A stretch of DNA of 64,000 nt from Apostichopus japonicus (lineage: Eukaryota; Echinodermata; Holothuroidea; Aspidochirotida; Stichopodidae). The notes under the pieces were generated by a model, which was given only the letters and a program-made list of their open reading frames with translations, was not told the DNA's origin and searched no databases. Shown piece by piece: positions 1 through 64,000 of the stretch; the first letter of the stretch is position 1, and the number at the start of each line of letters is the position of its first letter. A program made the position numbers and the translations under genes. The DNA is taken from assembly GCF_037975245.1 (NCBI RefSeq), contig NC_092570.1, positions 7,315,001 through 7,379,000 on the forward strand, written 5' to 3'.

Positions 1-424
1 AATAATCATAATCATAATCATAATAATAATCATAATAATAATAATCATAATAATAATAATAATAATCATAATCATAATAATAATCATAATAATAATAATC
101 ATAATAATCATAATAAAAATCATAATAATAATCATAATAATAATAATCATAATAATAATAATAATAATCATAATCATAATCATAATAATAATCATAATCA
201 TAATAATAATCATAATAATAATCATAATAATAATAATAATAATAATCATAATAATAATCATAATAAAAATCATAATAATAATCATAATAATAATAATCAT
301 AATAATAATAATAATCATAATCATAATAATCATAATCATAATAATAATAATCATAATAATAATAATAATCATAATCATAATAATCATAATCATAATAATA
401 ATAATCATAATAATAATAATAATC

Positions 425-471
<47 letters not shown>

Positions 472-482
472 CATAATAAAAT
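1..482. repeat. AAT/AATCAT microsatellite
   Basis: The first 480 bases are an almost pure mixture of AAT and AATCAT/CATAAT units with no other content. The tract probably continues left of the window. It carries no gene. Confidence 0.97.
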
Positions 483-908
483 AGGACATGAACCGGTTCA
501 ATGAAACCTTATGGTAAAGCTCTAGCTTTAGGTGCCTTTAACGGGAAGGCATGTTGTAGTGCTTTTGCGAGTATACCATAAGCTGTCCCACTCTAAATAG
601 GTGCAACTTAAAAATACCAAGTTTAAAATAGAACTAACTATGGTTTTATTTATACGGTCTATACTAACAACTGTTAACAGCAGGTCTTCGGGAGAGTATT
701 GGAGAGCATAATTGCATAACACTTCATTATCGCATGGATTTTTAAAGTATTTCTGTCCGTCTGACTTAATAACAGTTGTTGTCCGTTCGTAAAATCAACG
801 TGTGTTAGTCACGGTGACCGCCATTGATATCGTGTAAGAGGTGTTCTTTTGTCAACGGAAAAGCGATCTGTCGCAGTTTTCAGACAATTCGATTGTTGAG
901 TGTAAGAG
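483..908 (+). promoter_or_regulatory. conserved 5' flank of receptor R1
   Basis: This stretch has no gene of its own. It is the upstream region of R1, and its reverse complement recurs upstream of R2, R3, R4 and R5. The last 68 bases before the ATG (841-908, with the core AAGCGATCTGTCGCAGTT) are almost unchanged in front of R1-R7 and R10, so they are a candidate shared 5' UTR or core promoter. A block around 520-620 (short GC-rich word, then GTGGGACAGCTTATGG-like sequence on the other strand) is also shared. No TATA box was convincing; the regulatory role is inferred from conservation only. Confidence 0.5.
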
Positions 909-2077
909 ATGATGGAAAGCACGTATAATCTCCGACTTGTCTCTTACTTTATGTATGGCGCCCTTATTCATATACTTCTCGTAGCTTCAGTACAAACCAC
1001 CTCCGTACATCTTGGTCCTGCAGAAGGATTCAGAAAATTTAGTGACGTCATCTTTCCCGGCGAGTACATTAGTTTACAGTGTGTGTGTGGGATGGACTGA
1101 CAACCTGTAACATATCAATGCTTTGTAATGACACAGTTATCTACGAGGAAGGAGGGCTTAAGTCTAATGATTATATTTTTAATAAAATTGAATCGTCCTG
1201 TTTACTGAGTATTACGTTTATCAATATAACTGTTCAGCACAAAGGAGTATATAAATGCCGGATACAGAATGGAGACACGAAAATGGAGGATACATACAAC
1301 CTCAACGTTGTTACGGAATGGCCTCAGTGCTTGGCTAAGTTTAATGAATCTGATAATAGCTTTCAATTGTTCTGTTACACATTTAGTCAGACGGGTCAAA
1401 ACGTTCCTCAGACATGGGAAATAATTGAACCAGGAGACAAGTCGAAGCCATTTTTGAACTTCACAATTCAACATAATCCAAGCATATCTGTATTGAAGAT
1501 TGTTGGCGTTTCACATTCGGAAATCACAGAAGAGAATCTAACCGATCTATACAAATGTTCTCATTTCAATGAATCTTCACGAAGTTGCTTCTTTAATTTT
1601 AATTCTCCCATGATCGACGTTATCACATCATCAACTCCACTTCCCGATGCAGGGTCCTCGGGTCCATCTGACCAACAGTCTGAGCAAGTAGTTACAGAAC
1701 CAGTGATTGCACCATCGACTACTAAAAGGAGGGTACTACAACAAACATCATTCAATCTCGTAGGTGTTGGGTTGTCATGTGCAGTTGTTGGCTTTATAGT
1801 GCCATTTATTTCACTTTTATTTACGTGTTTCAAACTAAAGGATAGGAAGAATGCGTCGAAAACTGCAGAAAACGAAGAGAACGAAGATCCTGCAGCAGCT
1901 ACAGCCTATTCTATGAAGATATTTAATACCAGAGACCAAACAAAGTACGAGACTACCATAACTAACAATACAAATAACACGTACGACTATGCAGACCAAA
2001 GAGAACTTAACATTAGAGAGTTACCAAGGCAGTCTCATGGAACGCCGACAGTTCAACAATACGAAACTGTACAGTAA
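909..2077 (+). pseudogene. R1, two-Ig-domain membrane receptor, short-tail class, frameshifted
   Basis: The conserved ATG at 909 opens a signal peptide (hydrophobic core VSYFMYGALIHILLVAS). The reading frame breaks at about 1079-1090, where R1 has TGTGTGTGTGGG and its paralogues have TGTGTGTGGG: one extra GT, giving a stop at about 1100. In the second frame the rest is intact: V-like Ig domain with the F-strand motif HKGVYKC, C2-like domain (FQLFCYTF ... LYKCSH), a Ser/Thr/Pro-rich stalk, a transmembrane helix (LVGVGLSCAVVGFIVPFISL) and a tail with YSMKI, YETTI, YDYA and YETV. Canonical Cys 144 of the second domain is Phe here. Single exon. As written the product would be a 63-residue fragment, but the rest shows no other damage, so a recent loss, a null allele or a sequencing error in the GT run are all possible. 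Confidence 0.85.
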
Positions 2078-2103
2078 AATACATACTGAGATGCAAGTGT
2101 GTC

Positions 2104-2109
2104 AATAAA
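2104..2109 (+). terminator. AATAAA polyadenylation signal of R1
   Basis: AATAAA lies 27 bases after the R1 stop codon, and the same signal sits at the matching place after R4, R6, R8 and R9. Confidence 0.65.
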
Positions 2110-3690
2110 AGACGGAATCGTTGTGTATTTAACGACTATTAACATACGTACTTAATATTAAAACGTATTTGGCGGAAACGGAACCAAATGACATGCATTA
2201 TAGCGACAGAGACTAATGATGAAACTTATCAAAGCTTTCTCGTGTTAAAGAAAAAAGCAAACAGTTTTTATACTTGGCAAAACCCAAAGCGCCGTTGATT
2301 TCAACCATTAGATGTGTGGACTTGCTCAAGTCCTTTAGTCTTCTCTGTATACATGAAAGAATATCGAAAGCGGCGAAATCTTGCTAATGGAATAATATCT
2401 TTCTTAGCTGCTTTGATGAAGTTGATTATTACCCACATCTTCATCACCTAGTTAACTTAATTGGTTAGGTTAATTGTTAGGTTAACTAATTGGTTTTCTT
2501 CTACTTTTATTTTAAGTTTGTGTCAGTGAATTACATCTCATCAGGACATGTCTTTTTTGTTTCCATAATCTTTTCTTACTTTGTTTCTTCTCAAACTCCT
2601 AGCTAACAATGTGCTTAATATGAAAAATCTGAACAATGTTGCTCTTTGTAGAGAGATGTTTGTAAATTCCTTTGAACGTCTTTTGAAGAAAAACGAGAGC
2701 AATGAAAGGAAACGAATAAAGAAATATTAAAATATTGAACAACTTAAAAATTTATATAAAGTCAGAATTTAAAACTGATATGAATGAAGGTAAATTTTTA
2801 TGCCTTTTTTTCCCTTTAAAACTGAAGTGAAATGAATGGAGACAATTTTAGAGAAACGCTTTCGAAGTAATAAAAAGATTTGATCCAAAACTTGATTAAT
2901 TTCAGTCTAACCAATTAAAATCAACATTTTAAGGACGCCTGAAAATATTTTAAGGAGTTCATGCTCATCCGTATAACTATATATAAACCATGGTAATAAG
3001 AGAATGCTATATCGGTGTTGTGTGTGTACGTGTGTTTGACCTTCAGCTATATATAACTCTCTATTTGGGATTTTTGTTGATTGTAAAAGTATATTATAAG
3101 TATACTATACGCACTACACAGAGAAATAAAACTGGTTACCTGCCTTCTTTGTTCAGTTGACGGTTCTGTCAGTTATTGGTTTTATTGTAAGTTTTATTTT
3201 GTATGTACATTGTAGAACAATGTGTGACGTCATTCACCAAAAAGTTTCTGCTTCTTTCATCGTTTTTAAAAACATCTTTATGTCATCAGTGCTCATTTAC
3301 AACCCTGTGTACTTCACATCAAATATCAGAAAATGGTATCGAGAATATCAATAATAATAATAATAATCAGGAATTGAACAATATGCCTATGAATTAGAGC
3401 AGTTTCCCAAAACTGTCCAAAAATAACTTTAACATGGCACGAGGTAAGCCGATGGACTAAACAGTATTCTTCACTAACTCAACCGGTATATTAATGGTCA
3501 CATGCCACTAGAAGTGAAAGATGGGAAGGGGGAAGTAGGGGCGCACGACCTGGTGAGCATTAGTATTCGTGTGAAGGCACGCGAGGACTACCTAATTTTG
3601 AAAATATACTCGTGTACGGGTGTGAGACCATCGTGGAAGGGTCCTGCATTGTATTAATTATACAAGCACAAACAATAAATTTCAAATCTT
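2110..3690 (+). other. duplicated 3' flank of R1
   Basis: No gene is seen. The block is a diverged duplicate of the sequence after R8 (about 52348-53980) and R9 (about 57769-59230), and of the R6 and R4 3' flanks in reverse. Small open frames at 3157-3397 are not kept in frame between copies, so they are judged non-coding. The end (about 3450-3660) belongs to another module that recurs at 18930, 35513 and 53750. Confidence 0.75.
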
Positions 3691-3770
3691 TGCGAAGGAA
3701 TTGAAATATGCCTCCATCCATCCCGATACCCCGTTTCACCCACCCATCGAAGTAAAAAAAGCGAGAGGAG

Positions 3771-3902
3771 TTTTGGCGCCTGGGTTCGATCCCCGGCCAA
3801 GGCAGTTTGCTTTTGCCGCTCTCTTATATGGTGGCTTGCCTTGATTAGGAGCTTTGAGTATTAGAAACGAGCACACACACACACATATATATATATATAT
3901 GA
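3771..3902 (+). repeat. tRNA-derived SINE, 3' part, ending in (CA)n(TA)n
   Basis: GGGTTCGATCCCCGG at about 3782-3796 is a good pol III B box with flanking T-stem, followed by about 75 bases of unique body and then CACACA and TATATA runs. No matching A box is seen upstream, so this looks like the 3' part of a tRNA-headed SINE rather than a tRNA gene. Confidence 0.5.
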
Positions 3903-6133
3903 ATCTTTCAAAATAATCTACTTTAATGTAACACGCCGCGACACGATATCTACTTGGTCTATAAATCTTTCTTCTTTCTTTCTTTTTTCTTTGCATGGGG
4001 GAGGGAGGGGGCGGGGGTGAGGGAGTGAGTAGGTTCAATTCAAGTAAATAGGTAAGACCAAATTGTAAAAGGTGGAAATGACGGGTGATCAGTTGTATTG
4101 ATGTTTTAATTCATCAAACCATGAAAGAGATTAGCTGTTTTCTTCTGTATGTTTTCGTTAGTGATGATAATAGCTACTGACATTCAACATGAGCAGTCAA
4201 ATTGTGCACAGCACTAAGTACATGTGCACAATTTAACAATATTTAATACTAACTTGTATAAATATATCTTTGAAAATTTCGTATTGAAGGGACTGAATAT
4301 TTCCATCTTCTTTCCGTGTAAAGTGGTGACAGGGTTGTGGTTGGATGGTTGGGGGGGGGGGGGCAGCAATTGACAGCAACATCTTGCAGTATTATGGCAC
4401 TACCATAAGAATCAATTGAAAGAGACTAGAGTGATGAAAATTGCTTGGGTCTAACAGTAAACTTCTTCGCAGGACATGTATGTATGAGCTCGCTGACCAG
4501 GGCGAAATCGTTTGACTTTTGTCTTGTATGTGTGTACACAAAGCAAATTGGATGCACGCTGTCTAATAAATTGTTCACATAGTAGGAATGCGTACTTCAT
4601 TGCAAAATCAATGCAGTTTTTCAGCCTAAGTACACATTTTGTCGCAGTAAACCTCATTGACGACAAGCACGTACGAACATCAAAAGTTTGCAGCTAGCTG
4701 CATACAGAAGAGCCACCGACAAGAAAATCTCCCCTTAGTCTTAAAAATTATAACCTTCATTCCTCGTAGATTAGATTTTCTGAATCCTTCTGAAGAACAA
4801 TCTTAAAAGCCAGCGTAACTTTATTCATTCATTTTTAAGGCAAAGGTACATGTGAATTATATATGTCCACTATTGGCACCGAAACACATCGACCTGAACT
4901 GTACTGCAACAGAAATTATAATTTTGGTGTCAATCTCAGTTTCCTTTTATTAACATGTCAGTTTCAGTGCATACACAATATTGTATCGAGTACAAATCCA
5001 AGATGGCAAATACGAGTATCGCAACAATGTTGGAATACGTGTACAAGTATACGGAATCACATTACATGTATTCTTGTCAGAAAATAACCGCCACATTGCA
5101 ACCTCGCTATATTGTAAAGGGAAAAGAAACGTTAATGACAAACTGTCACTGATATAGAAATACGCAATGATTGATCTTTCTCACTTGTTAATACGTTTTT
5201 CGAACATGAGGACTTTGACAAGTCTAAAATATAAAGTATAAGATAATAAACTACCGCACTTTTTTGGATTATTTAGTGTTTAATTAATTCAGTTTAGGTT
5301 ATAAAGTTTCATATAGCCTTCATTTAGTTCGGCCTACAAATTTCCACTTTGAGAATTAAAAGTATGTGTCAAATACAATTTACAAGGTTATCTTAATGAT
5401 TTCAAAGAGCGTTGGTATCAAATCCTCTATAATTCAAAATATATACAAACAGCAAATAAATGTTAATTGTACAAATATACAAGAAATAATGGTTTCCGGT
5501 GCGCACTATCTTATAATGGAAAACAGATAATCGTACCGGTGAGACGGGGTACAATGGTAGGTGAAGGAGGACTGTGTGGCGTACTGTATCAGTCACAAAA
5601 AATCATTGATGATTTCCAGGTAGTCCTCAGTTTACGAACCAGTCGTAGGTAAGGGACAGAAGTGACAAAGTGTCGCCTGTAGATAACATTTATTGTACAA
5701 CAGTCATACAATATAGGGCCTATCAATGAATAATGTAATGAACGTTGCAAAACTTTGGAATATTAAAGGCGTTCAACTGGGCCTGTAGAATTCAAGGGTC
5801 CTAGAGTCGACAGATCTGTTATGTCTCCGGGCCACCTTTTGCGTTATAATTATATTTTAAAAAGGAGAATACATTATTATTTAATTATTCCATTTATTCC
5901 CGAGCTACTGAATTGTCCCGGGTTCGGGATTGACTTTCATTACCCCACGTTTATAGCCAGGCCTGTGGAGGATGCATCATCCTGGGGGGGGGGGTCAATA
6001 GAAGAGATGAATACATGCCAGACCCGTTGTTTGGTTTTACGGTTTGTAACATAACCATATCAAGTTGCGCATTGGAATAAGAACCGAGTCTATGTAGTAA
6101 ATACAGAAACCGATGCACGTCGCGCTATGTGTC
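3903..6133. other. intergenic, partly duplicated with 44335-45640
   Basis: No supportable gene. From about 4680 to 6120 the sequence is a diverged copy of about 44335-45640, the 3' flank of R7, consistent with R2 and R7 having been duplicated with their flanks. It contains poly-G runs (4350, 5985) and nothing else recognised. Confidence 0.65.
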
Positions 6134-7759
6134 TTATACTAGAGCATCGTCTTTACTAGGATCAAAGACACAGTAATGAATGTCCTCTTCTGTCTTGTCT
6201 TCTTCAAACGGCTCATATAAAGAACAATCAACCATATCGGTGGTATTTATCGGAGAATCATCTTGGAAATTGTCATCTTGAAACGTCAATTTATCAATAT
6301 CAACTATTGAATATGGTTCACATTGACTATCACGTAACTGGTTTGCCTTGCAACGAGGAGATACTTTCTTCACTTTCGCGTAAAGATGGTCTGGTACTTC
6401 ATCTTCATCGTTCGTTGTGTTCGATTTGTGTTTATATTCTTCAGTTTCATGAGAAGTTGTCTGTCTGACGTCATGACGAACGCCTCTTTTCTCCACCTTC
6501 TTGTAAAGATCTTCAGGTACTTTACCTTCACTCTCCGTAATGTGTGATCTGTTTGTGTTATCCTTTATTTCATGAGAGGTTGACTGTCTGGCGTCATGAC
6601 GAACGCTTCTTTTCTCCACCTTCTTGTAAAGATCTTCGGATATATTTCCTTCACTGTTCATTGTACTCCTATTATGTTTATCCTTCATAGATCCTCTCTC
6701 TGATTTCCTCTGTATTTCATCGTATGAAGGAATCTCCTGATTAGCATTATTAGATAATTTACCCAAGACCGTTCCTGTTTGAACCAAGTCGCCGTTCGTA
6801 TGTGTTTCGTTTAAATTCATACCTTTGCAAGAAAATCTGCCGTTTGTTTTACACATTATAACCGTCAAACAGACAGGTACTAACATAAATGAAACTGTAA
6901 CAGCTAAGATGATGATAATCGATTTCATTACGGGTTGCTCGCTGGTCTTAACGGATGTAGGCGATATCGATGTTGAGGTGTGACGTAATGGTCTCATAGA
7001 ATGCCTTTGATGTGTTGGTAAATCAATATTATTATCGTTGGTGTGCTTCCATCAATATCAATTGAAGATTCGAAATTAAAATAACAATTTCTAGATAGAT
7101 CATTAGAATATGAACACTTGTACTCATTGGTTAGATTCTCCTTGGTGATTTTTGCATGTGAAACCCCCACAATCTTCACTGCAGGCGTGCTTGAAAGATG
7201 TTGAATTGTGAAGTTCGTAAATGTCTCCGGATTGTTTCCCGGTTCAAGTTTTTCCCATGTCTGGAAAGCAGATTGACCTATCGGACTAAAGGTGTAACAA
7301 AACAATTGAAAGCTTCTATCAGATTCATTAAACTTAGCCAAACACTGAGGCGATTTCGTAACAACGTTGAGATTATGTGTCCTCCATTGTTGTGTCTCCA
7401 TTCTGTATCCGGCATTTATATATTCCTTTGTGCTGAATGGTTATATTGAAAAATATAATATTCAGTGACGAGGAAGATTCAATTTTATGAAAATCATAAT
7501 CATTAGACTTAAGCTCTCCTTCCTCGTAGATAAATGTGTCATTGATAAGCATTGATATGTTACAGGTTGTCAATCCATCCCACACACACTGTAAAATAAA
7601 TTTCTCTCCAGGAAAGATGACTTCACTAACATCTCTGAATCCTCCTAAAGGACCAAGATGTACGGATGTGGTTTGTACTAAAGCTACAAGAAGTATATGA
7701 ATAATGGCGCCATACATAAAGTAAGAGACAAGTCGAAGATCATACGTGCTTTCCATCAT
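6134..7759 (-). pseudogene. R2, two-Ig-domain receptor, long-tail class, two frameshifts
   Basis: Starts with the conserved ATG at 7759. Compared with R7, two bases are missing near 7375 (end of the first Ig domain) and one base near 7028 (juxtamembrane stalk), so the gene is read in three pieces: 7759-7373, 7401-6994 and 6997-6134. Both Ig domains are recognisable (HKGIYKC; FQLFCYTF ... EYKCSY), followed by a transmembrane helix (SIIIILAVTVSFMLVPVCL) and the most elaborate tail of the array: three tandem copies of a 41-residue unit with DLYKKV, DLYKKV and HLYAKV tyrosines (codons near 6628, 6505, 6382), then YSIV, YEPF and YCVF. The second domain has Phe instead of the extra Cys. The net loss is three bases, but the interval between the two indels is out of frame and meets stops, so the locus is a pseudogene as written. 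Confidence 0.85.
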
Positions 7760-8609
7760 CTCTTACACTCAACAATCGAATTGTATGAAAACTGCGACAG
7801 ATCGCCTTTACTTAAATCCACTGTCAATAGAACACCTCTTATATACACGATCAATGGCTGTGACGAGGACACTAAATTTTACTTTATATTATATTATCGT
7901 ATGACAACTGTTATATAGTCAGACGGACGGAAATACGTTTAAAATCCATGCGATAATAACGTTGTATGCAAATATGCTCTCCAATACTCATGCCAAGACA
8001 TACATGTTAACAGTTGTAAGTATAGACTGTTAAGATGTATCAATGAAACCTTAGTTAGTTCTGTTTTAAACTTGGTATTTTTAAGTTGCACCTATTTAGA
8101 GTGGGACAGCTTATGGTAACTCGCAAAAGCACTACAACCTGCCTTCCCGTTGAAGGTACCACAAGCTAGAGCTTTACCATTAGGATTCATTGAACCGGTT
8201 CACATCCTATTATCATCCATTATTATTATTATTATTTATGTCTTGTCGTCAAAGTAAAGTAATGTTTATACAGTTGCGTCGCATAATTCGCAAAGTATAA
8301 TAGTATGCTACCCCTCAGTGAATAATTGACACGTTCACACGTCATGATGGCACTCTCAGTTTTAAGTAAGCCTACCAGGAAGCTTGTACTTCTTCACGTC
8401 CTTAGAATTTCATTGTGTTTTCCAAAGACATAGAGCTGTCTAATATTACACAGATTGACTAAACGTTCTCAGCCGATGTTTTTCCGATGAGGTACTTTTA
8501 GTTAGTTCTCATTTTGCGAACAACATTAAAACTAGCTTCTGCAATGTCCAATCTCCTGTTTGTCTTTGCTACAAAACACAGATAATTATGAGTAACACCA
8601 GCTAGAGTA
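7760..8609 (-). promoter_or_regulatory. conserved 5' flank of R2
   Basis: The first 70 bases upstream of the start carry the shared leader (AACTGCGACAGATCGC on the + strand). The rest matches the upstream regions of R4 (21284-22130) and R1 and then stops abruptly at 8609, where the CACTA-like element is inserted; the R4 flank continues smoothly across that point. Confidence 0.55.
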
Positions 8610-9631
8610 CACTGAAAACTTAAATTGGTTCACCGACTAACATAACGTTAGTCCATCTGGTGCCTCTCCCGACTAACATAGCCTTAGTCAGTTGCTATAC
8701 CGACTAATTCATTCCTTAGTCAGTTGGATTTCTTAGTCGGTCATCTTAGTCCGTCAGCTTAGTCGATCAACAATTTGGTAGTCGGTAAATGTATATTAGT
8801 CAGTTACATTAGTTGGTGACATTAGTCGGTCTTTACCGACTAATTTATATGAGCCACCGACTAGTTTATAGCAGGTTTTACATTAGTCAGGATGGTGCCT
8901 CTCCCGACTAACCTTTCTGAGTCGGTATCGACTGACTAGTTGCACTGACTAGAATCACTGAAAGAATTAAACCCGACTAGTTTTACTGACTAGCATCACT
9001 GAAAGAAAAGTGAGCAGAAGAAACACAAATAATGTGTACGTTGGCAGTATTTATTTCTGATAAAACTTCTGATGTCTACAAAGGCTGACTTTCGACAGAT
9101 AGAGAAGAAATCACTGTAAATAAAATCTGAAAATCTGTTTTTTTTCCAACAAAGTTAAGACAAGTTAATGGATCAAACATGAATCGCAAAAGTATAGCAC
9201 TGCACAATAATGCAAAGTTGAATCTTGGGCAAGGGTTCCTCATGACTTTCGTTTTAAAGTGGTACCCCAAATCGACACCAGTTAAGTCTTCACGAACAAA
9301 GAGTGTTTCTCTTAACTACAAATGGCCTCCCACTTGTCTTCAGGAATCCAAAATCTGCACCATTATTGACCTGTGAACAGAAAATATGATATACGTGTAA
9401 GCACAGATACAGATATAGCACATGATAACTCACATTATCATAAACATACATTTACATTAAAATTTTATAACATATTGGGAGGTATACATTTAAATCTAGG
9501 TCCCTCAAATTATAAGCCAGGAATAGCAGCTTTACCAAATTATTATTAGCTTTGCACAGCATAACACCAAGTTATTTCTCAAAGCTTAATAATTATGTTA
9601 ATCATGTTAATAATGATCCCAATAGACCGGG

Positions 9632-11152
9632 ATCCCAGAAGGTTTGGTTAGCTGGGAAGGTAACCAATTGCCTTGTACATCACAATGTTCACAGTGCATT
9701 CCTGTATATGAAACCTGACGACTGGCAAACCGACTGTGGTGGGTGTGGCTGGGAGAGCAATTTTAAAGTCACCTGATAGCTAACCTAGATCAGTTTTCAT
9801 GGTAACACATCAAAGTAAGTACAATGTGTCAGGTATGGCCCCAAGAGCAACAAATGGCCATTGCCAGTAATTATTGGTGGTGGGGTACCCCTGCCAGTGA
9901 TCTATAATTGACCCCTCAAGGCTGACCTAGGTCAGCTCATGAGGTAACCACTTGAAACCTACTGGAAAATGTTGTTTAGGACTTCAGATACAACTGATGG
10001 GCATTGCCAGTAATTTTTATTAGTGGGGTACCCCTGCCAGTAGACCCCCAAAATGCCCATTCCCCATTGACCTAGATGAGCTCATGATGTAACCAGTTGA
10101 AAACTACTGGAAAATGGTATCACTTCATATGTAAGGGATGGGCATTTCCAGTAATTTATATTGGGGGGGGGGGTACCCCTGCCAGTAGACCCCCAAAATG
10201 CCCATTCCTTCATTGACCTAGGTCAGCTCATGAGATAACCAGTTGAAAAATTACTGGAAAATGATAGGTATCACTTCATATGTAAGGGATGGGCATTTCC
10301 AGTCATTTACATTGGTGGGGTAACCCTGCCAGTAGACCCCCAAAATGCCCATCCCCCATTGACCTAGATTAGCTCATGAGGTAACCAGTTGAAAACTACT
10401 GTAAAATGATTGGCAGGACTCTATATGTAAGGGATGGGCATTTCCAGTAATTTATATTACTGGGGTACCCCTGCCAGTAGACCCCCAAAATGCCCCCCCC
10501 CCCCCCTCATTGATCTAGGTCAGCTCATGATTTAACCAGTTGAAAACTACTGGAAAATGATTGACAGGATTCTATATGTAAGGGATGGGCGGACTCTGGC
10601 AGTGGTGGCCCACCAATATAAAATACTGGAAATGCCCATCCTTACATATGAAGTGATACCTATCACTTTCCTGTAGGTTTCAACTGGTCAAATCATGAGC
10701 TCACCTAGGTCAATGAGGGGATGGGCATATTGGGGGTCTACTGGCAGGGGTACCCCACCAATAAAAATTACTGGCAATGCCCATCCCTTGTATCTGAAGT
10801 CCTAACCAACATTTTCCAGTAGGTTTCAAGTGGTTACCTCATGAGCTGACCTAGGTCAGCCTTGAGGGGTCAATTATAGATCACTGGCAGGGGTACCCCA
10901 CCACCAATAATTACTGGCAATGGCCATTTGTTGCTCTTGGGGCCATACCTGACACATTGTTCTTACTTTGATGTGGTTACCAAGAAAGCTGATCTAGGTT
11001 AGCTATTAGGTGACTTTAAAATTGCTCTCCCAGCCACATCCACCACAGTCGGTTTGCCAGTCGTCAGGTTTCATATACAGGAATGCATTGTGAACATTGT
11101 GATGTACCAGGCAATTGGTTACCTTCCCAGCTAACCAAACCCTCTGGACTCC
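9632..11152. repeat. large inverted repeat (fold-back) inside the CACTA-like element
   Basis: About 350 bases at 9632-9985 recur, nearly identical, as the reverse complement at about 10795-11152. A matching 45-codon open stretch (starting VWLAGKVTNCLVHHN) exists in both arms and ends at the same stop. The centre holds tandem units with an orientation switch near 10600-10670. It could be a fold-back element or a nested hairpin MITE. Confidence 0.8.
9998..10590. repeat. tandem repeat, units of 139-151 bp
   Basis: GATGGGCAT recurs at 9998, 10137, 10288, 10433 and (as GATGGGCGG) 10583. Each unit holds a GGGGTACCCC palindrome, a run like CCCCCAAAATGCCCAT, and GACCTAGGTCAGCTCATGA. Inverted copies of the unit follow in the right half of the fold-back. 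Confidence 0.8.
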
Positions 11153-13397
11153 CGCTCTACAGATCAGTGAAAATTTGACCAAACTTATGAAGCTTGCACG
11201 TAAATGATATACTAGACTGTTTTTTTTTTTAAAACAGGTTATGAAAAGTATCTTAAATATCATTAAACAGTTGGGTACAATAGTTAAACTCACTCTTCCA
11301 TCTTTTTTCTCTATGGTACTTGTTCCTTTGCTTTTTGGACTCTTGGATAAACTCTTTTGTTCTGCGAAGGGTACCAATATATCATCTTAAAACATGTCTT
11401 TAAGCCATATATAACACAGTTCTCCTCTTCTGTTGTTGCCTCCACACTGGTGTCGTACATCACAGGAAACCTCACCCTTGACTTAGATATTTGGCTTTTC
11501 AATTCCTGCTGGAAAAAAGAAACAGCAAAGTATTCATCATTTGAAAAAAAAAAATTAAATAAAGTTGTCACCACAAAGTTATTGAGATTTGCTTCCACTA
11601 TAGTCTCAAAAAACAATCCCAAAGTTTGAAGCAGACTGTATAAAGCTGAAAATTTGAACGAGAGTGTCATCACCATTGCAACCAGAATCAAATGCCCAGA
11701 ATACAGAGATAATAAAACATGGGCTAAATCTTTGTTTGTTTTTATGATCTTTAAAAATATAAAATTTTAGAAACAGAAATGCACTGAGCCAACTTATTTA
11801 TAGGCCTAATCGTTTTTAGTTGTTATTTTGCTTGCTCACATAACAAGCCTGTTTAGACCTAGGCTAGAGGAGAATCAGTACTTTGTTACACTAAGTTTGT
11901 CTTTCGGTCGTTTTGATTTAGTCTTACTAGTAGTACTAAAGTATATAATGGACCGGCGAAGACTAGAGAATACCCAGAGTTTTAGCAACTGCGTTAAACT
12001 GTATCATCTGATCTATTATTTACGTCAATGAGTTTCATTCAATCTAGGATCAGAAAGAGAAAACTAATTAATCTTAACCTTTAAACTTGCTACTAAACAG
12101 ATATGCTTGAATTACAAATAAATGTCAAAAAAACATCATAATCTAAGAATCGATGCATATACATATACATAAACAGAATAATTTGAATTCGCGCAAGTGA
12201 ACCCTGCACTACATTGGACAGAAAAAAAAAACGTGCAATTAGACCAAACTAAACATACTAAATTTTCCGTTACTTCTACATAAAAATCAATACAAATACA
12301 ACAACTTACTCTTTTGGCAGTATACTAAAAGCACATGTTATAATAACTTCAGACTATCAAGCTTTCCTGAGAAAAAACGGTTAATACTTCTTACAGTAAG
12401 CAAGTCGACCGTGAAGGAATGTCGCAATTGTTTCCTGGGTGTGACCGGAAATTAAATACTAAAAAATGATAAATGAAAAGGTTAAATAGAACTGAAGCGT
12501 GCATCCTGACTGCTCGCAACATATAATACCGTTGACTATCCAACATAATTTGTTCAGCCTACTGTCACTGTACGTTTGAAGGTCTAGCCTTGCTTATTCA
12601 ATATCACAAAGCCTACCCATTTAGATTCACATGGGAAATTACAGGAAATCTTTACCAAATGAGTGTAGACTTCAAATAAACTATTGAGCCTTATAGTTCC
12701 AGCATTTGTTTGGGAATAAATTAGAAGATTATGTGCCACTGTTCAATCTAGCCCAATACACACATAACACATTGTTAATTGGTGTTTAGAATGCACACTT
12801 TAGTGTTGAGAATGCACTGCAGTACCCAGTAGAAGCCTATAGGCTACTCACTGTCATTGCACTTGTGTATTGCGAAACGCCAACGTGACAACGGTAGCGT
12901 TACACTAACCATAATACAGTACTAGTGCCAGTGGCCTAACAATTAACTTTAATTTTACCTTCAAGTTAAAGGAATAACAGGTAGGCCGATGATGCAGTTA
13001 ATACCTCCATTCTTCTAAAGACCTTCTTGGGTGATTTACGGTTGAAAGTTGCTTAGAGTGATCGTATGAAACTATGCCAAGTCCAGCAAGCTGCCGTTGC
13101 CTCTCGGTTTCCAAATTGAAGTGAATCGGATTGGGTTAAAATACATTAGTCCGTCGACACCGACTAAGCTACGATTATGGCGTAAATCGGGTGTCCGTGT
13201 CGTTCTTAGTCCATGGGTTAAAATACCTTAGTCCGTCGCCACCGACTAAGCTGCGATTATATTTTCCTTAGTCAGTGTAAACTGACTAAGAAGCAGCGAT
13301 GAAACGAAGATTTTTGCTAGTTCGTGTGCATTGACTAACGTTACAAACTAATTTAACGTTAGTCCGTGGCAATATTGACTAGTTTATTTTTTCAGTG

Positions 13398-15062
13398 TAT
13401 ATAACTGCCACCACTACCATATATATAAGGCCAGACAGCTGTGCGTTTGTAACTTCGCAAAATACCGATGGAAAAAGACAATGGAGTCTTCTGTGGTTCT
13501 AGAATTTCTGGTTTGCGAATTTGGAATGGAGTTTGGTTTAATCTGTTCCTTTAATGGTTTCGAAACAACTCTTTACAACTTTTACCTAGGCAGCACTGCA
13601 GTGACCACGAAAGGACTACGTACACTCTACCTCCTCATCTTAGTACAGTAAAATAATGTAGTGATGAAATACTAACAGCACCACCCATAAACGAAGAAGA
13701 ATATCGCTTTGTGTGCACCGTCGGTATATCCCTCCAATCCACCACAGTGCAGAAAATGCAGTTAGTAATTAAGTTGAACATGTCGAATTTAACTCTCGTA
13801 AGAACAGATCTTCTCCATAATAATCCCCCCCCCCCTTCCGCAATATAAATATTCTGATCTGTCACATCAGAGGTTTTCAGTTAAACTTTTCAGGAGACAT
13901 TTACCACTATATGTACATCTGCATAAGGGCCTCTCAGGATAGAAATAAGATATATAAAAGGAACGTTATAAAGTCATGCAATTAAAAGACAAACTAATAA
14001 TAATTAACAGTTTTTCTCTTGCACTGACAGCTCAAATATTGTCAGAATTATCATAAAGAATGGGCTACAAATACTTGTATTAACAACTACTTTGGAAGTG
14101 GGTTCAATCAGGTTGTTCGTGTGTTTTTTTTGGGGGAGGGGTAGTGTCTCTGGGTGTGGGGGGGGGAACAAACTTCGAAAGGCAGCGGAACATGTAATTT
14201 TGATTTGAGAAAGGAAATTGCAAACTTAGTACAAAATGTCTCGACAAACAATAACCCTTTTTACATTCTGTACCACTAATTGTAGTATTTGAAATGTTGT
14301 TTTAATATAACGGTACTGTTTAATTACCGTTTCCTTAGTTCTCAACTAAAGGGCACTTTTTTTTATTACAAACATAGAAAGAAGGAAACTTTCATTCACG
14401 CAAAGAAGTAATTCTAATTTATGAGAAGGTTCCCCCCAAAAAACTGTGTGTTTGTGTTGGTACAGGAACTAAGCATGAAAATATATGGCTATGGTTAGAT
14501 TCAATGCATAATCATTTTTGTTGTTGTTGCGGTGATGTGTTATTATACACGCTTTTAAAGTAGTTTTCACAGAATGTAACATGTTTGGTGATATATCCCC
14601 CAAAATAATAGTTTTGCTACCATTCCGAGAAAGGTTGCGTCGTCACCAACCAAACATCACCTTGTCGATGTTTGATAATTAAAATCCCATATCAAGCCTA
14701 ACCTAGCCTATGTTATTGGTACATCACAATCGAAGAAAACTGCGGTAATGTTAAAGAAGTTCGAGTTAATCAGTTAATCGAAATTTTCCTGCAACACGAC
14801 ATTATTGAACTTAACTCATATATTGTATTACATTCATTATTTCTGTGACTGGAACTGAACGTCAGCCATCTGCACTGCTGTAACAATTCATAATAATATT
14901 GACTTAATATTGGAGATCCATTTAAGCAATTAAAAGAAAACCAAACATATCTTTACACAATTGCAAGCTTCGTTATCACAATATAATATGACGGTTGCGT
15001 ATTGGTGAATATATTTAAATATGTTTCACAATAAAAATTTAGTTAATATATAGCTCGTGGCC
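13398..15062. other. intergenic; resumes interrupted flank, then duplicated 3' flank of R3
   Basis: 13398-13640 continues the R2/R4-type upstream flank. From about 13640 to 15062 the sequence matches 28690-30049, the 3' flank of R5, base for base over long stretches. No gene seen; the small frame 13635-13865 is a shadow with poly-C tracts. Confidence 0.7.
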
Positions 15063-16559
15063 TTATTCTATGTTATCCTCTTTATCAGGATCAAGAACAT
15101 CGTAATGAATTTCTTCTTCTGTCTTCTCGCTTCCAATAAGCTCATAAGCAGAATAGTCAACCATACCGGTGGTTTTTATCGACAAACCATTTTCAGAATG
15201 AGCGCCCGCTACCATCAATTGATCAATATCTTCAATCGATACTGTTAAATATGGTTCACATCTTCCACCAGGTGACTGGTTTCCCTGGTAACGAATACCT
15301 CTTTTCTCTATCCTCTTATAAAGATCATCTGGTAGCTTACTTTCACTGTTCCTTATGTACGATTTATATTTACCTTCCTGTAAATCTTGAGAGCTGGACT
15401 CTTGGTCGTTATTGTGAGGGCATCTTCGCTCTATTTTCTTGTACAGATCTTCTGGTAGTCCACATTCAGTATTCATTGCGTACGATTTGTATTTACTATC
15501 CGTGGAATCTTCTGTTGCTGTGGACGACACTATGTTTGTATTATTTGGTGATATAATCACCGTTCCTGTTTGTACCAATTCGTTTTCCCTCTGTGATTCA
15601 ATCTCTTGCTGCTTACCTTTCCAAAAAAGATGATTTTTCATTTTGTATATCATAACCGCCAAACTGACAGACAGTATCAGAAAGAGAACGGCAGCAGCTA
15701 TGATAATAATGATACTATTCCTGAATGGTTTCATTTGTGGCTGCTCGATGGTATAATTGGTTGTAAGTGGGAGTGAGGTGTGACTGAATGTACTCGTTGA
15801 AAACAATGGACGTGTTTCTAGCTTAGAGATTGGTTTGTTTGTGCTTACATCGATTTCGCAGGATAGCGTGAGATTGAAAGAACAACTTTTTGATAAATCA
15901 TTGAAATCAAAACACTTGTATAAACCGGTTAGATTCTCCTTGGTGATTTTCGTATTTGAAATTCCCACAATCTTCACAACAGATTTGCTTTGACGTTGGT
16001 GAATTATGAAGTTCGTAAATGTCTTCGAATTGTCTCCTGTATCAATTATTTCCAAAGTTTGGAAAACGTGCTGATCAGTCGGACTAAATGTGTAACAGAA
16101 CAATTGAAAGCTATTATCAGATTCATTACACTTAGCCAGGCACTGAGGCGATTCCGTAACAACGTTGAGTTCATACGTATCCTCCATTGTTGTGTCTCCA
16201 TTTTGTATCCGACATTTATATATTCCTTTGTGCTTAAGGGTAACATTGATAAATGTAATACTCATTGAACAAGACGATTCAATTCTTTTAAAAACATAAT
16301 CATTAGACTCAAGCCCTCCTTCCTCGTAGATAGAGGTGCCATTGATAAGCATTGATATGTTACAGGTTGTCAATCCATTCCACACACACTGTAAAATAAA
16401 GAGCTCTCCGGGAAAGATGACGTCACTAACATTTCTGAATCCTTCTGAAGGACCAAGATGTACGGAGGTGGTTTGTACTGAAGCTACAAGAAATATATGA
16501 ATAATGGCGCCATACATAAAGTAAGAGACAAGTCGAAGATTGTACGGGCTTTCCATCAT
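15063..16559 (-). CDS. R3, two-Ig-domain receptor, long tail with ITAM-like end
   Basis: Intact single-exon gene of 498 residues. The ATG at 16559 is chosen because it matches all paralogues; the frame stays open to a TTG at 16628 only because an extra T removes the usual upstream stop. Signal peptide about 1-30; V-like Ig domain about 35-135 (C58, C66, C97, C116; motif HKGIYKC); C2-like domain about 136-230 (FQLFCYTF, LYKCFD); stalk 231-280; transmembrane about 281-305; tail of about 190 residues. Tail tyrosines sit in DLYKKI (Y373), DLYKRI (Y414, exactly 41 residues on), PYLTV, AYELI (Y472) and HYDVL (Y486). YELI-x10-YDVL fits an ITAM-like spacing, and R3 is the only member with both halves. 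Likely a plasma-membrane receptor signalling through SH2 partners; ligand unknown. Nearly a twin of R5. Confidence 0.9.
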   Translation of the reverse strand: MMESPYNLRLVSYFMYGAIIHIFLVASVQTTSVHLGPSEGFRNVSDVIFPGELFILQCVWNGLTTCNISMLINGTSIYEEGGLESNDYVFKRIESSCSMSITFINVTLKHKGIYKCRIQNGDTTMEDTYELNVVTESPQCLAKCNESDNSFQLFCYTFSPTDQHVFQTLEIIDTGDNSKTFTNFIIHQRQSKSVVKIVGISNTKITKENLTGLYKCFDFNDLSKSCSFNLTLSCEIDVSTNKPISKLETRPLFSTSTFSHTSLPLTTNYTIEQPQMKPFRNSIIIIIAAAVLFLILSVSLAVMIYKMKNHLFWKGKQQEIESQRENELVQTGTVIISPNNTNIVSSTATEDSTDSKYKSYAMNTECGLPEDLYKKIERRCPHNNDQESSSQDLQEGKYKSYIRNSESKLPDDLYKRIEKRGIRYQGNQSPGGRCEPYLTVSIEDIDQLMVAGAHSENGLSIKTTGMVDYSAYELIGSEKTEEEIHYDVLDPDKEDNIE

Positions 16560-19500
16560 CTCTTTACACGCAACAATGGAATTGTCAGAGAACTGCGACA
16601 GATCGCTTTTACTTAAATCAGCTGCCAACAGAACACCTCTTGCACGAAATCAATTGCGTTGATTAGAACATGTTGCATTTAAAGTTATATAATATGATCG
16701 AACGACAACTGTGAAAAAGTCAGACTGACAAAATCCATGCGATAATAATTAAGTTTGTTACAATTATGCCCTCCAGTAATCTCGTCTAACATGTTAAAAG
16801 TTGTAAGTATAGCTTGTTAAATGATGTATGAAAACAAACCGTCGTTGCGATCTGTTTTAAGTTTGGTAGTTTTAAGTTGCACCTATTTAGCGAGAGAAAG
16901 CATCTGGTATACACGCAAAAAGCACTACAACTTGCCTTCCTGGTACCTACAGCTAGAGCTGCACTATTATCGATTCATTGAATCGTTACTTGTTCTATTA
17001 TCTTCCGTTATTGTTCTTTCAATTATCTCCAAAGTAAGGTGATGTTTGTTGTCTCCAAAGACATAGAGCTGTCGAATATAACACCAATTGACTTAATTTT
17101 TCAGCCAATGTTCTCCGGCGCTAAAGTACTTTTACATTCGACGAAAACGGCAATCTCCAAACAGTTAGACATTTCGCATAATCATATATGCAATATCTGT
17201 AGAAGATTACTGTATACTACAATTGATATTAGCGACGGAAAAGTCCACATCACGAGGAACGAAGAAAATTATATCATTCACCAATTTTTAAATTTCGATT
17301 TTAGTGTTTCATTGAAGAACCAAAGCATGTTAACCACATTAACTGCAATCACCAGACTTACTTAATGGTAGTCATTGTCGAGAATGAATCTCCTTTATAG
17401 CTTCATTCAAAATCTGATCGTTTAAACTTCCTTCTAGTAGCGTGGGAAATTATCCAGTTCTATTTGTTTAAGCCTCTTGTGCCCTTCTATGCTCTATAGT
17501 CTACCTAAAGCGTTCAACAATAGATCTTTTGAACCACTGAATAATGTGTTTTCTGTCTTTATTTGATTTAAAATATGTTTTTTTCTAGTTGTCAGATGAT
17601 ACCGGTGCTGTGGCCGAGTGGATAAAGGCAGTGGCAATTTGAAGCAATGATGCTTAGCAAATTGGGAGGTTACGGGTACGACACCCGGCCGGTCATAGAA
17701 AGGTGGTTTTTTCATTCAAATTGAAATTTGAGTTAACATGTTGAATTGGAGGCCACCCGACGTGTTAGTTGTAACCCATAAGCCCATGCGAGTGTCTCCC
17801 ACATTTGTGGTATTTTAAGTGTCGTAAAAGTAACCGCTGATTATTATATTCTTATTATTATTGATTATTATTATTATAATAATATGTACGTCGGGAGGTT
17901 CAGCGAGCTAAGCATTTATTAAGACCAGGGTGTAAACAATAGTCAACAGACTAGAATGGTCTACAATGGAATAAATTATTCCTTTACTTTAAATTACTTG
18001 TTTTTTAAGCCGCAAGTAATACCTTTTATATCAGGGCCACCTTTCACAAATTAATTCGAATATCTGGTATAAGCAACGACCGTATTAAATATATTTAGAG
18101 GGACAACAAAGTCTAATATTTATGAACACTTATGAATGCGAAATTATAGAAACAAATTTTCTAGCTAATTTGATAGCTTGTTTCTATGCTGAGAAATATG
18201 TTCTGAAATTTGTTGGTTTCATTTTGATATTACTTTTCGCAACACTTTGTGTTGTCTCAAATGGACATTACGGCAAATTATTTCTAACGCCGTTTAGTCG
18301 ACAACGCCCGAAGAGTGTTTCGTACAAAATAAATATCAACATCACTTAAACTTAAGAATAGCTGTAGATGTATAGTCATGTATGCTAGCCCACATTTGCA
18401 TATTATAATCCGGTCGGACTGTGTTATTCGTCACCACGTGATGTCGCTTAATTCCTGATTAATATAGCCTTCACATAGAACATATATTAAACTGTGTAGA
18501 ACATGTGAGATGATGAGTTTATCAATAAAATATTTGGGATACATGTCTGAATTTGTACCATGTATGTATAACGAAGATATGTCTGGTAATACTATGTGAA
18601 GCGTACATCAAATATCAACTTTACCCAAGCAAATGGTTGATATGTTACATTACCATGTAGTTTGGTACATCAATAGAAACGTCGTAAATTCAGTTTGATC
18701 AGTTCGTATGTCTTCATGACTTTCCTGAGTATAACTCTACATGGGCGATTTGTTATACGTAGAAAAGCTATAGTACAAAGGTATGTGCAGATAATAGCTG
18801 TGAGCATTATACGTATCACTCATAATGGTATACTACCAAATATGCTAATTTCTGTGAATTGAAAAATGAGCTTGGCATATATCCTTTAGTCTATTGCTTT
18901 CGAAATAAGTTTGGTTTAGGTGGGCTGCAGTGAAACTAAACAGTATTCTTCACTAACTCAACCGGTAAAATAGTGGTCACACGTGGTCAGAAGTGAAGGA
19001 TGGGAAGGGGAAAGTCGGGAAGGGGACGCTTGGGCTGGTGAACATCAGTATTCCTGTGTAGTCACGAGAAGACTACTTAGAACCGAAAATGTACTCATTC
19101 CTTCTCTGAACAAATCTGACGGAGAAGGGAAGCTAGCTAGGCAACAGGTGTGAGTCACATCATGGAAATATACTATATTGTATTAACTGTACCAGCACAT
19201 ACAATAGTTTTCTAACCTTCGAGATCTGAAAAGAAAGAAGTTAATAAAGGAATTTCACGGAGGCAACTATCAGGTTTGTCTGTACTATAGCTTGAAGAAT
19301 AGGTAGTGCAGTTTGTATTTGCTGTCCGTCACTGTTGAAGTTACTGAGTAAACTTCCTTGTAACACTCTTGACGTTTAGTGATCATAGAATTAACACCAA
19401 ACATGTTGTCACCATGGTAACGTACTGGATTCAAGATAACCTACCTATCTTTGACAAATATTGTTAAGCACCGGGTCGTGCAACTCTCCTATATATGACA

Positions 19501-20089
19501 TCATTTTTCAATCGTTAAATTTAACTTACAATTTTCTGACAAAATGATTCAATGCCAACCCTCGACTGTCCAAATACACTACTATGGACATGAAAATAGA
19601 AAAGATTTTTTTTCGTTGCCAATGATGTCATTGTACATTTAGTTTCGTTGTACTAGCGAGATGTATTTCACTGACACAAGCTTAAAATAACAGTAGAAGA
19701 AAACCAATTAATTAACCTATTTTACACAATTAACTAACCAATTAATTTAACTAGGTGATGAAGATGTGGGTAATAATCAACTTTATCAAAACAGTTGAGA
19801 AAGATATTATTCCATAAGCAAGATATCACTGGTTTTGATGTTCTTTCATGCATACAGAGAAGACTAAACGACTTGACCAAGTCCACACATCTAATCGTTG
19901 TAGCCAACGGCGCTTATGTTTTTTCATGTATAATGACTGGTTTGCTTTTTTCTTTGACACGATAAAGCTTTGATAAGTTTCATCATTTATCTTTATCGCT
20001 ATAATGCATGCCATTTGGTTCCGTTTCCCCAAATACGTTTTAATATTAAGTACGTATATTAATAGCCGTTAAATACAACGACTACGTCT
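16560..20089. other. intergenic, duplicated 5' side of R3 and 3' side of R4
   Basis: 16560-16640 is the shared leader. About 16640-18930 is repeated at 31625-33920 upstream of R5. About 18930-19580 belongs to the module also at 35513 and 53750. About 19600-20089 is the R4 3' flank, shared with R6. Frames at 17039-17365 and 18122-18349 are broken in the R5 copy and are not called as genes. Confidence 0.7.
17604..17698 (+). repeat. tRNA-Ser/Leu-like relic (SINE head or decayed tRNA)
   Basis: TGGCCGAGTGG is a good type-II tRNA A box and GGGTACGACACCC an imperfect B box, but the acceptor arms do not pair well and the middle forms a long hairpin (CAATTTG ... CAAATTG) instead of an anticodon arm. 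A diverged copy lies at 32572-32667 in the duplicated unit. Confidence 0.45.
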
Positions 20090-20095
20090 TTTATT
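20090..20095 (-). terminator. AATAAA polyadenylation signal of R4
   Basis: TTTATT on the + strand, 28 bases after the R4 stop in the gene's direction; same place as in R1, R6, R8 and R9. Confidence 0.65.
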
Positions 20096-20122
20096 GATAA
20101 CGCTTGCATCTCAGTATGTATT

Positions 20123-21283
20123 TTACTGTACAGTTTCGTATTGGTGAACTGTCGGCGTTCCATAAGATTGCCTTGGTAACTCTCTGGTGTTAAGTTCTCT
20201 TTGGTCTGCATAGTCATACGTGTTATTTGTATTGTTAGTTATGGTAGTATCGTACATTGTTTGGTCTCTGGTATTATATATCCTCATAGAATAGGCTGCA
20301 GCTGCTGCAGGATCTTCGTTCTCTTCGTTTTCTGCACTTTTTGAGGCATTCTTCCTATCCTTTAGTTTGTAACACGTAAATAGAAGTGCAATAAACGGTA
20401 CTATAAAGCCAACAACTGCACAGGACAACCCAATACCTACGAGCTTGAATGATGTTTGTTGTGGTACTCTCCTTTTAGTAGTCGATGCTGCAGTCACTGT
20501 TCCTGTGACTACTTGCTCAGACTGTTGGTCAGATGTACCCGAGGACCCTGCATCGAGGAGGGGAGTTGGCGCTGTGATAACGTCGATCATGGGAAAATAT
20601 AAGTTAAAGAAGCAACTTTTTGAAGAGTCATTTACATAAGAACACTTGTATAGACCGGTAAGATTCTTCTTTGTGATTTTCGTATTTGAAATCCCCACAG
20701 TCTTCACTACAGATGTGAATGAAAGATGTTGAATTGTATAGTCCGTAAATATCTTCGAATGGCTTCCTGGTTCGATTATTTCCCATCTCTGTAAAACAGT
20801 TTGACCAGTCGAACTAAAGATGTAACAGAACAATTGAAAGCTATTATCAGATACATTACACTTAGCCAAGCACTGAGGCGATTCCGTAACAACGTTGAGT
20901 TCATACGTATCCTCCATTGTTGTGACTCCATTCTGTACCCGGCATTTATATATTCCTCTGTGTTTAATGGTAACATTGATAAATGTAATATCCAGTGAAC
21001 AAGACGAAGAACTTTTAGCAAAAAAAAAAACCTGTGACTGAAACCCTCCTTCCTCGTAGATAGATATGTCATTAAAAAACATTGATATATTACAGGTTGT
21101 CAGTCCATCCCACACACACTGTAAAGTAAATTTCTCTCCAGGAAAGATGACGTCACTCAATTTTCTGAATAATGAAGGACCAAGTTGTACGGAGGTGGTT
21201 TGTACTGAAGCTACAAGAAGTATATGGATAATGGCGCCATACATAACGTAACAGACAGGTCGAAGATAGTAAGTGCTTTCCAT
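20123..21283 (-). CDS. R4, two-Ig-domain receptor, short-tail class
   Basis: Intact single exon of 386 residues. The first of the two usual Met codons is GTG here (21286), so translation most likely starts at the second, ATG 21283. Signal peptide about 1-29; V-like Ig domain with C56, C64, C95, C114 (HRGIYKC); C2-like domain with C138, C142, C153, C214 and C224; Ser/Thr/Gln-rich stalk about 230-279; transmembrane about 280-304 (LVGIGLSCAVVGFIVPFIAL); an 80-residue tail with AYSMRI, IYNT, MYDTTI, TYDYA, SYGT and a C-terminal YETVQ. The tail has many possible SH2-docking tyrosines but no clear paired ITAM. Four Ala before the first tyrosine are coded by a GCAGCTGCTGCA-like run. Closest to R8, R9 and R1, but lies on the other strand. 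Confidence 0.9.
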   Translation of the reverse strand: MESTYYLRPVCYVMYGAIIHILLVASVQTTSVQLGPSLFRKLSDVIFPGEKFTLQCVWDGLTTCNISMFFNDISIYEEGGFQSQVFFFAKSSSSCSLDITFINVTIKHRGIYKCRVQNGVTTMEDTYELNVVTESPQCLAKCNVSDNSFQLFCYIFSSTGQTVLQRWEIIEPGSHSKIFTDYTIQHLSFTSVVKTVGISNTKITKKNLTGLYKCSYVNDSSKSCFFNLYFPMIDVITAPTPLLDAGSSGTSDQQSEQVVTGTVTAASTTKRRVPQQTSFKLVGIGLSCAVVGFIVPFIALLFTCYKLKDRKNASKSAENEENEDPAAAAAYSMRIYNTRDQTMYDTTITNNTNNTYDYADQRELNTRELPRQSYGTPTVHQYETVQ

Positions 21284-22374
21284 CACGTTTTATATACATC
21301 TAGCAGTAGAATTGTCTGAAAACTGCAACAGATCGCTTTCACCGTGTCCGCAGCCAACAGAACACCACTTACACGATGTCAATCACCAAGACTAGAACAC
21401 TGTATTTAACGATATTCAATATGATCAAACGACAACTGCGATAAAGTCAGACGGACAGAAATACGTTTAAACAATCCAAGCGATAATGAAGTTTTATGCA
21501 ATTTTGCTCTCCAATATTCTCGCGAAGACCTACAGACCTGCAGTTGTAAGTATAGACTGTTAAGATGTATGAATTAAACCTTAGTTAGTTTTAATCTTGG
21601 TAGTTTTAAGTTGCACCTATATCGTGGGTAAGCTTCTGATATACCCGCAAAAGCACTACTACTTGCCTTCCTGCAAAAGGTACCTTAACTAGAGCTTCAC
21701 CATTAAGATTCATTGAACCGGTACACGTTCTTTTATCGTTTATTATTATTATTTTATTTGTTTAATGTCATTGTCAAAGTGAAGTTTATAAAGTTGCGTC
21801 AAATAATTCGTGAAGTATAATAGTATGCTATCCCTCAGTGAAGAGTTGACACGTTCACCAGTCATTATGGCACTCTCAGTTTAAAGTAAGCCTACCAGGA
21901 AGCTTGTACTTCTTCACGTCCTTAGAATTTCATTTTGTTCTCCAAAGACATAAAGGCTGTCTAATATTACACCGATTGACTAAACGTTCTCAGCCGATGT
22001 TTTTCCGATGAGGTACTTTTATGTAGTTCTCATTTTTGCGAACGATATACAACTAGCTTTTCCAATGTCCAGTATCATGTTTGCCTTTCAATGTAACACT
22101 GATAATTATTAGTGACACCATCTAGGGTATACAACTGTCACTACTATCATATATAGGGCCAGCGAGCTGAGCGTTTGTGACCTCGCAAAATACTGATGGA
22201 AATTGACAATCGAGTCTTCTGTGGTTTGCGAATTTGGAATGGAGTTTGGTTTAATTTATTCTTTTATTGGTTTCGAAACAGCTCCTTTCACCAAGGCAGC
22301 AGTGCAGTGACCACGAAAGCACTACTTGCACCCTACCTCCTCATCGTAGTACAATAAAATAATGTAATGAAGTG
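21284..22374 (-). promoter_or_regulatory. conserved 5' flank of R4
   Basis: Begins with the shared leader (degenerate in its first 10 bases) and matches the R2 flank through about 22140, then the continuation found at 13398-13640. It provides the empty site for the CACTA-like insertion and ends at the LTR retrotransposon. No gene is seen. Confidence 0.55.
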
Positions 22375-23117
22375 TGTCACAAGGTCCCCCTAAACAGGGT
22401 CCTTGGAACAGGTGCAGGTCTGACACATAGAATCGATAAAAGAAGCGATACGAGTTTTAAACACAAAAATTTACTTTATTAAATGAAACCATAAGTTACG
22501 TGAGGTCTCCTACAATAATACTTAGAAATACAAATGAATAATAATAATAATACGAATAATGCAGGTTAGGCTTGAAACGGCTTTCTCTCCAGATACAGGA
22601 TAACGACTCTATCTCCGCCTCTCAGGCAATCGAAAGGAACATCGCATGTCTCCTCTCAGTCAATGCTTGACCTAATTCTCAGGTCACAAGCTACCACCAG
22701 GTCACGGCTCCAATCCAAAACCTGGTTCACGCAATACGTTGACTTTCACTATACGTTGACTTTCACAATAGACGTTGACTTTCACAATATACGTTGACTC
22801 TCACAATATACGTTGACTCTCACAATATACGGTGACTTCACTTTCAAAATTATAACTTTTTTTTTACTGTGCTGGTCCCCGACCAAATCGTCTCCCAATC
22901 TATACAGCGGGATGTCAGTGAGCGAAGTGAGTAACTCTATGCTTAATATTCCACAGAGGAAACATTCCAAAAACCGCCCAAGGAATGTAAAGGTACGACT
23001 ACTAGTATTAAGTCTATTGTTACACACACATTTATGCAAATGAGATACTGCAGTTACATAATTAGAAATTCCCTAAGTAGTACAACTAAGAGTGTTATTT
23101 TGATCGACCCCCTGACA
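22375..23117 (-). repeat. 3' LTR of the Gmr1-like element
   Basis: Starts and ends in TG...CA and is matched by the copy at 27847-28589. It contains several near-copies of ACGTTGACTTTCAC (about 22735-22830), which may act as LTR enhancer repeats. Confidence 0.93.
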
Positions 23118-23131
23118 TATCTCCTCCCTTA
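23118..23131 (-). promoter_or_regulatory. polypurine tract
   Basis: In the element's direction the sequence is AAGGGAGGAGATA directly before the 3' LTR, a standard plus-strand primer. Confidence 0.7.
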
Positions 23132-23214
23132 AGAAGATTAATAAAACAAAATCTTTTACTTCGATCAAAATATATATCTTCACCACATGTTTATGACAGT
23201 ATAATCAGTAAGGC

Positions 23215-26200
23215 TTACTCATCATTAGCTACACATCTACTCAGGAAATCCGCCCCAAAATTTTCCGAACCCTTAATTACATGCACAACGTACCGATAGG
23301 GCTGTAGATCTAAGGCCCACCTCATCACACGATTGTTGTTCATTTTAGCTTTAGTAATGTAAGCGAGTGGGTGATGGTCAGTTTCAATGGTGAACTGTTT
23401 CCCATACAAATACACATGAAATCTTTTCACCGCCCACACCAATGCGAGACATTCCTTTTCAATGACCGAAAATTTCTCCTCCCTTGGTAATAATTTCTTA
23501 CTCGCAAAAGCGATGGGGAACTTACACCCTTCAATGTCCTGCATTAGCAATGCCCCAATACCCTTATCCGATGCGTCTGTCCTCAGTATGTAAGCTAGTG
23601 AAGGATCGGGTAAATGTAGAATTGGCGCGTTCGCAAGTCGCTGTTTTAACACCTTAAAAGACACTTCTTGGGCAACGCCCCATTTGACTTTGTTTGGCTG
23701 ACCCTTTTTAGTAAGATCTGACATAGGTGCGGCAATTGCCGAAAAGTTCGGTATAAATTTATTGTAGTAGCCAACCAGGCCAAGAAAAGATCGCACTTCT
23801 TTTTTTGTGGTGGGTTGTGATGCTACCATAACCGCTTGGACTTTCTCAGGGAGGGGTTTCACTAAGCCTTCACCAACAATATGCCCAAGAAATTGTAGGG
23901 ATTTGTAGGCTACTGAACATTTACTTGGCCGTGCGGTCAACCCTGCCTTACGTAGTCTTTCCAACACATTCCTCAATGCCTTTTCATGTTGTGCGAAATC
24001 ATTTGTGAAGATCAAAATATCATCAATATAATTAATCACGTGGTCTAGGCCATTTAACAAGCGACGCATCATTCTCGTGAATGCGGCCGGCGCGTTAACC
24101 ATTCCAAAAGGAAGTACGGTAAATTGATACAGGCCTTCTGTGGTAACGAACGCGGTTTTATCTTTATCACATTCTGTTACAGGGATTTGCCAGTACCCTT
24201 TTGTAAGGTCTAGCTTACTAAAATATCTACCAGCTGATATGCGCGACATCAAATCCTCAATATTGGGGATTGGCTCTGGATCTACAAGTGTAACTGAATT
24301 TAACTTGCGATAATCCACGCAGAATCTGTTTGAGTTATCTTTCTTGCGCACCATCACAATCGGTGACGCATATTTTGAAGTTGAAGGTTCTATAACGCCC
24401 ATGCGCAACATCGCGTCTAGCTCGCTTTTGATTGTTTCCCGTAATGCGTGCGGCGCGGGGTATGGTCGTGACCTAACCGGGTCATCGGTCGTTAAAGTCA
24501 CTGCGTACTCTAGCAAGTCAGTCTTGCCAGGAAGGTCTGTCAAAACATCTGTGTATTCATTCAAAAGTTTATTGACCTTCTTCCTTTCTATGTCTTTCAA
24601 ACAGTCGCCCACATTGACATCTTTAACACTTTCCTTTTGTTCTAATGGCAATTCTATGATTGCATCTTGATCAGTTTCACTGTCGACCTCAATCACCCCT
24701 GCCCCCAGAGTTTCAAGGCACACTGTCGATGAAGCGACCTCTGCGTCATCTTTATGATATTGTGCTCTTGTCACATACCTTTTCAACAAGTTTGCATGGT
24801 AGATTTTGGTTTTTCCTGCTTGTTTTACTTTGTAGTCATTTTTGCCTACTCTCTGTTCTATTTCAAATGGTCCCTTCCATTGTAATAACAATTTGTTGTT
24901 ATCAGTAGGTAGGAGAAGTAAGACAAGATCCCCTTTTGCAAATTTTCTGTCCCTTGACCGACTATCATAGTACCCTTTGTATCTTGCAGCAGACTTGGCT
25001 AATTCACTTTGGGCTAATTGACATGTAGATTCAAGTCTATTGCGCAAGTCAATAATGTACTCGTAAGTAGTTTTTACCTCTTCGTCCGCGTCTTTCACCC
25101 ACAAATCATGTAAGATTGCTAACGGACCTCTCACGGATCTCCCATATATCAGTTCAAAGGGGGAGAACCCTAAACTACTCTGAGGAACCTCCCGGTATGC
25201 AAACAAAAGGGCGGGTAAAAACCGATCCCATTCTTTTGGCTTTTCCGCGCACAATCTTCTAAGCATTCGCTTTAGCGTTCCATTGAATCGCTCTACCAAT
25301 CCATTACAGATTGGATGGTAGGGGGTTGTGTGAATCTGGCGAATTGAAAGCAATTTGCCTACTCCTTTCATGACATCAGATGTGAACTGTGTTCCGAGGT
25401 CACTTAAAACTTCACTTGGTACTCCTACGCGCGAAAATACCTCTACAAGGGCCTCAGCTACGCGTTCAGATTCTATGCGTGGAAGCGCAACTGCTTCGGG
25501 GTATCGCGTTGCAAAATCAACAATTGTTAAGATATATCTATTACCGCGTTCACTAACGGGCGATATGGGGCCTACAAGATCCACGGCTATTCTGCGAAAT
25601 GGTGTATCTATAAGGGGCATCTTATCAAGAGGGACCCTTTGAACTTTGCCTTTGGGGAAAGTTCGCTGGCAAATGTCACACGAGGCACAGTACCTCTTGA
25701 CATCAGCTTGTAATCCTGGCCAGTAAAAATATGCCTGAATTCTATCGATAGTTTTCTTTGTCCCAAGATGGCCTGCCATAGGCGAGTCATGTGCTACTGT
25801 GAGAATTTGATTTCGAAATTTAGTAGGGACCACTAACTGTTTTGTCACTATTTTCAAATTACCCGGTCTTTCTGACTTAAACTCTCTGAACAACAAATTC
25901 TCCTTTACTAGAAACTTGATTTCGTTTGCTTTCCCTGTAAGTCTAATTTCACTCTCATCTGCTAATTTTCTGACCTTTTGTAAGGTTGAATCCTCCTTTT
26001 GTGCCTTAATCAGTTCAGCTCTACTAGCTACAACAGGTATGTCAGAGTCCACCAACGACTGAAAAGATTTTTCTTTCTTCAGTTTTTGTGCCCTTGTTTC
26101 AACTCCCCCCGTAGACTCTAGGGATTCTTTGTTTGGTGGTTTCCAACTAGGGTCGGGGTCCAATGGTCCCCTCACTCCAGGTATATTTCCTAATACTAGC

Positions 26201-27699
26201 CCATATATTGGTTTTTGCATGACTAGTGCTTCAACTGTTCCAGAAAAATATGGAGTACTAACAGTTATCACGGCGACGGGGAATTCACGGACCGTCCCAT
26301 CCATTAAAGCACACCTTCTTTTAACTCCTTGCAATTGTTTTTCATTTATGAGAGCTTCCTGTACAACAACCGCACTACAACCAGTGTCGCGCAGGACTTC
26401 AACCTCAGTGTTACCTATTAATCCCTTCAAAACTGGCATACCTTGACCGGCATTGCAGGCTGCGCTTGCAAGCGGAATTTCGTGACCACAGGCCAGTTTG
26501 ACATAAGACCCATTGGATGGAAAACATGTAGGCCTACAAAGCTTAATATCGACGCAAGCTCCCAATGGTCTGTCTTTATTGTGCGCTAGTTCGGGTGAAG
26601 TCGCAATGGTATTGTCTTGTTCTAAACCTCCCAATCTATCACGTGGAACACCCTCAAACTTACGGTTACAGTCCTTAGCTAAATGGCTTTTATTACCACA
26701 CACAAAGCACCCACTGAAATTTTGACCTACGGTAAATCGATTATCTCGATTATTATTGTTACCACGCCCACCACGGTTACTACCACCCCGATAACTACGA
26801 TCACCATGATTCTGCTCTGTGTTACCGCGCCCCCTGTTTTGATTTGGATTATATGATCGGTTATTTGGCCTATTTCCATTACTCGTTTGACTAGATCTGA
26901 AGTGAGCGAGGGCGTATTGGTCTGCCAGGAACGTCAATTCTGACAGTGAATGTGGTTTACGTTCTCTTAAAAAGATAGCCAATTCCTTATTACAACTTGC
27001 CAGCAATTGCTCTCTTACTAGTAACTCAATAACCCCTTCGAAAGTTTTCTCTATTTTTGCTAATTCCATCCAGCGAGTTATGTACCCATTAAGTCTTTCC
27101 GCGAACTGCACGTAAGTTTCATCCGCTGAAGGTTTCGCAATTCTAAATTTGTCCCTGTAACCACCCTCGGTTAATTGATAGCTTTGTAAAAGCGCGGATT
27201 TTAACTGCTCGTAGTCTGTTGCAGTTGCTACTGGTAGGCGAGAGTATATCTCCAGTGCCCGACCAGTTAAGAGTGCACTTAAGGACAACGCCCAATTTGA
27301 TTCTAACCAACCACATGACGTGGCAAATCTTTCGAACCTTAGCAAATATGCATCCAGGTCATCAAACCTGTCACGAAATTGAGGCAATTTGGGTAATTTT
27401 GGAATTGTACGTACTGTGTCATTTGAATCAGTACTTTGTGTATTCTGCCTACTTTCAGCAATTTTCAATTCATACTCTTTCATCTCAAGTGCGTGTGCAC
27501 GTTCCCTCTCTCTTTCCTCATGCTCACGTTCAATAGCTTTATCTTGTTCTTGACGCTCGAAAGCTTTTTGTTTTTCCCCACGTTCAACCCTTCTTTCCTC
27601 CCTTTCCAGAGCTTGCTGCTCTTGTGCAAATTTAATTAATCCATCCCCCTCTAAACCCAATTCACGCCCTAAAGTTAGGCATTGCTGTAATCTATCCAT
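23215..27699 (-). CDS. Gag-Pol polyprotein of Gmr1-like Ty3/gypsy element
   Basis: One open frame of 1494 residues with no internal stop. In order: an N-terminal Glu/Arg-rich coiled coil (about 20-85); Gag capsid whose C-terminal part (about 185-270) resembles the Gmr1 capsid segment from which vertebrate SCAN domains are thought to derive; an Asn/Arg/Gly-rich linker; zinc knuckle CFVCGNKSHLAKDC (331-344); protease DTGCS (438-442); integrase with an HHCC zinc finger (about 625-665), catalytic core (AVDLVGP, SDLGTQF near 766, VERFNGT) and a GPF-type tail; then reverse transcriptase (YIDD near 1224) and RNase H (TDASDKG near 1374). Integrase before reverse transcriptase is the copia-like order that defines the Gmr1-like clade. 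All catalytic motifs looked for are present, so it may be active or recently so. Confidence 0.95.
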   Translation of the reverse strand: MDRLQQCLTLGRELGLEGDGLIKFAQEQQALEREERRVERGEKQKAFERQEQDKAIEREHEERERERAHALEMKEYELKIAESRQNTQSTDSNDTVRTIPKLPKLPQFRDRFDDLDAYLLRFERFATSCGWLESNWALSLSALLTGRALEIYSRLPVATATDYEQLKSALLQSYQLTEGGYRDKFRIAKPSADETYVQFAERLNGYITRWMELAKIEKTFEGVIELLVREQLLASCNKELAIFLRERKPHSLSELTFLADQYALAHFRSSQTSNGNRPNNRSYNPNQNRGRGNTEQNHGDRSYRGGSNRGGRGNNNNRDNRFTVGQNFSGCFVCGNKSHLAKDCNRKFEGVPRDRLGGLEQDNTIATSPELAHNKDRPLGACVDIKLCRPTCFPSNGSYVKLACGHEIPLASAACNAGQGMPVLKGLIGNTEVEVLRDTGCSAVVVQEALINEKQLQGVKRRCALMDGTVREFPVAVITVSTPYFSGTVEALVMQKPIYGLVLGNIPGVRGPLDPDPSWKPPNKESLESTGGVETRAQKLKKEKSFQSLVDSDIPVVASRAELIKAQKEDSTLQKVRKLADESEIRLTGKANEIKFLVKENLLFREFKSERPGNLKIVTKQLVVPTKFRNQILTVAHDSPMAGHLGTKKTIDRIQAYFYWPGLQADVKRYCASCDICQRTFPKGKVQRVPLDKMPLIDTPFRRIAVDLVGPISPVSERGNRYILTIVDFATRYPEAVALPRIESERVAEALVEVFSRVGVPSEVLSDLGTQFTSDVMKGVGKLLSIRQIHTTPYHPICNGLVERFNGTLKRMLRRLCAEKPKEWDRFLPALLFAYREVPQSSLGFSPFELIYGRSVRGPLAILHDLWVKDADEEVKTTYEYIIDLRNRLESTCQLAQSELAKSAARYKGYYDSRSRDRKFAKGDLVLLLLPTDNNKLLLQWKGPFEIEQRVGKNDYKVKQAGKTKIYHANLLKRYVTRAQYHKDDAEVASSTVCLETLGAGVIEVDSETDQDAIIELPLEQKESVKDVNVGDCLKDIERKKVNKLLNEYTDVLTDLPGKTDLLEYAVTLTTDDPVRSRPYPAPHALRETIKSELDAMLRMGVIEPSTSKYASPIVMVRKKDNSNRFCVDYRKLNSVTLVDPEPIPNIEDLMSRISAGRYFSKLDLTKGYWQIPVTECDKDKTAFVTTEGLYQFTVLPFGMVNAPAAFTRMMRRLLNGLDHVINYIDDILIFTNDFAQHEKALRNVLERLRKAGLTARPSKCSVAYKSLQFLGHIVGEGLVKPLPEKVQAVMVASQPTTKKEVRSFLGLVGYYNKFIPNFSAIAAPMSDLTKKGQPNKVKWGVAQEVSFKVLKQRLANAPILHLPDPSLAYILRTDASDKGIGALLMQDIEGCKFPIAFASKKLLPREEKFSVIEKECLALVWAVKRFHVYLYGKQFTIETDHHPLAYITKAKMNNNRVMRWALDLQPYRYVVHVIKGSENFGADFLSRCVANDE

Positions 27700-27827
27700 A
27701 ACTTAAATTAGTATTCGTTACAGTTTCTTTCTCTAAAACTATATGATAACACGCTAAATATGGACTTTCTTTTATCGACTCTCTGCATCAAATTAAACCA
27801 TGCACAATTTGGGGGGGGGCAAAAGAT

Positions 27828-27844
27828 GCCCTGCACTTCCACCA
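27828..27844 (-). promoter_or_regulatory. candidate primer binding site
   Basis: In the element's direction TGGTGGAAGTGCAGGGC begins two bases after the 5' LTR; TGG complements a tRNA CCA end. The tRNA was not identified. Confidence 0.6.
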
Positions 27845-27846
27845 GT

Positions 27847-28589
27847 TGTCACAAGGTCCCCCTAAACAGGGTCCTTGGAACAGGTGCAGGTCTGACACAT
27901 AGAATCGATAAAAGAAGCGATACGAGTTTTAAACACAAAAATTTACTTTATTAAATGAAACCATAAGTTACGTGAGGTCTCCTACAATAATACTTAGAAA
28001 TACAAATGAATAATAATAATAATACGAATAATGCAGGTTAGGCTTGAAACGGCTTTCTCTCCAGATACAGGATAACGACTCTATCTCCGCCTCTCAGGCA
28101 ATCGAAAGGAACATCGCATGTCTCCTCTCAGTCAATGCTTGACCTAATTCTCAGGTCACAAGCTACCACCAGGTCACGGCTCCAATCCAAAACCTGGTTC
28201 ACGCAATACGTTGACTTTCACTATACGTTGACTTTCACAATAGACGTTGACTTTCACAATATACGTTGACTCTCACAATATACGTTGACTCTCACAATAT
28301 ACGGTGACTTCACTTTCAAAATTATAACTTTTTTTTTACTGTGCTGGTCCCCGACCAAATCGTCTCCCAATCTATACAGCGGGATGTCAGTGAGCGAAGT
28401 GAGTAACTCTATGCTTAATATTCCACAGAGGCAACATTCCAAAAACCGCCCAAGGAATGTAAAGGTACGACTACTAGTATTAAGTCTATTGTTACACACA
28501 CATTTATGCAAATGAGATACTGCAGTTACATAATTAGAAATTCCCTAAGTAGTACAACTAAGAGTGTTATTTTGATCGACCCCCTGACA
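27847..28589 (-). repeat. 5' LTR of the Gmr1-like element
   Basis: Same 743-base length and ends as the 3' LTR, with one base difference noticed. It should carry the promoter; no TATA box was assigned. Confidence 0.93.
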
Positions 28590-30049
28590 AAGTGATTAAA
28601 TGAACAAATACAAAACAGCATAAATTTTAAACAAAATAGAATATGAAACATGAAAACAAGTCAAAATAGAATTACCTAATAAAATCCTCATTATAGAAAA
28701 CTAACACCACCACCCATAAAAGAATAAGAATATCGCTTTGTGTGCACCGTCGGTATATCCCTCCAATCCACCGCAGTGCAGAATAATGCAGTCACTAAGT
28801 TGACAATGTAGAATTTAACTCTCGTAAGAGCAGGTCTTCTCCATAATATCCCCCCCCCCCCAACCCGCCGCAATATAATAATTCTGATATGTCATATCAG
28901 AGGTTTTCAGTTAAACTTTTCAGAAGACATTTACCCCTATTTGTACATCTGCATGCATAAGTGCCTCTCATGATAGACATAAGTTGTATAAAAGGAACGT
29001 TACAGAGTCATGTAATTAAAAGACAACTATACTAATTAACAAATGTTGTTCTCTTGCACTGACAGCTCAAATATTGTCAGAAAGATTGGATTCAATCAGG
29101 TTGTGTGAGTGGGTGGGAGGTTTTTTTTGTGGGGAATGGGAGCCCAAACTTCGAAGGGCAGTGGGCATGTGATTTTGATTTCAGAAAGGAAACCGCAAAA
29201 AAAGCACACAATGTCCCTTTGTACATTCTCAGTCTAACACTAATTGTAGTGTTTGAATTTGAACTTAACAAAACGTCACATTTTAATTACCGTTTCCTTA
29301 GTTTCTCAACTAAAGGGCACTTTCCATTACAAATATAGAAGAAAGAAACTTTCATTCACACAAAGAAGCAAGTCTAGTTTTATGAGAAGGTTTTCCCCCA
29401 CAAAACTGTGTGTTTGTGTTAATACATGAAATAAGCATGACAATATTTGGCTATAGTTAGATTCAATGTATAGTCATTCTTTGTTGCGGTGATGTGTTAT
29501 TACACACGCTTTTAAAGTAGATTTCACAGAAAGTAAAATTTTTGGTGATATATCCCCAGCAATAATTATTATTACTACCATTCCGAGGAAAGGTGCGACA
29601 TCACCAACCAAACATCACCTTGTAAATGTTTGATAATAAAAACCAATATCAAGCCTGACCTATAGGCTATGTAATCGGTACGTCACAATCAAAGAAAGCT
29701 GCTGTCATGCCAAATGATGAAGTTCGAGTTAATCAGTTAATCACACTTTTCCAGCAAAACGACATTATTGAACTTAACTCATACATTGTATTACATTCAT
29801 TACTTCTGTAACTGGAACTGGAAGTTTGAGATCTAGTCTACATCGAGAGAGGCAGTCATCTGCCCTGCCGTTACAATTCATAATAAAATTGATTTCATAT
29901 TGGAGATCGATTTAAGCACTTTAAAGGAAACCAAACATATCTTTACACAATAGCAAGCTTTGTTATATACAATATAATAGAACGTTTGTGTGGTAATGAA
30001 TATATTTAAATGTGTTTTACAATAGAAATTTAGTTAATAGCTCGTTGCC
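28590..30049. other. intergenic, duplicated 3' flank of R5
   Basis: 28590-28690 is sequence found only here. From about 28690 the block matches 13640-15062 after R3. No gene seen. Poly-C at about 28850-28862 and several poly-A/T runs. Confidence 0.7.
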
Positions 30050-31546
30050 TTATTCTAAGTTATCCACTTTACTAGGATCAAGAACATCGTAATGAATTTC
30101 CTCTTCTGTCTTCTCGCTTCCAAAAGGCTCATAAGCAGAACAGTCAACCATATCGGTGGTATTTATCGACAAAACATTTTCAGAATGAGCGCCATCTACT
30201 ATCGATTGATCAATATCGTCAATCGATACTGTTAAATATGGTTCACATCTTCCACCAGGTGACTGGTTTCCCTGGTAACGAATACCTCTTTTCTCTATCC
30301 TCTTATAAAGATCATCTGGTAGCTTACTTTCACTGTTCCCTATGTACGATTTATATTTACCTTCCTGTAATTCTTGAGAGCTGGACGGTTGGTCGTTATT
30401 TTGAGGGCATCTTCGCTCTATTTTCTTGTACAGATCATCTGGTAGTCCACATTCAGTATTCATTGCGTACGATTTGTATTTACTATCCGTGGAATCTTCT
30501 GTTGTTGTGGACGACACTAAGGTCGTATTATTTGGTAATCTACTCACTGTTCCTGTTTGGACCAATTCGCTTTCCCTCTGTGATTCAATCCCTTGCTGCT
30601 TAACTTTTCTAAAAATATGATTTTTCATTTTGTAAATGATAACCACCAAACACACAGACATTATCAGTAAGACAACGGTGGCAGCTATGATAATAATGAT
30701 AATATTCCTTAATGGTTTCATTTGTGGCTGCTCGGTGGAATTATAGGTTGTACGTGGTGGTGAGGTGTAACCCAATGTACTCGTTGAATACAATGGATGT
30801 GTTTCTACCTTAGAGATTGTTGTGTTTATGCTTTCATCGATTTCGCGGGAAAGCTTGAGATTGAAAGAACAACTTTTTGAAAAATCATTTGAAGGTGAAC
30901 ACTTGTATATACCGGTAAGATTCTCCTTTGTGATTTTCGTATGTGAAATCCCCACAGCCTTTACTACAGTGATGCTTTTAAGATGTTGAGTTGTGAAGTT
31001 CGTATATATCCTCGAAATGTTTCCTGGTTCAACTATTTCCCATGTCTGAGAATCGTATTGACCAGTCGGACTAAATGTGTAACAGAACAATTGAAAGCTA
31101 TTTTCAGTTTCATTACACTTAGCCAAGCACTGGGGCCATTCCGTAACAACGTTGAGGTTGTATGTATCCTCCATTGTTGTGTCTCCATTCTGTATCCGGC
31201 ATTTATATATTCCTTTGTGCTGAATAGTTATATTAATAAATGTCATACTTAGTGAACAAGACGATTCAAATTTCTTAAAAACATAATCATTAGACTTAAG
31301 CCCTCCTTCCTCGTAGATAGAGGTGCCATTGATAAGCATTGATATGTTACAGGTTGTCAATCCATCCCACACACACTGTAAAATAAAGAGCTCTCCAGGA
31401 AAGATGACGTCACTAACATTTCTGAATCCTTCTGCAGGACCAAGATGTACGGAGGTGGTTTGTACTGAAGCTACAAGAAATATATGAATAATGGCGCCAT
31501 ACATAAAGTAAGAGACAAGTCGAAGATTGTACGGGCTTTCCATCAT
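30050..31546 (-). CDS. R5, two-Ig-domain receptor, long-tail class
   Basis: Intact single exon of 498 residues, the same length as its twin R3. ATG at 31546 follows the shared leader. Signal peptide about 1-30; V-like Ig domain (C58, C66, C97, C116); C2-like domain (C140, C144, C155, C216, C226); stalk with many Ser/Thr and NxT/NxS sites; transmembrane about 281-304 (a run of six Ile, then AATVVLLIMSVCLVV); basic stop-transfer residues KMKNH. Tail motifs: YKSY, DLYKKI (Y373), YKSY, DLYKRI (Y414), PYLTV (Y437), AYEPF (Y472) and HYDVL (Y486). Against R3 the YELI is YEPF, so the terminal ITAM-like pair is broken. Likely a surface receptor with SH2-docking sites; ligand unknown. Confidence 0.9.
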   Translation of the reverse strand: MMESPYNLRLVSYFMYGAIIHIFLVASVQTTSVHLGPAEGFRNVSDVIFPGELFILQCVWDGLTTCNISMLINGTSIYEEGGLKSNDYVFKKFESSCSLSMTFINITIQHKGIYKCRIQNGDTTMEDTYNLNVVTEWPQCLAKCNETENSFQLFCYTFSPTGQYDSQTWEIVEPGNISRIYTNFTTQHLKSITVVKAVGISHTKITKENLTGIYKCSPSNDFSKSCSFNLKLSREIDESINTTISKVETHPLYSTSTLGYTSPPRTTYNSTEQPQMKPLRNIIIIIIAATVVLLIMSVCLVVIIYKMKNHIFRKVKQQGIESQRESELVQTGTVSRLPNNTTLVSSTTTEDSTDSKYKSYAMNTECGLPDDLYKKIERRCPQNNDQPSSSQELQEGKYKSYIGNSESKLPDDLYKRIEKRGIRYQGNQSPGGRCEPYLTVSIDDIDQSIVDGAHSENVLSINTTDMVDCSAYEPFGSEKTEEEIHYDVLDPSKVDNLE

Positions 31547-33930
31547 CTCTTACACGCAACAATGGAATTGTCAGAGAACTGCGACAGATCGCTTTTACTT
31601 AAATCAGCTGCCAACAGAACACCTCACACGAAATCAATTGCGTTGATTAGAACATGTTACATTTAAAGTTATATAATATGATCGAACGACAACTGTGATA
31701 AAGTCAGATGGACAAAATCCATGCGATAATAATTAAGTCTGTTACAATTATGCTCTCCAGTAATCTCGTCTAACATGTTAACAGTTGTAAGTATAGCTTG
31801 TTAAATGATGTATGAAAAGAAACCTTCGTTGAGATCTCTTTTAAGTTTGGTAGTTTTAAGTTACACCTATTTAGCGAGGGAAAGCATCTGGTATACACGC
31901 GAAAAGCACTACAATTTGCCTTCCTGATAAAGGTACCGAAAGCTAGTGCTTCGCTATTATCGCTTATTGGAATCGTTACTCGTTCTATTATCTTCCGTTA
32001 TTATTCTTTCAATTTTCTCCAAAGTAAGGTGATGTCTGTTAGTCTTCAAAGACATAGAGCTGTCAAATATTACACCGATTAACTAGATTTTCTCAGCCGA
32101 TATTCTCCCGGTAAAGTACTTTTACATTCGACGAAAACGACAATCTCCCAAATAGTTAGACATTTCGCATAATCATATATGCAATATCTGTAGTAGATTA
32201 CTGTATACTACAATTGATATTAGCGATGGAAGGGTCCACATCAAGAGGAACGAAGACAATGATATAATTCACCAACTTTTAAGATTTCGATTTTAGTGTT
32301 TCATTGAAGAACCAAAGCTTATTCACCAGACCTGTTTTAATGGTAGTCTTTGTCGAGAATGAATCTCCTTTATAGCTTCATTTGAAGTCTGATCGTTTAA
32401 ACGTCCTTCTATTAGCGTGGGAAAATGATCCAATTCTATTTGATAAGCCTCTCTTACCCTTTTATGCTATATAGTCTACCCAAAGCGTTCAACAATAGAC
32501 CTATTGATCCACTGTGTTTTTTGTCTTTATTTGATTTAAAATATGTTTATTTCTAGTTGCCAGATGATACCGGTGCTGTGGCCAAGTGATTAAAGGCAGT
32601 GTCAATTTGAAGCAACGAAGCGTAGGAAATTGTGAGGTTACGGGTACGACACCCGGCCGAGTCATAGTAAGGTGGGTTTTTCATTCAAATTGAAAAAAGA
32701 TTCAAAATTTGAGTTATTATGTTGAATTGGAAGCCACCCGACGTGTAAGTTGTAACCCATAAGCCCATGCGGGTTGCTCCCACATTTGTGGTAGCTTAAG
32801 CGTCGTAAAAGTAACTGCTGATTATTATATTCTTATTAGTTTTGATTATTATTATTATTATAATATGTATGCCAGGAGGATCAGTGAGCTAAGCATTTAT
32901 TAAGACCAGGGTGTCAACAATAGTCAAAAGACTAGAATGGTCTACAATGGAATAAATGATTCCTTTACTTTAAATACTTTTTTTAAGCCGCAAGTAATAA
33001 CTTTTATACCAGGGTCACCTTTTATATACAATTTACTTCGAATATCTGTTAAATATATTTAGAGGGACAAGGAAGTATAACATTTATGAACACTTATGAA
33101 TGTGCAATTAAAGAAACAAATAATTCTAGCTCCAATATTTGATAGGTTGTTTCTTTGCTGAAAACTATGTTCTGAAATGTGTTGGTTTCCTTTTATGTTA
33201 CTTTTTGCAACACTTTGCGTTGTCTCAAATGGACATTACAGCAACTTACCTCTAACGCCGTTTAATCGACAACGCCCGAAGAGAGTCTCGTACAAAATAA
33301 ATATCAACATCACTTCAACTAAAGAATAGCTGTAGATGTCTAGTCATGTATGCTAGCCTACATTTGCATATTATAATCCGGTCGGAATGTGTGCTTCGTC
33401 ACCACGTAATGTCGCTTAATTCCTGATTAATATAGCCTTCACTTAGAACATATATTAAACTGTGTAGAACATGTGAGATGATGAGTTTATCAATAAAATA
33501 TTTGGGATACATGTCTGAATATTTGTATCATGTATGTATAACGAAAGATAGGTCTGGTAATACTATGTGAAGCGTACATCAAATAACAACTTTACCCAAG
33601 CAAATGGTTGATATGTTACACTACCATGTAGTTTGGTACATCAATAGAAACGTCGTAAATTCAGTTTGACAAGTTGGTATATCTTCATGACCCTCCTGCG
33701 TATAACTATATATGGCCGATTTGTTATACGTAGAAAAGCTATAGTACAAAGGGAGTGTAGGTGCAGATAATAGCTGTGAGCATTATATGTATCGCTAATA
33801 TTGTTGTATTACCACATATGCTTATTTCTGTGAATTGATAAATGAGTTTGGCATCTGTGCTTTAGCCTATTGCTTTCGAAATACGTTTGGTTTAGGTGGG
33901 CTGCAGTGAAACTAAACAGCATTCTCCACT
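31547..33930. other. intergenic, duplicated 5' side of R5
   Basis: Leader at 31547-31625, then sequence matching 16640-18950. The counterparts of the small frames in the R3 copy are broken here. It ends at the 8-bp target TCTCCACT (33923-33930) of the hAT element. A diverged tRNA-like relic lies inside. Confidence 0.7.
32572..32667 (+). repeat. second tRNA-Ser/Leu-like relic
   Basis: Diverged copy of 17604-17698 with the same B box (GGGTACGACACCC) but a mutated A box (TGGCCAAGTGA). It arose by the unit duplication. Confidence 0.42.
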
Positions 33931-35504
33931 CAGTGGCGTCGCCAAGGGGGGGGGGCAGGGGGGCACGTGCCCCCTGGAAAACCTAGTGCCCCCCGAGTGC
34001 CCCCATCTGAGATTTGGGTTGGTAAAAAAAAATATATATATTTTGTTATATTCAACTCCCATCATCTGAGTTGGTTTTTCATAAGGACAAAGAAGCACAG
34101 TAATTCGTATTTTCTTCAAATGAGCTGCGAAAAAATTAACAAGTTTAACCTTGACCGTCGGGTATCGAAGTCGTAACCCGCGCCATCACAACACTAGTTG
34201 GTCATAAGAACCTACGCTAGTCTTTCCTACTATTAACAGTACACTCAATTCACCTAATAGGTGCAAATTATGTTTCACCATGAGGAGCATGCTATAAGTT
34301 CATGTTCCTCGGGCCCTCCCTTAAAAATAATTCAGGTTCTTGGCGACAACGTTGCGTTAGATAGTGTAAAACCGCCTTCACCCCATTTCATTTCATCATA
34401 CAAAACAAAAAAAGCAAAAAGGTTTACAAAACGCATTTGAAAAAAAAAAACACTTTTGAAACATTGGCGCTAAATCTCGCAACACGCGGAATTATCCAAA
34501 CTGTTTCCAAAAGAACCGATTCTAGCCTACAAAGGGCCCAAAATCTCAAAGATTTAGCTTACTTGTTAACTCAAGGTTTTGTACTAACGAAGAATCAGCT
34601 AACTCTCAAGGTTTACACGAAGCTTTTTTAGATGCTCTTATAGTTGCACTATGAGTCCATAAAAACACGTGCACACAAAATAGATGCATTTTGAGAACGA
34701 GACGCCCAGGCCGAATATAAAATATTCAAAGGCTACTACTGATGAGGCTCCTCCTATAAAGTTTGAGAGCAGAAACCGGTCTAGTTGGTCATAAGAACCT
34801 ACGCTAGTCTTTCCTACTATTAACAGTACACTCAATTCACCTAATAGGTGCAATCATGTTTCACCATGAGGAGCATGCTATAAGTTCATGTTCCTCGGGC
34901 CCTCCCTTAAAAATACTTCAGGTTCTTGGCGACTACGTTGCGTCAGATAGTGTAAAACCGCCCTCACCTATATTAACCCTGTTGTGTAGGGGGTGCAGAG
35001 GTCATTTGAGGTCAGATGCTTGTAGGAACAAATGGCGAATGTCCACACCTGCATACTGAGCCATACTCGATGTGTGATCCAACTTTGGATTGCATGGTGA
35101 GATCCCTGATAGGAGCCAATAACGATGTGGAACCTGTTACATCTTAATAGATAATGGGAGAAAACGAGAAGGACAAGAAAGGAGTCGGGGGGTCATGCAC
35201 ACATTAATTCAACAAATGTAGGTTCTATTGATAGGGTTAGGCATAATATCGACAGCATGTGGTTCATATCCTCTGCAAAATTCTGCGCTTTGTTAAAATC
35301 ATTACCTCAAAAATAGCAATTTCCGGAGATATTTTCAGATCGAATTTAGCATCAAATGTGGCACCATTTTGCATCTAGCTCATCCTCAGTATGCGAAAAT
35401 TTTCAAAAGGACCCCTCCCCAGGACGGCGATCCATATCCACCTAAGTGCCCCCATCAAATGCTGGTGCCCCCCCCCCAGACTGAAAAGTCTGGTGACGCC
35501 ACTG
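33931..35504. mobile_element. non-autonomous hAT-type DNA transposon, 1574 bp
   Basis: Inverted ends CAGTGGCGTCGCCA (33931) and TGGTGACGCCACTG (to 35504) are followed inward by poly-G and poly-C. A perfect 8-bp duplication TCTCCACT flanks the element (33923-33930, 35505-35512), and the R3 unit shows the empty site near 18940-18955. Eight-base duplications and CAGTGGCG ends are hAT features. No transposase domain is recognised in its short frames. Confidence 0.88.
34194..34968. repeat. 188-bp direct repeat inside the hAT element
   Basis: 34194-34382 and 34781-34968 are near-identical, both beginning CTAGTTGGTCATAAG and ending near AAAACCGCC(T/C)TCACC. The unit may be an internal duplication or a nested insertion; the 400 bases between the copies are AT-rich and unassigned. 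Confidence 0.85.
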
Positions 35505-35512
35505 TCTCCACT

Positions 35513-38500
35513 AACTCAACCGGTATAATAATGGTCGAATGCCACTAGAAGTGAATGTTGGGGAGGGGGAAGTCGGGGAGGGGACGCATGGGCTGGTGAA
35601 CATCATTATTCCTGTGTAGTCATGCGAGGACTACTAAGAATCGAAAATGTACTTGTTCTTTTCACGAACAAATCTGACGGAGAAGGGAAGCTAGGCCACC
35701 GGTGTGAGTCACATCATGGAAAGATACTGTATTGTATTAACTATACAAGCACATACAATAACTTTCTAACTTTTGGGATCTGAAAAGAAAGGAAGTTAAT
35801 AGAGTAATTTAACAGAAGCAGTTATCAGGTTTGTCTGTACTATAGTTTGAAGAATAGGTAGTGTAGTTTGTATTTGTTGTCCGTCACGGTTGAGGTTACT
35901 TGGCAAATTTCCTTGTAACACTTGACGTTTAGTGCTTGTAGAATTAACACCAAACATGTCGTCGTCACTATGGTAACGTACTGGATTGAACATAACCTAT
36001 CTATCTTTGACAAATATTTGTAAGCATGCACCGGGTCGTGCAAATCTCCTATATATTACATCATTTTTAATGGTTAAATTTAACTTACAATTGCCTGATA
36101 AATTGAATCAATGCCGACCCTTGACTGTCCAAAGAAACTACTCTGGGTTCTTCTATCCACGTTCGGTACTACTTTAGTGATATTTTTCGTCAGATACTTA
36201 CACACGTAGTATGTACTTGGAGGTATCAAACAGACCCCGAATGTATCTTTCTTCTTGTTCTTGAAAGGCACTGTCTCCTCGGTGTTATTGTGTGGCCGAG
36301 CAATTAGCTAATCGTACATTTCGAAAAAGTTTGCAAAATAATTATTTTTCCCTTGGTTTTGTTGTATGTACGCTATGCTAAAAAGTGTTTTACGTATACA
36401 ATCGTTCCATGCATCACTTGATGAATGACCTTATGACGTGGACAATATGAAACCCACTACCGGGAAAATTTGATACCTAGCATCAATAGAGACATATACT
36501 AACTGATAAACGTACATGTGCCGACATGTAGTAATAGTAATCACACCTTTACGAGTGTCGCGCAACTGGAACGTATCCTCTACCGTAGATAAATTGCAGT
36601 GTTTCTGTTTCCATGACTTTATAGTGCTACTGTATAAGATTGGTATCTTGGTTTCAACTGTTTACAGCGTATACCGTAGTTCCAGTGTCAAACGATGTAA
36701 CTTAACTGTTTTATTGAAATGAGAAGTAAATAACATGAATGAGTCTGATATCAAACTAGTACAAATTTGAGTTATAGTTTTCAATGATTGTGAGTTCAAA
36801 ATCAAGAAACGCTATTTAAGTGTACTTTTTACTTGAACCAATGTAATCTACTGCAAAAGTCCATAATTGAAGTGATGGAACTGAACACCTTAATAGACTA
36901 CCAAACAGAAATCTGTAAAACAATACAGTAATAGTACAATGTGTTTGTTGCTTTATGTTAATGAAGTAACATATACAATGCCAACACGGATAAGAAAGAA
37001 AGTCGAACTCTTTCAATTTACTGAACATGTCAACTCAGCCAACATGTTGATTGTCTGTTTATTTTACTTTAGTAGAGTAATGTGTCAATTTTTATTGATT
37101 CATGAAATCAGTAGGCCTCGGTCTTGCTATCTTTAGACCCGTAATAGCAATTATAACCTACTTGTACTATATGAGAAATTGTCATACTATGTCATACTAT
37201 TTTAAGAAAATAATCATGCAATAATTTATGTAAAATATATTCCGAGCGTAGGAATTAACTCTGTGTTATATATTTGTTGAATTCTAATGCTATCGTATGC
37301 CTAGGCCTTAATAATCTGAACAATAGTAACCGAGCGATTTATTTTCGCTTTCTCCATTCAGTGTAGGATGGAGTAGTATGATTGAAATTTTATCAGTACG
37401 GCAACTATAAGGTTACCACCGTATCCATGCACGTTACATTATTTGCACGTCTTTACATGTAAGCGTCGTATGCGCAGTAATAGACATTGCGGTTTAGGCT
37501 ATATAGAGATGTTTTACTTTTAACTTCATACAGTAGCAATACCTATGATGTTGTTATCGCGAAACTGTGATGCTTCCTTCATAAAGTTTGATGATAAGGA
37601 AAAAAAAGGTTTTCAATCATATATTTTTTGATAAGTTTAGACTTCCAAAGAGTAAGAACTTACAAAGGTTTTGGTTCAAATGCTGTCCCATTAGGGCCAA
37701 CGTAAGCTCATAACTCATATACATATTCGAACTTTTGACTTTATATGAACAAGTAGAACAGAAAAATACAAGTGACATAATCGTCAACTGAAAAATATAG
37801 CAAAGAAGGCAGGTAACACATTTTATTTTTCTGTGTAGTATGTATAGTATACTTTTAATATACTTTAACAATCAACCAAAATCTAAAATAAAATTATATA
37901 TAGTTGAAGGTCAACACACAACACCGATATAGCATTCTCTGATTACCATGGTTTGTATATAGTTATACGGATGAGCATGAACTCCTTACAATATTTACAG
38001 GCGTCCCTAAAATGTTGATTTTAATTGGTTAGACTGAAAGTAATCAAGTTTTGAATCAAATCATTTAATGACTTCAAAAGCGCTTCTCTTAAAGTTGTCT
38101 CATTGCACTTCAGTATTAAAAGAAAAGAAAAATTAATTAAAAAAAAATGCATAAAAATTTCACCTTCATTCATATCGGTTTTAAATTCTGACTTTATATA
38201 AATGTTAAGTTGTTCAATATTGTAATATTTTTCAATTCGTTTACTTTTATTCCTGTTTTCTTTTTCATTCAAAGACTTTCAAATGATTTTACAACACATC
38301 TCTCTACAGTGAAAAACATTGTTCAGTTATCATATTTACCACCTTGTCAGCTAGGAGTTTGAGAAGAAACAATATATGAAAAGATTTAAAGCAAAAAGGC
38401 ATGAAAGTATTTAAAAGAATTGTTTCTTCTTTGTCAATGATGTCATCCTATATGTAGTTTCGTTGTTCTGGCGAGATGTAATTCACCGACACAGATTTAA

Positions 38501-38902
38501 AGTAGAAGGATACCAATTAATTAACCTACTTTTAAACATTTAATTAACCATGTGGTTAACCTATGTGATGAAGATGTAGGTAATAATCAACTTCATCAAA
38601 ACAGTTGAGAAAGATATTATTCCGTTAGCAAGATATCACTGCTCTCGATGTTCTTTCATGTATAAATAGAGAAGACTAAGGACTTGAGCAAGTCCACACA
38701 TCTATTCGTTGAAACCAACGGCGCTTTGGGTTTTTCATGTATAATGATTGTTTGCTTTTTTTTTTCTTTGACACGATAAAGCTTTGATAATTTTCATCAA
38801 TTGTCTCAATCGATGTAAGGCATGCCACTGGTTCCGTTTCCCCAAATACGTTTTAATATTAAGTACGTATATTAAGAGTCGTTAAATACAGCGACTCCGT
38901 CT
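35513..38902. other. intergenic mosaic of duplicated modules
   Basis: About 35513-37600 is a diverged same-strand copy of 53750-55810. Its first part also matches 18950-19580 and 3470-3660. About 37620-38902 is the R6 3' flank, the reverse of the R1/R8/R9 3' flanks. The many short frames are not conserved between copies, so no gene is called. Confidence 0.7.
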
Positions 38903-38908
38903 TTTATT
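38903..38908 (-). terminator. AATAAA polyadenylation signal of R6
   Basis: TTTATT on the + strand at the same distance from the stop as in R4; it came with the short-class 3' end. Confidence 0.6.
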
Positions 38909-38935
38909 GATAACGCTTCCATCTCAGAATGTATT

Positions 38936-40324
38936 TTACTGTACAGTTTCGTATTGTTGAGCTGTCGGTGTTCCATAAGATTGCCTTGGTAACTCTCTGG
39001 TGTTAAGTTCTCTTTGGTCTGCATAGTCGTACGTGTCATTTGTATTGTTAGTTATGGTAGTATCGTACATTGTTTGGTCTGTGGTATTATGTATCCTCAT
39101 AGAATAGGCTGCAGCTGCTGCTGGATTTTCGTTCTCTTCGTTTTCTGCACTTTTTGACGCATTCTTCCTATCCTTAATTTGTAACATGTAAATAGAAGTG
39201 CTATAAACAGTCGATGGTACAGTCACTGGAAGCTCACCTTCATTCCTCATTGAATGCGGTACTTGATTACTATCTGTACGGTGTTCTTCTATTGCTTGAC
39301 ATGTTGAACTTTCTGAGTTAGCAGTATCGGATGATCTCCTGAAGACTACAGCTGTTTGACCCAAGTCGTTTCCCACCTGTGCTCTCTTCTCCTTCTTGTT
39401 TACTGTTTCAGAGAAGCTATTCTTCATCTTGTAAGTAATGACAGTCAAACTGGCGCAAACCATCAGAAAGACAGCCGCAGTAACTACAATAATTACAATG
39501 CTCTTAGGTTTCTTTGCTGGCTGCTTGCTAGTATCAGATGGTAGTGATGTGTGACGTAATGTACTCATTAAACGATTAATACGTGTTGGTGGAACACTGG
39601 TATATGATGTGCTAATATCGATCCCGCGAGAATAATTGAGATTAAAAATACAACTTTTCGAAGCTTCCAATGAATAAGAACACTTGTATTGTTCCATTCG
39701 ATTCTCCCCGTTTATATTCTCAATAGACACGCCTACGCGCTTCACCTTGCTAGGACCTTTTCTTATTGTGAATTCCGTAAATGTTGTCGAACCAACTCCT
39801 ATATCAAATATTTCCCATGTCTGAGGAACGTAACTACCAGTCGGACTAAAGGTGTAACATAACAATTGAAAGTTATTTTCATATTCATTGAACTTAGTCA
39901 AACACTGAGGCGATTCAGTAACAACATTGAGTTCATACTTATCCTTCATTGTTGTGTCTCCATTCTGTACAAGACATTTATATATTCCTTTGTGCTGTAA
40001 GTTTACATTGTTAATTTGAATATTCAGTGAACAATTTGACGAACGACTATTAGTAAAACCACTATCCTGGGACTGAAACCCTCCTTCCTCGTAGATAGAG
40101 GTGTCATTAAATGACATTGATATATTACAGGTTGTCAATCCATCCCACACACACTGTAAAATAAAGAGCTCTCCAGGAAAGATGACGTCACTAAATTGTC
40201 TGAATCCTTCCGCAGGACCAAGATGTACGGATTTGGTTTGTACTGAAGCTACAAGAAGTATATGAATAATGGCGCCAAACATAAAGTAAGAGACAAGTCG
40301 AAGATTATACGTGCTTTCCATCAT
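38936..40324 (-). CDS. R6, hybrid two-Ig-domain receptor (R10-type body, R4-type tail)
   Basis: Intact single exon of 462 residues, ATG 40324. Residues 1 to about 365 are close to R10: signal peptide, V-like domain (C58, C66, C98, C117), C2-like domain (Phe instead of the extra Cys), transmembrane about 274-297 (SIVIIVVTAAVFLMVCASLTVI) and membrane-near tail. At about residue 366 (near 39229) the sequence switches to the short class: a scrap of its stalk (TVPST), then DRKNASKSAENEENENP, YSMRI, YDTTI, YDYA, SYGT and YETVQ, with the short-class transmembrane segment deleted between them. A one-base loss (AAATTAAGG against AAACTAAAGG) restores the frame. The R10 motif YQEI is CQAI here, so all useful tail tyrosines come from the short-class part. 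The 3' flank is also R4-like, so the breakpoint is a recombination within the gene. Confidence 0.9.
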   Translation of the reverse strand: MMESTYNLRLVSYFMFGAIIHILLVASVQTKSVHLGPAEGFRQFSDVIFPGELFILQCVWDGLTTCNISMSFNDTSIYEEGGFQSQDSGFTNSRSSNCSLNIQINNVNLQHKGIYKCLVQNGDTTMKDKYELNVVTESPQCLTKFNEYENNFQLLCYTFSPTGSYVPQTWEIFDIGVGSTTFTEFTIRKGPSKVKRVGVSIENINGENRMEQYKCSYSLEASKSCIFNLNYSRGIDISTSYTSVPPTRINRLMSTLRHTSLPSDTSKQPAKKPKSIVIIVVTAAVFLMVCASLTVITYKMKNSFSETVNKKEKRAQVGNDLGQTAVVFRRSSDTANSESSTCQAIEEHRTDSNQVPHSMRNEGELPVTVPSTVYSTSIYMLQIKDRKNASKSAENEENENPAAAAAYSMRIHNTTDQTMYDTTITNNTNDTYDYADQRELNTRELPRQSYGTPTAQQYETVQ

Positions 40325-41207
40325 CTCTTACACTCAACAATCGAATTGTCTGGAAAAACTGCGACAGATCGCTCTTACTTAAATCCCTTGCCAACAGAAC
40401 ACCGCTCACACCTTTTCAATGGCTGTTACTAGAACATGTTGTATTTTATGAAATTTAATATGATCGGACGACAACTGCAAAACAGTGACACGAACAGAAA
40501 TGACATAAAACAAAATCCACACGATAATAACATAACAAAAATTAATAAACTCCATTCCGTACACACTATAAATAAAAAGAGCTCTCCGTGGAAAGATAGC
40601 GTCACTATATTCTGTGAATCCTTCTGAAGGTCCATATGATCAGGACGTAGTTTGTACTGAAGATTCAAGAAGCATATGAGTTAATGGCGCTATGCATGTA
40701 GTAAGATATACATGGAAGACGATAGATGGCCATTACATCAATGTAATTTACACTGAATCCAATTCACAGAAAGACCAGCACATATTTTTCATAGATCTCC
40801 TCACCAGTTGTCAATAGAGCACACCCTGACACTAACTTAACGACGGTGAAATATATTACAGTGCTAACGACATATAATTCATATGATCGATACCAAAAAT
40901 TAGAGTAAAGTGAAGCAGGAAGCGATAAATCCAACCTATTATAACACATTTACACGCAATTTCACTTTTACATTGAGAAACTAATTGTGTTAGCCTGAGG
41001 TACGTTGTTCGAGTAAAGTTTGAACATGAACTACAAGTAAAGATCTGTTTCAAAAAGAATGATATTTGTAACTTCCTCATTAGGAATTCCTAGTTCAGCA
41101 ATGCATTCGTTGAGAGTGTGACACGTCTTATCTTCATTCAATGTTATTCTTTCAATAGTTCCTTTATGTCAGTAATGAAATATCAAGTTAGAGAGCTATA
41201 TATATTA
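40325..41207 (-). promoter_or_regulatory. 5' flank of R6
   Basis: Leader at 40325-40405, then sequence shared with the flanks of R7 (47170-48060) and R10 (60941-61715), including a family relic at 40550-40730. It ends in GAGAGCTATATATATTATGC just as the R7 flank does. Confidence 0.6.
40550..40730 (-). pseudogene. relic of receptor signal-peptide/first-domain start
   Basis: Reverse-strand similarity to codons 1 to about 60 of the family: an MLLES-like hydrophobic piece, YxVVCTEW remnants, and the conserved SEGFTEYSD-like words in broken frame. The same relic lies upstream of R7 and R10 at the same distance, so it predates their duplication. Confidence 0.6.
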
Positions 41208-41223
41208 TGCTATATATATTAAG

Positions 41224-41270
<47 letters not shown>

Positions 41271-41271
41271 G

Positions 41272-41305
<34 letters not shown>

Positions 41306-41340
41306 GTGTGTATATATATATATATATATATATGTATAGA
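41208..41340. repeat. (TA)n tract
   Basis: Pure TA runs broken by AAGC and CATGTGTG; also present in the R7 flank at 48045-48150. Confidence 0.95.
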
Positions 41341-41450
41341 TATAATATAACGAAAATCCACGTTTACTCCAAAAGAAAATATTATTAGAGAAAACCAGAG
41401 AAATAAGATATGACTCATAATTGACAAATAAGGAGTAAGTTTTAGAAAAT

Positions 41451-41493
41451 ATATTGGAATTTTCGGTCCCCATGGGACCTTCGTCAGCAATAT
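41451..41493 (-). ncRNA. hammerhead ribozyme motif of the Penelope-like element
   Basis: Read on the - strand: ATATTG, then the core CTGACGA, stem II GGTCCC/GGGACC closed by a three-base loop, then GAAA, a palindromic AATT and C, then CAATAT. ATATTG and CAATAT pair perfectly as stem I. The tiny palindromic stem III in GAAAATTC parallels the GAAACGTC form of minimal Penelope hammerheads, which cleave best as dimers. An extra A lies between CTGACGA and stem II. Found by eye, no folding run. Confidence 0.7.
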
Positions 41494-41621
41494 TTGGCAG
41501 TCGAATGAGAAGTACAAAATGTGACACAATGAAAGTATGACGCTAGATAAGTTGCAATGATGGAATTAAAACCAAATAAACCATGACTATACAGGAAGCG
41601 GATTAAGGAGAAAAGAACGGA

Positions 41622-43720
41622 TTACATATGCTTGTAGAACTGATAGTTGTTAAGGGGTCCCAAGTCTTTGTTGAGGCCGGTGATGTGAGACTTAATACGA
41701 AAGATCCAATCGATTTCTTTACGTTTACGTTCAGTAGTTGATTTGAAGTTCGAGGCAATTAAAATATATTTTAGGTTATTTAGAGAATGACTATGACGAT
41801 TGAAATGTTCAGAAACTGGGAATCCTGCAAAATTATCACGAATAGATTTTTTTGTGATTGTTAAAACGTAAGCGGAACCGGGAGCCTGTTTCACCTACAT
41901 AATTGCCCTCTTTGCAAAGTACACAATAGAAAATGTAAATAACATTAATAGAATCACAAGAGAAAGAAGGGGGTCTTAGACTAAAGTCAACATTGGGAAT
42001 CTTGACCACGGTGCCTGGGGTAATATGAGGGCATATTTGGCATCTAGGTTTACCGCAAGGAAAATTGCCTGCGGAGGTGGAAACTGAGCGGGGGAGTCTG
42101 GAGGAAGTGAGAAGAAATTTAAGGTTGGGGGTTGATGAAATGCTAGCATGGGGGGTACCTTAAACGATTCTCCTACAGACTGATCGTCTTGAAATACAGC
42201 AAATTCCTGTTTGATGGAGCGAATGAAAGATTTGATGAGGGGGTTGTAACTGGTAACGAACGGAATGCGTGTGTTGGGACTTTTAGACTTGTATTTTAAT
42301 AAGTCCTCACGGCTCAACTTGTCGGCCCTGGAAATACCCTGTCTAATTAAGTGAAGGGGGTATCCGACGTTCAAGAAATAACCAGTTAATATGGATACCT
42401 GGTGTTCAAAATCACATGGGTTGGAGCAAATGCGTTTAAGCCTAAGGCATTGGCTGTAAACAATGGAACTCTTGAGATTATGTGGGTGAAAACTATTAAA
42501 GTGTAAATACATATGAATATCAGTGGGCTTATAATAGACCGAAGTGGTTAAGGAATTGCCATCCAACTTGACCAGAACATCTAGGAATGAAATTTGATGT
42601 TTGGAAACTTCGACAGAAAATTGAATGCTGTCATGAAAAGAATTAACACGATCAAAGAAAGACTTAAGAGATTCTTCACCATGTGGCCAGACAAAAAATA
42701 TATCGTCAATATATCTATAATAATGTGATGGCTTAAGAGGAGAAGTGGATAGCATTTCCTGTTCTAATTCGTGCATAAATATGTTGGCGTAACAAGGTGC
42801 CATCTTAGTGCCCATAGCGGTACCATTGATTTGTAGATAATATTTCCCGTTAAAAGAGAAATAATTATTACTTAATATGAAACGTAAAATGGGACCAAGA
42901 TCATCACCTAAAGTGGGGTTGGTGGCATGCTCACGAAGAAAATTTTGACAAGCGATAATTCCTTCATCATGAGGGATATTAGTGTACAAAGAGGATACAT
43001 CCATAGTAACGAGTAATGAATTAATTGGTAACGCCTGAATAGTGTTTAGAATTCTCAAAACATGCGTAGTGTCCTGTATATAAGAAGAAATATGGTTTAA
43101 TAAAGGGTTGGGTATGGAGTCCATGTATCCTGAAAGATGCTCAGTTAGCGTACCAATTCCTGAAATAATAGGTCGGCAAGGAGGGAATAGCTTGAGTTTC
43201 CTGGCTAGCTTACAAATGTCAGAACGGCGGATATTCTCAGGGTCAGAAGGGGTCACTCCGGGTAGTGCTTGTTGAACCTCTGTTATTAATTAAGGTAGTT
43301 TGTGGACTTTAGGTAAAGTATAGAACATACTCAACGACGGATGCTTAGGTGTAAGTTCTGCTATCTTGGTTGCTATGTGGTCTGGTACCGATTGACATAA
43401 TTCGTCAATTTTGGGTTGGAAGAGTCTGGAAGGGTCCTCCGGTAATATCTTGTAAAAATCAGAGTTACTAAGTTGCTTCTCTGCTTCAAAAATGTAGTCG
43501 GTGGTGTTAAGAATAGTGGTGGCACCTCCTTTATCCGCTTGTCGCATTCTCTAAAATAAATTTGTCAAGGTAAGTTTTGGCTTTGCAGGCAAATGAGTCT
43601 ATAAATCTGTTGCGTCCTTCTGGTGGTGTCCAACTGGATTTTTTGTTGGGAACATGTAGTGTTGGCTGCGTGTCCTTGCTGTTGATGTCTGGAATCGGGT
43701 CGGAAGTGTTATCTTCGATG
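41622..43720 (-). pseudogene. Penelope-like reverse transcriptase with GIY-YIG endonuclease, frameshifted
   Basis: Pieces in order: an N-terminal segment (43720-43560); 43547-43290, ending in the PKVHK word typical of Penelope reverse transcriptases; 43256-41976 with VTMDVSSLYTNIP, GTAMGTKMAP and the catalytic YRYIDDIFF (near 42713); then, out of frame, a zinc-finger-like PCGKPRCQICPHI and a GIY-YIG nuclease (IYIFYCVLC ... GNYVGETGS, near 41900); and a last piece 41894-41622 (GFPVSEHFNRHSHS). At least three frameshifts and a stop near 43290 make this copy inactive. Confidence 0.88.
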
Positions 43721-43804
43721 TGTATATCTATGTATATATCTATGTATAGATATATATAGATATATATTTATATTAAATATATATATATAAATATATATAT
43801 ATAT

Positions 43805-43923
43805 TATTGAAATCGTAGTGAGTTGAAAAATCCTGAACAGTGAAAGAACTTCCAGTCTCCACCGGGATTCGAACCCGGGCCTCCCGTTTTATATGCGGGC
43901 ACTCTAATTACTAGACTATGGAC
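43805..43923 (-). repeat. tRNA-derived SINE with (TA)n tail
   Basis: On the - strand the head has an A-box-like TAGTCTAGTAATTAGAG and a perfect B box GGGTTCGAATCCC; the acceptor arm pairs only partly. A 50-base body (AGTTCTTTCACTGTTC ... CTACGATTTC) follows, then (TA)n. Pieces of the same SINE occur at 50241-50305 and as a palindrome at 61986-62104. Confidence 0.7.
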
Positions 43924-43925
43924 GT

Positions 43926-44270
43926 TGATTGTATGTTCAGAGGTTCGAAACCGGTTAGGAAGGTCGTAATTCCACTGTAGGCGTTTGTCACCTGTATCGA
44001 ACAATACTAGTTCTGTTATGGTGACATCTCTGAAGACTAAAGACATGAAAAACTACATGAAATACATCGAAAGCAGTCATTCTTTCGAATGGAATAATAT
44101 CTTTCTCAGCCTTTTTGATAACGTTGATTATTATCTACATTTTCATCACTTAGTTAAATCACTTGGTTCATTAATTGTTTAACAATAGGTTAATTAATTG
44201 GTTTCCTGCTACTTCAACTTTGTGTCAGTAAATTACATCTCACCAGTAACACGAAACTACATGAACGATG
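43926..44270 (+). other. relic of a short-class 3' flank
   Basis: About 44030-44270 matches the R1 downstream sequence at 2345-2560 (GGAATAATATCTTTCT ... TTCATCAC). No R gene body remains in front of it, so it is a stranded piece of a lost or rearranged copy. Confidence 0.6.

Positions 44271-44334
<64 letters not shown>
44271..44334. repeat. (TA)n tract
   Basis: About 32 uninterrupted TA units lying between two unrelated receptor-derived pieces, so possibly a rearrangement joint. Confidence 0.95.
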
Positions 44335-44338
<4 letters not shown>

Positions 44339-44379
44339 GCACGAACATGAAAAGTTTGCAGCTAGCTCAATACAGAAGA

Positions 44380-44490
44380 GCCATCGGCAAGAAAATCTTA
44401 CCTCTGTCTTACAAGTTATAACGGTCAACCAGACAGATAAAAACAGAAATAAAAGTGTAAAAGCTACGACGATAATAATCCGAACTGATA
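44380..44490 (-). pseudogene. relic of a long-class transmembrane segment
   Basis: The - strand reads a hydrophobic stretch ending LTVITCKTEVRFSC, matching R7 (LTVIMCKTKARFSSK) and R2 (LTVIMCKTNGRFSCK). Neither Ig domains nor a tail remain next to it. A fainter relic may exist at 4730-4780 in the duplicated block. Confidence 0.7.
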
Positions 44491-45879
44491 ATAATCTGAA
44501 CTGTACATCAACAGAAATATGATGAATATGGTGTCAATCTCAGTTTCATTTAGTAACATATCATTTCCAGTGCGTACACAAAAGCTCGCTATATTGTAAA
44601 GGAAAAAATCATTAATGACAGACCATCACTGATATAGAGATACGCAATTAGGGTTGATCTTTACTCGATTGTTGCTTTATTCATTAGCGACAGGAGGACT
44701 TTGACAAGTCTAAACCATAAAGTCTAAAATAATAAACTACCACATTTGTTGGATTCTTCATCATTTTTAATTAACTGAGTCTAGTTCATGCATTTTGATA
44801 TAGGCTAACCTACGTGTAGAATGGCTACCAATTTCTATTTTGCCGATTACAATTCTGTGTAAAATGCAATTTATAAGGTTATCTTTATTATTTCATAAAG
44901 CGTTGCTATCAAATATCTATAATTCAAAAAATTCTACAAAGTACAACTAATACATTTTTACTGTACAAATATAAATAAATGCTACTTACTGTATGGACTA
45001 TCCCATAATCAAAATGAGATAGTCGTTTCAAATTCAGTACCGTGGTGATGTGGCGCAGGGGTAGGGGAAGGGGTATGTGTGGCGTCCTGTATGATTACAA
45101 AACAATCATTGATGATTTCCAAGTAGTCCTCAATTTACAACCATTCGTAGGTAAGGGACACAAGTGACAGAAGTGTCGCATGTAGATAACATGTATTGAA
45201 AACAATCATACAATATAAGGCCTATCAATGAATAATGTAAAGAACGTTTTAACACTTTGTAATATCAAAGTTGTTCAACTGGGCCTGTAGAATTCGATGG
45301 GCAGAGAGTCGACAGATCTGTTATATCTCCGCGCCCCCTTTTGTAAATCTTCATTTGCATTATAAGTATAATCAAAATGGAGAACATATTATTCTTTTTT
45401 CCATATTTCCCAACCAACTGTATAAGCCAGGGCCCGAAGATACAGTTTCGTTACCCATGCTTATAGTTAGGACAGTGTAGGATGCATTAAATTTTGTAAA
45501 CTGAACGTATACACATGACGTACAGTATACCACCAACATTACAGCAAAATACTTGTCAGTCCCCTTGTTTAGGACAACGGACTGTGTAACATAAACCTTT
45601 GTGCAACAGCGAGTCTATAAAGTAAAGACAGAAACCCATGTACATGAGTTTGTTAAATAGCATGTTTCGCTTTTGCGTATCAGTTATTTTAAACGATAAA
45701 CGAAAGATAATCTCATACAGATCTTAACATGCAGTTGCAATCTGTAAGACATTCAATTGTTTAAACTTGTTCGCTCCTCATCAACTTCTGGAATTCATTT
45801 GGATAACCAACTCACAACTTTTATTATGCATGCCGTTGGGGTTTCTCATACTGTTGACCTTTGAATCGTGCTCTTTACG
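44491..45879. other. 3' flank of R7
   Basis: Diverged copy of about 4890-6130 beside R2. No gene seen. Confidence 0.65.
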
Positions 45880-47169
45880 TTAGTCTAAGGTGACGTTTTT
45901 AGTAGGATCAAGCACATCGTCATGAATTTCCTCTTCTGTCTTCTCTCCTTCAAACGGCTCATATACAGAACAGTCAACCATATTGGTGGTATTTATCGGA
46001 GATTCATCTTGGAAATTGGCGTCTTGAAATGTAAGTTTATGAATATCAACTGTTGAATATGGTTCACATTGACTATCACTGTTCATTGTGTTCCTATCAT
46101 CCATAGATATTCTCTCTGATTTCCTCTGTATTTCATCGTATGAAGAAAACCCTGGATTAACATTTTCAGATAATTTACTCAAGACCGTTCCTGTTTGAAC
46201 CAAGTCGCCTTTCGTATGTGTTTCGTTTACCTTCCTACCTTTGCTAGAAAATCTAGCCTTTGTTTTACACATTATAACCGTCAAACAGACAGATAATATC
46301 AGAAATGAAACTGTTAGAGCTACGATGATAATAATCCATTTCATTACGGGTTGCTCGCTGGTCTTATGGGGTGTAGGGGGTGTTGAAGTGTGACGTAATG
46401 AACTCATAGAATACCTTTCATGTGTTGGTAAATCAGATTTTACTATCGTTGGTGTGCTTACATCAATATCAATTGAAGATTCGAAATTAAAATAACAATT
46501 TCTAGACAGATCATAAGAATAGGAACACTTGTACTCATTGGTTAGATTCTCCTTGGTAATTTTTACATGTGAAACCCCCACAATCTTCACTACAGATTTG
46601 CTTGAAAAATGTTGAATTGTGAATTCGGTAAATGTCTTAGATTTGTCTTCTGGTTCAATTATTTCCCATGTCTGTAAAGCAGATTGACCAATCGGACTAA
46701 AGGTATAACAGAACAATTGAAAGCTATTATCAGATTCATTACACTTAGCCAAACACTGAGGCGATTTCGTAACAACATTGAGTTCATATGTATCCTCCAT
46801 TGTTGTGTCTCCATTCTGTACCCGGCATTTATATATTCCTTTATGATGAATGGTTACATTGTTAATTTGCATATTCAGTGAACAAGACGAAGAACTTTTA
46901 GCAAAAACATATTCCTGGGACTCAAGCCCTCCTTCCTCGTAGATAGTAGCGTCGTTGATAAGCATTGACATGTTACAGGTTGTCAATCCATTACACACAC
47001 ACTGTAAAGTAAATATCTCCCCAGGAAAGATGACGTCACTCAATTTTCTGAATGCTTCTGCAGGACCAAGATGTACGGAGTTGGTTTTCACTGAAGCTAC
47101 AAGAAGCATATGAATAATGGCGCCATACATACAGTAAGAGACAACTCGAAGATCATACGTGCTTTCCAT
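45880..47169 (-). CDS. R7, two-Ig-domain receptor, long class with reduced tail
   Basis: Intact single exon of 429 residues. Only the second of the two usual start Met codons is present (ATG 47169; the first is ATA). Signal peptide about 1-29; V-like domain in which the usual CVWDG is CVCNG, losing the Trp and adding a Cys at the GT-repeat site; C2-like domain (FQLFCYTF, EYKCSY); stalk; transmembrane about 268-290 (IIIIVALTVSFLILSVCLTVI). The tail is short for its class: the 41-residue DLYKKV repeats found in its close relative R2 are missing. YDEI (Y334), YSTV (Y361) and YEPF (Y393) remain, and the last tyrosine is Asp (HDDVL for HYDVL). Any signalling output should therefore be weaker or different from that of R3. 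Confidence 0.9.
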   Translation of the reverse strand: MESTYDLRVVSYCMYGAIIHMLLVASVKTNSVHLGPAEAFRKLSDVIFPGEIFTLQCVCNGLTTCNMSMLINDATIYEEGGLESQEYVFAKSSSSCSLNMQINNVTIHHKGIYKCRVQNGDTTMEDTYELNVVTKSPQCLAKCNESDNSFQLFCYTFSPIGQSALQTWEIIEPEDKSKTFTEFTIQHFSSKSVVKIVGVSHVKITKENLTNEYKCSYSYDLSRNCYFNFESSIDIDVSTPTIVKSDLPTHERYSMSSLRHTSTPPTPHKTSEQPVMKWIIIIVALTVSFLILSVCLTVIMCKTKARFSSKGRKVNETHTKGDLVQTGTVLSKLSENVNPGFSSYDEIQRKSERISMDDRNTMNSDSQCEPYSTVDIHKLTFQDANFQDESPINTTNMVDCSVYEPFEGEKTEEEIHDDVLDPTKNVTLD

Positions 47170-48076
47170 TATCTCTTACACTCAACAATCGAATTGTCTA
47201 AAAACTGCGACAGATCGCTTTTTCTTAAATCCGCTGCCAACAGAACACCGCTCACACGATATCAATGGCTGTTACTAGAACACGTTGTGTTCTATGAAAT
47301 TTAATATGATCGGACGTCAACTGTAATACAGTGACACGAACAGAAAAACAAATTCCACGCGATAATAAAATAACAACAAATAATAAGCTCCATTCCGTAC
47401 ACACTATAACTAAAAAGAGCTCTCCGGGTAAAGATGACGTCACTATATTCTGTGAATCCTTCTGAAGGTCCAAGATATAACGAGGTAGTTTGTACTGAAG
47501 CTACAAGAAGCATATGAGTTAACGGCGCTATGTATGTAGTAAGATATAAATGGAAGGCGATATATGGCCATAACATCAATGTAATTTACACTGAATCCAA
47601 TTCACAGAAAGACCAGCATATATTTATCATAGATCTCCTCTCCAGTTGTCAATAGAGCACACCCCCTGACACTAACTTAACGACGGTGAAATACATTACA
47701 GTGCTAACAACATGTAATTCATATGCCGGATCGAAGCCAAAATTAGAGTATAAGTGAAACAGGAAGCGATCGACAAATATAAATCCAACCGATTACAACA
47801 CATTTACACGCAGTTTCACTTCAATTTTAAGGAACTAATCGTGTAAACCGGAGGTATGTTGTTCGAGTAAATAAACAAATTTGAACATGAACTACAGCAA
47901 AGATATGTTTCAAATAGAATGATATTTGTAACTTCCTCATTCCTAGTTCAGCAATGCATTCGTTGAGAGTGTGACACGTCTTATCTTCATTCAATGTTAT
48001 TCTTTCAATAGTTCCTTTATGTCAGTAATGAAATATCAAGTTAGAGAGCTATATATATTATGCTATATATATTAAG

Positions 48077-48147
<71 letters not shown>

Positions 48148-48440
48148 ATATAGCAAAAAATCTACCACCGATAAAATAAACACACGCAAACAAACAAACA
48201 ACATACGCATATTCTGTATCATCGGCGTTTGGTTTTGTCACTTTTAGCCACAACTGGATAATAAGGTCCCCGTCCCCGTCCTATCGTCACATCACAATAC
48301 CCACTACGTTCGGCGCGTTCATTAATTAAACACAGCATATATTTGCACGTGATTATCTCTCACATATCATGAAACACAGGAATTAACTTTCTACTTTAAA
48401 CCGCGAGAAACAGGTAAAATTTGAAATAATAAGACATGAC
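47170..48440 (-). promoter_or_regulatory. 5' flank of R7
   Basis: Leader at 47170-47250, then the flank shared with R6 and R10, (TA)n at 48060-48150, and sequence shared with 62200-62510. No intact gene. Confidence 0.6.
47390..47570 (-). pseudogene. relic of receptor signal-peptide/first-domain start
   Basis: Best preserved of the three relics: the - strand reads LTHMLLVASVQTTSLYLGP, then SEGFTEYSDVIF before the frame is lost at the position where functional copies have the PGE word. It covers codons of about 1-60 only. Confidence 0.75.
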
Positions 48441-48448
48441 ATGTCATT

Positions 48449-49109
48449 GCACAAAAACTGAGAAATTTACAATCACAAGAAAAGGAAATGACAGTTGGAA
48501 GAAATGTAAATATGTTGGAAGCTTGCTGGGGACCGAAGAAGACATTAACAGAAGAATTGGTATAACCAACGGTGCTTTCAACACACTGTCAAGCATTTTT
48601 ATAAGCAAAAACATAAGCCGGAAAATTAAGCTTAGGATCTTTGAGACTTTATTAAAGAGTATTTTTTTGTACAATTTTGCGAACTGTGGGGCACAACGAA
48701 GGGTCTTGATCGCAAAATTGACACTTTTCAAAGGAGACTACTTCGAAATATTCTAAACATTAGATGAACCAATAATATTTGGTTATCAAAGGATGAGCTC
48801 TACAACGAAACTAACCAAACACCTTGGTCATCGATAGTCGCACATAGAAGATTGAGATTTCTCGGTCATGTAGCAAGACTTCAAGAGGACGCTCCAACAA
48901 AGGTTGCTTTAAGAGAAGCACTGAGACATACTGCTAAACCAGTTGGAAGGCCCGTGACTACATTGCTTGGAAAAATAAAATCGCAATTCAAGGACATTAA
49001 TATTAACAATTTCGAAGAAGCAATAAACCTTGCGCAAGATCGTGATACGTGGCGGAGGTTAATCACTGAGCATGTCGGATAGACGAGACTCAACTTACTA
49101 CTACTACTA
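48449..49109 (+). mobile_element. 5'-truncated LINE (non-LTR retrotransposon), 3' end only
   Basis: Two frames (48436-48756 and 48760-49082, separated by a frameshift) carry the C-terminal part of a LINE reverse-transcriptase protein: KYVGSLLGTEEDINRRIG, LYNFANCG, RLRFLGHVARLQED, RPVTTLLGKIKSQ. The 3' end is a TACTACTACTAC tail. ATGTCATT flanks it at 48441-48448 and 49110-49117, and the R10 flank has the single, empty ATGTCATT near 62502-62510. The copy is dead. Confidence 0.88.
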
Positions 49110-49117
49110 TGTCATTA

Positions 49118-50148
49118 TACATTTTGGCCAATTGTTTCCATTCTAAAATAACTTTCATTCTGACCTAACCCATAGACAGTCTGCAGGCGTCGAGCTACTT
49201 TTGCCAATCCTAACGCTGTATTTAATAACCTGATTGGTTGATTCATACTTGCGTTGAAATGACAGTAAAGTAATACTATGCAAAATAACTTACTAAGACT
49301 CGATCATGGTGATATAAATTACTGAGGGCGCTTCATTCGAGCTGCCTGCATGTTTATTTATATAGCTCGTGTAGTTTTACTTTGTGTGTGTTTGAGATGT
49401 GTATGTGTAATTTCGGTGACGGTAGACCGCTTGATGTTGTTATACTAACCCTGGCCATGCTTTCGTTTAGGATGTTAAAGAATTGGGTGAGCTATAAAAC
49501 TCTTTCCTTATGTCTGAAGTTTTTTGTTGTTGTTGTCAGCACTGACTGTCGTGTACACGTTTTGCACTCATGTAACACAGAACCAAAGGAAAGGCACCGA
49601 AGCCTATACTGTAGTAGAAGACTTTACATAGCATATGGAATGGTATGCAAAACTATTCAAATGATTCACAGTCAATAAATACATGGAAAGAAAACTCCAT
49701 TTTAAGACAATGCAGAGGTATAACAGAGCAGGAATGCAGAGGGTAATTAGGTTAAAAACCCCACATAGTTTCACTTTTACGTATGGACTAAATGCGAATG
49801 TAAACAGTCTCCAAGGAAAATTCTTGCATCTGGAGCAGACGATTGCAAATTTACGGGACTTATGATTTATAGCAATACAGGCAACTAAGCTCCAAGGTAT
49901 ATTAATAAACAATGGCAGAATGAAGCTCCTCGACATAGATTATACCGAATGAAGCGGTGAAAATCAACAATTACTATATGTTTCGTTGGGACAGACAATT
50001 ATTGTGAGGTACATTTGGTAGACATGATATCGACGCAAAATATTGAGATGTTCATATATCTGGTGAAATTTACCTGCCACATTTAATATGGTGACAATGC
50101 TGAGTCCGTTTCCTTACTGTTTGTCTGGAAGTTATATATAACACTAAT

Positions 50149-50244
<96 letters not shown>

Positions 50245-50311
50245 GGTGGAGGCTGAAAGTTTTTTCACTGTTCTTGATTTTCCAACTCATTACGATTTTC
50301 ATTTATATATA

Positions 50312-50359
<48 letters not shown>

Positions 50360-50375
50360 TATATATAGATATATA

Positions 50376-50422
<47 letters not shown>

Positions 50423-51189
50423 AATATGTACAGATGTACATATAGGGGTAAATGTCTTCTGAAAAGTTTAACTGAAAACCTCTGATGTAACATATCAGAA
50501 TAATTACATTGCGGCGGGGGAGGGGGAGGGGGTGGGTGGGTGGGGGTGGTTATTATGGAGAACATTTGGTATTACGAGAGTTAAATTGTACATGGTCAAC
50601 TTACTGGCCGCATTATTCTGCACTGCGGTGGATTGGAGGTATATACAGACGGTGCACACAGTGCGATATTCTTCTTCTTTTATGGGTGGCGCTGTTAGTT
50701 TTCTATTATAAGGATTTTATTGGGTAATTATATTTTGACTTGTTTTATGTTCTAATTTGTTTTAAAGTTTGCTGTTATGTAAGTGTTCATTTTATCACTA
50801 CGTTATATTATTTTACTTTAGCCTACTACGATGAGGAGGTAGGTTGCAAGTAGTCCTTTCGTGGTCACCGCATGCGCTGCTGCCTTGGTGAAAGGAGTTG
50901 TTTCTAAACCATTAAAAGAACAGATTTAACCAAACTGCATTCCAAATTCGCAAACCAGAAATTCCAGAACCACAGAAGACTCCATTGTCTTTTTCCATCG
51001 CTATTTTGCGAGGTTACAAACGCTCAGCTCACTAGTCCTATATGATAGTGGTCACAGTTGTATACCCTAGCTGTTGTCACTAATAATTATCAGTGTTAGC
51101 AAAGGCAAACAGGATATTGGAATTGTAAAAGCTAGTTTGTAATGTTGTTCGCAAAATGAGAAATATATAAAATAAATTCATTGGCAAAC
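49118..51189. other. intergenic, duplicated with 62511-63190, then inverted flank
   Basis: 49118-50130 matches the region 62511-63190 with a 400-base stretch (about 49270-49560) absent there. 50440-51170 is the reverse complement of the R2/R4/R5-type flanks (22100-22370, 28690-28960). No gene is called; the 49382-49678 frame is unsupported. Confidence 0.65.
50150..50430. repeat. (TA)n tracts enclosing a SINE 3' piece
   Basis: (TA)n at 50150-50240, a SINE fragment at 50241-50305 (TCCCGGTGGAGGCTGAAAG to ATTTTCATTTA), then more (TA)n to about 50425. Confidence 0.9.
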
Positions 51190-52314
51190 ATGTATGGCGC
51201 TATTATTCATATGCTTCTTGTAGCTTCAGTACAAACAACCTCCGTACATCTTGGTCCTGCAGAAGGATTCAGACAAGTTAGTGATGTCATCTTTCCTGAA
51301 GAGTTCTTTATTTTACAGTGTGTGTGGGATGGATTGACAACCTGTAATATATCAATGTCATTTAATGACACCTCTATCTACGAGGAAGGAGGGCTTAATA
51401 CTAATGAATATGTTTTTAATAAAATTGAATCATCCTGTTCACTGATTATTAAATTTTTCAATGTAACCATTCAACACAAAGGAATATATAAATGCCGGAT
51501 ACAGATTGGAGACACAACAATGGAGGATACATACAACCTCAACGTTGTTACGGAATGGCCCCAGTGCTTGGCTAAGTGTAATGAATCTGAAAGTAGCTTT
51601 CAATTGTTCTGTTACACCTTTAGTCCGATTGATCAATTTGTTTTTCAGACATGGGAAATAATTGAACCAGGAGACAATTCGAAACTTTTTACGGAATTCA
51701 CAATTCAACAACGTCAAAGCATATCTGTTGTGAAGACTGTAGGGATTTCACATATAAAAATCACAAAGGAGAATCTTACCGGTCTATACAAGTGTTCTTA
51801 TTCAAATGACTCTTCAAAAAGTTGCTTCTTTAACTTATATTCTCCCATGATCGACGTTATCACATCGCCAACTCCCCTCCTCGATGCAGGGTCCTCGGGT
51901 CCATCTGACCAACAGTCTGAGCCAGTAGTCACAGGACCAGTGACTGCACCATCGACTACTACAAGGAGGGTACCACAACAAACATCATTCAAGCTCGTAG
52001 GTATTGGGTTGTCATGTGCAGTTGTTGGCTTTATAGTGCTATTTATTGCACTTTTATTTACGTGTTTCAAACTAAAGGATAGGAAGAATGCGTCGAAAAC
52101 TGCAGAAAACGAAGAGAACGAAAATCCTGCTCCAGCTGCAGCCTATTCTATGAGGATATATAATACCAGAGACCAAACAATGTACGAGACTACCATAACT
52201 AACAATACAAATAACACTTATGACTATGCAGACCAAAGAGAACTTAACACCAGAGAGTTACCAAGGCAATCTTATGGAACGCCGACAGTTCAACAATACG
52301 AAACTGTACAGTAG
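51190..52314 (+). CDS. R8, two-Ig-domain receptor, short-tail class, shortened leader
   Basis: Intact single exon of 374 residues. The first ATG in frame is 51190, which corresponds to Met 15 of the other members; the usual first 14 codons and leader are gone and a different upstream segment is joined directly in front. The remaining MYGAIIHMLLVASVQT is still a plausible signal peptide. The two Ig domains are complete (HKGIYKC; FQLFCYTF ... LYKCSY), followed by the Ser/Thr stalk, a transmembrane helix (LVGIGLSCAVVGFIVLFIAL) and a tail with AYSMRI, MYETTI, TYDYA, SYGT and YETVQ. Tyrosine spacing is as in R4. Since its promoter region differs, its expression may differ. A spliced 5' exon cannot be excluded. 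Confidence 0.88.
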   Translation: MYGAIIHMLLVASVQTTSVHLGPAEGFRQVSDVIFPEEFFILQCVWDGLTTCNISMSFNDTSIYEEGGLNTNEYVFNKIESSCSLIIKFFNVTIQHKGIYKCRIQIGDTTMEDTYNLNVVTEWPQCLAKCNESESSFQLFCYTFSPIDQFVFQTWEIIEPGDNSKLFTEFTIQQRQSISVVKTVGISHIKITKENLTGLYKCSYSNDSSKSCFFNLYSPMIDVITSPTPLLDAGSSGPSDQQSEPVVTGPVTAPSTTTRRVPQQTSFKLVGIGLSCAVVGFIVLFIALLFTCFKLKDRKNASKTAENEENENPAPAAAYSMRIYNTRDQTMYETTITNNTNNTYDYADQRELNTRELPRQSYGTPTVQQYETVQ

Positions 52315-52341
52315 AATACATATTGAGATGCAAGCGTTATC

Positions 52342-52347
52342 AATAAA
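52342..52347 (+). terminator. AATAAA polyadenylation signal of R8
   Basis: Same position after the stop as in R1 and R9. Confidence 0.65.
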
Positions 52348-55300
52348 GACGGAATTGTTGTACTTGAGGAGTATTAATATACGTACTTAATATTAAAACG
52401 TATTTGGGGAAACGGAACCAAATGGAATGTATTATAGCGATAGAGATAAATGATGAAACTTGTCAGAGCTTTATTGTCAAAGAAAAAAAGCAAACAGTCA
52501 TTATACATGAAGAAAACCCAAAGCGCCGTTGGTTTCAATGATAAGATGTGTGGACTTGCTCAAGTCCTTTACCTTTCTCTGTATACATGAAAGAACATCG
52601 AAAGCGGCGAAATCTTACTAATGGAATAATATCTTTCTCAGCTGCTTTGATTAAGTTGATTATTACCCACATCTTCATCACATAGTTAAATTAATTGGTT
52701 AGTTAATTGTTTAAAATAGGTTTCTTAATTGGGTTTCTTCTACTTTTATTTTAAGTTTGTGTTAGTGAATTACATTTCGCCAGTACAACGAAACTAAAGG
52801 TACAATGACATCATTGGCAACGAAAAAATTTATTTTCTATTTTTTTCTTCTTTTTTGCATAATCTTTTCATATTTTGTTTCTTCTCAAACTCCTAGCTAA
52901 CAATGTGCTCAATATGAATGATAACTGAACAATGTTGCTCTATGTGGAGAGATGTTTGTAAATCCTTTGAAAGTCTTTTGAATTAAAGAGAGAGCAATAA
53001 AAGGAAACGAATAAAGAAATATTACAATATTGAACAACTTAAAATTTATATGAAGTCAGAACTTAAAACCGATATGAATGAAGGTAAATTTTTATGCACC
53101 TTTTCATTCTTTTAATCCTGAAGTGAAAGGAATGGAGATAACTTTTAGAGAAACGCTTTTGAAGTAATAAAAAGATTTGATGCAAAACTTGATTAATTTC
53201 AATCTAACCAATTAAAATCAACATTTTAGGGACGCCTGTAAATATTGTAAGGAATTCATGCTCATCCGTATAACTATATATAAACCATGGTAATAAGTGA
53301 ATGCTATATCGGTGTTGTGTGTGTACATGTGTTTGACCTTCAGCTATATATAACTTTCTATTTGGGATTTTTGTTGATTGTAAAAGTATATTATAAGTAT
53401 ACTACGCATTACACAGAGAAATCAAAATGGTTACATGCCTTCTTTGTTCAGTTGACTGTCAGTTATTGGTTAAATTGTAAGCTTTATTTTGTATGTATAT
53501 TGTAGAACAATGTGTGACGTCATTCACCAAAAAGTTTCTGCTTTTTCATCGCTTTTACAAACATCTTTATGTCATCAGTGCTCATTTACAACCCTGTGTA
53601 ACTCACATCAAATATCAGAAAATGGTATCGAGAATATCAATAATAATAATAATAATCAGGAATTGAACAATATGCCTATGAATTAGAGCAGTTTCCCAAA
53701 ATTGTCCAAAAATAACTTTAACATGGAACGAGGTAAGCTGCATGGACTAAACAGTATTCTTCACTAACTCAACCGGTATATTAATGGTCATATGCTTCTA
53801 GAAGTGAAGGATAGGAAGGCGGAAGTAGGGGTGCACGACTTGGTGAGCATTAATATTCGTGTGAAGGCACGCGAGGACTATATAATTTCGAAAATGTACT
53901 AGTGTATGGGTGTGAGACCATCGTGGAAGGGTCCTGCATTGTATTAATTATGCAAGCACAAACACTAAATTTCAAACCTTTGCGATCTCAGAAGAAGGAA
54001 GTTAATAGAGTACTTTAACCGAAGCAGCTATAAAGTTTGTCTGTACTATAGCTTGAAGAATAGGTACTGAGTTTGCATTTGCTGTCCGTCACGGTTGAAG
54101 TTACTTGGTAAACTTCCTTGTAGCACTCTTGTTGTTTAGTGATTATAGAATTAACACCAAACATGGTAACGTACTGGATTAAAGACAACCTACATATATC
54201 TTTGGCAAAAGTTGTTAAGCACCGGGTCGTGCAACTCTCCTATATATGACACCAATTTTCAATCATTAAATCTAACTTACAATTGTTTGATAAAATGAAT
54301 CAATGCCAACCCTCGACTGTCCAAAGAAACTACCATGGGTTCTTCTATTCAAGTTCGGTACTTGTAAGTGATATTTTCAGTCAGATAATTACGCACGTAG
54401 TGTGTACTTGAGGGTACCTAGCAGTTACCGAGTGTATCTTTCTTCTTGTTACTTAATGTACTGTCTCCTCGGTGTTATTGTGTGGCCGAGCAATTAGCTA
54501 GTCGTATATAACGAAAAAGTTTGCAAAGTAATTATGTTTCATTGTTTCGTTTTATGGTACGTACGCTATGCTAAAAAGTGTTTTACATACACAATCGCTC
54601 CAAGCAGAACTTGATGAATGATCTTATGACGTGGACAATATGAAACCAACTACCGGGACAACTTGATACCTAGCATCAATAGAGACATATACTTACTGAT
54701 AGACGTACAGTGCCGGCATGCAGTAATAGTAATCACACCTTTACGAGTGTCGCCCAACTGGAACGTGTCCTCTACCGTAGATAAGTTGCAGTGTTTCTGT
54801 TTCCATGACTTTATAGTGCTACTGTATAACTTAAGATAAATCTCTGGTTTCAACTGTTTACAGTGTATACCGTAGTTTCAGTGTCAAACGATAGCACTTG
54901 ACTATTTCATTGAAATGAGAAGTAAATAACATAAATACATCTGATGTCATACTTGTACAAATCAGAGTTATAGTTTTGAAAGATTGTAAGTTAAAAACGC
55001 TAATTAAGTGTAATTTTTAATTGAACCAAATGTAATCTATTGCAAAAGTCAATAATTGAAGTGATGGAACTAAACGCCTTAATAGACTACCAAACAGAAA
55101 TCAGTAAACAGTACAGTAATAGTCCAACGTGTTCGTTGCTGTGTATTATTGAAGTAACAGATACAATGCTAACACGGATAAGAAAGGAAGTCGAACAATT
55201 TACTGAACATGTCAACTCAGCTAACATGTTGATTGCCTGTTTATTATACTTTAGTAGAGTAATGTGTCGATTTTGATTGAATCATGAAATCAGTAGGCTT

Positions 55301-56580
55301 CGGTCTTGCTATCTGTAGACCCATAGTAGCAATTATAACCTACTATGTGATATATTGTAAAACCTTCATCTCATACTATTTGAAGAAAATAATCATGCAC
55401 TAATTTATGTAAAATATTACCTGAGTGTAGGAATTTACTATGTGTTACATATTTCTTGTGTTGAATTCTGATGTTATCGTATGCATAGGCCTTAATAATC
55501 TGAACGATTGTAACGGAGCAGTTGATTTTCGCTTTCTTCATCCAATGTTAGATAGAGTTGTATTATTGAAATTTGATCAGTACGGCAACTAAAGGGTTCC
55601 CAAATACCCATGCACGTTACCGCTATTTCCACGTCTTTACATGTGAGTGCCGTATGCGCAGAAGTAAACATAGAGGCTAAGGCTTCAAAGACATGTTTTC
55701 GTTTCATATACAGTGGCTTTGAGGAACATTAAAATATCAATACATATTAGGTTGTTATCGCGAACCTGCAATGCTTCCTTCATAAAGTTTGATCATAACG
55801 AAAACCAGCTTTCAATCATAGAATTTGTTCACGAAATGTAAGTTTAGACTTCGAGATGAATTAAATTACAAAGATTTTGGTAAATGCTGTCTCTTAAGGG
55901 CCACTGTAAGCTCATATCTCATACTTATTCGAACTTTTGACTTAATATGCACAAGTAAAACAAAACAATTGTACGCATGGTCCATTGCATGCAACGAGTG
56001 TCTCAGTGTTTCTTGATATAATGGTATTTTTTATAGCTCACGATGTACTATTTGGTGTTAACTTCAAAAAATGAATCATACGTATTCGAACTTTTGACAT
56101 TATATGAACAAGTAGAACAGAACAATTGTAGGCAATATCGCGTGCAACGGTCCATTTCATGCATCCATTGTCTTTTTTTTTGATATAATGGTATTTTTAT
56201 AGCTTGCGCAATGTAGAACTATATGATATTAACTTCACTAATGCAGACATACTTAAACACTCGTTAAGGAAGTTGACATTATCAGACTTTAAATCAAGCA
56301 CAAGAATATATTTTTCATAACGGTTAGCCTATTCTCTTATTTTGGATAATTCTATATGATATATTAACAGAATCAACGGAATCTTTACGAGCAGTGTTTT
56401 TGTTCCTCTTCTTTCCTTTCGAATTTATTTATTTTTTTGGGTACATGTTGTTAAATACAGTGAACTTCTCCACTTATCAAGATATTGGATTGAAGCATAT
56501 TTGATTGGAAATCAACAGAATGTTTCTGTTTTAATTCGATTGCTAATGAAAGCTTGAAAAGTCGTAACGTTTGGATAATA
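52348..56580. other. long intergenic stretch between R8 and R9
   Basis: 52348-53740 is the 3' flank shared with R1 and R9; 53740-55810 is the module shared with 35513-37600; 55820-56580 has no copy elsewhere in the window, contains two similar stretches near 55930 and 56095 (CGAACTTTTGAC), and forms the R9 upstream region. No gene is called. Confidence 0.65.
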
Positions 56581-57735
56581 ATGGCCAGCTGGAATAAACC
56601 TGAACTTATCTCTTTCTTTATGTATGGCGCTATAATTCATATTCTTCTTGTAGCTTCAGTACAAACCACCTCCGTACATCTTGGTCCATTCGAAGCAATC
56701 AAAAAATTTAGTGACGTCATCTTTCCTGGAGAGCTCTTTATTTTACAGTGTGTGTGGGATGGATTGACAACCTGTAACATATCAATGTTATTGAATGACA
56801 CAGTTATCTACGAGGAAGGAGGGCTTAAGTCTAATGATTATTTTTTTAATAATATTGAGTCGTCCTGTTCACTGATTATTACATTTACCAATGTAACCAT
56901 TCAACACAAAGGAATATATAAATGCCGGATACAGAATGGAGACACAACAATGGAGGATACATACAACCTCAACGTTGTTACGGAATGGCCCCAGTGCTTG
57001 GCCAAGTGTAATGAACATGAAAATAGCTTTCAATTGTTCTGTTACACCTTTAGTCCGATTGATCAATTTGTTTTTCAGACATGGGATATAATTGAGCCAG
57101 GAGACAATTTGAAACCTTTTACGGACTTCATTCTTCAACAACGTCCAAGCAGCTCTGTAATGAAGATTGTTGGGGTTTCACATTCGAAAATCACAAAGGA
57201 GAATCTAACCGATCGATACAAATGTTCTCATTCAAATGACTTTTCACGAAGTTGCTTCTTTAATTTTAATTCTCCCATGATCGACGAAATCCCATCACCA
57301 TCTCCACTCCCCGATGCAGGGTCCTCGGGTCCTTCTGACCTACAGTCTGAGCAAGTTCGTACAGGACCAGTGACTGCACCATCGACTACTAAAAGGAGGG
57401 TACCACAACAAACATCATTCAAGCTCGTAGGTATTGGGTTGTCATGTGCAGCTGTTGGCTCTATAGTACCGTTTATTGCACTTCTATTGACGTGTTACAA
57501 ACTAAAGAATAGGAAAAATGCGTCGACAACTGCAGAAAACGAAGAGAATGAAGATCCTGCAGCAGCTGCAGCCTATTCTATGAGGATATATTATACCAGA
57601 GACCAAACAATGTACGAGACAACCATAACTGACAATACAAATGACACGTACGACTATGCAGACCAAAACGAACTTAACACCAGAGAGTTACCAAGGCAAT
57701 CTCATGGAACGCAACAATACGAAACTGTACAGTAA
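56581..57735 (+). CDS. R9, two-Ig-domain receptor, short-tail class, distinct N-terminus
   Basis: Intact single exon of 384 residues. The ATG at 56581 gives MASWNKPELISFF before the family resumes at MYGAIIHILLVAS; an upstream in-frame TTG (56554) is not used here as start. The N-terminus and upstream DNA are unlike all other members. V-like and C2-like Ig domains are complete (HKGIYKC; FQLFCYTF ... RYKCSH); a Ser/Pro stalk, a transmembrane helix (LVGIGLSCAAVGSIVPFIAL) and a tail with AYSMRIYYT, MYETTI, TYDYA and YETVQ follow. The four residues before QQYETVQ and the SYGT tyrosine (here SHGT) are lost. Adjacent to R8 in the same direction. Confidence 0.9.
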   Translation: MASWNKPELISFFMYGAIIHILLVASVQTTSVHLGPFEAIKKFSDVIFPGELFILQCVWDGLTTCNISMLLNDTVIYEEGGLKSNDYFFNNIESSCSLIITFTNVTIQHKGIYKCRIQNGDTTMEDTYNLNVVTEWPQCLAKCNEHENSFQLFCYTFSPIDQFVFQTWDIIEPGDNLKPFTDFILQQRPSSSVMKIVGVSHSKITKENLTDRYKCSHSNDFSRSCFFNFNSPMIDEIPSPSPLPDAGSSGPSDLQSEQVRTGPVTAPSTTKRRVPQQTSFKLVGIGLSCAAVGSIVPFIALLLTCYKLKNRKNASTTAENEENEDPAAAAAYSMRIYYTRDQTMYETTITDNTNDTYDYADQNELNTRELPRQSHGTQQYETVQ

Positions 57736-57762
57736 AATACATTCTGAGATGGAAGCGTTATC

Positions 57763-57768
57763 AATAAA
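57763..57768 (+). terminator. AATAAA polyadenylation signal of R9
   Basis: Same position after the stop as in R1 and R8. Confidence 0.65.
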
Positions 57769-59638
57769 GACGGAATTGTTGTATATAACGACTATTGATA
57801 TACGTACTTAATATTAAAACGTATTTGGCGGAAACGGAACAAATGACATGTATTATAGCGATAGAGATAAATGATGTAACGTTTCAGAGCTTTATCGTGT
57901 CAAAGAAAAAAAGCAAACAGTCAGTATACATGAAAAAAACCAAAGCGCTGTTTCAACCATTCGATGAGTGCAGTTGCGTAGGAAGATACTTTTGAGAGGG
58001 GGGCTGAAGACTGATGGCCGGCCCCACCATATTTTGCACTGGGGGGCTGGCGCCCCCCAGCCCCCCGGTTCCTACGCCCTGGGATGAGTGGAATTGCTCA
58101 AGTTCTTTAGTTTTCTCTGTATACATGAAAGAACATCGAAAGCGGCAAAATCTTGCTAATGGAATAATATCTTTCTCCGCTTTTTTGATAACGTTGATCA
58201 TTACCCACATCTTCATCACATAGTTAAATGAATTGGTTAGGTTAATTAGTTGGTTTTCTTCTACTTTTATTTTAAGTTTGTGTTTGTGAATTACAACCCG
58301 CCAGGACAGCGAAACTAAATGTACAATGACATCATTGGCAACGAAAAAAGAAGTCTTTTCTATTTCCATGTCTTTTGTTTCCATAATATTTTCATATTTT
58401 GCTTCTTCTCAAACTCCTAGCTGACAAGGTGCTTAATGTAATAACTGAACAATGTTTTTCATTAAAGAGAGATGTGTTATTTAATCGTTTAAACGTCTTT
58501 TGAATGGGAAAGAAAAGAGCAATAAAGGAAACGAATAAAGAAATATAACAATATTGAACACCTAAAATTTATATAAAGTCAAAACTTAAAACCGATATGA
58601 ATGTAGATGATTTTTGTTTTTCTTTTAATACTGAAGTGAAATAAATGGATTCAACTTTTAGAGAAGCGCTTTTGAAGTAAAAAACAAGGTTTGATTCAAA
58701 ACTTGATTAATTTCAGTCTGACTAATTAAAATCAACATTTGAAGGACGTCTGTAAATATTGTAAGTAGTTCATGCTAATCAGTATAACCATGGTAATAAA
58801 AGAATGCTATATCGGTGTTGTGTGTGTACGTATTTTTGACCTTCAGCTATATATAACTTTTTACTTGGGATTTTGGTTGATTGTAAAAGTATATTAAAAG
58901 TATACTACGCACTACACAGATAAATAAAATTGGTTACCTGCCTTCTTTGTTATATTGTTCAGTTATTGGTTTTATTGTGAGTTTTATTTTGTATGTACAT
59001 TGTAGACCATTGTATTGTATTATATTGTATGACGTCATTCACCAAATAGTTTCTGCTTCTTTCATCGCTTTTAAAGAAAATCTAAATGGCATTAGTGCTC
59101 ATTTACAACCCTATGTAATTCACACCAAATATCAGAAAAAATATCAATAATAATAGTAATCAGAAATAAACAATATGCATATGGAATAGAGTAGTTTCCC
59201 AAAAGTTGACCAAACATAACTTTAACATGGCACGGAAGGTGGCGCTATAATCAAATATCTTTTAATATCATGTTAGAAATATGTCTGTAATAAACAACAA
59301 ACTTCCCCTATCAGTTATTCCTGCAATTGACGATAAACAAAGCGTCTTTTCCATAAACCGAAAATGTTTGGCATGGGTCTATTTCTTGGATTATAATCCA
59401 AAGGACCATTGCCGTAGGATTTAAACCACAAAGAAAAGAAAATATTTTTCTTCATCCTTAGAATATTGTCTTTTTATTAGTGGATCCTGTCATAAAAGCT
59501 GTTGACTATAGGTTACCGGTAACCGTTTAAGTGTTATACTGTGTATAGTAGACCATCATTCTATAACCATAATGTAATGTTATCGGCTTAACGAGGACCA
59601 TGCAAGAACATACGTAATTGATTTTATTATTCTATCTT
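57769..59638. other. 3' flank of R9 and intergenic DNA up to R10
   Basis: 57769-59230 is the shared short-class 3' flank, interrupted by a MITE at 57971-58082. 59230-59638 is unique; nothing recognised. The frame 57953-58384 is a shadow through the MITE. Confidence 0.7.
57971..58082. mobile_element. 112-bp hAT-like MITE
   Basis: Ends contain GCGTAGGAA and TTCCTACGC, with GC-rich, self-complementary middle (GGGGGGCTGGCGCCCCCC). GATGAGTG flanks both sides (57963-57970, 58083-58090). The R1 and R8 3' flanks lack it. Confidence 0.8.
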
Positions 59639-60940
59639 TTATCCTTCAAAAGGCTCATATACAGGACAATCAACCATATCGGTGTTATTTATTGAGGAAA
59701 CATTTCGGCAATTAGTGCCCTCTATTATCGATTGATCGATATCGTCAATCGATACCGTTAAATATGGCTTCAATCTTCCATCACTTAACTGGTTTTCCAG
59801 ATAACGAACGCCTCGTTGCTCTCTTTCCATAGAGATATCTTCTGGAAGCTCACCTACATTCCTCATTGAATTTGGTACGTGATTATTATCTGTTCGGTCC
59901 TCTTGTATTTCTTGATATATTGAACTTTCTGAGTTAGCAGTATCGGATGATCTACTGAAGACTACAGCTGTTTGAGCCAAGTCGTTTCCAACCTGTGCTG
60001 TATTCCCCTTCTTGTTTACTGTTTCAGAGAAGTTATTATTTATGTTGTAAGTAATGACAGTCAAACTGGCGCAAACTATCAGCAAGACAGCCGCAGTAAC
60101 TACAATGATAACAATTACCGTAGGTTTCTCTGCTGGCTGCTTACTAGTATCAGGTGGTGGTGAGGTGTGACGTAATGTACTTATTGAACGATTAATACGT
60201 GTTGGTGTAACAATGGTAGATGATGTGCTAATATCGATCCCGCGAGAACAATTGAGATTAAAAATACAACTTTTCGAAGCTTCCATTGAATAAGAACACT
60301 TGTATCGTCCCGTTAGAGTTTCCTTGTTTATATTCTCATTAGACACGCCTACGCTCTTCACATTGCTTGGACCATTTTTAATTGCGAATTCCGTAAATGT
60401 TGTCGAACCAACTCCTAGCTCAAATATTTCCCATGTCTGAGAAAGGTAACTGCCAGTCGGACTAAAGGTGTAACATAACAATTGAAAGCTATTTTCATAT
60501 TCATTGAACTTAGTCAAACACTGAGGCGATTCAGTAACAACGTTGAGTTCATACGTATCCTCCATTGTTTTGTCTCCATTCTGTACCCGACATTTATATA
60601 TTCCTTTGTGCTGTACGTTTACATTGTTAATTTGAATATTCAGTGAACAATTTAACGAACGACTATTAGTAAAACCACTCTCCTGGGACTGAAACCCTCC
60701 TTCCTTGTAGATAAAGGTGTCATTAAATGACATTGATATGTTACAGGTTGTCAATCCATCCCACACACACTGTAAAATAAAGATCTCTCCAGGAAAGATG
60801 ACGTCACTAAATTGTCTGAATCCTTCTGCAGGACCAAGATGTACGGATTTGGTTTGTACTGAAGCTACAAGAAGTAAATGAATAATGGTGCCATATATAA
60901 AGTAAGAGACAAGTCGAAGATCATACGTGCTTCCCATCAT
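59639..60940 (-). CDS. R10, two-Ig-domain receptor, long class with clipped tail
   Basis: Intact single exon of 433 residues, ATG 60938-60940. Signal peptide about 1-30; V-like domain (C58, C66, C98, C117; HKGIYKC); C2-like domain (FQLLCYTF, RYKCSY) with Phe in place of the extra Cys; stalk; transmembrane about 274-297 (VIVIIVVTAAVLLIVCASLTVI). Tail tyrosines are in YQEI, RYLEN, PYLTV and YEPF. The stop comes right after YEPFEG, so the EKTEEEIHYDVLDP end of the class is missing. The DLYKKI units are reduced to one tyrosine-less PEDISMERE. The body is the donor type of R6. Confidence 0.9.
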   Translation of the reverse strand: MMGSTYDLRLVSYFIYGTIIHLLLVASVQTKSVHLGPAEGFRQFSDVIFPGEIFILQCVWDGLTTCNISMSFNDTFIYKEGGFQSQESGFTNSRSLNCSLNIQINNVNVQHKGIYKCRVQNGDKTMEDTYELNVVTESPQCLTKFNEYENSFQLLCYTFSPTGSYLSQTWEIFELGVGSTTFTEFAIKNGPSNVKSVGVSNENINKETLTGRYKCSYSMEASKSCIFNLNCSRGIDISTSSTIVTPTRINRSISTLRHTSPPPDTSKQPAEKPTVIVIIVVTAAVLLIVCASLTVITYNINNNFSETVNKKGNTAQVGNDLAQTAVVFSRSSDTANSESSIYQEIQEDRTDNNHVPNSMRNVGELPEDISMEREQRGVRYLENQLSDGRLKPYLTVSIDDIDQSIIEGTNCRNVSSINNTDMVDCPVYEPFEG

Positions 60941-61893
60941 CTCTTACACTCAACAATAGAATTGTCTGAAAAACTGCGACAGATCGCTTTTACTTAAATC
61001 CGTTGCCAACAGTACACCTCTTACACGATATGAATGGCTGTGACAAGTACACGTTGTATTTTATGAAATTTAATATGATCGGACGACATCTGCAATACAG
61101 TGACACGAAGAGAAAAACAAAATCCACGCAATAATAAAATAACAACAAATAATAAACTCCATTCCGTACACACTATAAATAAAAAGAGCCATCCGGGGAA
61201 ACGTCACTATATTCTGTGAATCCTTCTGAAGGTCCAAGATATAAGGAGGTAGTTTGTACTGAAGCTTCAAGAAGCATATGAGTTAATAGCGTTAAGCATG
61301 TAGTAAGATATAAATCGACGACGGTAGATGGTCACCACACCCCCTGACACTAATTTAATGACGGTGAAATACATTACAGTGCTAAAAACATGTAATTAAT
61401 ATGCCGGATCGAAGCCAAAATGAGAGTATAAGTGAAACAGGAAGCGATAAATCCAACCTATTACAACACATTTACACGCAATTTCACTTTTACATTGAGA
61501 AACTAATCGTGTTAGCCCGAGGTATGTTGTTCGAGTAAAGTTTGAACATGAACTACAAGTAAAGATCTGTTTCAAATAGAATGATATTTATAACTTCCTC
61601 ATTCCTAGTTCAGCAATGCATTCGTTGAGAGTGTGACACGTCTTATCCTAATTCAATGTTATTCTTTTAATAGTTCCTTTAGGTCAGTAATTAAATATCA
61701 AGTTAGAGAGCTAAGCGCTTTTTAAGAGGAACTCGTATGAACGTAACATATCGCAAAGTAAAGCATTATAATTCAGTGACAGACTATTTCAAATCATTCC
61801 GTGACTCATTCTATTGACTAAATTAAATCTGGTTATATATCCGTTATCTTGTGGCTTCCTTTGCAAAAAAAACCTTGTTTCTGATGACGTCTC

Positions 61894-61894
<1 letters not shown>
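60941..61894 (-). promoter_or_regulatory. 5' flank of R10
   Basis: Leader at 60941-61025, then the flank shared with R6 and R7. A deletion of about 100 bases relative to R7 lies near 61335. No gene is seen. Confidence 0.55.
61160..61310 (-). pseudogene. relic of receptor signal-peptide/first-domain start
   Basis: Third copy of the relic upstream of R6 and R7, more decayed: several bases are missing near 61200 where R7 has AAAGATGACGTC. Confidence 0.6.
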
Positions 61895-61991
<97 letters not shown>

Positions 61992-62145
61992 GAAAATCGT
62001 AATGAGTTGGAAAATCAAGAACAGTGAAAAAACTTTCAGCCTCCACCGGACTGAAAGTTTTTTCACTGTTCTTGATTTTCCAACTCATTACGATTTTCAT
62101 TTATATATATTCATTTGCCTTTGTCGTTTACCTCCATTGCATTAA

Positions 62146-62186
<41 letters not shown>

Positions 62187-62215
62187 TATACATATATATA
62201 TATATATAATATAGC
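61895..62215. repeat. (TA)n tracts around a SINE palindrome
   Basis: (TA)n at 61897-61988; two SINE 3' halves in opposite orientation (61986-62039 and 62051-62104) forming a near-perfect 54-base palindrome with an 11-base spacer CCTCCACCGGA; then more (TA)n to 62210. Confidence 0.93.
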
Positions 62216-63193
62216 AAAAAATCTACCACCCAAAAAATAAACACACGCAAACAAACAAACAACATACGCATATTCTGTATCATCGGCGTTTTGTTTTGTC
62301 ACTTTTAGCCACAACTGGATAATAAGGTCTCCGTCCTATCGTCACAACACAATACACACTACGTTCGGCGCGTTCATTAATTAAATGTGGTTCACACAGC
62401 ATATATTTGCACGTGATTATCTCTCACATATCATGAAACACAGGAATAAAGTTTCTACTTTAAACCGCGAGAAACGGGAAAATTTCAAATAATGCGACGT
62501 GACATGTCATTATACATTTTGGGCAATTGTTACCATTCTAAAATAACTTTCATTGTGACCTAACCCATAGACAGTCTGCAGGCGTCGAGCTACTTTTGCA
62601 CTTCTAAGGCTGTATGTAATAACCTGATTAGTTGATTTATACTTGCGTTGATATGACAGTAAACACAGAACCAACGGAAAGGCATCAAAGCCTATACTAT
62701 AGTAGAAGACTTTACATAGCATACGGAATGGTATGCAAAACTATTCAATTGTATCACAGTTAATGAATACATTGGAAGATGAGTCCATTCTAAGACGATG
62801 CAGAGGTATAACAGAGCAGGAATGCAGAGAGTAACTAGGTAAAAAAAAACATATAGGCCTAGTTTCACTTTTACTGCGAATGTTAACAGTCTTGAAGGAA
62901 AATTCTTGCATCTGGAGCAGACGATTGCAAATTAACGAGACTTGTGTTTTATACCAATACAGGCAACTAAGCTCCAAGCTATATTAATAAACAATGGCAG
63001 AATGAAGCTCCTCGACATAGATAATATCGAATTATGCGGTGAAAATCAACAATAACTATATGTTTCGTTGGGACAGACAATTATTGTGAGGAACATTCAA
63101 TAGACATGAAATCGACGCAAAATATTGAGATGTTCATATATCTAGTGAAATTTACCTGCCATATATTATAAAGTGGCAATGCTGAATATGTTT

Positions 63194-63230
<37 letters not shown>

Positions 63231-63603
63231 GCTATACCCCGGGCGTAGTATCGTTTCGGCAAATAACTTTGAGCTCCAGTTCCGTTTATTAAAAATCTGT
63301 GTGAAACTAAATATATATTTGACAAGACTGTGTATTTTGATTGGTCCTTTCGATCCGCCGCTCAAACAGTTTGGAATAGATTGCCAATGAGTGTTCGATC
63401 CTGCACTTCTTCTTTTTAATGCCGTCTTCAGACACAACTTTTGGATCAAGCTTTCAATGTGTAACTCTACCGCGGTGACATTTTCATGTATATGTTCTTT
63501 GAACTTTAGAGTCTCTCTTAACTTTTAAAGTCTTGATTCTGGTCATTGTTTACCCTATTTTTCTTTCTTTTTTGTAAGCTTTTGATTAATTTACTATGTG
63601 GTT
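62216..63603. other. intergenic, duplicated with 48150-50130
   Basis: Matches the R7 upstream region but lacks the LINE. (TA)n at 63198-63230. 63230-63603 shows nothing recognised. Confidence 0.7.
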
Positions 63604-64000
63604 TTATTTTTTTAATGTATCACTTTTCGTAGGATCAATAACCTGGTATTCAGGATCCCGTTCTTGCCCGTCTGGTACATATTCATAATCATCATCTGCT
63701 GACGTACTAACTACGTCATCATCGTTATTGACATCCAATGATTGTGGTTCTTCCTTTCCACTAGTTTTTACCTCATTTACATCTTCATATGGCGCTATCA
63801 AATCTTGCTCTCCAAGTTCTCCGTTTTGAGATTCATCTTTTCTGTCCAATGTTTTATATAGCTCATTTGCAACTTCTCCGCTACTACCACTGGCATTATA
63901 TGAAACATAACCATCCCCCATAGAGCTCAGTTGGTCTCCTTGTTGTGTATCTGGATCCACTATATAGTTAGCAAATGTAAAGCTGGAAGCAGTTCCATAA
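63604..64000 (-). CDS. R11, cytoplasmic tail of a further receptor, 5' end outside the window
   Basis: The frame is open from the stop at 63604 to the right edge; a GTG at 63958-63960 is internal, not a start. The 132 visible residues are acidic and hydrophilic, with tyrosines in YVSY, ELYKTL, PYEDV, YEYV and EYQVI. ELYKTL resembles the DLYKKI unit, and the end EYQVIDPTKSDTLKK matches the class ending HYDVLDPTK/SK, so it is most likely the tail of another long-class member with a diverged tail. No membrane or Ig part is inside the window. Confidence 0.75.
   Translation of the reverse strand, partial: YGTASSFTFANYIVDPDTQQGDQLSSMGDGYVSYNASGSSGEVANELYKTLDRKDESQNGELGEQDLIAPYEDVNEVKTSGKEEPQSLDVNNDDDVVSTSADDDYEYVPDGQERDPEYQVIDPTKSDTLKK

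Follow-up and report, generated by a model that had tools for sequence, protein, structure and literature searches.

A tandem cluster of single-exon, two-Ig-domain genes with variable tyrosine tails in the sea cucumber Apostichopus japonicus: a candidate paired-receptor-like family

What kind of receptor family is encoded by the array of related genes in a 64,000-nucleotide stretch of the Apostichopus japonicus genome (the window; positions 7,315,001 to 7,379,000 of NC_092570.1), and what might it recognize? The window features ten related single-exon loci, eight open and two broken, which were located by tblastn with two window proteins as queries, as well as the tail of a divergent eleventh locus that was found with a third query. 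The original prediction, an array of two-Ig-domain receptors in tandem, each in a single exon and some copies broken, is confirmed by these ten loci and by the profile matches to Ig described below. Its count of eleven related loci in 63 kb stands for ten of them; the eleventh contributes only the tail of a divergent gene, and the whole cluster is larger, comprising 22 loci in 129 kb, of which the window is the right-hand part. A genome search with the g15 protein returned 31 matches (E up to 0.001), all of which are located within C10:7251631-7379989. The tails fall into three classes, A, B, and C. The changing tyrosine tails that had been predicted are thus present, with the correction that there are three classes and that the third is a fusion of B to A. 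Open frames of about 374–535 codons are found in 16 of the 21 core loci (4 class A, 9 class B, and 3 class C), and the other 5/21 are broken.

Eight of the ten window loci feature an intron-free frame. It starts at a Met, encodes in turn a hydrophobic leader, two Cys-paired modules (D1 and D2), a stem, one membrane helix, and a tail, and ends at a stop codon; the signal peptide and the membrane helix were assigned from hydrophobicity by eye. Three class A loci are located on the plus strand. The first, g12 (909..2077), is broken by a frame change near 1082, g19 (51190..52314) retains only the second of the leader Mets, and g20 (56581..57735) is a class A receptor. The remaining loci are on the minus strand. 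The class B locus g13 (6134..7759) is broken at two places, with one frame change near 7.38 kb and another near 7.03 kb. The class B receptors g14 (15063..16559) and g16 (30050..31546) each have 498 amino acids, and the g14 tail features the motifs LYKKIE, LYKRIE, SAYELI, and IHYDVL. The class A receptor g15 (20123..21283) has a short tail with 7 Tyr. The class C receptor g17 (38936..40324; 462 amino acids) consists of a B ectodomain, stem, and helix fused to an A tail. Two further class B receptors have reduced tails: g18 (45880..47169) has a short tail without LYxx repeats, in which the terminal ITIM-like Tyr is replaced (IHDDVL), and g21 (59639..60940) has a shortened tail that ends in VYEPFEG. 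The last locus, g22 (63604..63999), is the tail of the divergent relative, which is about 25–31% identical and extends beyond the window. Additionally, decayed 5' relics sit upstream of six copies; in the window, these are found on the minus strand at 40526..40684 upstream of g17 (leader and D1 start, with stops and frame changes), 47430..47555 upstream of g18, and 61155..61286 upstream of g21. An interpretation of the relics as alternative first exons was rejected in view of their stops and frame changes. A young LTR element is also located within the cluster.

There are some differences regarding how clearly D1 and D2 are assigned to the Ig fold. Among the eight whole window proteins, g15 alone reached a Pfam Ig cut-off, and the scores were modest. 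In the D1 alignment (seven cluster copies and g22), Pfam Ig_3 and I-set matched 8/8, with best E-values of 6.8e-8 and 1.8e-6, and V-set matched 7/8 more weakly than either; the D1 fit is better for Ig_3, Ig_2, and I-set than for V-set. The D2 profile built from the cluster only gave no usable match (Pfam ig in 1/8, E 0.031; best PDB match, E 0.14). Addition of distant relatives to the D2 profile revealed matches to Ig chains with a best E of 2.1e-4. The PDB matches of D2 are headed by V-type VNARs from shark. The order of a V-like domain followed by a C2-like domain that was proposed earlier is not supported. A two-domain profile of D1 and D2 matches pIgR, PECAM1, NCAM2, MDGA1, and CAR over both domains, and contactin is also found among the adhesion IgSF matches. 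The D1 Cys and YxC and the D2 Cys-Trp-Cys pattern are invariant even in relatives that are 19–21% identical to the first row of the alignment. By these profiles, both ectodomain modules are Ig domains. AlphaFold2 runs on window-only alignments gave two poor models (pLDDT 34.1 and 38.5), which do not confirm the fold. Neither the eight window receptors nor the g22 tail has a Pfam match to a chitin-binding domain as in VCBP, to a fibrinogen-like domain as in FREP, or to FN3. With two Ig domains in one exon, the genes do not have the features of Dscam, namely numerous Ig and FN3 domains and exons that are spliced alternatively. The sub-threshold Pfam names m04gp34like and Adeno_E3_CR1 were read as weak similarity to Ig or to a membrane segment.

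The tails are rich in tyrosine motifs. Scans of 24 tails found LY[AGK]x[VIL]x[KR] 17 times against a shuffle mean of 0.01, and Yxx[VIL] 58 times against a shuffle mean of 24.3 and a maximum of 40; these figures are not true probabilities because the first motif was picked after the tails had been inspected and the tails are related. ITIM-type matches are found in 9/9 class B, 1/3 class C, and 0/4 class A tails. In the comparison with shuffled tails, 11 ITIM-type motifs were counted, which is not a clear enrichment (shuffle mean 5.9, maximum 13). ITAM spacing fits 1/17 scanned tails, that of g14. No charged residue was found in the membrane helix of one representative each of classes A, B, and C, with helix bounds set by eye, and therefore DAP12-like pairing is not suggested. 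The search for a donor of tail A elsewhere in the genome found none, the sole match outside the cluster having an E of 0.2.

The ectodomains of the 16 open copies in the whole cluster, eight of which are in the window, are 58–98% identical. The best pair of duplicated blocks extends over 6.46 kb at 97.6% identity, and judged from the sequence the copies originate by block duplication. A PHI-like statistic, calculated for 15 open copies (all except g19), was 0.358 against a permuted mean of 0.403, with 0/1000 permutations as low, which supports the predicted gene conversion or recombination between copies. A run test, which assumes even rates, placed 10/105 pairs above its global threshold. The third-position difference climbs from 0.086 in the leader to 0.360 at the end of D2, and across 20 loci the upstream non-coding DNA is far more divergent. 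Constraint rather than conversion could partly explain the low divergence of the 5' end. Among the 16 open copies, neither the leader nor D1 is linked to tail class (762/2000 and 217/2000 shuffles as high, respectively), whereas D2 is linked (19/2000). The nearest neighbor has the same tail class in 7/16 copies for D1 and 13/16 for D2. Since the leader and D1 are unlinked from tail class, D2 is linked, and the recombination test is positive, D1 appears to have been exchanged between tails. Similar tips are found on different tails, as in g09 (class C) and g21 (class B), the ectodomains of which are 87% identical.

Counting gives dN/dS values of 0.58 (D1) and 0.59 (D2), and dN exceeds dS in 5/120 and 3/120 pairs, respectively. 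Pairwise counts place pN/pS peaks at the start of D1 (1.66) and in the C'-E segment (1.38 and 1.33). Tree-based counts do not uphold these peaks; the lowest p was 0.044, uncorrected, in a single 15-codon stretch that would fail correction. The suggestion of fast adaptive evolution is thus not borne out; selection is for the most part purifying, positive selection is unproven, and with dN/dS below 1 the genes are retained as proteins.

The window cluster is the largest found among about 64 loci, some weakly linked, with further relatives on C10, C21, and C23; 52 of the loci are on one 20-Mb scaffold. The other clusters retain many long open frames, and the links between clusters are partly weak. 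A putative Ig array at C23:14.97 Mb was rejected because it looked like titin in the single spot inspected by eye. Six matches with E-values of 4e-4 to 0.009 mark a group of single-exon genes at C5:3.98-4.02 Mb, one of which was read; the group looks like an additional Ig family and is excluded from the count. Viral contigs gave eight stretches that fitted a pattern, none of which was confirmed.

The reading that we favor, at about even confidence, is that the cluster encodes a germline-diversified, paired-receptor-like family for innate recognition that signals through phosphotyrosine. The ligand of the Ig tip would be carried by microbes or by other cells. Phosphorylation of the LYxx[VI] motifs and the ITIM-like IHYDVL of class B tails, or of the YETV motif of class A tails, would then recruit SH2 proteins. 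Similar tips on different tails may thereby provide a germline repertoire of paired receptors for recognition by coelomocytes. The window cluster is one among several in a broader family of single-exon Ig receptors.

Yxx-hydrophobic motifs can also act as sorting signals. Such motifs would suit receptors for adhesion, development, or the gamete surface that expanded in tandem neutrally, with tails serving as adhesion or endocytic adaptors. This is rather unlikely; the matches to NCAM2, contactin, PECAM1, and CAR and a dN/dS below 1 without a significant peak are consistent with it, but broken frames in 5/21 core loci, a fusion tail class, and the absence of a link between D1 and tail class would be unusual for adhesion genes. 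Hydractinia Alr genes lie in tandem, are multi-exon, include pseudogenes, and encode type I receptors that have Ig domains and tyrosine tails. The sea cucumber cluster, compared with them by description, shares the layout of tandem Ig genes, tyrosine tails, and pseudogenes, and differs in being intronless. Together with the exchange between copies and the fusion tail class, this is the pattern of Alr and could point to self- or allorecognition, in which the tips, like those of the polymorphic Alr proteins, would bind one another or an allelic partner and the cluster would act as a germline barcode. This role seems improbable; sea cucumbers are solitary animals, so selection for fusion rejection is not obvious. 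A decaying array derived from a retrogene, with most copies lacking a selected function, is very improbable: the wholly intronless genes may descend from an ancient retroposed founder, 5/21 core loci are broken, and a young LTR element sits in the cluster, but 16/21 keep long open frames, dN/dS is about 0.58–0.59 in D1 and D2, and other clusters also keep long frames.

The paired-receptor-like reading also invites comparison with established families. KIR/LILR, CEACAM, and CHIR are multi-exon vertebrate genes. In the accounts consulted, they resemble the cluster in carrying similar ectodomains on different signaling tails, as is found here in the 87% identical g09 and g21 pair and in the unlinked D1, and in tandem duplication and conversion; opposing signaling is established there, whereas for the sea cucumber cluster it would follow by analogy. 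SpTransformer (Sp185/333) proteins of the sea urchin are not known to be Ig receptors. Their genes, as far as described, form an echinoderm immune multigene cluster with segmental duplications and repeats. They have two exons (PMC3091723). The oyster CgIgIT2 is a membrane IgSF protein with an immunoreceptor-type tyrosine motif that is expressed in hemolymph; the review assigns it five Ig domains, and its passages on the protein describe no tandem intronless cluster (PMC11999971). The genes for the novel immune-type receptors (NITR) of teleosts form clusters on several chromosomes, with 44 genes in 3 clusters in medaka. Their type I products carry either one Ig domain or two, and in some species both domains lie in a single exon (PMC2442602). 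As presented in that source, they resemble the cluster in being a clustered multigene family with tyrosine-motif tails and species-specific expansion, and differ in being a fish family with V and I domains, J-like ends, and activating forms with a charged helix residue (PMC2442602). The sea cucumber genes feature the helix and tail in the same exon, an Ig_3/I-set-like D1 that V-set matches more weakly, uncharged representative helices, and a holothuroid host.

No published description of this Ig receptor cluster was found in the open-access library searched for Ig receptors, in agreement with the earlier view of an undescribed family; echinoderm immunity is usually presented through the TLR, NLR, scavenger-receptor, and Transformer families, as in PMC13428168. 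More tentatively, the intronless two-Ig superfamily of about 64 mostly chromosome-linked loci could play in an echinoderm the part of the leukocyte receptor complex of vertebrates: conversion would deal tips onto alternative phosphotyrosine tails, fusion of paralogs would yield new tail classes, and the absence of introns would ease exchange of whole genes. If true, the tip-and-tail logic of KIR and NITR can emerge elsewhere, in intronless form, in a deuterostome without lymphocytes. The cluster is also a concrete, testable gene set in a farmed species, Apostichopus japonicus, in which skin ulceration disease is under study (PMC4906609).

The window spans C10:7315001-7379000. A search of the genome (671,581,487 bases, 35 contigs) with the protein of g15, a receptor of the window, returned 31 matching pieces, all of which lie within C10:7251631-7379989. 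This cluster features 21 core receptor loci (g01-g21) and a divergent relative, g22. The original prediction counted eleven related loci in the window, and this was borne out: ten loci lie in it, together with an eleventh represented by its tail. Sixteen core copies are open, each in a single frame from Met to stop, and they are divided into class A (g11, g15, g19, g20), class B (g02, g05, g06, g08, g10, g14, g16, g18, g21), and class C (g03, g09, g17) based on their tails; the other five (g01, g04, g07, g12, g13) are broken. The leader of g19 retains the second Met and lacks the first, and the tails of g10 and g21 are shortened. The architecture, the tail classes, and the duplication are directly seen.

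Judged by its sequence, the outer module, D1, is an Ig domain. Profile searches matched Ig_3, I-set, and Ig_2 to 8/8 members of the D1 set and V-set, more weakly, to 7/8; g15 is the only one of 8 whole window proteins to reach the curated Ig cut-off. A profile of the inner module, D2, built from the cluster copies alone gave no convincing match. With distant relatives added, the D2 profile found 111 matches in the PDB (E up to 0.5); of these, the 60 listed are Ig chains, judged by name, and the best among them are shark VNARs and MDGA1. The combined D1+D2 profile gave 956 matches (E up to 0.1), and among the 60 listed, pIgR, PECAM1, NCAM2, MDGA1, and CAR align over both domains. In an alignment with relatives only 19-21% identical to its first row, D1 keeps its two paired Cys and the Tyr of YxC invariant, and D2 its Cys-Trp-Cys and an extra Cys beyond the last of these. 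Two structure predictions from shallow alignments were both unsuccessful.

The class A tail is short (75-78 residues, 6-7 Tyr) and the class B tail has 112-230 residues with 0-3 LYKK[IV]E-like repeat modules. A scan for the motif LY[AGK]x[VIL]x[KR] found it in 6/9 B tails, 0/4 A tails, and 0/3 C tails. A genome search found tail A only in the window cluster. Class C joins the A tail to the stem and helix of B. Read by eye, the C junction passes from B sequence into A stem-like sequence and then runs, in a different frame, through the latter half of the region that encodes the A helix, regaining the A frame at KDRKNAS with one base fewer than A. The junction is read as a probable fusion of paralogs followed by a deletion. 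The frame is open in all three copies (460-462 codons).

Self-matches of at least 2 kb have 81-98% identity among the 60 longest listed of 517. Mean pairwise pS rises from 0.081 in the leader to 0.198 in D1 and 0.370 in D2. Identity averaged across 20 loci falls from about 0.90 over the first 200 bases of coding sequence to 0.79 and then 0.72 in the first two 100-base steps upstream of the coding start, and ranges over 0.48-0.63 for the steps between -300 and -900. The low leader pS may reflect constraint on the DNA itself; constraint on the protein explains it less well than conversion does, because leader pN (0.099) exceeds pS. Exchange between copies is supported by a PHI-like recombination test (0/1000 permutations), and a run test for exchange, which presumes even rates, is the weaker of the two. 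Additionally, D2 sequence is linked to tail class, an association test found no such link for leader and D1 sequence, and the uncoupling of D1 from tail class is supported by test. Tree-counted dN/dS is 0.58 in D1, 0.59 in D2, and 1.34, not significant, in the leader.

Several other elements were noted in and around the cluster. A young LTR retrotransposon (22375-28589) lies between g15 and g16, with 743 bp LTRs that differ by one mismatch (99.87%) and one long open frame (23215-27702); its integrase core is upstream of the reverse transcriptase, an order characteristic of Gmr1-type gypsy elements. An open frame at 41976-43289 matches reverse transcriptase (RVT_1, E 6e-14) and is Penelope-like by eye. 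Near it, a minus-strand tRNA-like sequence (43858-43922, 30.5 bits), perhaps part of a SINE, is the sole match to Rfam in the window. An AAT-type microsatellite of about 480 bases (1-483) forms the left edge of the window, and two adjoining tandem arrays (9923-10927, unit about 145 bases) have units that appear by eye to be mutually reverse-complementary. The right flank of the cluster (L019:81-7350, C10:7389081-7396350) holds open frames of a FAD-dependent oxidoreductase, AIFM2-like by eye. Elsewhere, C35 is mitochondrial (16,099 bases), with most genes named from translations in the order cox1, nad4L, cox2, atp8, atp6, cox3, nad3, nad4, nad5, nad6 (minus strand), cob, Phe tRNA, and later nad1, nad2, and 16S, presumably the echinoid/holothuroid pattern. 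Five COX1 pieces at C29:14745-31219, additional to the full COX1 on C35, are perhaps mtDNA copies within another contig.

The family extends beyond the cluster. On C23, g22 has a weak match (E 0.0017), which led to the relative L050 and a second tandem array of 10 loci (C23:3.835-3.895 Mb). One fragment lies at C23:0.05 Mb, and one locus, which carries a stop, at C21:12.47 Mb. Further loci on C10 are found at 2.94-3.00 Mb (10), 4.26-4.30 Mb (2), 12.72-12.75 Mb (4), 15.90-15.92 Mb (4), 16.40-16.48 Mb (9), and 16.76 Mb (1). The family totals about 64 loci, 52 of them on C10 and 22 in the window cluster; these counts are lower bounds, include pieces and broken copies, and have weakest links of E 0.005-0.03. 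Seven outside relatives were read, and five (L052-L056) run in a single frame from leader through helix to tail, the fetched stretch of L055 stopping short of the stop codon; the frame of L050 is broken, and L057 is partial. The remaining relatives were characterized by open-frame length alone. The tail motif scan found LY[AGK]x[VIL]x[KR] in g22, L050, L053, and L057 and not in L052, L054, L055, or L056. A further, more distant group of what look like single-exon Ig receptor genes (C5:3.98-4.02 Mb) is excluded from the total; the one gene read, L058 (C5:4007300-4009000), has by eye three Ig-like modules, a helix, and a tail.

Searches of an open-access library for Ig receptors brought up no description of this family among the papers listed. 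The cluster receptors resemble KIR/CEACAM, and the likeness is one of logic alone, with no descent claimed. The same kind of likeness holds for NITR (PMC2442602). The receptors would be displayed at the cell surface, where their tips may bind ligand and their tails may act through phosphotyrosine signalling, and coelomocytes would be the cells that use them.
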